This document shows, piece by piece, positions 1-35,984 of a DNA stretch of 35,984 bases. The notes under the pieces are model-generated. The model made no database searches, was not told where the DNA came from, and saw only the letters and a list, made by a program, of their open reading frames with translations. Position 1 is the stretch's first letter. The number at the start of each line of letters is the position of its first letter. The position numbers and the translations under genes were made by a program. The DNA is from Nitrospirota bacterium (lineage in GTDB: Bacteria > Nitrospirota > Thermodesulfovibrionia > Thermodesulfovibrionales > SM23-35), in NCBI GenBank assembly GCA_014859105.1, contig JACUUX010000005.1, forward strand, positions 65,759-101,742, given 5' to 3'.

Positions 1-316
1 GAACTTCATAAAGTTCATCCTGATACACTGCAGTTAAAAACCCAAGCCCACCTCTGTTTACACCAAGAATAGGCAGAGCTTTATCTGCAACAAGTCTGGC
101 TACACTTATCATCGTTCCGTCTCCCCCGAGCACAATAATAATTTCAGCAACAGATGGTATCTGTGAACGGAGGGTTCCTTCAATATTAAGTGTAGATGCG
201 GTATCTATATCAATGTATACTTCATGTCCTCTCTGTCTCAGCCACGGCAGAAGATCTTTTAAGATTTCGGCCGGCTCGGGTTTCCCTTTTTTACAGATTA
301 TCCCTATCTTTTTCAT
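1..316 (-). CDS. nadK: NAD kinase, N-terminal part (cut by window edge)
   Basis: ATP-dependent phosphorylation of NAD to NADP in the cytoplasm. The translated N-terminal 105 residues begin MKKIGIICKKGKPEP and contain the family's GGDGT motif (IIIVLGGDGTMISVAR, about residues 60-75), followed by ILGVNRGGLGFL, also typical of NAD kinases. The C-terminal catalytic part lies beyond base 1. The start ATG at 316 overlaps the end of tsaE by 26 bases, so it is the last visible gene of the nnr-pgeF-tsaE-nadK operon. The identity is firm; only the truncation by the window limits it. Confidence 0.92.
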   Translation of the reverse strand, partial: MKKIGIICKKGKPEPAEILKDLLPWLRQRGHEVYIDIDTASTLNIEGTLRSQIPSVAEIIIVLGGDGTMISVARLVADKALPILGVNRGGLGFLTAVYQDELYEV

Positions 317-752
317 ATTTGCCCTCTAAGGTTATTTCTCTTACATTTTCATCAACAGGCTTAATTTTTACTTTTATCAGTTCTTCAGTTATTTCTTTTT
401 CTGCCTTTTCGGCCCATTCAATAACAGCGATATTACCGGTCTTCAGATAATCCCACAGGCCTATTTCGTCGAGTTCTTCATCACTCTTGACCCTGTATAA
501 ATCTATATGTAAAAAGGGTGGAGAGGTATCATACTCGGTAATTATCGTAAAACTGGCGCTTACAACATCTCTTTCGTCTAAGCCCAATGCCCTGGCTATG
601 CCTTTCACCATTGTGGTCTTGCCTGCGCCAAGTTCCCCGTAAAGACCCACAATATCTCCGGGGTTGAGAAGCCTGCCCAATCTGTAACCAATATCCTTTG
701 TTTCCTCGGGACCTTTACTTATATATTTCCGCTGAATTTCAGAGGATACCAA
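291..752 (-). CDS. tsaE: tRNA threonylcarbamoyladenosine biosynthesis ATPase TsaE
   Basis: P-loop ATPase partner of TsaB/TsaD in making the t6A37 modification of ANN-decoding tRNAs. The Walker A is GELGAGKTT near residues 39-47; SASFTIITEYD and FLHIDLYRV follow as in the family. I chose the TTG at 752 because a strong Shine-Dalgarno (AGGGAGGG) sits four bases upstream, and it gives 153 residues, the usual TsaE length. An in-frame ATG at 773 has no such site and would add seven residues. The gene overlaps the end of pgeF by 14 bases and the start of nadK by 26, consistent with translational coupling. Confidence 0.92.
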   Translation of the reverse strand: MVSSEIQRKYISKGPEETKDIGYRLGRLLNPGDIVGLYGELGAGKTTMVKGIARALGLDERDVVSASFTIITEYDTSPPFLHIDLYRVKSDEELDEIGLWDYLKTGNIAVIEWAEKAEKEITEELIKVKIKPVDENVREITLEGKYEKDRDNL

Positions 753-1419
753 TAAACCCTCCCTGGCTTCCATTATAAGATTTACTATACCTGTAAGAAT
801 AGTATTTATTCGGATTGCAATATGTGCATTCATCTGAAATCCATATGTTTTTTTCAGGTATACCCATTGAACTTATCTGAAGCATATTTGCTGAAGTAAG
901 GTCAAGGTAATACTTTTTTTCATTTTTCTTCCAATAATAAGTTTTCTCTCCGGTAACTTTGCATATGGCATCCTTTACCTCGCAGCCGACCTCGTAACAA
1001 CTCCACCTGATACTCGGTCCAATGGCTATAATTATATCCTCAGGGAAAGAATTAAAAAGTTTATTCATTGACTCAATAGTCTTCTTGACTATCTGAGCTG
1101 CAGTACCCCGCCATCCTGCATGCACTGCACCAACAACCAGCCTTTTTCTGTCAAAAAGAAGTACCGGGACACAGTCAGCTGTCTGAACACCTATTAAAAT
1201 GCCTTTTCTTTGAGTAATTACGGCATCAGCAATTTCAGGCTCAAGGCCGTTTTTCAGTACAAGTACCTCATCAGTATGCTTCTGTACCGGTAAAAAGATG
1301 TTTTCCTTTTTAAAAGATAGAATACTGGTAATTTTGTCTATTTCCACCCCTAAATGTTTGGTCGTAAAAAAAGCTTTTACCTGATCGTTAAATATATCCG
1401 GGCAGATTAATCCGTCCAT
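739..1419 (-). CDS. pgeF: Polyphenol oxidase/purine nucleoside phosphorylase YfiH-LACC1 family
   Basis: Member of the YfiH/YlmD/LACC1 (DUF152, 'laccase domain') family, 226 residues, normal length. Family members are zinc enzymes acting on purine nucleosides (adenosine deamination and phosphorolysis), and E. coli PgeF is also proposed to edit peptidoglycan precursors. The metal ligands are visible: H48 (QKHTDEV), C83 (TADCVPVLL) and H100 (VHAGWRGT). The ATG at 1419 begins one base after the nnr stop codon; it has no good Shine-Dalgarno, so it probably depends on translation of nnr. The 3' end overlaps tsaE. Confidence 0.9.
   Translation of the reverse strand: MDGLICPDIFNDQVKAFFTTKHLGVEIDKITSILSFKKENIFLPVQKHTDEVLVLKNGLEPEIADAVITQRKGILIGVQTADCVPVLLFDRKRLVVGAVHAGWRGTAAQIVKKTIESMNKLFNSFPEDIIIAIGPSIRWSCYEVGCEVKDAICKVTGEKTYYWKKNEKKYYLDLTSANMLQISSMGIPEKNIWISDECTYCNPNKYYSYRYSKSYNGSQGGFIGIL
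757..764 (-). promoter_or_regulatory. Shine-Dalgarno deciding the tsaE TTG start
   Basis: AGGGAGGG on the minus strand, four bases before TTG at 752 and lying inside the pgeF coding region. It favours the TTG over the upstream ATG at 773. Confidence 0.6.
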
Positions 1420-1420
1420 T

Positions 1421-3025
1421 TTATTTAAGATTGCAAAAAACAGCCGGTATTTTCTCTATTATATCGGATGCGATTATGGAGTGCTGACTTTTTTCAGTTG
1501 CTGCAATGTCTCCGGCAAGACCATGCAGGTAAACCCCAAGAATACATGCATTTAGGGGATCTTTGTTCTGGCTTAAAAAGCCTGAAATCATTCCTGTAAG
1601 TACGTCTCCTGTTCCCCCGGTAGCCATTCCTGGATTGCCTGTTATATTTATAAAAACCCTGCCATCCGGTGTGGCAACAATTGTCGGAACGCCTTTAAGA
1701 ACAACATAAGTGCCCGTTTCCTCAGAAAAAGATTTTGTGATATTGATTCGATCTTTTTCTATATCCTTAATATTCATGGTAATCCCCCCGCACCCTGCTT
1801 TTTTAGACCCCCCCGCACCTCCCTTTACCAAAGGGGGGATGGGAGGATTTAAAAGTCTTGACATCTCCCCGGGGTGGGGTGTAAGGATAATCGGTGCTTT
1901 AGCCTTACTGAAAAATTCTCTTTCTCCTCGAATCGAGTTTATGCCGTCAGCATCGATTACCATGGGTTTTGATGAATTCTGTATTAAAGTCTTAACAAGC
2001 CTTTCGGTATGAGGACTCACGCCGATACCAGGGCCGATGGACAGGATGTCAGCCTTTTTATCCAGAAAATAGAGTATCTCATCTAATGCCTTTGATGATA
2101 ATGTGCCATCGCCCTTGTCAGGCAGAATTAAGGTCATTTCTTCTGTAACACGTGATTGAAAAATATCCGATAAGGATTCCGGGATGCCTATAGTAACAAG
2201 CCCGGCTCCGGACCTGAGGCATGCCTTTGCTGACATGAAAGCAGCTCCTGTCTTTCCTTTTGAACCGGCTACAATAAGTACATGTCCATAATCTCCCTTA
2301 TGTGAATACTTGTATCGCTCAGGTACTATAGCTGAAATATAATCTTTTTCGAGTAATTCAACTTTTAGTTTTTCTGAATCAAGCAAGTCATTTGGAAAAC
2401 CTATGTCTTCTATAAATAGTTTTCCAGAATATTCACATCCGGGATATAGAAGATGTCCTCTTTTCGGCAGTCCAAATGTTACGGTACAATTCGCTTTTAC
2501 TGCCTCTCCCATAATCTCTCCGCTATCGGATGAAATCCCGGATGGGATGTCCACTGAAATGACAGGTACTTTTGATTTATTCATTAATCTGATTATATCT
2601 GATAACAAACCTGTAACTTCCTTTTTCAGCCCTGTACCTAAAATAGCATCAACTATTATAGAGTGGCAGACCAGAATTGAAGGGTAATTAATCAGAAGTT
2701 CTTCTGCGGGTCTTATGCTTACTCCAAATTTCGAAGCAGTTTTATATTGTGATACGGCATCGCCTTTTAAATTCTCCGGTTCAGATGTAATAAAAACCTT
2801 GACATCCCATCCTTCATTATGAAGATTTCTTGCGACTACAATACCGTCACCACCGTTGTTCCCACTTCCTGATACCACAATAACCCTCTTGCGGCCAAAA
2901 AATTCTTTTATCCTTGAAACAACCGCAAGGCCTGCTCTTTCCATCAGTACAAGGCCATGTATCCCGAGTTCATCAATAGTCTCTCTGTCAATATCCTGCA
3001 TTTCCTCTGCTGTCACTACTTTCAT
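1421..3025 (-). CDS. nnr: Bifunctional NAD(P)H-hydrate epimerase / ADP-dependent NAD(P)H-hydrate dehydratase
   Basis: Repairs damaged hydrated NAD(P)H. The N-terminal YjeF_N epimerase domain (about 1-215) has VSGSGNNGGDG at 52-62. The C-terminal ribokinase-like dehydratase (about 228-530) has GSKGKTGAA, LTPHPGEMSRLL near 381-392 and NPGMATGGTGDVLTG at 464-478. The start is supported by AAGGAAG five bases upstream of ATG 3025. Oddity: residues about 393-416, between the conserved LTPHPGEMSRLL helix and IKDIEKDR, are a proline/glycine-rich insert (PPIPPLVKGGAGG) encoded by a dispersed G-rich palindrome that landed in frame. It is first gene of the operon leading to pgeF, tsaE and nadK. Confidence 0.94.
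   Translation of the reverse strand: MKVVTAEEMQDIDRETIDELGIHGLVLMERAGLAVVSRIKEFFGRKRVIVVSGSGNNGGDGIVVARNLHNEGWDVKVFITSEPENLKGDAVSQYKTASKFGVSIRPAEELLINYPSILVCHSIIVDAILGTGLKKEVTGLLSDIIRLMNKSKVPVISVDIPSGISSDSGEIMGEAVKANCTVTFGLPKRGHLLYPGCEYSGKLFIEDIGFPNDLLDSEKLKVELLEKDYISAIVPERYKYSHKGDYGHVLIVAGSKGKTGAAFMSAKACLRSGAGLVTIGIPESLSDIFQSRVTEEMTLILPDKGDGTLSSKALDEILYFLDKKADILSIGPGIGVSPHTERLVKTLIQNSSKPMVIDADGINSIRGEREFFSKAKAPIILTPHPGEMSRLLNPPIPPLVKGGAGGSKKAGCGGITMNIKDIEKDRINITKSFSEETGTYVVLKGVPTIVATPDGRVFINITGNPGMATGGTGDVLTGMISGFLSQNKDPLNACILGVYLHGLAGDIAATEKSQHSIIASDIIEKIPAVFCNLK
1783..1850 (-). repeat. G-rich palindromic repeat inserted in frame within nnr
   Basis: A run of C's, then CTTTACCAAAGGGGGG, the core CCCTTT..AAAGGG palindrome that recurs near 16,700, 21,560, 25,560, 32,160 and 32,540. 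Here it lies inside the coding sequence and adds about 24 residues without breaking the frame. Confidence 0.8.
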
Positions 3026-3096
3026 GTTCTTCCTTGAGTTACAAAAGGTTATTTTAATTATACCATCATTTTTTAAAATCCAAATTAAGCCACTGA

Positions 3097-3115
3097 GACA
3101 GGCGAGACGCCTGTC
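3097..3115. repeat. Perfect inverted repeat in the divergent nnr / pilus promoter region
   Basis: GACAGGCG-AGA-CGCCTGTC, an 8-bp perfect stem with a 3-base loop, in the 244-bp gap between the divergent nnr and MshEN genes. It could be a dispersed repeat fragment, a transcript hairpin or an operator. Nothing else in the gap is recognisable apart from a candidate promoter. Confidence 0.6.
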
Positions 3116-3172
3116 CTGCGGGTTTCAAGGTCTCATCCTTAAAGTAGGGCATCTGTCCTGGCTATCTATGAT

Positions 3173-3201
3173 TTGTCAAAAGAATACCTTTTGGGTAAAA
3201 A
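3173..3201 (+). promoter_or_regulatory. Candidate sigma70-type promoter for the MshEN-pilT pair
   Basis: TTGTCA, 17-base spacer, TAAAAA on the plus strand, about 70 bases before the first gene. The -10 matches the consensus at only four of six positions, so this is tentative. Confidence 0.3.
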
Positions 3202-3269
3202 TTATTCATAATATTTTAATTATTTATAGCCTTTTTCTTCAACTATTTGTTTGACAAAATTTTATAAAT

Positions 3270-3809
3270 GTGATAGAAAATATGATGCAGTTTTCAAGTA
3301 AATCAATCAAAAAAAAGCAGCGTATCGGTGAGTTACTTGTAGAACATGGTTTAATTAATACAAATCAGTTAAAAGAAGCCCTGAAAAGACAGGCTCAGGC
3401 AGGTGGACATATAGGGTCTGTCCTCGTTGAGATGGGTTTTATCACACTTGACAACCTGCTTGGCTTCCTCAGCCAACAGCTTGGAATTCCTTCAGTAAAT
3501 CTTTCCAAAATAGAGATATCACCTGAGACATTGAAAATCATGCCTGTGGAAAAGATTAAGGCAATGAAGGTACTCCCAATCAGTATTGACGAAGGTTCTG
3601 TAACCCTTGCAATGGTAAACCCCCGCGATATGCTATCAATCAGAGACATCGAGTTTTCATTAGGCAGAAAAGTTAATCCGGTTGTAGTTCCGGCTTCGCA
3701 GATGGAAGCTGCAATACAGAGTCTCATATTAAATCCTGAAAGAGGTCTTACAGGTGAAATCATAGAAAAGGAGGCACAAAAAGCCGAAACAAAAAAGCAC
3801 CTCCTTTGA
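3270..3809 (+). CDS. Stand-alone MshEN / T2SSE N-terminal domain protein (probable c-di-GMP receptor)
   Basis: 179 residues with no ATPase domain. It resembles the N-terminal regulatory domain of PilB/GspE/MshE ATPases. Two 24-residue motifs of the c-di-GMP-binding MshEN pattern are visible: R18-I-G...Q41 and H47-I-G...Q70, separated by exactly five residues, the spacing known for MshEN. The second motif has His in place of the usual first Arg. The C-terminal part (80-150) matches the second T2SSE_N subdomain. GTG 3270 or the ATGs at 3282/3285 could be the start; none has a clear Shine-Dalgarno. The stop TGA overlaps the ATG of the pilT-like gene (TGATG), so the two are probably translated together and may form one split machine. 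Confidence 0.8.
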   Translation: MIENMMQFSSKSIKKKQRIGELLVEHGLINTNQLKEALKRQAQAGGHIGSVLVEMGFITLDNLLGFLSQQLGIPSVNLSKIEISPETLKIMPVEKIKAMKVLPISIDEGSVTLAMVNPRDMLSIRDIEFSLGRKVNPVVVPASQMEAAIQSLILNPERGLTGEIIEKEAQKAETKKHLL

Positions 3810-4870
3810 TGTCACTCCTGAGATACCTTGCAAACTCACCAGCTACAGATATGCTTCTCACCGCAGGTGTCCCACCTTCAATAAAGCTCAGTAATGAGCT
3901 TAAACGTGCGGCTATGAATCCGTTAACCCCGGGCGACTGCGAAAGATATGCCAGAGAATTGATGTCCGAGAAAGATTGGGATGACTTTTTAGGGTTAGGA
4001 GATTACGACCTTGCTGTTACATATCCTGAAACAGGTCGCTTCAGGGTAAATTTGTATAAACAGAGAAATTCCATATCAATTACATTAAGGCATATTGTGG
4101 ATATTCTGCCTTCACTTGAAGAGTTGAATTTGCCTTCATGGATAATTGAATATATTTTAATGCCTCATGGATTAATTATTGTCTCCGGGCCCGCAGGGCA
4201 CGGTAAGACAACAACACTTGCTGCCATGGTTGATATTATAAATACCAGCAGAAAATGTAATATTGTAACTCTCGAAGACCCGATTGAATATCTTCATGAA
4301 CATAAAAAGAGTAACGTAAATCAAAGGGAAATAGGACTGGACACAAAGTCCTTCGTAGAAGGACTTAAACACGTTTTCAGACAGGATCCGGATATAATAG
4401 TAGTTGGAGAGATGCGAGATGCTGACAGCTTTGCAATAGCCCTGCAGGCTGCTGACACAGGTCATCTTGTACTAACCACCGTTCATGCAAGCACTTCGGT
4501 ATCAACGATAGAAAGAGCGATTAATATATTTCCACCCCATCAGCAAAACCTTATCAGAACAAGACTCGCTGATAACCTCCTTTTTGTTCTCTCACAGAGA
4601 CTGGTTCCCCTGAAAAAAGGAGAGGGAAGCATCCTTGCTTATGAAAAACTCATAACCAGTTACAGTATTAAAAATTTTATCAGAGAAGGTAAAACACATC
4701 AGATAAAATCTCAAATGTTAAGCGGGACAGAAGAATTCACTTCTTTAGAGGCATCACTTGCACAACTGTATAATTCGGGCTTCATTACATTTGAAAACGC
4801 CCTGCTTTATTCTGAAAACAAACAGTTCTTTAAAGACATGGCTAAGCCTTCCGAGGGATCCAGAGGCTGA
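3809..4870 (+). CDS. pilT: PilT-like type IV pilus retraction ATPase
   Basis: 353-residue hexameric secretion ATPase acting at the cytoplasmic base of type IV pili. Visible motifs: Walker A GPAGHGKTTT (127-136), Asp box ITLRHIVD..., Walker B DIIVVGEMRD (195-204), His box TTVHAST (223-229), and SIKNFIREGKTHQI in the C-terminal half, which corresponds to the AIRNLIRE retraction motif of PilT. The ATG at 3809 overlaps the upstream stop; a TTG at 3806 is possible. No pilin or assembly genes are in the window, so PilT rather than PilU rests on the motif and length. Confidence 0.88.
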   Translation: MSLLRYLANSPATDMLLTAGVPPSIKLSNELKRAAMNPLTPGDCERYARELMSEKDWDDFLGLGDYDLAVTYPETGRFRVNLYKQRNSISITLRHIVDILPSLEELNLPSWIIEYILMPHGLIIVSGPAGHGKTTTLAAMVDIINTSRKCNIVTLEDPIEYLHEHKKSNVNQREIGLDTKSFVEGLKHVFRQDPDIIVVGEMRDADSFAIALQAADTGHLVLTTVHASTSVSTIERAINIFPPHQQNLIRTRLADNLLFVLSQRLVPLKKGEGSILAYEKLITSYSIKNFIREGKTHQIKSQMLSGTEEFTSLEASLAQLYNSGFITFENALLYSENKQFFKDMAKPSEGSRG

Positions 4871-4905
4871 TCTTTCTTCTGTCCCTAACAGATCTATACA
4901 CTTTT

Positions 4906-5003
4906 TGTCACCCTGATCCATGCCCTGAACTTGATTCACGGGTCGTTTCAGGGTCTCGCTTCATCCTAAAAAAGCAAGATTCCGAAACAAGTTCGGAATG
5001 ACA
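4906..5003. repeat. Dispersed TGTCA...AATGACA palindrome (variant)
   Basis: Starts TGTCACCCTG and ends CGGAATGACA. Inner segments GGGTC..., CCGAAAC and GTTCGG are partly self-complementary. It fills most of the 223-bp gap between pilT and resB and is the most diverged of the seven copies of this family in the window. Confidence 0.6.
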
Positions 5004-5093
5004 AGCTATTTACGTGACAGTACCATAGATTGGTCTCTTGTTTTATATCATTCACAAATATTAAAATAAACAATTTGAAGAGGCTATAAAGAT

Positions 5094-6533
5094 TTGGAAG
5101 AAGTTAAAAATAATAAAATTACAGATAAAATATGGGATTTTTTTGCATCCGTAAAGCTTGCTATTATCATCTTCGCTTTAATCGCCATCACATCGATTAT
5201 AGGAACAATAATAGAACAACGGGCCGAACCTGCTAAAAACATCGAAGTATTAACCAAACTTTTTGGTGAATCACTAGCACCGGGTTTATACACTATATTC
5301 GAAAAGCTCGGCTTTATGGATATGTATCGTTCATGGTGGTTTATTGCCCTGTTGGTTCTTTTTTCTGTCAATATAGTCATCTGTTCACTTGAAAGGCTGC
5401 CGAGAATATGGAAACTGGTGAAAGAACCGATCGGGCCAATGTCAGAAGAACAGCTGAAAAAATTTCCCATAAAGAGAGAGCTTATATTAAAGGGAAAAAT
5501 AGACAAGGTCAGGGAGACTATAACAGGTGCAATAAAGGCCTCTGGATTCAAGAATTATAAAGAAAATAAAGAAGAAAAAAGTTTACAGTTCTTTGCACAA
5601 AAGGGAAATTACAGCCGGCTCGGTGTTTATCTAACTCATTTCAGTATTTTGATAATCCTTGCAGGTGCTATTTTAGGTATGAGTCTCGGATTCAAGGGTT
5701 ATCTGAATCTTCCGGAAGGTGCGAGGTCAAATGTTGCCTTTTCATATAATGGTAAGGAAATACCCCTGGGTTTTAATATAAGATGCGACAATTTTGATGT
5801 TGAATTCTATGGCAGATCGGATATGCCTAAAGAATATAGGAGCTGGCTTACAATTATAGAAAACGGCAGAGAGGTTCTGCAAAAGTCAATTGTAGTTAAT
5901 GACCCTCTCACATATAAAGGCGTCACTTTTTATCAGTCAAGTTATGGTCTTATAACCGAAAATTTTAACAGGGGCATCTTTATCTTAAGAATTGTTTCTG
6001 GTGATAGCCAGATCTCCAATCTAAATCTGAGAGCTGGTGATACTTTCCAGATTCCGGGAACCAGCATTTCAGGAAAAATTATTGATTTCAGTCCTGCCTT
6101 AAAAATTGACAGGCATGGACATGCCTTTACTTACGCTAATCAAATGAATAATCCGGCAGTATATATTGATTTCTCTGAATCCGGAAAGCAATTATTGTCA
6201 GGATGGATACTGAAGAGACATCCTGAGACATGGCAGTTGCCTGGAGGACACAGGGTTGAATTCCTTGATTACTGGGGTGTAGAGTTTACCGGATTACAGG
6301 TAAGAAAGGACCCGGGGGTATGGGTAGTGTATTTAGGGTGCATTGCCATGAGTGCAGGTCTTTTTATAGCATTTTTCATGAGCCACCGTAAAATATGGGT
6401 TAAGGCTATCGAGGAAAAGAACAATACAAGACTGCTCATCGGCGCATTTTCCAATAAAAGCAGCGTTGCTTACGAGAGAAAGATAGACAGGTTAGTATCA
6501 GTCATTAATAAGAGACAGGAAGGGGGAAAATAG
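5094..6533 (+). CDS. resB: Cytochrome c biogenesis protein ResB/CcsB (System II)
   Basis: Part of the System II haem exporter/synthetase that attaches haem to CXXCH cysteines outside the cytoplasmic membrane. Four membrane segments: about 20-40, 81-99, 178-197 (with H182 in THFSILIILAG, the conserved haem-ligand position) and about 405-428. A large periplasmic domain lies between TM3 and TM4, as in the family; 479 residues is normal. The start is TTG 5094 with GAAGAGG about ten bases upstream. The stop is directly followed by ccsA. It would serve the many cytochromes encoded from 12.7 kb on. Confidence 0.92.
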   Translation: MEEVKNNKITDKIWDFFASVKLAIIIFALIAITSIIGTIIEQRAEPAKNIEVLTKLFGESLAPGLYTIFEKLGFMDMYRSWWFIALLVLFSVNIVICSLERLPRIWKLVKEPIGPMSEEQLKKFPIKRELILKGKIDKVRETITGAIKASGFKNYKENKEEKSLQFFAQKGNYSRLGVYLTHFSILIILAGAILGMSLGFKGYLNLPEGARSNVAFSYNGKEIPLGFNIRCDNFDVEFYGRSDMPKEYRSWLTIIENGREVLQKSIVVNDPLTYKGVTFYQSSYGLITENFNRGIFILRIVSGDSQISNLNLRAGDTFQIPGTSISGKIIDFSPALKIDRHGHAFTYANQMNNPAVYIDFSESGKQLLSGWILKRHPETWQLPGGHRVEFLDYWGVEFTGLQVRKDPGVWVVYLGCIAMSAGLFIAFFMSHRKIWVKAIEEKNNTRLLIGAFSNKSSVAYERKIDRLVSVINKRQEGGK

Positions 6534-7616
6534 ATGGACAGTTCGTTTTTCTTCGGATTATCAACAATGGCCTATATTCTGGCTATGATTATATATATAA
6601 CTTATATCGCATTTAAGAAAAACCAGATTGGAATACTTGCAACCACTGTAACTATTATTGGTTTTGTATCACAGACACTGGCGATTACATTAAGATGGAA
6701 AGAATTTGCAGATTTTATCGGTATGGGATTTATAAGGTCAGCCCCTCTCACAAACCTTTATGAATCACTTGTATTTTTTGTATGGTGCCTTATACTCGGT
6801 TATCTCATAATTGAATTCAAATTCAAAAACCGTTCATTCGGAGCATTCATCACACCCATAGCCGGTCTTGCCTTAGCCTTTATTGACATATCGGGTATGT
6901 CGAAGGAAATCCAGCCACTCGTTCCTGCTCTTCAAAGCAACTGGCTTCTTGCCCATGTTGTGATGAGTTTTATTGGCTATGCAGCTTTTGCCCTTTCCTT
7001 CAGTACCGGACTCATGTACCTCATCATGACTACCGAAAAAAGAAATGGCTCATCATATATTTTCTGGACATTAACCTTTGGTATTTTTTTAATTGTTCTC
7101 ATTTCGATGGGTATTGATTTTCTCAAGTTTCACGTCGTGGTTAAACCGGAAATATTTATAAAAAGTTATATGTTCAAGACTTCGTTCTTAAACCCCTCAT
7201 CTGTTGTTAAAGCAATAAGCTGGATAACAGCAATAATTATTTTTTTCATTATCTGGAGATACGGACATATACTGAAAACAGTCATAGAAAAATTCAATAT
7301 TACTCCTGAAATGCTGGATGAAATAACATATAAAAGCATCGCTGTTGGTTTCCCTATATTTACTTTAGGAGGTCTCATACTCGGTGCCATATGGGCTGAC
7401 CAGGCCTGGGGTGTTTACTGGAGCTGGGATCCGAAAGAGACATGGTCGTTAATAACCTGGTTCATCTATGCATTTTATCTGCATAGCCGGATGATAAGGG
7501 GCTGGAGGGGCAAAAAAGTAGCTATTGTTTCAGTAATAGGGTTTATGGCTGTAATATTCACATATCTGGGAGTAAATCTTCTGCTTTCCGGATTACATTC
7601 CTACGGATCAGCTTAG
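6534..7616 (+). CDS. ccsA: Cytochrome c biogenesis protein CcsA/ResC (System II haem-handling)
   Basis: Partner of ResB in haem export and ligation. A polytopic membrane protein of 360 residues with the tryptophan-rich WWD signature (WGVYWSWDPKETW, 292-304) that binds haem on the periplasmic face. Candidate haem-ligand histidines are H141 (LLAHVVMSFIGY), H317 and H355, flanking or following the WWD region as in CcsA. ATG 6534 immediately follows the resB stop, with AGGGGG just upstream, so the two genes form one operon. Confidence 0.94.
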   Translation: MDSSFFFGLSTMAYILAMIIYITYIAFKKNQIGILATTVTIIGFVSQTLAITLRWKEFADFIGMGFIRSAPLTNLYESLVFFVWCLILGYLIIEFKFKNRSFGAFITPIAGLALAFIDISGMSKEIQPLVPALQSNWLLAHVVMSFIGYAAFALSFSTGLMYLIMTTEKRNGSSYIFWTLTFGIFLIVLISMGIDFLKFHVVVKPEIFIKSYMFKTSFLNPSSVVKAISWITAIIIFFIIWRYGHILKTVIEKFNITPEMLDEITYKSIAVGFPIFTLGGLILGAIWADQAWGVYWSWDPKETWSLITWFIYAFYLHSRMIRGWRGKKVAIVSVIGFMAVIFTYLGVNLLLSGLHSYGSA

Positions 7617-7724
7617 CCCAAATTTTTCAATAACTATTGAAGATAGATATCCAAGACCGTGACTGCGAGTTTTCAATTTGAGCTTGACTCTTAACATCCT
7701 CTTTGCTCAAAATATTGATACTTT

Positions 7725-8687
7725 ATGAAGGCTCTTGTAACAGGGGCTACCGGCTTTATAGGAAGCCATTTATGTGAAAACCTCATCAGGAGAGGATATG
7801 AGGTAACCTGTCTGGTAAAAAAGACCTCAAACCTTAAATGGATTGAGAATCTGGACATTAAACTTGTTTTTGGCGACTGCACAAATCTTGAATCCCTTCA
7901 AAATGCAGTTAACGGGTTCGATTTCATCTTCCATCTCGCCGGACTTACAAAATCCTGCTCAGAAAAAGATTTTTTCTTCATAAATACAACCGGCACAGAA
8001 AATCTCATGAAGACAGTTTTAGAAAAAAATCATAAGATCAAAAGACTTATATATCTGAGCAGTCTGTCCGCAACAGGACCGAGCAGGAATGGTAACCCCT
8101 TAAGAGAAGATTCTGAACCTTCTCCTGTGTCAAATTATGGTAAAAGTAAACTCGAAGGTGAAAAGGCAGTCCTGAAATACAGAAATATGACACCAATTAC
8201 AATTCTCAGACCTCCTGCTGTATATGGGCCGAGGGATAGAGACCTGCTTATTTTTTTTAAAATGATTAAAAGTGGAATTTTCCCTGATTGGGGAAAATCT
8301 TACTATTCTTTGCTATACGTTGATGACCTTGTTCAGGGTATAATATTGTCTGCAGAGGAAAGGGAAGCTGAGGATAAAATATTTTTTTTATCGGACAGTA
8401 AATTTTATTCGGGCAAGGAGATTGCTCTGGAAATATCTTCAGCGCTTAATATAAAAATTACACCTTTAAAGGTACCGAAGTTTGTCATGCCATTTTTCGC
8501 TTTTTTAGGTGAAAGGATCACTAAGAATAGTATTTTTAACAGGGATAAAATGAAAGAGCTTAGACATTCTCACTGGATATGTGATTCAATAAAGGCAAGA
8601 AAAGAAATTGGCTTTACAACAAAGGTTGGACTAAAGGAAGGGATAAAATGGACAGCAGATTGGTACAGGATTCACAGATGGCTGTAA
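7725..8687 (+). CDS. Extended SDR, NAD-dependent epimerase/dehydratase; probable ceramide reductase CerR
   Basis: 320-residue Rossmann oxidoreductase. The glycine motif [10 protein letters not shown] is at 5-14 and the catalytic YxxxK is Y138-G-K-S-K142 with the LSSLSATG segment upstream. By sequence alone it is a generic atypical/extended SDR. The function call comes from context: its 3' end overlaps a serine-palmitoyltransferase-type gene by 40 bases, and a BcerS/YghO-type acyltransferase follows. In Caulobacter an SDR of this type (CerR) reduces the ketone of 3-oxo-ceramide after acylation. An alternative is a sugar or steroid-type dehydrogenase. No convincing Shine-Dalgarno precedes ATG 7725. 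Confidence 0.75.
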
Positions 8688-9874
8688 AAAAATCATCAGA
8701 CATATTTGATAAGTGTTACAGATTCAATAAGGCAAAAGTTCTGATGTCTCAGGGACTGTATCCTTATTTCAGGGTTATACATAGTGCACAGGAACCTGAA
8801 ATCATAATGAATGGTAAAAGAATGATTATGGTAGGTTCGAATAACTACCTTGGCCTTACGAACCATCCAAAGGTCAAAGAGGCTGCAATAGAAGCTATAA
8901 AAAAATATGGTACGGGCTGCGCTGGTTCAAGATTTTTAAACGGAACACTTGATATCCACGTTAAGCTTGAAGAAAAACTTGCCCGTTTTATGAGGAAACA
9001 GGCAGCCCTTGTGTTTTCTACAGGCTTTCAGGTCAATTTAGGTGTTATCTCCGCTCTTGTAAGTAAAGAAGATGTGGTGATAATAGATAAAATGGATCAT
9101 GCAAGTATCATCGATGGATGCAGACTCTCATTTGGTGAAATCAAAAAATTCAGACACAATGAACTGTCGGATCTTGAAAGGATTTTAAAGGAATACGAAG
9201 ATAAAGGAAAACTGATAGTCATTGACGGAGTTTTCAGCATGGAGGGAGATATAGCAAAACTCCCTGAAATCGTCCCCCTTGCAAAAAAATACGGAGCCCG
9301 TTTAATGGTGGATGATGCGCACAGCATAGGTGTGCTCGGAAACACTGGCAGGGGTACGGCTGAACACTTCGGTCTCGAAAAAGAAGTTGATCTTTTAATG
9401 GGCACATATAGTAAATCTCTTGCATCAATCGGGGGCTTTATTACGGGAGACGAGAAAATAATTCACTACATTAAACATCATGCGAGATCCCTGATATTCA
9501 GCGCAAGCCCTCCTCCGGCATCAGTCGCATCTGTCAGTGCAGCCCTGGATATTATTGAGAATGAACCTGAAAGAAGAGAGAAGCTATGGAAGAATACAAC
9601 AAAGATGCTGAGCGGGTTTAAGGAGCTTGGTTTCCAGGTGGGGTCCAGTCAAACACCGATTATTCCTGTCATAGTAGGCGAAGACGAAAAGGCATTCGTT
9701 ATGGCAATGATGCTACAGGAAGAAGGGGTATTTGCAAATGTTGCTGTAACCCCGGCAGTTCCTAACGGAAAGGCACTTATAAGGACAAGTTACATGGCAA
9801 TACATACAGATGAGCATCTGGATATTGTACTTTCCGCATTCAAGAAAGTAGGTAAGGCACTGGGGATAATTTAG
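8648..9874 (+). CDS. spt: PLP-dependent alpha-oxoamine synthase, probable serine palmitoyltransferase
   Basis: 408-residue member of the KBL/BioF/ALAS/SPT family, which condenses an acyl thioester with an amino acid. The PLP lysine is K256 in [13 protein letters not shown]; this context (SKS.ASIGGF) is the SPT type, whereas KBL and BioF usually have GKALG. Other active-site residues are H151 ([12 protein letters not shown], stacks on PLP), D222 and H225 (VDDAHSIG), and R379 ([11 protein letters not shown], carboxylate binding). The N-terminal GLYPYFRVI and [10 protein letters not shown] also fit bacterial SPT. The start ATG 8648 has AAGGAAGGG close upstream and overlaps the SDR gene, so they are coupled. 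It would make 3-oxo-sphinganine from serine and a long-chain acyl-CoA or acyl-ACP. KBL/BioF is the alternative. Confidence 0.8.
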
Positions 9875-9886
9875 ATGTCCCTATTT

Positions 9887-9954
9887 AGTCATTGGCCAAT
9901 GGTCATTAGTCACTGGTCAATGACAAATGACTAATGACTAATGACGATTGACTA
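9887..9954. repeat. Heptanucleotide tract, (T)GACTAA/(T)CATTGG type
   Basis: Repeating seven-base units such as ATGACTA and GGTCATT, with an internal change of strand so that the two halves can pair (GGTCATT...AATGACT). It sits just after the spt stop. A short related piece (TTGACTGATGACTG) at 10156-10171 contains the start codon of the next gene. Confidence 0.7.
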
Positions 9955-10017
9955 AGTGTACCGTTTCATAATTACAATTACGTATTATACATGGCGTCAT
10001 AAATCACGACAAAAATG

Positions 10018-10087
10018 TGTCATTCCCGCAAGCGAAGCGTGTCGGGAATCCTTCTTCAAGAAAGATTCCGGACAAGCCGGAATGACA
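10018..10087. repeat. Dispersed TGTCATTCC...GGAATGACA palindrome
   Basis: Outer arms TGTCATTCCCGC and CCGGAATGACA, inner arms GGAATCCTTCTT and AAGAAAGATTCC. Together with the heptamer tract at 9887 it accounts for the 291-bp space between spt and the acyltransferase gene; I see no gene there. Confidence 0.8.
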
Positions 10088-10165
10088 TCAAAAAACGAAT
10101 CAGTACCATATGGCCTGTGGAATATGTTACCGAATTTATGAAACGCTGTACTTAGTTATTGACTG

Positions 10166-11284
10166 ATGACTGCCGAAGGCATAGAAATCATCGAGGTTAA
10201 GTCAAAAAAAGAACTTGATGATTTTATAAGATTACCCATTTCAATATATTCAAAAGACACACTTTATGTCCCTCCCCTTATTACAGAAATGAAGAAGAAA
10301 TTCTCTAAAAAAAATCCCTTCTTTCTTCATGCAAGTGTTAAATATTTTTTAGCTAAATATAATGGAAAGCCGGTGGGAAGAGTAACTTCTATCATTAATC
10401 ACAGACATAATGAATTTCATAAAGAAAATACCGGCTTCTTTGGATTTTTTGAATCCTTCAATAATCTGGAAATTGCTTTTGCACTGCTTGACAGGGTCTC
10501 CGAAACCTTTAAAAAAGAGGGTATGAATATAATACGAGGGCCTATGAACTTTTCAACAAATGAGGAATCTGGTTTTCTGCTGGAAGGTTTTGACCATCCT
10601 CCCATGCTTATGACTCCCTATAATCTCCCTTATTACAATGAACTGATGGAAAAATACGGCATGAAAAAATCGAAGGATCTTTTTGCTTATATAGTGGACG
10701 TTCCTGAAGAGCTTCCAGAAAAATTTCAAAGAGTTGCTCAAATAGCCGCGAGAAGAAAAATAACGGTCAGACCTTTTAATGTAAAAAAATTCAACCAGGA
10801 TATGCTTATATTCAAAGAAGTATATAATTCGGCATGGGAGAATAACTGGGGATTTATACCAATTTCAGATGAGGAACTTTTTTATCTCGGAAACAGCCTG
10901 AAAACAATTTTAGTGCCCGATTTAACCCTGATTGCAGAAAAAGATGGCGAACCAGTAGGTTTTATGGGCCTGCTGCCGGATTTCAATTTCGTACTCAAAC
11001 AAATGAATGGAAAAGTCAACTTAGTAAGCATTTTGAAAGCATTATATTATTCAAAAAAGATAAAAGATATGAGGCTTCTTCTTTTTGGTATAAAGGCAGA
11101 ATACAGGAATAAGGGAGTAGACGCCCTCTTATTCAGCGAAGGGTTCAGAGGTGTAAAAAAAAGAAACTATAAACGCGTCGAGTTTTCGTGGATACTCGAA
11201 GACAATATCTCTGTTCAGAGGCTTATCGAGATCATAGACGGAAAATTGTATAAAAAGTTCAGGATTTATGAAAAGGAATTATGA
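10166..11284 (+). CDS. GNAT-fold acyltransferase of the BcerS/YghO family, probable bacterial ceramide synthase
   Basis: 372 residues. It shows hallmarks of the YghO/BcerS-like family: the N-terminal LPISIYSKDTLYVPPL, NPFFLHASVKYFLAKYNGKPVGRV, ENTGFFGFFES, IRGPMNFSTNEESG and DHPPMLMTPYNLPYY. Bacterial ceramide synthase (CerS/bCerS of Caulobacter) belongs to this family and N-acylates 3-oxo-sphinganine; with CerR- and Spt-like genes just upstream that role is likely here. No membrane segment. The ATG at 10166 falls at the end of a TGACTGATGAC-type heptamer repeat and has no Shine-Dalgarno. It converges on the diguanylate cyclase gene with only 14 bases between stops. If the other genes were absent I would call it only a GNAT-family acyltransferase. 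Confidence 0.75.
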   Translation: MTAEGIEIIEVKSKKELDDFIRLPISIYSKDTLYVPPLITEMKKKFSKKNPFFLHASVKYFLAKYNGKPVGRVTSIINHRHNEFHKENTGFFGFFESFNNLEIAFALLDRVSETFKKEGMNIIRGPMNFSTNEESGFLLEGFDHPPMLMTPYNLPYYNELMEKYGMKKSKDLFAYIVDVPEELPEKFQRVAQIAARRKITVRPFNVKKFNQDMLIFKEVYNSAWENNWGFIPISDEELFYLGNSLKTILVPDLTLIAEKDGEPVGFMGLLPDFNFVLKQMNGKVNLVSILKALYYSKKIKDMRLLLFGIKAEYRNKGVDALLFSEGFRGVKKRNYKRVEFSWILEDNISVQRLIEIIDGKLYKKFRIYEKEL

Positions 11285-11298
11285 GTTTATATTTTTGA

Positions 11299-12669
11299 TT
11301 ACTCGTCCCCGATAATATAGACTCTGTTCCTGCCTTTATCTTTTGCAACATACAATGCATTATCAGCCCTTTTTATAAAACTGTTAATGTCTTCTTTACC
11401 TGCATCGAATTCAGCTACTCCAATGCTTACTGTTGTTTTAATAGATTTATTCTTGTTGAGTTTTAAATTAAAATCCTTGATGATAAAACGAATTCGCTCT
11501 GCTATCTCCTTCGCCCCTTCCATGGACGTCTCAGGGAGGATGAGGAAAAACTCGTCTCCTCCGTACCTTCCGATTATGTCGGTATTTCTTAAAGAACTCT
11601 TAATCAGGGAGGAAATAATCTGTAAGGCTTTGTCTCCGATATCATGACCGTATGTATCGTTTATTTCCTTAAAATAATCAATATCACAAATAATGAGGGC
11701 AAGTTGGGACCTGTATCTTTTAGCTCTGTTAACCTCTTCCTCCAATTTTTCAAGAATAGCTCTTCTGTTTAATAGACCTGTAAGGTCATCGATTCGTAAA
11801 AGATATTGAAGTCTGTCCACCAGAATATCCCTTTCTGCCTCTGCTTTTTTACGTTTTGTAATGTCCCTTGTATATTCGATAACCCCTGTTATTTTTCCAT
11901 TTTCATCAATTATCGGATATGTAAATATCTCTATCCATGTATTTAAGCCTGCTGGCAGTATTAAAAGCTTTTCTTTAGTGAAAGGTTTACCCGAATCAAA
12001 AGTTTCTCTTACAGAACAATCTTCACAAATTGTGTTCCTGTTATATAAAACTTCATAACAGCGTTTTCCTATTATTTCATAAACTCTCTTTCCCCTCATC
12101 CGGGCATACGACTCATTGGCTCTTTTAATTCTGTAATCACTGCCTACAATATTAAAAGGGTCGTTAATACTTTCGAATACCATGTTGAGAAATCTTTCTG
12201 AATCCCGCAATTCGACCTCTCCCTTTTTACGCTCCGTGATATCAACAGCAATCTCCATGCGCACATATCTTCCATCAGGCCATTGTATAGCTTTATCTAT
12301 ACAATGATACCAGCGTCCGGTTTTTGTGTTTCTGAAATCCCAGATAACCGGTGGTCCGGGCTTGCCTTCAATAATTAGACGATCATTTGTACAGTAAGAA
12401 CACGGGCCATCCTGTAATTCCTGAAAAATTTTATAACACTTTTTACCAAGAATATTATTTCCATAATGTTTTTTAATATATTTATTGACACGTAAAATTC
12501 TGTAACTCTTCATATCAGAAACATAGACAGCGCCTTCAAGCCCGTCCAGTATTGCAAACATTTCATCTACTATCTCTTGAGCAGCCTCTATTTCGAGATT
12601 CTTAATTCTTTGCTGTAAGTTCTTTTGATATAATTGCAAATCCTCTCCGGCTTGCTTATATTCAACCAT
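11299..12669 (-). CDS. PAS-PAS-GGDEF diguanylate cyclase
   Basis: 456-residue soluble protein. A short coiled coil (1-35) is followed by PAS1 (about 40-146), PAS2 (about 160-272) and a GGDEF domain (about 290-454) with intact GGDEF at 370-374 and an RxxD inhibitory site R361-N-T-D364 five residues upstream, so it should make c-di-GMP under product inhibition. Each PAS domain carries a cysteine set: C78...C90-x2-C93 and C204...C215-x2-C218, of the KxCY...CxxC type, which could sense redox state or bind a metal (inference). No membrane segment. The start ATG is 20 bases after the 8-haem cytochrome gene stop, so it is probably the last gene of the cytochrome operon. Its output may act on the MshEN protein at 3.3 kb. 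Confidence 0.9.
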   Translation of the reverse strand: MVEYKQAGEDLQLYQKNLQQRIKNLEIEAAQEIVDEMFAILDGLEGAVYVSDMKSYRILRVNKYIKKHYGNNILGKKCYKIFQELQDGPCSYCTNDRLIIEGKPGPPVIWDFRNTKTGRWYHCIDKAIQWPDGRYVRMEIAVDITERKKGEVELRDSERFLNMVFESINDPFNIVGSDYRIKRANESYARMRGKRVYEIIGKRCYEVLYNRNTICEDCSVRETFDSGKPFTKEKLLILPAGLNTWIEIFTYPIIDENGKITGVIEYTRDITKRKKAEAERDILVDRLQYLLRIDDLTGLLNRRAILEKLEEEVNRAKRYRSQLALIICDIDYFKEINDTYGHDIGDKALQIISSLIKSSLRNTDIIGRYGGDEFFLILPETSMEGAKEIAERIRFIIKDFNLKLNKNKSIKTTVSIGVAEFDAGKEDINSFIKRADNALYVAKDKGRNRVYIIGDE

Positions 12670-12689
12670 AATTCAATCCCTCATTTTTA

Positions 12690-14099
12690 TTAAAACGTCC
12701 GCCTGTTGGTCCTGCGTCCATCAGGTGCAGCGTTATCATCCGAGCCATGAAAATGACAACAATTGCAATTAATAGGATTCCTCGAGACAGTTTCACAGCT
12801 CATGCTTTCACCACCACCTCCTCCTCCATCACCACCACTATGGCAAAAGCCGCATTGATTTAACGGATAAGGTCTATCAGTACTTTCATGGTGAATATAG
12901 CACCATTTATTGGCAGTTCCACCAAATGCATCAGCATCATCCATATGGCATCTATTGCAGAGATATCCCAATTCCTTACTGCCCGCAGGAAATGGTGGAG
13001 TGCAATCCCCTGCCGTTGGTGTAACTGAAGATATGGTTCTGTAAAGTACTCCGCCATTAACCACTTGTCTTATCAACATTACATTTGGTGCCCCATGAGG
13101 CTCGTGGCAGTCGGTACAGGCAAGGACAAACCCGACACTTATGCCGAGCGGTGATGATGCATAAGGATTATCTATATCAATGCCGTTGGTGGCGTCGTTT
13201 TTCCCATGTTTGTCACCGCCCGTTTCACCACCGGGAGTAACCCAATCAATTGCTCTTAGATATCTTCCAAGAGCTGTGCTGTATATAATATTTGTGTTAT
13301 TGTGACAATCAGTACAGAAAGTATTGTAATCAGGAAGATTTGATCCGTCATATACAGGCGAGTTATTAGGCTCATAATTCCATGACCCGTACCAGTATGG
13401 TGACTGATAATATGAAGTAAAATTAGTTTTTAACCTCTCAATGTCATCATCTCCCCATAGACTGTCATGACCGGTGGGCCTTGATATGGCAGATTTAGTC
13501 GGGTCATAAGATCCGGCCGGCTTGCCACAGCTTTTTTTTGCAATATGGACATTATGGCAACCGGAACACGGGTTACTGTCAGCAGGAAAATTTGGGAACG
13601 ACTTACTGCCGGAAAGGCCGGCAATAAACCTGTATACATCATACAGGTTATGATAGGATGTGCTGTTGAATGTATTGAAGATATTATTGGGAGTAGCATC
13701 GGGATTCCCTCCAAATGTGATACTGTAACTGTAATTATTAAAAGCCGGGCTTTGAAGGGTACCGGATCCATAATGGCAATAAAAACAGACTGAGTCACTC
13801 TGAATATAAGGTATTACAGTTTTTCCGCTGAAATTAGGAGACATAAGCAGAAATTTATCAGGGCCACCTGCAGGGTCTGGCTCTGCCCCTCCAATACTTG
13901 CATGCTGTTCATGGCAGTGTGCGCAATTTCCTTTTGCATAATCTGCAGGAAATCCTGTAGCGCTTCGTTTGACCCCATATGAGGTATTGCCATGCGCGGA
14001 ATCGAGATAAGGCCCGCTGCTTGCCCTGTCGGGATACAAAATCCAGCATAAAACCATCCCGCACAGCAAGATGGATATTAGGATTATGTTCCTTCTCAT
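12690..14099 (-). CDS. Exported octahaem c-type cytochrome
   Basis: 469 residues with an N-terminal signal sequence (RRNIILISILLCGMVLCWIL) and eight CXXCH motifs: CAHCH, CFYCH, CSGCH, two CTDCH, CNRCH, CGFCH and CNCCH. There is also a CYIHH that lacks the second Cys. The C-terminal region has a glycine run (GGDGGGGGG) followed by a last CNCCH and a basic tail. I recognise no named family. ATG 14099 is chosen because AAAGGAG lies nine bases upstream; a TTG at 14105 is too close to it. Upstream is a TTACCG-type repeat and the OmcS-like gene at 14276; downstream is the diguanylate cyclase. Likely periplasmic or surface electron carrier. Confidence 0.85.
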   Translation of the reverse strand: MRRNIILISILLCGMVLCWILYPDRASSGPYLDSAHGNTSYGVKRSATGFPADYAKGNCAHCHEQHASIGGAEPDPAGGPDKFLLMSPNFSGKTVIPYIQSDSVCFYCHYGSGTLQSPAFNNYSYSITFGGNPDATPNNIFNTFNSTSYHNLYDVYRFIAGLSGSKSFPNFPADSNPCSGCHNVHIAKKSCGKPAGSYDPTKSAISRPTGHDSLWGDDDIERLKTNFTSYYQSPYWYGSWNYEPNNSPVYDGSNLPDYNTFCTDCHNNTNIIYSTALGRYLRAIDWVTPGGETGGDKHGKNDATNGIDIDNPYASSPLGISVGFVLACTDCHEPHGAPNVMLIRQVVNGGVLYRTISSVTPTAGDCTPPFPAGSKELGYLCNRCHMDDADAFGGTANKWCYIHHESTDRPYPLNQCGFCHSGGDGGGGGGESMSCETVSRNPINCNCCHFHGSDDNAAPDGRRTNRRTF

Positions 14100-14120
14100 A
14101 GTCAATCACTCCTTTAAAAT

Positions 14121-14280
14121 CGTCTCACGGTAACGGCTACGAGGCCCGTTTCGTTCAACGGTCACGTGTATCGGCTTTTCTACGTAACCGATATACGTAA
14201 CCGATACGGGCTTCTTTGCCGTGACCGTAGCCGAACTTTCCGATACGGGCCTCGTTACCGTTACCTTAACCGTTTTTAAT
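14121..14280 (-). repeat. TTACCG-word element, copy A (with duplicated right half)
   Basis: Contains the family marks GGCCCGTTTCG on the left and two copies of CGATACGGGC on the right, 39 bases apart. On the minus strand it is open in one frame (KPVSVTYIGYVEKP...), giving a 63-residue reading frame from 14297 to 14106 that starts inside the preceding gene and stops at the Shine-Dalgarno of the following one. Confidence 0.8.
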
Positions 14281-15388
14281 TCTTGCTCGTATGGCATACA
14301 TTACACCCATTTGTCGCGCCACTTCCTGGCCAGCCCCTGTAATCCCACCTCATCATCTTAAAGTAAGGAGATGCATGTGCCCTGTGGCACGAAAGGCACA
14401 TGACCATGTCTCCATGTGTACCCGATACCATACTGCTTGGGCCACCCTCCCAGTCAAAGCTGCTGGGCCTGGCTACCGGTACCAGCGGATCATATGTGGT
14501 ATAAGCAGCATATTCCCCTGAAGTCGGCAATATCTTATCCGATGGATGTCTAAGCCAGGGGCTTGCAGTTCCCTGGTTATCATGAAATACTCCATGGCAA
14601 CCAGTACAATAGGCAGTCATTGTATTGCCAAGGCCCCCAAAACCATAGCCGCCAGATACTTGAGAACCCAGGTACTCATTATGGTCGGTTGAACTATAGG
14701 TATACTGCCAGTCGTCATCTTCAATCCCTGCAACTCCGTGGCCAGAACCACTCATATGCCCTTCAAGAAAACGATACCAGCCTTTCTCTGCGGTATCTAC
14801 GTATTTTGTACCTGTCCCATCATCTTTATGGTGAAAACCTTTAGGCCCAACAGTGTTTACCATGTGACACTTGGTACAACCTTGCTTTCCGTCGAGGGCA
14901 GGGTTTCCCGTACCGGAAACAGCGAGGTGAAAGTTAGTATGACAATTATTAGTACCACAACCGCTAAAACCCATATCCCCGGGTGCAACGCTAAGTTTGC
15001 TATCTTGAGAAAATATATTATGGCCTTTTGTATCTTCTGTTTGTACCCAATAGAAATTGCCTGCAGCCAGTCCTTTTGCTTCATTAAATACAGGCTCAGA
15101 AGTGTTGAAGACAATAGGAGCTCCGGTGATAGAACTCTTCCATGTAGATCCATCAGTAGCCGTATGGCATCCTAAACATGTCCCGCGAAGGAGTGCCCCC
15201 TTTGGCCCTATGTCTTCTTCTCCCGGAGCCAGATATTGCATATGCGCTCCTTGCTGGCTATTGTGCATAGTATGACAATTACTGCATGGACCGGTAACCT
15301 TAGCATCAGCGATTCCATATGTTAAGACGACAGTCAATAGAGCAACGAGACTTATTATTATTATTGTCTTTCTCACCTTACTGGTCAT
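14276..15388 (-). CDS. OmcS-like multihaem cytochrome (6 CXXCH + 1 CX4CH)
   Basis: 370 residues, signal peptide ending GIADA|KVTG. Haem motifs: CSNCH, CLGCH, CGTNNCH (CX4CH), CTKCH, CTGCH, CLSCH, CNVCH. The pattern CSNCHTMHNSQ near the N-terminus, AAGNFYWV...KGHNI, DDDWQ...DHNEY, CHGVFH, SPWLRHPSD and a C-terminal CLSCHRAHASPYFKMMRWDY recurs in the genes at 29429, 31018 and 32803 and resembles OmcS, the hexahaem nanowire cytochrome of Geobacter. It has one extra haem motif (CTKCH) compared with its paralogues. The start codon at 15388 lies in a TGAC heptamer repeat without a Shine-Dalgarno; GTG 15376 is an alternative. It follows the 16-haem gene after 50 bases of repeat. Confidence 0.85.
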   Translation of the reverse strand: MTSKVRKTIIIISLVALLTVVLTYGIADAKVTGPCSNCHTMHNSQQGAHMQYLAPGEEDIGPKGALLRGTCLGCHTATDGSTWKSSITGAPIVFNTSEPVFNEAKGLAAGNFYWVQTEDTKGHNIFSQDSKLSVAPGDMGFSGCGTNNCHTNFHLAVSGTGNPALDGKQGCTKCHMVNTVGPKGFHHKDDGTGTKYVDTAEKGWYRFLEGHMSGSGHGVAGIEDDDWQYTYSSTDHNEYLGSQVSGGYGFGGLGNTMTAYCTGCHGVFHDNQGTASPWLRHPSDKILPTSGEYAAYTTYDPLVPVARPSSFDWEGGPSSMVSGTHGDMVMCLSCHRAHASPYFKMMRWDYRGWPGSGATNGCNVCHTSKN

Positions 15389-15440
15389 CAGTCATTGGTC
15401 AATGGTCATTAACTTAGACATTGGTCATTGACCAGTGACT
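15381..15440. repeat. Heptanucleotide TGAC/GTCA tract
   Basis: Units such as GGTCATT and CAGTCATTGGTCAATG. It fills the whole gap between the 16-haem gene and the next cytochrome gene and contains the latter's start codon. Confidence 0.7.
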
Positions 15441-16779
15441 ACTTCTTATGACACTGGATACAAAGCTGCCTCTTTCTGTCAAAATAGAGCATAAAACCTG
15501 CCCTGGCCGAATGCATGCTATGACATGTCTTACAGGTAACTGGCTTGCCATTTCTGGGATCTCTTACATCTGGACCGAGTGGATGGGTAACCCTATGCTG
15601 GGCTTCATGACATTGTGCACACGTCATAATCTCATCTTCTCTGAAATATAGCTTATCCAGAGAATGCGGTGGAATATGACATTCAAAACATTTTCTCTCC
15701 TTCACAGGAACACATCTAATAGATCTTAATGCTCTTTCCATAAGAACAGTTCTTTTTTCGGTATCCTCGTGGCATCTTATGCAGGTTTGAGACTCTTTAA
15801 CTGTCAAATCCGTCTTCTTCGAAGCATGGTAATTATGGCATATAATACAGCCGCCTTTTGATTCGTCTAAATGTACATCGTCGTCCCTGATAAATACAGG
15901 ATCTTTTTTGTGACAATCAAGGCATAGAGACTTACCCGACATCCTAATTGTAATCTTTTTATCAGGCAAAAATGGGTCATGGCACTTCTCGCACCTTTTA
16001 TCCAAAAAGTCTGAATGTCCATATGGGCCGAGTAACCCTTTTGTATTTGAAGCATGACCTCCGTGGCAGGACGTGCAATCCAGTTTATCTGTAGAATAAG
16101 TTATAGATACTCCTCCAGCTTTGCATCCCGGTGAATGGCATTTCTTACATAGTGTATTTGGTGAACTAATCATCTGGTCCTCGTTAGAAGATGCATGAGG
16201 ATTATGGCAGGATGAACACTCTCCATCCCTGAAAGGGATGTGGACATTTGTCTTTTTCAGTTGTTCTTTTAACGGTTCATGACAGCTCCAGCACAAATCC
16301 TTCTGTGCCTTCACCAGTAGGTTTTTATGCTCTCCGCTATGGCTATTATGGCAATCCGTACATGCACCCTGTTTGAGTGCACGATGTATAAAATCCTTTT
16401 TCAGTGCCTGTTTAATGCTCTCATGGCAGTTCATACACAGACTATTGATATTTTCCTTTATCAAACCTTTGATTTTTCCTGCATGAGAATCGTGACAGGA
16501 AGTGCATTTACCCTGGCTGAACGGAAAATGTACATATGCTTTTGAATGACTTTCCTCCAAATTTGTGTGACATTTGTAACATAAATCCGGGATTTTCTCT
16601 ATGAGATCGCCGCTCTGGGCATAAGCAAGACCACTAAAAGCCAAAACAACAAGTAGCATAGAGCAAAGAGCGTAGAGTATAGAGTATAGAGTAATAATCT
16701 CCCCTCGCCCCCCTTTATTAAAGGGGGGATGAAGGGGGGTTATCTTTTGCACTTCTATATTTGCTCTGGTTCTATTCAT
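15439..16779 (-). CDS. Exported 16-haem c-type cytochrome, doubled CXXCH type
   Basis: 446 residues with 16 CXXCH motifs, mostly in pairs of the doubled-CXXCH pattern (LCxxCH ... H.P...G.C.xCH..H) about every 40-50 residues: CYKCH, CTSCH, CMNCH, CTDCH, CWSCH, CSSCH, CKKCH, CTSCH, CEKCH, CLDCH, CIICH, CIRCH, CFECH, CAQCH, CKTCH, CIQCH. Probably a periplasmic electron conductor. The ATG at 16779 overlaps the end of the 26-haem gene by eight bases, so the two are translationally coupled. The N-terminus is odd: residues 11-30 come from a G-rich palindrome (HPPFNKGGRG) and the hydrophobic core (LYSILYALCSMLL) from a heptamer tract, with cleavage probably at GLAYA|QSG. Confidence 0.9.
   Translation of the reverse strand: MNRTRANIEVQKITPLHPPFNKGGRGEIITLYSILYALCSMLLVVLAFSGLAYAQSGDLIEKIPDLCYKCHTNLEESHSKAYVHFPFSQGKCTSCHDSHAGKIKGLIKENINSLCMNCHESIKQALKKDFIHRALKQGACTDCHNSHSGEHKNLLVKAQKDLCWSCHEPLKEQLKKTNVHIPFRDGECSSCHNPHASSNEDQMISSPNTLCKKCHSPGCKAGGVSITYSTDKLDCTSCHGGHASNTKGLLGPYGHSDFLDKRCEKCHDPFLPDKKITIRMSGKSLCLDCHKKDPVFIRDDDVHLDESKGGCIICHNYHASKKTDLTVKESQTCIRCHEDTEKRTVLMERALRSIRCVPVKERKCFECHIPPHSLDKLYFREDEIMTCAQCHEAQHRVTHPLGPDVRDPRNGKPVTCKTCHSMHSARAGFMLYFDRKRQLCIQCHKK
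16654..16745 (-). repeat. Heptamer tract plus G-rich palindrome coding for a signal peptide
   Basis: AGAGTAT/AGAGCAA-type seven-base units (16654-16697) followed by CCCCCCTTTATTAAAGGGGGG (about 16709-16729). Both lie inside the 5' end of the 16-haem cytochrome gene and are translated as its signal peptide. Confidence 0.8.
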
Positions 16780-18706
16780 GACATTCTATGCAGTCCCCTT
16801 TTGCAAAGGGAACGTGTTTAATCTTTCTTAACATTCCCGGCTTTTCTGTGACATGCGGTTCATGGCAGTTCAGGCACTTTTTAATTTTTATCACCGGCCT
16901 CAGGTGAATTTTTGAAAGCCTTTCATCACCTTTATGGCATTTAACACACAATTCTGGATCCCTGGCATTCTGCAAATAATTTAATTCAGAAAAATGTGGC
17001 AGGTGACAGCTCAAACAGTCTCCACTTTCCATGGTGATATGTCCTTTTCTTGCAGTTGTGGTAACAATCCTCTCATGGCAGGAAAGGCAAAGCTCTTTGG
17101 GCCTGTTGAAAAGTAAATGTTTGATCTTAGTCCCGTGAGGACTATGGCACGTTGTGCATTTTCCTTCTTCCACAGGCAGATGCCTGTTGTTAACCGAATT
17201 TACACCAGACTCCATATCCCTGTGACATCCATAACAGAGTTTTGGCATCGATATTATGGTAATTGCAGGATATTCACTCGCGTGAGGGCTATGGCAGGTT
17301 CTGCACGACTTTTCCTTAAATGGCTTGTGGACAACAGCATCCTCAAGCTGGAGAAACATGTCGCCGTGGCAGCTCACACAGAGCTGATCCGGCGGATTGT
17401 TTAACAATTTCTTATAAAGGGAAGCATGAGGTTTATGGCAGGAAATACATTTTCTGTTGTTTACAGGATTATGAATATATGTTTTAAAGAATTCCTTTTT
17501 TTCTTTTCCGTGGCACGAATAGCATAGATCAGTAACCGGTATTTTCAGCATGGAAATATTGTTGCTGCCGTGAGAATCATGACAATTTTTACAATCTATC
17601 CCTGCAAATGGCATGTGTGTATATTTCTGTTTTAATTCTTCTTCAGTCTTTCCATGACATGTGAAGCAGATCTGTTTTTCTGGTGCCTTTAAGTAAAATC
17701 TGTCCTGAGAGGCATGCGGGTCATGGCATGCCGTACAGCCCCTGTCCTTTATCGGCATGTGCAATCTGCTCATTTTCAGCAGATCTTCCTTTTTCTTATG
17801 GCAGTTCAGACAGAGATAGTTCTTATCCATAAGTGTGACCTTAGCGTAATCTGTTGCATGCGGGCTATGGCAATTCTGGCACCTTCCTTCATCTGCCGGG
17901 CGGTGTCTATGTAACTTTTTGAATTCTTTCTCTTCTTTTTCGTGACATGTATAGCATAGTTTGCCATCAGTGGCAATGACATTAAGTGGTTCCGGGTCAT
18001 TTGCAGGCCTGTGGCACGAACTGCATTGACCGAGATCTAACGGTGCATGAACTGCCTCCCTCAGCAATTTCTCATTTGTTGAGCTGTGCGGAGTATGACA
18101 ACCTGAACATCTGCCATTCTGAACAGGATATCCCTTATGTGAATCTTTAAATCTCTTTTCTCCAAAGTTATGGCATGACTGACAGAGTTCTGTCTCAGGT
18201 TTTATAAGATTATCTCCGTTTTGAGACCCATGTGCTGAATGACATACATGACACCCGTCGCTTAATGGCTTGTGCTGTTTATGGCGTGTAAATAGAGCCT
18301 GATTATGGCATGTAAAGCATTGCTCATTCCCGATCTTTCTCTGAAGGAATTCATTATCAGAGGCATGAGGATTATGACAGGGGAGACATTTACCCTGTTT
18401 TAATGCGGTGTGAACATAAGTTGTTTTTTCGATATTTTCTGACATTTGAGCATGACAGAGAAAACACAATTTCCTTTCTTCTCTTTCCTTAAGCGACAAT
18501 ACAGCGATCTTACCGTGGCGCAAATGACAGGACTCGCAATCCTTTTTTGACATGGGTGAATGGACATATCTTTTCTGAAACTCATCTAATTTATCTTTAT
18601 GGCAGTCTAAACAGGGCTTTGCAACAAAACCCCTTCTTACTGATGTCTCAGGAGCACAGGTAAAAAGGAAGCTGAAAATGACAAGAATGAGAATGAGTTT
18701 TAACAA
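16772..18706 (-). CDS. Exported 26-haem c-type cytochrome, doubled CXXCH repeats
   Basis: 644 residues with 26 CXXCH motifs in about 13 tandem pairs (typical unit: LCxxCH, some 20 residues, H.P...G.C.xCH.PHAS). One haem per 25 residues suggests a long haem wire in the periplasm or across the envelope. Hydrophobic N-terminus LKLILILVIFSFLFTC; a lipoprotein cysteine there is possible but T before C is not a good lipobox. Start problem: the only canonical start is TTG 18706, which lies 24 bases from a perfect AGGAGGA. In-frame ATT codons at 18727 and 18721 lie nearer and would add a basic n-region (NIKVRN). The leader has its own promoter and a terminator-like hairpin. Geobacter omcS loci carry a comparably large cytochrome (from memory). 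Confidence 0.9.
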   Translation of the reverse strand: MLKLILILVIFSFLFTCAPETSVRRGFVAKPCLDCHKDKLDEFQKRYVHSPMSKKDCESCHLRHGKIAVLSLKEREERKLCFLCHAQMSENIEKTTYVHTALKQGKCLPCHNPHASDNEFLQRKIGNEQCFTCHNQALFTRHKQHKPLSDGCHVCHSAHGSQNGDNLIKPETELCQSCHNFGEKRFKDSHKGYPVQNGRCSGCHTPHSSTNEKLLREAVHAPLDLGQCSSCHRPANDPEPLNVIATDGKLCYTCHEKEEKEFKKLHRHRPADEGRCQNCHSPHATDYAKVTLMDKNYLCLNCHKKKEDLLKMSRLHMPIKDRGCTACHDPHASQDRFYLKAPEKQICFTCHGKTEEELKQKYTHMPFAGIDCKNCHDSHGSNNISMLKIPVTDLCYSCHGKEKKEFFKTYIHNPVNNRKCISCHKPHASLYKKLLNNPPDQLCVSCHGDMFLQLEDAVVHKPFKEKSCRTCHSPHASEYPAITIISMPKLCYGCHRDMESGVNSVNNRHLPVEEGKCTTCHSPHGTKIKHLLFNRPKELCLSCHERIVTTTARKGHITMESGDCLSCHLPHFSELNYLQNARDPELCVKCHKGDERLSKIHLRPVIKIKKCLNCHEPHVTEKPGMLRKIKHVPFAKGDCIECHE

Positions 18707-18730
18707 ATTTCGTACTTTAATGTTAATCTT

Positions 18731-18737
18731 TCCTCCT
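18731..18737 (-). promoter_or_regulatory. Shine-Dalgarno for the 26-haem gene pointing to a non-canonical start
   Basis: AGGAGGA on the minus strand. Distance to in-frame ATT 18727 is 3-4 bases, to ATT 18721 about 10, to TTG 18706 about 24. No ATG or GTG is in reach. Confidence 0.55.
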
Positions 18738-18780
18738 GATGATTACCGTAGCCGCAGGCTTTTGCCTGTGTTTATGAGTT

Positions 18781-18806
18781 AAAAACCACGCACCTGAAGG
18801 TTGCGG
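18781..18806 (-). terminator. Terminator-like hairpin in the 26-haem leader (possible attenuator)
   Basis: Minus strand: CCGCAACCT-TC-AGGTGCGTGG followed by TTTTT. It is a stem of about nine pairs with two bulges and a five-T run. It lies downstream of the promoter at 18839-18867 and upstream of the Shine-Dalgarno. A second hairpin, CAGGC-AAAA-GCCTG (18755-18768), follows it. It could also end transcripts of the PpiC gene. Confidence 0.4.
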
Positions 18807-18838
18807 TTACACTCTTTTTATTAAAAATCCTCCCTTAA

Positions 18839-18867
18839 ATTATTACTTTAGCCTTAGCTTAAGTCAA
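18839..18867 (-). promoter_or_regulatory. Candidate sigma70-type promoter for the 26-haem cytochrome operon
   Basis: Minus strand TTGACT, 17-base spacer, AATAAT (five of six matches in each box), immediately after the stop of the PpiC gene, giving a leader of about 100 bases. Confidence 0.5.
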
Positions 18868-18875
18868 GTATAATT

Positions 18876-20348
18876 TTATCCCTGTAATTTTTCTTCAAGG
18901 GACTTAATTTCTTCGTTATAAATCTTTATCTCGGCCTCTTTCTTCAGCTCATTCACGTATTTTTCTAAAAGGCTATCCAATTTCTCATTAAAAAGGGCTC
19001 TTGAAACAGCATCTTTAACCTTATCAAATTCCTCAACCTCATCTTCTGTCCTTCCTGTCAGTTTTATAATCCTGTAAGAAGACTCAAGATCGATTACAGG
19101 GCTTATATCAGCAATCTTAAGGTCATCAATGCCTTCTCTGAACTGCAGGGGCAATTCTTTTTTTGTCACCCAACCAACGTCTCCACCCCTTGATGAAGCG
19201 GAATCAGAAGAGTATCTTTTTGCCAGCCACGAAAAATCTGCGCCGTCCCTGACGGAATTCAATATTTCCATAGCCTCATCCATTGTCTTTACAGTGATCT
19301 GCTGGATTCTATAAAGCCGGGGCTTCATAAAGTCTTTCTGATTGTTCAAATAATATTCATTAAGTGCCTCTTCTGTAATACTGATCTGTGGAATGATAAC
19401 TCTCTTTATAAAGGTATTCTTGAGAAGTTGATTCTCATATCGCCCTATCATTTTTTTGAAGTCAGGATCATTTTCGTAATGGCGGTTAACAGCTTCATGG
19501 TCTACCAATTTTCTCTCAATCCATGCATTGACAACATCTTCCTTCACATTAGCTTGTGAAGGTTTGAACATAGAAATGAAATCGATTGCTGTCAGAACCG
19601 AACCATTCACACTGGCCACTACCGTTTTATCGTTCGCCCATTTCCGTCTCTCTTCTTCAACGCCATTCGGGTCAATAGCCTCGAGGAGCTCCCTGTCAAT
19701 CTTTACATGGTATTTTTCACGAAGGTATTTCAGATACTCATCACTGCGGTCTTTTTCCTTCTGTTTCCTGATTTTCCTTTCGATTCTCCGTTTCACACGG
19801 TCAAATTCTTCAGTAGAAGCATAAATTTTCTTATAATGTTCTTTAATTTCTTCTTCTGTTACATCCACTTTTTTAACAATCTCTTCATCATGAAGCCTTA
19901 CAACAGATTCTCTGAGGATATAAGCCTGAACAGCCTGTTGAACCTCAGGATATTTATCCATGCCGGCATTGCGTGCCTCGTTGATAATCAATCTGTCATC
20001 TACCATTCTTTTTACATACCCTGATAAATCCAGCTTCCCTGCTGATGAAAGGTCTTCCCTCCGGTGGGATATTGTTAAGGCGTATTTAATGTCCCCTTCT
20101 GTAACAGGCTCACCATCAATAACTGCCAGAACCAACTCTTTCTCCCTTATCGAAGCACAACCACACAAAATAGTAAACAGTAGACAGTAGACAGTAAACA
20201 ACAAGAGACACGTCAGTCCGTTAAGGTGACAAGGCCCGTTTCGTCCTGACTGCTTCGTTATTCGGTTATGGTCATGATGCCCGTTTCGTCTATCGGCAAC
20301 GTCATTCGGCTTTCCTACGTAGCCGCTACACGTTACCGATACGGGCAT
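18876..20348 (-). CDS. PpiC-type peptidyl-prolyl isomerase, probable lipoprotein
   Basis: Exported foldase of the SurA/PrsA/parvulin type. After a lipobox-like LCGC (C64 in this reading) come helical chaperone regions that each begin with a VASVNG/LAVIDGEPVT-type start (about 72-160 and 242-340), and a rotamase domain (about 343-432: RIQQITVKT, GADFSWLAKRYSSDS, GGDVGWV). It probably assists folding of the barrel or cytochromes. The 5' end is unusual: residues 1-46 are encoded by a TTACCG-type element and the hydrophobic stretch (LLFTVYCLLFTIL) by a CTACTGT heptamer tract. ATG 20348 lies in the element; TTG 20204 would give a core with no basic residue. True start unresolved. Confidence 0.85.
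   Translation of the reverse strand: MPVSVTCSGYVGKPNDVADRRNGHHDHNRITKQSGRNGPCHLNGLTCLLLFTVYCLLFTILCGCASIREKELVLAVIDGEPVTEGDIKYALTISHRREDLSSAGKLDLSGYVKRMVDDRLIINEARNAGMDKYPEVQQAVQAYILRESVVRLHDEEIVKKVDVTEEEIKEHYKKIYASTEEFDRVKRRIERKIRKQKEKDRSDEYLKYLREKYHVKIDRELLEAIDPNGVEEERRKWANDKTVVASVNGSVLTAIDFISMFKPSQANVKEDVVNAWIERKLVDHEAVNRHYENDPDFKKMIGRYENQLLKNTFIKRVIIPQISITEEALNEYYLNNQKDFMKPRLYRIQQITVKTMDEAMEILNSVRDGADFSWLAKRYSSDSASSRGGDVGWVTKKELPLQFREGIDDLKIADISPVIDLESSYRIIKLTGRTEDEVEEFDKVKDAVSRALFNEKLDSLLEKYVNELKKEAEIKIYNEEIKSLEEKLQG
20167..20203 (-). repeat. CTACTGT/TTTACTG heptamer tract coding for a lipoprotein h-region
   Basis: Minus strand units TTTACTG, TCTACTG, TCTACTG, TTTACT, period seven, translated as the hydrophobic core of the PpiC-type protein's signal peptide. 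Confidence 0.75.
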
Positions 20349-20400
20349 CGTTGCCGTAGCCTTAACCGTATTTTGCTCTTTGCTCTTCGCTCTTTGCCGT
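20218..20400 (-). repeat. TTACCG-word element, copy B, with flanking GCTCTTT heptamers
   Basis: Two left units (GGCCCGTTTCG and ATGCCCGTTTCG) exactly 45 bases apart and one right unit (CGATACGGGCATCG), followed by GCTCTTT-type heptamers at 20376-20400. It is open on the minus strand in frame with the PpiC-type gene. Confidence 0.8.
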
Positions 20401-21471
20401 TTAGTGCCATTTTGCCTTGCTTATCTCCTTCACAAGTCTTTTAACCGATTTGAAAGCTACATTTTCAGCTGACCTTATTCTTCCCCAATCGAGAACGATG
20501 ATATCATCATCACCCTTAAAATGGTCGAAATCAGACCACAGAATTCTGTTTTTTCTTGCATCTATCAGTCTGGCACTGATATTCGTTTCAGGCGGTGAGA
20601 CACTTTCCAGTCCTTCTTTATAAATCTCTACGGTACCAACTATTATTCCATCAACTCCCGATAAATCATATATTGCTTCTGTATTTTTAAAATTTATTTC
20701 GCCTCTTTCCCTGACCCTTAAATCCACTATTAATCGCCTTACCTCGCCAAATTCTATAGGAATAAACTTTTTATTTTTAAACAGTTCTACAATAAACATG
20801 TTCGTAACCACCATTCCAATGTTTCTGATCTTTGTTTTGTTATAAAATGGCATCACTGCAATCCTGTACGTTGACTCTATTTCTTTGTCAGACGGCATAA
20901 TGCTGAAGGATTTGAGTAATCTGTCAAGAAGTCTATCAGCGAGTTTTTCAATGGCCTTTACCCTGCCGAGTCCCAGAATAGTTGTGAAATCCTCTCCTGT
21001 GGCAGCCGCATGATTGGCCCATATAATGGTGCCGTCTGAAGCGTTAATAAGTCTGGCTGTAAAACCAACTTCCGGGTCAGTTTTTTCGGAAAATGAATTC
21101 ACAGAACCGATCAGGATAGCACTCACCTGCAACTCCTCATGCATTTTTCTGGACATATCCCAGGAAATGTAACCCGTAGACCTTATTCTTTCTTTTAGTA
21201 AAAACCTGTTCAGGCTTTCTTCATCAAGCAATTTGAATCCTTCAGCTTCCAGCTTGCTTCTTAATGCAGGCATAACAAAAAGCAGGGCATTTTTATCTTC
21301 GCTGAAGTTTTCAAATGGCAAAATAGCGATTGTCTCTTTGGGATTTTGAGCATATCCTGAACTAATACCAAACAGCATAGAAAACAGAACGCATAGCATA
21401 AGACTTGGCATATAAATTTTTGACCTCTTTGCTCTTTGCCCTCTGCCTTTTGCTTTTACTAAGAAGTTCAT
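20401..21471 (-). CDS. Exported protein with two CsgG/LpoB-like domains
   Basis: 356 residues. After a signal peptide (cleavage probably GISSGYA|QNP) there are two tandem copies of a nucleoside-hydrolase-like CsgG/LpoB/TolB-N-type fold: TIAILPFENFSEDKNA...ILIGSVNSF...GTIIWANH (about 47-150) and IAVMPFYNKTK...DGIIVGTVEIYKEG...RILWSDF (about 203-320). It is a larger relative of the two lipoproteins upstream (21746, 22411) but has no lipobox. The n-region (KAKGRGQRAKRSK) is encoded by the reverse strand of a GCTCTTT heptamer tract. Start ATG 21471 chosen over GTG 21483; ATG 21411 also possible. Role unknown; CsgG relatives form outer-membrane export pores, LpoB relatives activate peptidoglycan synthases. 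Confidence 0.7.
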   Translation of the reverse strand: MNFLVKAKGRGQRAKRSKIYMPSLMLCVLFSMLFGISSGYAQNPKETIAILPFENFSEDKNALLFVMPALRSKLEAEGFKLLDEESLNRFLLKERIRSTGYISWDMSRKMHEELQVSAILIGSVNSFSEKTDPEVGFTARLINASDGTIIWANHAAATGEDFTTILGLGRVKAIEKLADRLLDRLLKSFSIMPSDKEIESTYRIAVMPFYNKTKIRNIGMVVTNMFIVELFKNKKFIPIEFGEVRRLIVDLRVRERGEINFKNTEAIYDLSGVDGIIVGTVEIYKEGLESVSPPETNISARLIDARKNRILWSDFDHFKGDDDIIVLDWGRIRSAENVAFKSVKRLVKEISKAKWH

Positions 21472-21500
21472 AATTAAAACCACATCCTTAAGTCAATTTC

Positions 21501-21628
21501 TGTCATTCTGGCTCTTATCCCTGCTTGTCAGGGATAAGTCCAGAATCTTTCTTCAAACAACCCCCTGACCCCCTTTAATAAGGGGGAATCAGAAGGATTC
21601 CCGACACGCTTCGCTTGCGGGAATGACA
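21501..21628. repeat. Dispersed TGTCATTC...GAATGACA palindrome with two nested palindromes
   Basis: Outer arms TGTCATTCTG and GCGGGAATGACA. Nested inside are CTTATCCCTG-CTTGT-CAGGGATAAG (21514-21538, perfect 10-bp stem) and a G-rich palindrome CCCCCTTTAATAAGGGGG (21570-21586). It fills half of the 262-bp gap before the next gene; I see nothing coding there. Confidence 0.75.
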
Positions 21629-21745
21629 AAAACCCTTGTCCTCACAATGTCGGGGATCTGTCTAGTTTCCTACATAAAACCCAAGAGAATCTTTCGATCT
21701 TCATAACCCGATAAACTGTGTAAACTCAATGAACTCAATAAACTT

Positions 21746-22324
21746 TTAGTATTCATAAAGCGTATGTATCGCCGCCCTTACTACCTTTAACACAGCCTCA
21801 CTCATAGTATCTGCCCTTGCACCAAAATGTTTTGCCAGGAAACTCGCGCCACCGCGCGTTTTTGTGACTGACCATATAATACTGCCGGAGCCTGTATCAG
21901 CCATCATCAGGGTAATACTCACTTCCGGTGCAGATATATTGCCTTCCCTGATCTCACCATATTTATTGACAGCGCCCATAATAACTGCCTGAACATTAAG
22001 TGTTTTACCCACAGTCTTAATCTGCTCTGCATTCGGTGATTGACCCGATTTAATCTTCAGTGTCTCAAATGCTGTATTAACATCTCCGGGACACACAACA
22101 TCCACAAGTCCTGAAGCCAGAAGCTCGCTGATTACTACTTGCCTTACTGCCTCTCCGGCAAATTTTTCGTTTGTAAAGTTTTCCAGAGGCAGAACCGCTA
22201 CTCTTTTAAAGAAACTAAAATCTATATCCTGGTTTATATAAAATGAAGGAGACCCTCTTCCACCACAGGCGGAAATTAATAAGAAGATAACGCTTAATGT
22301 AAATAATTGCTTTAAATATCTCAT
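21746..22324 (-). CDS. CsgG/LpoB-like outer-membrane lipoprotein
   Basis: 192 residues. Lipoprotein signal with lipobox LISAC (C20). One CsgG/LpoB/GNA1162-like domain: RVAVLPLENFTNEKFAGEAVRQVV, VDVVCPGDV, QAVIMGAVNKYGE, PEVSITLMMADTGSGSIIWSV, GGASFLAKHFG. It is a clear paralogue of the next gene upstream (22411), with near-collinear motifs. ATG 22324 has GAGAGGTG seven bases upstream, while the longer reading starting in the TGAC repeat does not. The family position suggests an outer-membrane or periplasmic assembly factor; function not known. Confidence 0.75.
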   Translation of the reverse strand: MRYLKQLFTLSVIFLLISACGGRGSPSFYINQDIDFSFFKRVAVLPLENFTNEKFAGEAVRQVVISELLASGLVDVVCPGDVNTAFETLKIKSGQSPNAEQIKTVGKTLNVQAVIMGAVNKYGEIREGNISAPEVSITLMMADTGSGSIIWSVTKTRGGASFLAKHFGARADTMSEAVLKVVRAAIHTLYEY

Positions 22325-22337
22325 ATGTTGACACCTC

Positions 22338-22407
22338 TCATTAGTCATTGGTCAATAGTCATTTGTCATTATAGTGACCATTGACCAATGACTGATGACC
22401 AGTGACT
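22338..22407. repeat. Self-complementary heptamer tract
   Basis: CATTAGTCATTGGTCAATAG... then TGACCATTGACCAATGACTG..., two opposed arms of TGAC/GTCA heptamers separated by ATAG, able to form a long imperfect hairpin between the two lipoprotein genes. Confidence 0.7.
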
Positions 22408-22410
22408 TTT

Positions 22411-22971
22411 TTAAAACAATGTCCCGACAGCTTCTTTCACCACCTTTCTGGCTGTCTCACTTAATGAAGGCCCTTCTGAGCCAAAGTGCCTCATCCAGAA
22501 ATCAGGGCCACCTGAAGTATGTCTTATTGACCAGATAATATTTCCTGAATCTGTTTCAATCAGTCTTAAAATGACAGCAACTTCAGGATATGTAACTGAA
22601 ATACCTTTGCTTAAGCCAAAAGCTTCTACTGCGCCCATCATTAACGCATCAACACTTAGTGCGGTCCCTAAGCCCTGTATTTCAGTGTTCTTCATCGAAC
22701 CGATAGATTTTACTTTTAACTCCTGGAGTTGTCTTGTTACCTCGCCGGGCTCTATAATATCAATACCCTTTTCCAACAAATCGGTGATTACTATCCTCCT
22801 GATCTTTTCGCCGGCATATACATCAGATGTAAAATTTTCAAAAGGCAATACAGCTACTTTTTTTATATTTTTAATATCAGTCTCCGGCCTCACAAAGTGC
22901 TTCCGAGGCCCGCACCCATAAAAAACAAGAAGAAGGCATAGAAAAAAAAACATAATTACTAAGGAGTTCAT
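22411..22971 (-). CDS. CsgG/LpoB-like outer-membrane lipoprotein, paralogue
   Basis: 187 residues from ATG 22971 (NSLVIMFFFLCLLLVFYGCG, lipobox-like FYGC). Same domain as 21746: KVAVLPFENFTSDVYAGEKIRRIV, IIEPGEVTRQL, DALMMGAVEAFG, PEVAVILRLIETDSGNIIWSI, GGPDFWMRHFGSEGPSLSE. The two clearly arose by duplication. Upstream the frame stays open through a palindromic repeat and a piece of TTACCG element to 23139, but that part is not needed. No Shine-Dalgarno precedes ATG 22971. Its first codons (ATGAACTCCTTAGTA) nearly match those of 20401 (ATGAACTTCTTAGTA), suggesting the 5' ends too were copied. Confidence 0.75.
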   Translation of the reverse strand: MNSLVIMFFFLCLLLVFYGCGPRKHFVRPETDIKNIKKVAVLPFENFTSDVYAGEKIRRIVITDLLEKGIDIIEPGEVTRQLQELKVKSIGSMKNTEIQGLGTALSVDALMMGAVEAFGLSKGISVTYPEVAVILRLIETDSGNIIWSIRHTSGGPDFWMRHFGSEGPSLSETARKVVKEAVGTLF

Positions 22972-22989
22972 AAGCAAAATCACACAATT

Positions 22990-23050
22990 TGTCATTCCCG
23001 CTTGTCGGGAATCTTTCTTTAATAAGGATTGCGGACAAGCCGCAATGACA
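22990..23050. repeat. Dispersed TGTCATTCC...CAATGACA palindrome
   Basis: TGTCATTCCCGCTTGTCGGG on the left, GCGGACAAGCCGCAATGACA on the right; 61 bases, a compact copy of the family. Confidence 0.8.
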
Positions 23051-23091
23051 GGAAAGAAATGGGCATATGGCCTTACTTTTGGTCTTATTAG

Positions 23092-23155
23092 TAACGTTAA
23101 TTGGCTACGGTTAAGATGCCCGTTTCGTCTCACTGTCATATTGCTTGGCTCCTTA
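23092..23155 (-). repeat. TTACCG-word element, copy C (left part only)
   Basis: GGCTACGGTTAAGATGCCC then GTTTCGTC matches the left half of the other copies; the right half is missing. It lies beside a TGTCATT palindrome and a heptamer tract in the 294-bp gap upstream of the lipoprotein genes, which holds no other recognisable feature. Confidence 0.7.
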
Positions 23156-23160
23156 CCAAT

Positions 23161-23254
23161 TTGTCACTGGTCAATAAAATACGGTCATTAGTCAACAGTC
23201 ATCAGTCATTTTTAATGACCAGTGACAAATGACCATTGACTGATGACTAATGAC
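23161..23254. repeat. Self-complementary heptamer tract
   Basis: GTCATTAGTCAACAGTCATC and its approximate reverse complement GACTGATGACTAATGAC about 20-40 bases further; period-seven TGAC/GTCA words throughout. It lies directly after the barrel gene and could end its transcript. Confidence 0.7.
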
Positions 23255-23265
23255 TTATTATAAAT

Positions 23266-25791
23266 TTACCAGAACCTGCATGTTAAATTGCCGCCGAAAT
23301 TATAAGTCTCCATCTTTTTTTCGGCCATATCACGTGAATACCTGTATATAAACTGTACATCTATAAACTTCTTAACGTACCATATGATGTACCCGTTGAA
23401 TGTATCAATGGTTTTTTCTTCCTTATCCAGGTTCTGGTGTTCGTAACCCAGATTCAACCTTACAGTTGGTAAAAAAAGCCAGTCTGCAAAGATGCCCTCA
23501 GATGTATTTACATCGCCGTCTAACTCTGAAATCTTAAGGCTGCCCGTAAGATTTATAAAACGCCCCGGCCTATATGTAATAACCAGGGCACCATCACTTG
23601 AAGTAGATGGTTTATCACCCGATATACGGCTGAAACCATATATCAGATTGCCGTATAGCTTCTGGGTAAGGCTGGCATCAATCGTTCCCCTGATATATCT
23701 GTTAGTGGAACTTGTGCTTTCGTCTGCGGTTGTAATGGAAGTATCTGTTGCATAAGTCTCTGATTTGATATATCCGATATCGGTGATCATGTTGACGTCC
23801 CTGAAAAGCTTAGAACCTATTGTTATAAGGTATAGATCATTCATTGATTGTTTTTCATCAAAGCTATAACTGTAAGTTCTGATTAAAGATAGCTTTGTAT
23901 CGAGCGTAGGAAGAGGTGATGAGCTGAAGTCCAGAGAATAAGTATCAGACCTGAAATCCGTCTCATATTTATTATCAAATGCCTCATTTCTCTGAAAACG
24001 GGCAGTTGTTGTTAGAAATCTGTGAGTTAGCCAGGTGGTGCTTGCACCGTAAGTTCTTGTTATATTGCTTTTAAGTTTTTCCTGGATTTCTGCCTCAGGC
24101 TTCTCAAATATATTTGAAAAAGCACCACCGACAGAATCTACAAATGACTTAGGGTGCTGGTCTGCCCTGTTTAAAAAATAATTAAGCGCAAAAATAAGCC
24201 TGTTTAAAGGTCTCACGCTGGTGCTGAGATTAATCCCCTGCGTAAAGAATGTAGATGTATCAATAATCCTGCCCGATTGCGGGACAACATCTGTACCATA
24301 TGCCTCGATTTCTGTTACTAAAACATCATTTATTAAGGCATTCTCCATATTTATTGCCCTGAAAAATAAGGCGTTCTGAGTTGCAGAAAACCTTATTTCA
24401 TAACGGAATATATTATTCAGTGTATCGAACACCGAGACAGTCACACTCTGGATGGTTATTTCAACCCATGTGCCCGGCAGATTGAAATCACTCGTGTAAA
24501 CCCTCCAGTTTACCTTACTGGAAAGATTTATATCTGAGGTGATATCTTTGTTTACATAAATGTATAAAGCATCAACCGGTCTCTCAGAGGAAAATAACTG
24601 GATGCCCATGTTATGGAATCTGTCACCATTCTGACCGATGTTGATCGTCCCTGTAAGGGCAACTGCCGGATTGTTGTAGACATTATCACTCAGGGTTATT
24701 GTTGAAACTAATGTATCCACATCAGGTTTAAGCTGAGTGCCAAGGCCGTGCATCCCTGATGAAGGCGAACGTTTAAATTCTACGCTGCCTGTCTGCCTTG
24801 CGTATTGCTCAATTTTGTTTCGTACATAATTACCCTGGTACCCGGCTGATATACTGAAACCACCGTCCCAGAAAGACCTGTTATAACCAATGTTATATAA
24901 ACCGTTAAAACTACTGTTTACGGTCTTTTCTATAGTCTCATCTGCCGGGGTCTTATATTCATTTCGTGTATAAGTAAGGTTGTACGATAGCCTTAATCCT
25001 TTGTACAGTAAATCATACCAGTTACTTCCGGAATACCTGTTATTTGTAGAATCTGTGTCTCTGGGCGACAGGTAGTCATAATCCCTCTGCCTGTCGAATT
25101 GAAGGGATAAAGAAGGAAGTTCATAAGGTGTGATATCAAATCGCGAATAATAAAACTCTGTTGTTTTCCTGCTCTCATCCCTTAAGTGTGCTGTAGACCA
25201 TTTCTCAAGGCGGCGATACCCTCCGGTCAGCCTGTAAACAGGGTTCCGGAAAAAGACATCCATTGCAGGTTCTACAGCCCTTTGATAAGTGGTTGTTTCC
25301 CTGCCTGTCATATCAGTATGATGTGAATTTATCAGGTTTGTTCTTAGATATAACTGATAGGAAAGCATGGGGGTTATTGATTTATTAAACCGGAAATAAT
25401 AATTTTGAAAAAGGTTATCGGAAGATTCAATCCTTTTTTCATCTTCATATTGTTTTAAGCTCATATAATTGATGTTAAGCCACATACTCGGACCCTCTGC
25501 AAAGGCAGATGAGTAATAAAAAAGCAAACAGCATAGAGCTAAGAGTAATAATCCCCCCCTCCCCCCTTTAGAAAAGGGGGGCAAGGGGGGATTTGAGCAG
25601 CGGTTACGATGCCCGTTTCGTCCTGACTGCTTCGTTATTCGGTTACGGTTACGCTGCCCGTTTCGCCTGTCGGTTACGTTTTTCGGCTTTTTTACGTAAC
25701 CGCTACACGTTACCGATACGGGCTTCGTCACCTTAACCGTTACCGTCTTTAGCTTGCCGTTTGACGTCACCGATACGGGCCTCGTTGCCAT
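23266..25791 (-). CDS. Outer-membrane beta-barrel protein, probable porin of a cytochrome conduit
   Basis: The mature part (from EGPSMWLN, about 744 residues) has alternating hydrophobic/aromatic strands (SLSLQFDRQRDYDY, LRLSYNLTYTRNEY, GFSISAGYQGNYVR, LRLNLGYEHQNL-like segments), and ends NFGGNLTCRFW with a terminal aromatic, as outer-membrane barrels do. Size suits a barrel of 20 or more strands such as the porins of porin-cytochrome complexes, but I do not recognise MtrB or OmbB specifically. Neighbouring multihaem cytochromes and a prolyl isomerase support an electron-conduit role. The signal peptide core (LLLLALCCLLFYY...AFA) is heptamer-encoded. The n-region must come from the G-rich palindrome (PPFSKGGRGG, TTG start 25584 possible) or the longer TTACCG element reading from ATG 25791. 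Start unresolved. Confidence 0.75.
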   Translation of the reverse strand: MATRPVSVTSNGKLKTVTVKVTKPVSVTCSGYVKKPKNVTDRRNGQRNRNRITKQSGRNGHRNRCSNPPLPPFSKGGRGGLLLLALCCLLFYYSSAFAEGPSMWLNINYMSLKQYEDEKRIESSDNLFQNYYFRFNKSITPMLSYQLYLRTNLINSHHTDMTGRETTTYQRAVEPAMDVFFRNPVYRLTGGYRRLEKWSTAHLRDESRKTTEFYYSRFDITPYELPSLSLQFDRQRDYDYLSPRDTDSTNNRYSGSNWYDLLYKGLRLSYNLTYTRNEYKTPADETIEKTVNSSFNGLYNIGYNRSFWDGGFSISAGYQGNYVRNKIEQYARQTGSVEFKRSPSSGMHGLGTQLKPDVDTLVSTITLSDNVYNNPAVALTGTINIGQNGDRFHNMGIQLFSSERPVDALYIYVNKDITSDINLSSKVNWRVYTSDFNLPGTWVEITIQSVTVSVFDTLNNIFRYEIRFSATQNALFFRAINMENALINDVLVTEIEAYGTDVVPQSGRIIDTSTFFTQGINLSTSVRPLNRLIFALNYFLNRADQHPKSFVDSVGGAFSNIFEKPEAEIQEKLKSNITRTYGASTTWLTHRFLTTTARFQRNEAFDNKYETDFRSDTYSLDFSSSPLPTLDTKLSLIRTYSYSFDEKQSMNDLYLITIGSKLFRDVNMITDIGYIKSETYATDTSITTADESTSSTNRYIRGTIDASLTQKLYGNLIYGFSRISGDKPSTSSDGALVITYRPGRFINLTGSLKISELDGDVNTSEGIFADWLFLPTVRLNLGYEHQNLDKEEKTIDTFNGYIIWYVKKFIDVQFIYRYSRDMAEKKMETYNFGGNLTCRFW
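25525..25596 (-). repeat. Heptamer tract plus G-rich palindrome coding for the barrel's signal peptide
   Basis: AGCATAGAGCTAAGAG-type heptamers followed by CCCCCCTTTAGAAAAGGGGGG, in the same order and spacing as at 16654-16745 in the 16-haem gene. Both cases encode PPF(S/N)KGGRG plus a hydrophobic core. Confidence 0.8.
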
Positions 25792-25808
25792 AACCTTAAC
25801 TGTATTTT
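25597..25808 (-). repeat. TTACCG-word element, copy D (longest, both halves duplicated)
   Basis: Left units GATGCCCGTTTCG and GCTGCCCGTTTCG 45 bases apart; right units CGATACGGGC 57 bases apart; then GCAAAATAC and GAGC heptamer words. Open on the minus strand without a stop through the whole element and into the barrel gene. Confidence 0.85.
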
Positions 25809-25832
25809 GCTCCTCTGCTCTTAGCTCATTGC

Positions 25833-26004
25833 TAATACAAACGAATTTAATAAATTAACATTGTCCACCCTCCCCTTTATCCCCTCCCATCAAGGGAGGG
25901 GAAACACACCCCTATACCCCTCTCAAGAGGGGAAGTCCCCTATCCCCTTGTGGGAGAGGGTTAGGGTCAGGGGGTAGATAAACTTACTTAATGCGTTTGT
26001 ATTA
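25833..26004. repeat. TIR-bounded segment with G-rich palindromes (MITE-like)
   Basis: TAATACAAACGAATTTAATAAA at 25833 is matched by the reverse complement TAATACAAACGCATTAAGTAA ending at 26004. Between them are C-rich/G-rich palindromes (CCCCTCCCATCAAGGGAGGGG, CCCCTCTCAAGAGGGG, CCCCTTGTGGGAGAGGG). The propeller gene's stop codon lies in the right end. No transposase reading frame is inside. Confidence 0.55.
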
Positions 26005-27660
26005 AAAAGGAAACATAGCTATCCCGTATGGCCTTTTGCCGACAGGAATAACTTTCTCCTGCCTCTTTGTGGTTTTATCAACCACTGACACAGTATTTGA
26101 ACCTCTGTTGACCACATATATCTTTCTGCCTTCAGGGTCAAGAATTAAGGACCTCGGGGATTTTCCCACAGGTATAGTATCTATTATAGGAGCCATTGCC
26201 ATTGCAGTCCTTAAAGGAGTAAAAGCCTCTGCAAATAATCTTACAATCATAATTTCGCCGGTAAGCTCCTTTAATAGATAAAGCCTGTCGAGGTCAGGGT
26301 CGGCAACAACTCCTGTAACAGAAGTCCCGGTATTTGTAATGGTGCTGACCGCACCGTTTATATTCCCTCTGATTATCTGAAGGATATCTATTACAGAAAT
26401 ATTGTCAGAGCTATAGTTCGCCACATAAACCTTACCTCTCTGGTAGTCTACTGAAATGGCAACAGGATTCCATTCAACTTTTAAATTAATTACCTCGTCC
26501 GGCCTGTTTGAAATCCTGTCCATTTTGATCACAGAAACATCCCTTGAATTCTTATTTGCCACATAAATATTGAAAAATTTTTCACGATAGCTTCTGAGGA
26601 GGTTAACATCTTCGAAGCTGAGAAACCTGGTGACAGAAAGGCTGTCAGCTGACGGGTCTGCAGCCACTGCTACAGGCCCGCTTCCGACGCTTATCTTTTC
26701 GACCTCCTGATAAGTCGCGGCGTCAAAAACAGAGATATTATCAGAACCATAATTCGCTACAAAAATAAGCTCTTTTTCAGAAGATATTCTTGCTACTGCT
26801 ATCCCCTCCGGTTCCCTGCCGAACCTTACCGGAATCTCAATCTCGACCTCGTTAACAGTAGAGTCAATCACAGAAATGCTGTTAGAGCCCGAATTTACCG
26901 CATAAACCCTTGGATATTCCCTCAGAGAACTTGCAGCGATTCCCCTTGGTTTTTTGCCTGCCATGATTGTTGCAGCAATATCCCCTGTTTGCCTGTTAAT
27001 TACAGAAACATTGTTCGACTCTTCATTTGTCACATAAATAAGTAAAGAACTGAGTTCGGGTATCTTTTCTCTGATAGAAAATACAGGACTGAAAAGATAA
27101 CCATCCACAATAGAGGCATCAGCATCCCAGGTTAAAAATAATGTCGTGTTATGATTTCTTATTATTGAAATATCAATACTGACCTCAATTCCTTCAGGTG
27201 GCAGTGCCATGTTTGCTGTCCTGTCTTCCCTCTTAATTGTTGCCTGTTTGACAATAAACTGCAGGCCTTTATATCGTCCTTCAGGCAGGTACCGCTCACT
27301 CAAAAGTATCTGCTTGCCGGTGATGGAAACAGATTTAATAGTTACCGGGCTGTCCATTATCTCTCTGGCGATACCATCTTCTGTTACAATATTAACCGCC
27401 GAGAGTATAAAAGTCATATCTATTGAAGTTTTTTCGTGACCTTTGAGGAATACGGTAAGCTGGCCATGAGATACATCCTGCGGCTCTACGTACTCTTTAA
27501 ACGAAGCACAACCCACCCCAAAAAATAGCAAATAGCATAGAGCTAAGAGCAATAAACGGCTACGGTTACGATGCCCGTTTCGTCTGACGGCTACGTCCTT
27601 CGGCTTTTCCACGTTACCGAACCACGTTACCGATACGGGCTTCGTTACCATTACCTTCAC
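26002..27660 (-). CDS. YVTN-type beta-propeller lipoprotein with N-terminal DUF4382-like domain
   Basis: 552 residues. The lipobox is FGVGC (C51 in this reading). Residues about 60-200 (GQLTVFLKGHEK...LPEGRYKGLQFIVKQATI) resemble DUF4382-type domains of surface lipoproteins. From about 208 on, repeats of the form IYVTNEESNNVSVINRQTG, VYAVNSGSNSISVID, IFVANYGSDNISVFD, VYVANYSSDNISVID, IYVVNRGSNTVSVVD form a YVTN propeller of about seven blades. The GTG at 27660 overlaps the upstream stop and has AAGGA seven bases before it. The n-region (RRNGHRNRSR) is encoded by a TTACCG element and the core (LLLLALCYLLFF) by heptamers. Propellers of this sort often sit next to surface cytochromes; the partner is not known. 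Confidence 0.82.
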   Translation of the reverse strand: MKVMVTKPVSVTWFGNVEKPKDVAVRRNGHRNRSRLLLLALCYLLFFGVGCASFKEYVEPQDVSHGQLTVFLKGHEKTSIDMTFILSAVNIVTEDGIAREIMDSPVTIKSVSITGKQILLSERYLPEGRYKGLQFIVKQATIKREDRTANMALPPEGIEVSIDISIIRNHNTTLFLTWDADASIVDGYLFSPVFSIREKIPELSSLLIYVTNEESNNVSVINRQTGDIAATIMAGKKPRGIAASSLREYPRVYAVNSGSNSISVIDSTVNEVEIEIPVRFGREPEGIAVARISSEKELIFVANYGSDNISVFDAATYQEVEKISVGSGPVAVAADPSADSLSVTRFLSFEDVNLLRSYREKFFNIYVANKNSRDVSVIKMDRISNRPDEVINLKVEWNPVAISVDYQRGKVYVANYSSDNISVIDILQIIRGNINGAVSTITNTGTSVTGVVADPDLDRLYLLKELTGEIMIVRLFAEAFTPLRTAMAMAPIIDTIPVGKSPRSLILDPEGRKIYVVNRGSNTVSVVDKTTKRQEKVIPVGKRPYGIAMFPF

Positions 27661-27662
27661 CG
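27530..27662 (-). repeat. Heptamer tract and TTACCG-word element, copy E
   Basis: AGCATAGAGCTAAGAGCAAT heptamers at 27530-27551 followed by a simple, single-unit element: GATGCCCGTTTCG, CTTCGGCTTTTC, CGATACGGGCTTCG, TTACC. The whole element is inside the propeller gene's open frame. Confidence 0.85.
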
Positions 27663-28058
27663 TCCATCCTTTTTAAAACTCGACCATGCTTCCGCTAATT
27701 TATATAGTTGCCTACCAATTTTATCGTAACTATCTATTAATTCAACAAAAGATACCCCTTTCATTCTTTCCCCATAAATATCATTACACTGCTCTAATCC
27801 AACAATAGTTTCATTGCATTCAGCCATTGCATCATCAATATATTTCTGAAATCCCATTCTTTGATGCCGTTTTGCATAACCTTCTGCAATCAGACGTGGA
27901 ATAGCTTTAGTTGAACGGCTTAATTGATCTTTCAGATCATATCTTTCACTTTCTGGTAATTTAGGCAATATTCCCTTTATCACTTCAACACAAAGCTGGT
28001 ATGCAAGTTTATATACTTCTAAGTCCTTAAAACTTGTTATTCTATTTTTTTCAGCCAT
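27657..28058 (-). CDS. Four-helix bundle protein (S23 rRNA intervening-sequence family)
   Basis: 133 residues of the TIGR02436/IVP family: ITSFKDLEVYKLAYQLCVEVI..., YDLKDQLSRSTKAIPRLIAEGYAKR, FQKYIDDAMAECNETIVGLEQC. These small proteins were first noted in intervening sequences of 23S rRNA genes and elsewhere stand alone beside repeats; function is unknown. Here it is bracketed by TTACCG copies E and F, and its stop overlaps the propeller gene's start by four bases, so it may only be a passenger that now drives translation of that gene. No clear Shine-Dalgarno. Confidence 0.88.
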   Translation of the reverse strand: MAEKNRITSFKDLEVYKLAYQLCVEVIKGILPKLPESERYDLKDQLSRSTKAIPRLIAEGYAKRHQRMGFQKYIDDAMAECNETIVGLEQCNDIYGERMKGVSFVELIDSYDKIGRQLYKLAEAWSSFKKDGR

Positions 28059-28068
28059 GTTTTATCGT

Positions 28069-28228
28069 CATTCGGTTACGGTTACGATGCCTGTTTCGTC
28101 TTGATTACTTCGTCATTCGGTTACGGCAACGAAGCCCGTTTCGTTTATCGGTTACGTTGTTCGTCTTCTCTGTAACCGTTACCGTTTGCCGTTACCGAAA
28201 CGGGTCTCGTTACCGTTACCGTTTTTAT
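28069..28228 (-). repeat. TTACCG-word element, copy F
   Basis: Left units GATGCCTGTTTCG and GAAGCCCGTTTCG 45 bases apart, right unit CGAAACGGGTCTCG. Unlike copies B, D and E it has lost two bases in the middle and has stop codons in the frame that is open elsewhere; it is not joined to a gene. It fills the gap between the NHL gene and the four-helix gene. Confidence 0.8.
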
Positions 28229-29175
28229 TTTTGCTCCTCTCCGGGTAGAAAAACCTGTATTCTATCATTAAATGTATCGGCGACAAGAATCCTGCCTTCC
28301 CTGTCAACAGCTATGTCCTTTGGATACTGAAACCACCCTTCCCCCCATCCAAGTCCGCCGAATTCTGTCAGGTATTTACCATCTTTGTCATAAACAGAGA
28401 TTGTATGACGCATGTAATCAACAACATACATCTTTCCGGTTCTACTATCCACACCAACTGCCTGCGGGCGGCTCAACTTTCCGGTGCTGCCACCTTTTTC
28501 GCCGAATTTAAAAAGGAATTTCCTGTTCTCATCATATACATAAATGTGGCTTTGCTCCTCGCTTACAAGATATATTTTCCCTTCTTTATCCAGAGTTACA
28601 TAATTCAAATTAGCTCTTCCGTCCCCCTCATCAGGTGAAATTACTTCAATAAGCTTCCCCTCGTCATTCAGCACCAGAACACCCGGATAATGATAGCTCG
28701 CCACATAAATATTTCCTTTTTTGTCCAAAGCAAGGCGGTAAGGGACAAATGAATCAGCCCCTTCAAATCCCTGTAAGTAAATATCCTTTGTCCATTTAAG
28801 GCATGCATTATAGACCGAGATCCTGTGTCCTGGATTGTCTTTTGTCCCGGCCTGGGCAACATAAAGATTGCCTTCCGCGTCAATATTTAATCCCTGAGGC
28901 ATAAAAACCCCATCTGATTTACCGAGAGTGAAAACCGGAAAAAAATCTGACGTATATATGATGACCCTGTTCTTGCTGTCAATAACATAAATTTCGTTCA
29001 TTACAAATTCTGAAAACACAAAAGAAGGGAATGATATTTTTTCTCCTTCTTCATCTTCAATAATGCTATCAATATATTTTGAAGGGGGGGTCTGCAGCTG
29101 GGCTTTCAATGTATAAGGTATTACTATTAAAAGTAATCCAAAAATTATGAAACTGATGAGTCTTATCGATTTCAT
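28225..29175 (-). CDS. Exported NHL-repeat (six-bladed beta-propeller) protein
   Basis: 316 residues from ATG 29175: signal peptide (KSIRLISFIIFGLLLIVIPYTLKA|QLQ), then NHL blades such as MPQGLNIDAEGNLYVAQAG, VPYRLALDKKGNIYVASYH, LNYVTLDKEGKIYLVSEEQ, RPQAVGVDSRTGKMYVVDY and YPKDIAVDREGRILVADTFNDRIQVF. Such propellers are frequent neighbours of surface multihaem cytochromes, including the omcS locus of Geobacter (from memory), and may act as scaffold. Upstream readings from 29229 add residues without a signal. No strong Shine-Dalgarno. It lies downstream of a terminator, so it needs a promoter in 29176-29372, which I could not place with confidence. Confidence 0.85.
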   Translation of the reverse strand: MKSIRLISFIIFGLLLIVIPYTLKAQLQTPPSKYIDSIIEDEEGEKISFPSFVFSEFVMNEIYVIDSKNRVIIYTSDFFPVFTLGKSDGVFMPQGLNIDAEGNLYVAQAGTKDNPGHRISVYNACLKWTKDIYLQGFEGADSFVPYRLALDKKGNIYVASYHYPGVLVLNDEGKLIEVISPDEGDGRANLNYVTLDKEGKIYLVSEEQSHIYVYDENRKFLFKFGEKGGSTGKLSRPQAVGVDSRTGKMYVVDYMRHTISVYDKDGKYLTEFGGLGWGEGWFQYPKDIAVDREGRILVADTFNDRIQVFLPGEEQK

Positions 29176-29235
29176 TTTTAAATTTTCTGTAATAAGTAAT
29201 AGACCATAAGTAAGGTCACATTTCTGCAACTATCT

Positions 29236-29311
29236 TGTCATGCTGGCTTGTCGTTCCCCCGACTAAGCGGGGACTGAAGCCGGAAGGATTCCCGACAAGC
29301 TGGAATGGCAG
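29236..29311. repeat. Dispersed TGTCATGC...GGAATGGCA palindrome
   Basis: Diverged copy with outer arms TGTCATGCTGGCTTGTC and GACAAGCTGGAATGGCA, and an inner CCCCGACTAAGCGGGG stem. Confidence 0.7.
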
Positions 29312-29372
29312 TTAATGTGGTTTTACTTATGAACTCCTCAGTATAATGATCTTCTTAACATGCATACCACGT

Positions 29373-29404
29373 AAAAAAGGCAAAGGGCTTTTCATCCCTT
29401 TGCC
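29373..29404 (-). terminator. Rho-independent terminator of the 29429 cytochrome gene
   Basis: Minus strand GGCAAAGGG-ATGAAAAG-CCCTTTGCC followed by TTTTTT: a perfect 9-bp stem, 8-base loop and six T's, starting 24 bases after the stop codon. The best terminator in the window. Confidence 0.9.
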
Positions 29405-29428
29405 CTTTAGATTACTCAAATAAACAGG

Positions 29429-30556
29429 TTAATCCTTCGTTGTATGGCATCTGAAGCATCCTGTACCGTCTGCGCCACCGCCACCGGCCAGCATTGTGCT
29501 GTAATCCCATCTAAGGATATCATCATGAGGGCTTCCATGCGCCCTGTGGCATGAGAGGCATATGACCGGGCTGTCGCCCGCTGTAACTATTTGACGTGGA
29601 CTAGCAGGTATATTTACATATCCAACAGGGGCTTCAAGACTATATGTGCCAGCAGCGACTACATCATTGTAATTTGCATATTCGCCACCTTTGCCCATAA
29701 CATCAGTATCTGTGGGATGCCTTGTCCATGGGCTTGACGGAGGGGTCTGATCACTTATTTCAGAGTGGAAATAACCATGGCACTGACTGCATAAATAGCT
29801 GATGGTTTTAGTATCGGTCTGAGTTATTGCCCCTTTATACTCATTGTGGTCATCGACAGCAGCACTTTGTTGCCAGTCATCATCTTCAAGACCTAAAACA
29901 CTATAGGTAGATAGAGCACTGCTGCCTAAGAATCTAAAACTTGCTGCTACAGTTGAACCGTCTATCGTTGAATCATCTCCATGATGTGCTCCTTTAATAG
30001 CAACAAAACTGGCGGAAAAACCATCAGTATAAGTAGACCGGTCAACATTTCGATTTCCGTGGCAGCCGTTAGAGCCTGCACAGGTTAACATATAGGAATC
30101 GGACCATCTAACAGTAGAGGGATCACGGGCAGTTTCATAGCCAGGGGGATTGTTTTCCAGGAACGCATCTTGATTATACATGCCATCAATATTATGCCCT
30201 CTTGAGTCAGCGATAGATACATAGAAAAAATTACCCCCTGCAAGGTTATAATTAGCTCCACTCCATGACTGAGCAGTCCCGGGGTCAGTTGTACCGCCTC
30301 CTGTATTCCAGACTACGGGGATACCACCTGTCTTAATAGTAGCGGTGCCTGTATTACTATGGCAACCCATACAACTGCCTAACAGAAGAACCGGCCATGG
30401 TCCATCAGGTTCAGCACCTGCAGGTACTTCTCCATTCTGGCTGTAATGCATTGTATGGCAATTGGAACACTGACCAGTCACTGCTGCAAAGGCAAAACCG
30501 GCTGTAAGGACAAGAGAAAGAGCAACTATAAGACCCGAAATTAATCTTTTCTTCAT
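29429..30556 (-). CDS. OmcS-like cytochrome (5 CXXCH + 1 CX5CH), best candidate nanowire subunit
   Basis: 375 residues; signal peptide ends FAFAA|VTGQ. Haem motifs: CSNCH (TMHYSQNG), CMGCH, CAGSNGCH (CX5CH, GNRN), CSQCH (GYFH), CLSCH (RAHGSP), CFRCH (TTKD). The order and flanking words match OmcS: CxxCHTMH at the N-terminus, AGGNFFYV...RGHNI, SFRFLG, RHP, CLSCHRAH.S and a last CxxCH close to the C-terminus. OmcS has a CXXCH at the third position where this protein has CX5CH. It has the full set for strong separate expression: TTGACA-type promoter, AAGGAGGTGA six bases before the ATG, and a perfect terminator. Filament formation is inference. Confidence 0.85.
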   Translation of the reverse strand: MKKRLISGLIVALSLVLTAGFAFAAVTGQCSNCHTMHYSQNGEVPAGAEPDGPWPVLLLGSCMGCHSNTGTATIKTGGIPVVWNTGGGTTDPGTAQSWSGANYNLAGGNFFYVSIADSRGHNIDGMYNQDAFLENNPPGYETARDPSTVRWSDSYMLTCAGSNGCHGNRNVDRSTYTDGFSASFVAIKGAHHGDDSTIDGSTVAASFRFLGSSALSTYSVLGLEDDDWQQSAAVDDHNEYKGAITQTDTKTISYLCSQCHGYFHSEISDQTPPSSPWTRHPTDTDVMGKGGEYANYNDVVAAGTYSLEAPVGYVNIPASPRQIVTAGDSPVICLSCHRAHGSPHDDILRWDYSTMLAGGGGADGTGCFRCHTTKD

Positions 30557-30562
30557 ACAAAT

Positions 30563-30572
30563 TCACCTCCTT
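30563..30572 (-). promoter_or_regulatory. Consensus Shine-Dalgarno of the 29429 cytochrome gene
   Basis: AAGGAGGTGA, six bases before ATG 30556; the strongest ribosome binding site in the window. Confidence 0.85.
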
Positions 30573-30597
30573 TCTTTTTTTAAAGTCATTTTAGTCA

Positions 30598-30716
30598 CTC
30601 GTTAATCGGCTACGGTTACGATGCCCGTTTCGTTCTACGGTTACGTCTTTCGGCATTTAAAGCCGTTACCGTTTGCCGTTACCAATACGGGCTTCGTTGC
30701 CGTAACCGTTGCCATT
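30598..30716 (-). repeat. TTACCG-word element, copy G, in the leader of the 29429 gene
   Basis: GATGCCCGTTTCG, CTTTCGGCATTTAAAGCCG, ATACGGGCTTCG, TTGCCGTAACC. It lies between the candidate promoter and the Shine-Dalgarno, so it would be transcribed as a structured leader. The frame open in copies B, D and E is broken here. Confidence 0.8.
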
Positions 30717-30776
30717 AGTCACTCGTAACTTGGTTTAAATATTCACAAAAATTAATAAAAACACTATTTTGCTTAT

Positions 30777-30806
30777 ATTAAAAATTATAAATGGGGTGTT
30801 TGTCAA
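30777..30806 (-). promoter_or_regulatory. Candidate sigma70-type promoter of the 29429 cytochrome gene
   Basis: Minus strand TTGACA (perfect), 18-base spacer, TTTAAT (five of six), in an AT-rich stretch. A TATAAT also lies in the region but only 11 bases from TTGACA. Leader length about 210 bases. Confidence 0.45.
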
Positions 30807-30840
30807 TATTTTTTAATCTAATGCTAATTAAGCTTATGGC

Positions 30841-31010
30841 TATTGACTAATACAAACGCATTTATTTTTTTTACGTTTTTTGTCATTCCCGCTTGCCCCG
30901 TTAGAAAGCTTATTTCTAACGGGGTTTGTCGGGAATCTTTCTTTTCCAGAAGGATTGCGGACAAGCCGCAATGACAGCGTAACAATATTTATTGCGTTAA
31001 TATTATTGAC
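30841..31010. repeat. Second TIR-like segment enclosing a TGTCATT palindrome
   Basis: TATTGACTAATACAAACGCA at 30841 and, inverted at the right, GTCAATAATATTAACGCAAT (ending about 30991). The left end repeats the TIR found at 25833 and 26004. It encloses the palindrome at 30881-30976 and no reading frame. With copy G and the promoter it accounts for the 461-bp gap 30557-31017. Confidence 0.5.
30881..30976. repeat. Dispersed TGTCATTCC...CAATGACA palindrome with nested 12-bp hairpin
   Basis: Outer arms TGTCATTCCCGCTTG and CAAGCCGCAATGACA; within the left arm lies CCCCGTTAGAAA, GCTTA, TTTCTAACGGGG (30896-30924), a perfect 12-bp stem that interrupts the normal CTTGTCGGG junction. Confidence 0.8.
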
Positions 31011-31017
31011 CATATGG

Positions 31018-32157
31018 CTATTGACCTTTTTTTGTATGGCACGTGAGGCAACCCTTACCAGATGTAACTTTACGGGTATCCATTTCCGAGTGACCCTGTC
31101 TCAGCGTACCGGGAAACGGACTTGCGTGTGCTCTATGATCCGAATAATCCCATCTCAGCATACTGGGAAACGGACTTGCGTGCGCTCTATGACATGAGAG
31201 GCACATGACTATACTTGTAGAGTCGACAATGACCTCATTGCCCTTCGGTTCGGTAAAGGCAACAGGTGCCTCAAGGCTATAAGTGATATACCCCTGATAT
31301 TCAGAGTCTGCAAATCCTCCCTTCACGCTATCAAATGCTATATCAGTCGGATGTCTGTACCAGAGTGAGTTATACACCTGGCCGACTTCTGCTCTTCCGC
31401 CAAGATTCGGATGGGGATGGAATTTAGCATGGCATCCACCGCATAAATAACTTATCGTATCCATGGTATCATGGCTGATATTGCCCTTATATCCATTATG
31501 ATTATCAATAGTGGCAAGATATTCCCAGTCCTCGTGTTCTTTCCCTGTTATTCCGTAAAGGAAACGATAGCTTCTGCCGACTGTATAGCCATCAATTTCG
31601 CTGTCATCACTATGGTGAGCCCCGTGCATGGATTTATAAGGGTCTTCTACTGTCCTGTTTCCATGACATCCCCATGTACCTGAACATGTCAGTTGTTGCA
31701 CTGACGGCCAGTATGAAGGACCCGTACCGCCGGTGATTGGAACAGCCTGTATAAAACCGGGGGGCACATCCATGGGTGGATTCTGTCTGATAGAAATGTC
31801 CAGCACATTATGACCTTTTGTATAATCAGGGGTAAAGCCATCCGCAACATAATAATAATTTCCGCCGGCAAGGTCAGCGCTCTTCATGTTATGAAGCACC
31901 TGAGGTACTTTTGCCTTTCCCATAGATATAATATTCTGTATTCCGTTAGGCTCCTGGCCGTGGCAGCCGACACATCCACCCTTTGTCAATACAGGAAATG
32001 GCCCCTGACGGTCTCCATAAGTAACCTCTTGACCTTCATGACTATAATGCATGCTGTGGCAATCCTTGCATTTTCCTTTGACTCTGGCGTCCGACATACC
32101 AAAGGCTATGAAAACAGATAATAGAATTATAAAACTTATGATCAGGTTCTTTTTCAT
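31018..32157 (-). CDS. OmcS-like cytochrome (5 CXXCH + 1 CX5CH) with a C-terminal tandem duplication
   Basis: 379 residues from ATG 32157. Signal peptide KKNLIISFIILLSVFIAFGMSDA|RVKG. Haem motifs: CKDCH (SMHYSHEG), CVGCH, CSGTWGCH (CX5CH), CGGCH, CLSCH (RAHASPF), CLTCH. It shares AGGNYYYV, KGHN, GAHHSDD, DWEY...DNHNGYKG, RHPTD and LEAPV with its paralogues. After CLSCH the segment HRAHASPFPSMLRWDYSD is followed directly by a near-copy, HRAHASPFPGTLRQGHSEMD, from a 54-bp DNA duplication. The start ATG overlaps the DUF559 stop (ATGA). A longer reading to 32217 only translates a G-rich palindrome and is not needed. Confidence 0.87.
   Translation of the reverse strand: MKKNLIISFIILLSVFIAFGMSDARVKGKCKDCHSMHYSHEGQEVTYGDRQGPFPVLTKGGCVGCHGQEPNGIQNIISMGKAKVPQVLHNMKSADLAGGNYYYVADGFTPDYTKGHNVLDISIRQNPPMDVPPGFIQAVPITGGTGPSYWPSVQQLTCSGTWGCHGNRTVEDPYKSMHGAHHSDDSEIDGYTVGRSYRFLYGITGKEHEDWEYLATIDNHNGYKGNISHDTMDTISYLCGGCHAKFHPHPNLGGRAEVGQVYNSLWYRHPTDIAFDSVKGGFADSEYQGYITYSLEAPVAFTEPKGNEVIVDSTSIVMCLSCHRAHASPFPSMLRWDYSDHRAHASPFPGTLRQGHSEMDTRKVTSGKGCLTCHTKKGQ
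31085..31192 (-). repeat. 54-bp in-frame tandem duplication within the 31018 cytochrome
   Basis: GGGAAACGGACTTGCGTG at 31111 recurs at 31165, with similar flanks on both sides (CTCAGC, GCTCTATGA). Exact period 54 bases, 18 residues; only a few mismatches, so it is recent. Confidence 0.9.
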
Positions 32158-32531
32158 TTCAAGGGGGTAAATTCCCCTCCCTTGACGGGAGGGGTCAGGG
32201 GAGGGCGAGATAAACAATTTTCTCTTATCTTTTCTAACACCCCTCCTATATTTTTAAAAACATCGTTATTCCAGAACCTTAAAACTTTAAAACCATGTTT
32301 TTTAAAATAATTATCTCTTTCAATGTCCTTTTCTTTATCTGCCGCATGCTGTCCACCGTCAACCTCTATGATTATTTTTTTATCGAAACATACAAAGTCT
32401 ACTACGTAATTATCAATTGGCTGTTGTCTTCTGAATTTAAATCCATCTATTTGCTTTGACCTCAAATATCTCCACAGCAACTTTTCTGTTTCTGTAGGTC
32501 TTTTTCTGAGGAGTCTGGCTATATTGTTCAA
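32154..32531 (-). CDS. DUF559 (Vsr-like PD-(D/E)XK) protein
   Basis: 125 residues: ARLLRKRPTETEKLLWRYLR, FKFRRQQPIDNYVVDFVCFDKKIIIEVDGGQH, RDNYFKKHGFKVLRFWNNDVFKN. This is the short DUF559 family related to very-short-patch endonucleases, with the D...E-x-D core (VDFVCFDKKIIIEVD). Function in DNA processing is presumed only. The last 15 or so residues (PPLTPPVKGGEFTPLK) come from a G-rich palindrome. The TTG start at 32531 has TAAGGA directly adjacent, too close to be ideal, and an in-frame stop just upstream. It interrupts the run of cytochrome genes and is probably a passenger. Confidence 0.85.
   Translation of the reverse strand: MNNIARLLRKRPTETEKLLWRYLRSKQIDGFKFRRQQPIDNYVVDFVCFDKKIIIEVDGGQHAADKEKDIERDNYFKKHGFKVLRFWNNDVFKNIGGVLEKIRENCLSRPPLTPPVKGGEFTPLK
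32158..32205. repeat. G-rich palindrome
   Basis: AAGGGGGTAAATTCCCC, then CCCTCCCTTGACGGGAGGGG; codes for the tail of the DUF559 protein and lies directly before the 31018 cytochrome start. Confidence 0.75.
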
Positions 32532-32532
32532 T

Positions 32533-32580
32533 CCTTAATCACCCCCACCCTAACCCTCCCCCGTCAAGGGGGAGGGCATT
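32533..32580. repeat. G-rich palindrome
   Basis: CCCTCCCCCGTCAAGGGGGAGGG preceded by CACCCCCACCCTAA; upstream of the DUF559 gene, matching the copy on its other side, so this gene is bracketed by two such palindromes. Confidence 0.75.
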
Positions 32581-32617
32581 ATATAAGTTACCTGCTCATG
32601 TGAGAAAAAACCTATAA

Positions 32618-32701
32618 TTATCCCCATTTAATAACTATATTCCAAATCATATCTGATAATTCTTCTGACAATCTATAAACTTCAAGATCTTTCAGTTCCA
32701 T
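32618..32701 (-). pseudogene. Remnant of a four-helix bundle (IVP family) gene
   Basis: ATG then MELKDLEVYRLSEELSDM and IWNIVIKWG followed by TAA: 27 residues that match only the first helix of the TIGR02436 family (usual length about 115-130). The remainder is missing; DUF559-side palindromes follow. Confidence 0.65.
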
Positions 32702-32707
32702 GTTCTT

Positions 32708-32800
32708 TAATGACCAATGACTTTATTTCAGTGACCGTTGACTGTTGACTAATGACCGTCTTTCATTAACAAGTGACCGATGACCAATGACTATTGACTG
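32708..32800. repeat. Heptanucleotide TGAC tract
   Basis: Units TGACCAA, TGACTGT, TGACTAA, TGACCGA and TGACTAT directly downstream of the 32803 cytochrome stop. With the palindrome and gene remnant it accounts for the 271-bp gap before the DUF559 gene. Confidence 0.7.
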
Positions 32801-32802
32801 CT

Positions 32803-33879
32803 TCATTTCCCTGTATGACATATTAAACATCCGCCTTTACCTTCTTCGTGAGCGTAAATGTTGTCATAATCCCATCTCAGTATAGATTCATATGGACTTG
32901 AATGCGCAATATGGCATGAAATGCAGATGACCATATCTTCACCTAATTTGACCTCTTCACCCGGTGCTTTCAGAACCTTCTGCCTTCCAACAGGTGCATC
33001 AGGATTATAAATCCTTACACCGGGCATTCCATCAGGCGGGGAAATATCCGGATTATACCTTGCATACTCACCGGTTTCGGGCAGCACAATACCTACCGGA
33101 TGCCTGAACCACGGGCTTTTCTTTCCATCTTTATCTCTCAGGTGGAATTTACCATGACAGCTTGCGCAGAGAACATCAATTGAAGGCGAATACTCATTAT
33201 GTTTATCCGAGGTACTGTTTCTTCCCCAGTCGGCATCCTCAAATCCAACGACACCTTTTATCTCGTCTGTATTTTTCAAAAATCTATAACTCCTGGCCGT
33301 TGTAGTCCCGTCTACAGGTTTATCGACAGCGTGATGGGCGCCTTTTATTGCATCATAGGGGTTCTTAATATTTCTATTGCCATGGCAGCCGTTAGAACCT
33401 GCGCAATTAAGCGGTTTTTCTGTGTTATACCCCGGTATGGAAGGATCAAAATCTCTGTAATAACCTGGAGGTGCTCCTTTGAATTTTGAATCCATCGATG
33501 CAATGCCATCCACATTATGGCCCTTCCGGTCACCTGAAAATTCTGCTACATAAAAGAAGTTCCCGCCAGCTAAGGGATTTTCAGGCTTTACTTCATTGAA
33601 AACCACAGGTACCCTGCTTCTTCCAATGATTTTTACGGTATCTTTGCCGTCGCTCGAATGGCAATTTATACAGAGAACATTTGTCGAAACAAGCTCACCG
33701 TGCAGAGTCTCATCTAATAGCCCGGGGAAGAGCTTATGACATGCATCACAATCTCCTGATACTGTAGCCAGCGTATTTTCTGAAAAATAGAAAGTGAAAA
33801 ATGTATATGACACAACTATAATAATTATGCTATTAATCCTCAAATATCTTAAAAGTTGTTTAAGATTTTTTTTTGTCAT
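32803..33879 (-). CDS. OmcS-like cytochrome (5 CXXCH + 1 CX5CH), first gene of the cluster
   Basis: 358 residues. Hydrophobic N-terminus INSIIIIVVSYTFFTFYF, probably a signal peptide cleaved after about residue 38. Haem motifs CDACH, CINCH, CAGSNGCH (CX5CH), CASCH, CISCH, CLICH. Shared words: AGGNFFYV, KGHNVDG, GNRNIKNPYDAIKGAHH, SYRFL, DADW...DKHNEY, CHGKFH, SPWFRHPVG, CHIAHSSPYESILRWDY. It is the most diverged of the four at its N-terminal haem (CHKLFPG instead of CHTMHYS). The ATG at 33879 lies in the arm of a TGTCATT palindrome (AATGACA) with no Shine-Dalgarno. A candidate promoter is at 34043-34071. Confidence 0.85.
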   Translation of the reverse strand: MTKKNLKQLLRYLRINSIIIIVVSYTFFTFYFSENTLATVSGDCDACHKLFPGLLDETLHGELVSTNVLCINCHSSDGKDTVKIIGRSRVPVVFNEVKPENPLAGGNFFYVAEFSGDRKGHNVDGIASMDSKFKGAPPGYYRDFDPSIPGYNTEKPLNCAGSNGCHGNRNIKNPYDAIKGAHHAVDKPVDGTTTARSYRFLKNTDEIKGVVGFEDADWGRNSTSDKHNEYSPSIDVLCASCHGKFHLRDKDGKKSPWFRHPVGIVLPETGEYARYNPDISPPDGMPGVRIYNPDAPVGRQKVLKAPGEEVKLGEDMVICISCHIAHSSPYESILRWDYDNIYAHEEGKGGCLICHTGK

Positions 33880-33937
33880 TCTGGCTTGTCCAGAATCTTT
33901 CTGCTGTAAAAAGGATTCCCGACAGGCGGGAATGACA
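33874..33937. repeat. Dispersed TGTCATTC...GAATGACA palindrome overlapping a start codon
   Basis: Arms TGTCATTCTGGCTTGTC and GACAGGCGGGAATGACA. The CAT of the left arm is the start codon of the 32803 cytochrome on the minus strand. Confidence 0.8.
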
Positions 33938-34042
33938 GCCTAACGTATCGGCCATTGGAACAGGGTTCGCTATGAATCTTGTATGTCTTATTCGCATAAA
34001 TTATGCAACCTTTCGGAGGTCTTTTGGTTAAAGCTTAAGCTT

Positions 34043-34071
34043 AATTTAGCAGAATATATAATGCAAGTCAA
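34043..34071 (-). promoter_or_regulatory. Candidate promoter for the first cytochrome gene
   Basis: Minus strand TTGACT, 17-base spacer, TAAATT (four of six), between the histidine kinase and the 32803 gene; the downstream AAGCTTAAGCTT is self-complementary. The leader would be about 160 bases and include the palindrome at 33874. Confidence 0.4.
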
Positions 34072-34112
34072 ATTTTACTGTTTATATCACAAAACTTTTA
34101 CAAAAGCAGTTT

Positions 34113-35852
34113 TCACATATTCCGATTCGCCATTTTTTCAAGTGGCAGGCTCACTGTCAAAGCAGTCCCCTTACCGTGGATACCATAAATCTTTACTTCA
34201 CCCCCGAGAAGATAAACACGCTCTCGTATTCCGGTCAGACCATAGGACCTGGCATTTGAAATTTGATCTTCTGTAATTCCCCTTCCGTTATCTCTTACTT
34301 CCAGAATGATATTATTTGTTTGTTCCTTTAAAGTGATATTCATTTCGGTTGCATTAGCATGCCGAATTACATTATTGAGCGCCTCTTGAAGAATCCGGTA
34401 AATAGCTGTTGAGACATCCTTATCTAACACAAGATTTTCTGAAAAATTCAAATTCAATTCGCATTTGATTCCTGTCCTTTTGCAGAATTCACAAACTTGC
34501 CATTCAATTGCTGCTGTGAGTCCGAGGTCATCCAGCAATCCAGGCCTTAATTCTACCGAAATCTTTTGTGCAGTCTTCATGGCAACATCAATCAATTCTA
34601 ACATCGACTTTATCTTCATCACAATCGCTTTCTGGTTCTTCTGGATTCTGCTATTCAACCAGAATAAGTCTATCTTTAAAGCCGTAAACAACTGGCCCAG
34701 TTCATCATGAATATTTCGCGCGATATACGTCCTTTCCTTCTCAATCGCAGATTGCAGATAAGCAGAAAGATAACGTAACTGTTCACGTGATTTCTTCAAT
34801 TCCGCTTCCGCCCTCTTTCGCTCTGTAATGTCTTCAAACACAACAACAATCCCTTTCTCCTTCAATTTCTTTCCTATTACAGAGGTACTCACCGTACAAA
34901 GAATATCCCTTCCGTCCTTGCGGCGATAGGGAAACTCTTCAGAAAACTTTTTTTGCTTTTCACTGATGGAATAAAAGCGTTTGCCTTTTTCTTCATATTC
35001 TTCGTTGCTTCTGTGTAAAATTCTCGTGCTCTTGCCAATTAATTCCCCGGGGCTCCATCCAAAGACTGTTTCTACTGCTTGATTGGCAAAAAAGATTTGA
35101 CGTTTATGTAACCCGAGAACTGCATGAGGGATGGCGCTCAATATGGAAGACTTCAGTGCTTCCAGCTTTCGAAGTGAATCCTCTGCTGTTTTTCGTTCTG
35201 TAATCTCTGTGTATATGCTTTTAATTGTTTCATTTGTAACTTTCTTTAACGAGTCTAACAGTTCAATCTTGGACCTGCTGGTCACCCGTGCGTCAAGATC
35301 CCCTTTTGATACCCTGTGCAATACATCAAAATGTTCTGCAAGACTTATTGCAAACTCGTGCGATTGATCAACGATCTCCCCGATATTTTCTGCTGTCAGG
35401 TTAATCATCTTTTTCAATCTCGCTATCAATTCAATTTCAGATGTTTCCGGAATCCTTACCTCGGGGTCTCCTGAAGAAATCTTTTTCAACGCCTCAAAGA
35501 CCTCAGACACGGACAATGCCAGTTCCAGACTCATATTCTCCAGTTCCCTGTCTCTCTCCTGAACGACTTTCCTGTATTCCTTTACCTGTTCATTGAAAAC
35601 TTTACAGGTTTCAATCATTGCATCCACATCCATGTTTTGTTTGAAGATCTCACATTCGAGACACATTTCTACCTTATCCAGAAACTTCCCCTGTATCTCG
35701 TTACGGCAATGTGTTCCGGTAAAGAGCCAGCACTTCAGGTTTTGGGACTTAAAAGCCGGGCATTTTGCATCATCACAATGAAAAACTTCCCAGCACTTTG
35801 CTATTTTCCCTTCAGAAACAACATTATTCTTTCTGGCATTCAAAATATGCAT
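34113..35852 (-). CDS. Soluble two-CW / HAMP / PAS histidine kinase (NarX-like HisKA_3 type)
   Basis: 579 residues without a membrane segment. The N-terminal two-CW cysteine domain (about 18-85) has KCWEVFHC, C31, KCWLFTGTHC, C64-x2-C67 and C83. Two HAMP-like segments follow (about 110-165 and 165-220: KKISSGDPEVRIPE, HRVSKGDLDARV), then PAS (about 230-345), HisKA_3 with phospho-acceptor H382 (ARNIHDELGQ), and a HATPase (QEALNNVIRHANA, DNGRG at 521-525, GLTGIRERV). This is the kinase architecture that phosphorylates LuxR/NarL-type regulators. No response regulator is in view; it may lie beyond 35984. Its position upstream of the cytochrome block suggests regulation of that block in answer to redox or metal state (inference). 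Confidence 0.9.
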   Translation of the reverse strand: MHILNARKNNVVSEGKIAKCWEVFHCDDAKCPAFKSQNLKCWLFTGTHCRNEIQGKFLDKVEMCLECEIFKQNMDVDAMIETCKVFNEQVKEYRKVVQERDRELENMSLELALSVSEVFEALKKISSGDPEVRIPETSEIELIARLKKMINLTAENIGEIVDQSHEFAISLAEHFDVLHRVSKGDLDARVTSRSKIELLDSLKKVTNETIKSIYTEITERKTAEDSLRKLEALKSSILSAIPHAVLGLHKRQIFFANQAVETVFGWSPGELIGKSTRILHRSNEEYEEKGKRFYSISEKQKKFSEEFPYRRKDGRDILCTVSTSVIGKKLKEKGIVVVFEDITERKRAEAELKKSREQLRYLSAYLQSAIEKERTYIARNIHDELGQLFTALKIDLFWLNSRIQKNQKAIVMKIKSMLELIDVAMKTAQKISVELRPGLLDDLGLTAAIEWQVCEFCKRTGIKCELNLNFSENLVLDKDVSTAIYRILQEALNNVIRHANATEMNITLKEQTNNIILEVRDNGRGITEDQISNARSYGLTGIRERVYLLGGEVKIYGIHGKGTALTVSLPLEKMANRNM

Positions 35853-35884
35853 GATTCTTTTTTTAATAAGACAACGTTTTTATG

Positions 35885-35893
35885 ATTATAGCA
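35885..35893 (-). promoter_or_regulatory. Extended -10 promoter of the histidine kinase gene
   Basis: Minus strand TGCTATAAT, a perfect extended -10 box, about 32 bases before the ATG; the -35 region is poor, as is common with extended -10 promoters. The remaining 91 bases to the window end show nothing recognisable. Confidence 0.5.
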
Positions 35894-35984
35894 AATGATT
35901 AAATTAAAAACCACCATTTAACCCAATTGCCAGCAATTCACGGCGAATCATCCCGGAGACTTATATTACATCTAACATTATCAT

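Follow-up and report, generated by a model that had tools for sequence, protein, structure and literature searches.

The 22.6-kb block at positions 11299-33879 of the window (the whole analysed stretch of 35,984 nt) is probably a lineage-specific version of the osc (omcS-companion) cluster and would export and assemble an OmcS-family wire. This assignment is based on homology, gene order, lipoprotein signals, folds and co-occurrence. Specifically, profile HMMs matched the locus to the osc cluster gene by gene and in the same order, which bears out the proposal of an earlier note that an omcS-type locus occurs outside Geobacter, here in the phylum Nitrospirota. According to PMC13194489 and PMC12977616, which cite Shen et al. 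2025, the osc cluster of Geobacter sulfurreducens covers GSU2504-GSU2493, with omcS/omcT/oscC followed by oscD-J. The same papers report roles in folding for OscH, secretion for OscE/F/G and morphology for OscD, and identify oscI as GSU2495 (26 haem) and oscJ as GSU2494. The osc letters in Table 1 were assigned by gene order and published roles; the loci fetched for comparison did not include a G. sulfurreducens record.

Table 1. Features of the block (window positions)
Feature	Position	Strand	Description	Remark
OmcSa	32803..33879	-	OmcS-family hexahaem cytochrome, 5 CXXCH + CX5CH; lacks His16-equivalent (CDACHKLFP)	Orthologous clade, 100/100
DUF559 gene	32154-32531			Inside block
OmcSb	31018..32217	-	OmcS-family hexahaem cytochrome, 5 CXXCH + one C-X4-CH or C-X5-CH	Orthologous clade, 6 rows, 100/100; true start probably near 32157 (MKKNLIIS...)
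OmcSc	29429..30556	-	OmcS-family hexahaem cytochrome, 5 CXXCH + one C-X4-CH or C-X5-CH	Fastest changing of OmcSa-c
NHL	28225..29229	-	NHL propeller; carries a signal peptide	Identity 48-72% across 13 syntenic loci
23S-IVP-type gene	27657-28058			Inside block
YVTN	26002..27660	-	YVTN propeller lipoprotein, OscD counterpart	N-terminus of reading frame derived from repeats
Barrel	23266..25545	-	Outer-membrane barrel, ~28-30 strands, OscE counterpart	Profile matches, model
CsgG3	22411..23139	-	Third PelC-like lipoprotein	Restricted to this variant
CsgG2	21746..22348	-	PelC-like lipoprotein, OscF counterpart	
CsgG1	20401..21483	-	Tandem PelC/GNA1162-like domains, OscG counterpart	
PpiC	18876..20348	-	PpiC-type prolyl isomerase lipoprotein, OscH counterpart	
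Cyt26	16772..18706	-	26-haem cytochrome lipoprotein, 26 CXXCH, OscI (GSU2495) counterpart	
Cyt16	15439..16779	-	16-haem cytochrome, 16 CXXCH, OscJ (GSU2494) counterpart	
OmcSd	14276..15388	-	OmcS-family cytochrome, 6 CXXCH + CX4CH	One additional haem relative to OmcSa-c
Cyt8	12690..14105	-	Octahaem cytochrome, 8 CXXCH	Cluster end in most loci of this variant

Translation of the block gave seven multihaem cytochrome genes, all on the minus strand, with 71 CXXCH motifs in total (8 + 6 + 16 + 26 + 5 + 5 + 5), as had been counted earlier. When the 22.6-kb sequence was shuffled (first order), chance alone gave a mean of 1.2 and a maximum of 5 such motifs over six frames. From OmcSa to Cyt8, the gaps in the block measure up to 461 bases. 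Four additional C-X4-CH/C-X5-CH motifs raise the number of candidate haem sites to 75, and the earlier figure of 6-7 sites per small cytochrome is right once one such motif each is counted. The other genes listed in that note were also present, namely the barrel, the YVTN and NHL propellers, the PpiC-type isomerase, three proteins of the CsgG/LpoB/GNA1162 superfamily and a GGDEF protein. However, the last of these, a diguanylate cyclase that had been taken as part of the locus, lies outside the conserved set; among the related loci, it adjoins the cluster only in L035, and it was dropped as a component. An Rfam search of the whole window returned no match.

HMMs built from this variant reached into canonical osc clusters (Nitrospirota, Acidobacteria, Rokubacteria and Geobacterales), where they found the genes for the propeller, barrel, two PelC-like proteins, prolyl isomerase and 26-haem cytochrome and also matched the 16-haem genes. 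The matches ranged from 2e-13 to 1e-54 for the barrel and reached 8e-67 for YVTN, 1e-61 for CsgG1, 1e-68 for PpiC and about 1e-40 for CsgG2, which ranks among the best-conserved cluster proteins. The matched genes adjoin true OmcS genes in the corresponding order (for example, in L057, L059, L084, L089 and L111). The order of the variant, i.e., two to three OmcS-like genes, NHL, YVTN, barrel, CsgG3, CsgG2, CsgG1, PpiC, 26-haem, 16-haem, OmcS-like and octahaem, recurs wholly or to the contig ends in 13 loci from its own family or order, apart from local exceptions, and largely in two further loci of the same class. OmcS-family genes stand at the cluster head, followed in order by the propeller, barrel, PelC/CsgG-like, isomerase, 26-haem and 16-haem genes, as in G. 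sulfurreducens. Unlike the Geobacter type, which has one to three wire-protein-like genes, this locus carries four OmcS-family paralogues that are divergent and have CX4/5CH as their haem 3 motif, and OmcSa lacks the His16-equivalent. Moreover, the third PelC-like lipoprotein, the OmcSd and octahaem genes at the downstream end and an NHL gene placed after the cytochromes distinguish it from the osc cluster.

The OmcS kinship of the small cytochromes appeared only by profile. A single-sequence phmmer search of the PDB with OmcSc gave nothing useful and did not find OmcS, whereas the OmcS-like profile (32 members) matched OmcS (6EF8) with an E-value of 3e-21, the runner-up being at 9e-4. Rows for XIAP and LHCII in the PDB searches with this profile and the CsgG2/3 profile were discounted as chance. 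In the tree, OmcSa-d and their relatives lie outside canonical OmcS, with its six CXXCH motifs, as a clade of their own (100/100) on a long branch, and in most members of this clade the third haem motif is expanded to C-X4/5-CH. The histidine of OmcS that ligates haem 5 of the adjacent subunit, which we take to be His16, has an equivalent in OmcSb, OmcSc and OmcSd. It is missing from OmcSa and from all of its orthologues (10/10), and such a paralogue occurs in separate families of Nitrospirota. The OmcS structure has one inter-subunit haem ligand (PMC6584659). Because OmcSa lacks the histidine that caps the haem of the neighbour in OmcS, it is predicted from its sequence to be a terminal subunit of the wire. 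OmcS relatives cannot be presumed to form wires (PMC12977616), and the necessity of OmcS filaments for Geobacter respiration is disputed in PMC11077965 and PMC13194489.

The three proteins first described as CsgG/LpoB-like do belong to that superfamily, but their nearest solved relative is PelC, not CsgG, judging from profile and model comparisons. In the PDB profile search, the CsgG2/3 profile matched PelC at 1e-9 and PelBC at 9e-9, and the model of the OscG-like CsgG1, the only one folded, showed the PelC fold (Z 15.1 over 124 residues at 2.2 A). The match to CsgG itself was weak (E about 1), and a reading of these proteins as a CsgG channel was dropped once the PelC matches had been obtained. 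With the curli channel they share the superfamily fold of the periplasmic domain; in contrast to it, proteins of 200 aa show no clear room for CsgG-type transmembrane hairpins, and they are accompanied by a separate barrel. The lipobox cysteine, and with it a PelC-type lipid anchor, is invariant across the CsgG2/CsgG3 alignment, and no lipobox was seen in CsgG1. Most members retain a lipobox for CsgG2, CsgG3, YVTN, PpiC and Cyt26. PelC-like genes between barrel and isomerase numbered three in 14/14 variant clusters vs two in 33 canonical clusters; these counts were redone on untiled ORFs, since longest-ORF tiling had dropped genes in GC-rich loci. The earlier view of the CsgG-like proteins as an addition therefore needs revision: two are core osc components everywhere, and the third alone is variant-specific.

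Twelve copies of the lipoprotein PelC form a ring on the PelB barrel (PMC12141448), and by this analogy, CsgG1-3 are read as putative rings beneath the barrel. The Pseudomonas aeruginosa exopolysaccharide exporter PelBC shares with this locus an outer-membrane barrel and PelC-fold lipoproteins, but PelB has 16 strands vs about 28-30 here. The locus also differs in having two or three different PelC-like proteins, of which one carries tandem domains, and in its proposed cargo of cytochromes; no TPR domain was seen in it. We consider it very unlikely that the barrel and PelC-like proteins export some other cargo, such as a polysaccharide or the octahaem protein, with the OmcS-like cytochromes as mere neighbours. 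Polysaccharide is the cargo of PelBC (PMC12141448), and the beta-sandwich inserted in the barrel (model residues about 272-421) resembles sugar-binding F5/8C domains (E 0.002 in one member); however, no glycosyltransferase or other polysaccharide gene was found in the block, and OmcS-like cytochromes were present in 11/11 sampled genomes with the barrel type of this variant.

Relatives of the barrel align from residue 74-98, which places its annotated start some 80 codons too far upstream. No Pfam family was found for the barrel, and its profile matched no solved barrel in the PDB. For the model, PapC, LptD and MtrB were tied (Z 14-15, rmsd 7-8 A) with no clear nearest relative, MtrB (Z 14.2) having the top TM-scores (0.37/0.42) among the best 50 Foldseek rows. 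Co-occurrence of barrel and cytochromes elsewhere, on which the earlier note had made its proposal depend, was found in 12/16 barrel genomes vs 2/182 others (Fisher p 3e-14).

A rival reading is a porin-cytochrome conduit, in which the barrel would be an MtrB-like sheath around the 26-haem protein as an MtrA-like cytochrome, with monomeric surface cytochromes as acceptors and no filament. In its favour, the 26-haem profile matched 6R2Q chain A of the Mtr complex, which we take to be MtrA despite an evidently wrong molecule name in the search output, at 8e-25, the best among solved chains, although doubled-CXXCH repeats inflate such scores. The protein also matched the DmsE decahaem family at 4e-85, and the TM-scores of MtrB count for the conduit as well. 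Against it, MtrB stands level with other large barrels, and the barrel is homologous to that of osc, read as OscE, which is reported as a secretion protein (PMC13194489). Moreover, barrel, PelC-like lipoproteins and isomerase accompany true OmcS genes across phyla. Compared with MtrCAB, which likewise combines a large barrel with an MtrA-related multihaem cytochrome, the locus has 26 haems instead of 10 as well as PelC-like lipoproteins and an isomerase, and no MtrC/OmcA-family protein scored above the cut-off among the proteins scanned. A conduit of this kind is improbable, though conduit and exporter could be one complex at different times. The claim of the earlier note that the pathway is a complete outward one is unproven: the locus contains no inner-membrane quinol oxidoreductase or quinol oxidase, the genome has no NapC/NrfH-type protein above the family cut-off, and the direction of flow cannot be read from sequence.

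Within the osc-variant reading, we infer rings under the barrel, polymerisation, a place for OmcSa and an electron route. The OscH-like prolyl isomerase lipoprotein would help the OmcS-family cytochromes fold in the periplasm, and these would leave through the large OscE-like barrel, at whose periplasmic mouth the OscF-like, OscG-like and third PelC-like proteins might assemble into a ring, or several, in the manner of PelC beneath PelB. Outside the cell, the subunits would link end to end. The histidine for capping the neighbour's haem 5 is kept in OmcSb, OmcSc and OmcSd, whereas OmcSa, which lacks it, would be placed at the haem-1 end. The propellers may act on the filament at the surface, and the lipid-anchored 26-haem and the 16-haem proteins could relay electrons between carriers in the periplasm and the base of the filament. 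The presence of four wire-protein-like genes, vs one to three, raises the possibility that wires in some of these bacteria combine several different subunits. Tentatively, such a hetero-polymeric wire would have OmcSa ending the haem-1 side, OmcSb as a conserved adaptor and OmcSc as a fast-changing shaft, with PelBC-like export through rings of up to three different lipoproteins; we regard this full scheme as possible but rather doubtful.

Export, anchoring and ending of cytochrome wires were called unresolved in a 2025 review (PMC12307469). Kinship with PelC gives OscF/OscG a concrete architecture that can be tested, and OmcSa, as the paralogue without the capping histidine, is a candidate for the end subunit. 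Additionally, since the variant profile picks up OmcS relatives that escape a single-sequence search, the wire-forming potential of subsurface Nitrospirota may have been undercounted in surveys.

Seven multihaem cytochrome genes lie on the minus strand within 11299-33879, a region that the earlier note had read as a complete outward electron pathway with 71 CXXCH motifs. Recounted gene by gene (8, 6, 16, 26, 5, 5 and 5), the motifs indeed sum to 71, with about one expected in shuffled sequence, and the candidate haem sites reach 75 when expanded CX4CH and CX5CH motifs are included. Among the cytochrome genes are those for an NHL propeller, a YVTN propeller, an outer-membrane barrel, a PpiC-type isomerase and three CsgG/LpoB/GNA1162-superfamily proteins (CsgG1, CsgG2 and CsgG3). 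The true start of the barrel lies approximately 80 codons inside its annotated frame. In this frame, and in the YVTN and PpiC frames too, the surplus N-terminal residues are a translated intergenic repeat; these repeats form a family whose units contain CGTTACCGATACGGGC and occupy gaps of the cluster, and similar stretches were also found on other contigs and in relatives.

Several other genes were observed in and around the cluster (see the table). A gene encoding a 23S rRNA-intervening-sequence-type protein sits inside it, and a weakly similar gene was seen at the same place in one related locus only (L040). Additionally, a DUF559 gene overlaps the annotated start of the OmcS-family gene OmcSb, and a PAS-domain histidine kinase gene, not seen in related loci, lies directly upstream of OmcSa. 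A few kb from this locus with expanded CX4/5CH haem motifs, two adjacent genes look by eye like ResB and CcsB/CcsA, which make up the system II cytochrome c synthase.

Positions of the repeats, neighbouring genes and further OmcS-family genes
Feature	Sequence	Position	Strand
Intergenic repeat	window	14090-14282	
Intergenic repeat	window	20224-20378	
Intergenic repeat	window	25601-25812	
Intergenic repeat	window	27518-27672	
Intergenic repeat	window	28079-28237	
Intergenic repeat	window	30568-30724	
Intervening-sequence-type protein gene	window	27657-28058	
DUF559 gene	window	32154-32531	
PAS-domain histidine kinase gene	window	34113-35852	
ResB and CcsB/CcsA-like pair	window	5094-7616	plus
Fifth OmcS-like cytochrome	L123 (contig C82)	5318-6466	
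OmcS-family without His16-equivalent, Geobacterales	L082	9968-11278	
OmcS-family without His16-equivalent, Geobacterales	L109	3384-4754	
OmcS-family without His16-equivalent, Geobacterales	L114	7489-8808	
OmcS-family without His16-equivalent, Geobacterales	L115	9896-11293	

The window cluster is a conserved unit. Another 13 genomes, from the window's own family or order, carry a full-length barrel; G009 has contig-end fragments of it and G035 a weak match (3e-10). In the 13 loci (L031-L043), the order OmcS-like (two or three genes), NHL, YVTN, barrel, CsgG3, CsgG2, CsgG1, PpiC, 26-haem, 16-haem, OmcS-like and octahaem holds to the contig limits, apart from local departures such as those in L042 and in L040, a short contig. 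The same core recurs in L131 and L133, which come from the same class. Among these related loci, the diguanylate cyclase adjoins the cluster in L035 only. The earlier note would have abandoned its reading had barrel and cytochromes never co-occurred elsewhere; among 198 Nitrospirota genomes, the barrel was present in 16, window-type OmcS-like cytochromes in 14 and both in 12 (Fisher p 3e-14, genomes taken as independent and kinship ignored). The cytochrome threshold was strict, leaving canonical OmcS genes near four barrels uncounted. Separately, one genome (G165, locus L121) carries seven OmcS-like cytochromes with no barrel found, contig ends lying near them, and the window's own genome encodes a fifth OmcS-like cytochrome, which has no osc genes as neighbours.

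In a locus from the same order (L044), a homologous barrel, two lipoproteins, an isomerase and propellers adjoin a protein matching OmcS (6EF8) at 2e-89. An OmcS scan yielded 76 named loci, and profiles built solely from the window-type cluster matched, beside these OmcS genes, the series NHL, OmcS, YVTN, barrel, CsgG2, CsgG1, PpiC, 26-haem and 16-haem; the taxa with such matches included Nitrospirota, Acidobacteria, Rokubacteria and Geobacterales. By homology and gene order, the window locus is a form of the osc cluster, the omcS-companion cluster described in Geobacter sulfurreducens. According to one study, the Geobacter operon comprises omcS, omcT and oscC (GSU2501), followed by genes for OscD (morphology), OscE, OscF and OscG (secretion) and OscH (folding), with GSU2495 and GSU2494 as oscI and oscJ (PMC13194489); another gives GSU2495 26 haems and calls GSU2500-2493 a 'nanowire secretion' block (PMC12977616). 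The osc letters were assigned to the window genes by order and role. OmcS genes were reported earlier in Thermodesulfovibrionia (PMC8478452), and the system is of a known kind, well conserved, here in a divergent variant. Two MAGs labelled Nitrospira (L091 and L096) also carry canonical osc clusters, and each of these has three OmcS genes.

CsgG2 and CsgG3 matched PelC best (1e-9; PelBC 9e-9), versus about 1 for CsgG. The CsgG1 model (pLDDT 83) has two PelC/GNA1162-like domains, the first resembling GNA1162 (Z 14.1) and the second a subunit of the PelC dodecamer (Z 15.1, 124 residues); FlgT of the flagellar outer ring was a further match (Z 14.0). In PelBC, twelve PelC lipoproteins form a ring on the PelB barrel at its periplasmic face, and the isolated ring has a 3.2 nm pore (PMC12141448). 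Between barrel and isomerase, canonical clusters have two PelC-like genes (33 counted; three others were split clusters), and window-type clusters have three (14/14). The lipobox Cys is kept in most members of the YVTN, CsgG2, CsgG3, PpiC and 26-haem families, which places these proteins at a membrane. In the barrel model (pLDDT 86, pTM 0.61), a count by eye on the secondary structure gives about 28-30 long strands, and a sandwich inserted at ~272-421 has weak likeness to F5/8C domains; PapC, LptD and MtrB tied as matches to the barrel model (Z 14-15). The closest match to the 26-haem profile was chain A of the Mtr complex (8e-25).

The four small OmcS-family cytochromes (OmcSa-d) share ~40% identity. 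In each of them the third haem motif is expanded to CX4CH or CX5CH, and OmcSd has one CXXCH more than the others. A profile of 32 window-type members gave a match to OmcS (3e-21) that covers most of its length; NrfA came second among solved chains (9e-4). In the OmcS filament, one of the twelve haem ligands, on haem 5, comes from the neighbouring subunit (PMC6584659). In the tree, window-type cytochromes separate from canonical OmcS as their own clade (100/100). Two sets of orthologues in it extend across families, OmcSa with three rows and OmcSb with six (each 100/100); OmcSd sequences cluster within one family (98/93), and OmcSc rows are scattered. The neighbour-supplied ligand is His16; in the first motif, CHTMH, it is the second histidine. 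Its equivalent is kept in OmcSb, OmcSc and OmcSd at every locus looked at and in 65 of 69 canonical OmcS-family proteins. In 10/10 OmcSa orthologues, Phe, Tyr or Val stands in its place, giving a motif of the form CHxL[FYV]P. The four canonical exceptions, all from Geobacterales, are a possible parallel to OmcSa. The four cytochromes suggest a division of labour.

The anatomy of the cluster fits a machine for folding, export and wiring-up of OmcS-like subunits, in which a PelC-like ring would form, folded cytochromes would pass through and polymerisation would follow, with OmcSa perhaps in the terminal position. The 'complete pathway' is not established, because the locus has no quinone-pool link and the genome no NapC/NrfH match above the cut-off; the genome does hold a trihaem c7-like protein. 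The importance of OmcS wires for respiration is disputed (PMC11077965). What gives the finding its value is the link to PelC, together with the division of labour at which the four cytochromes hint.
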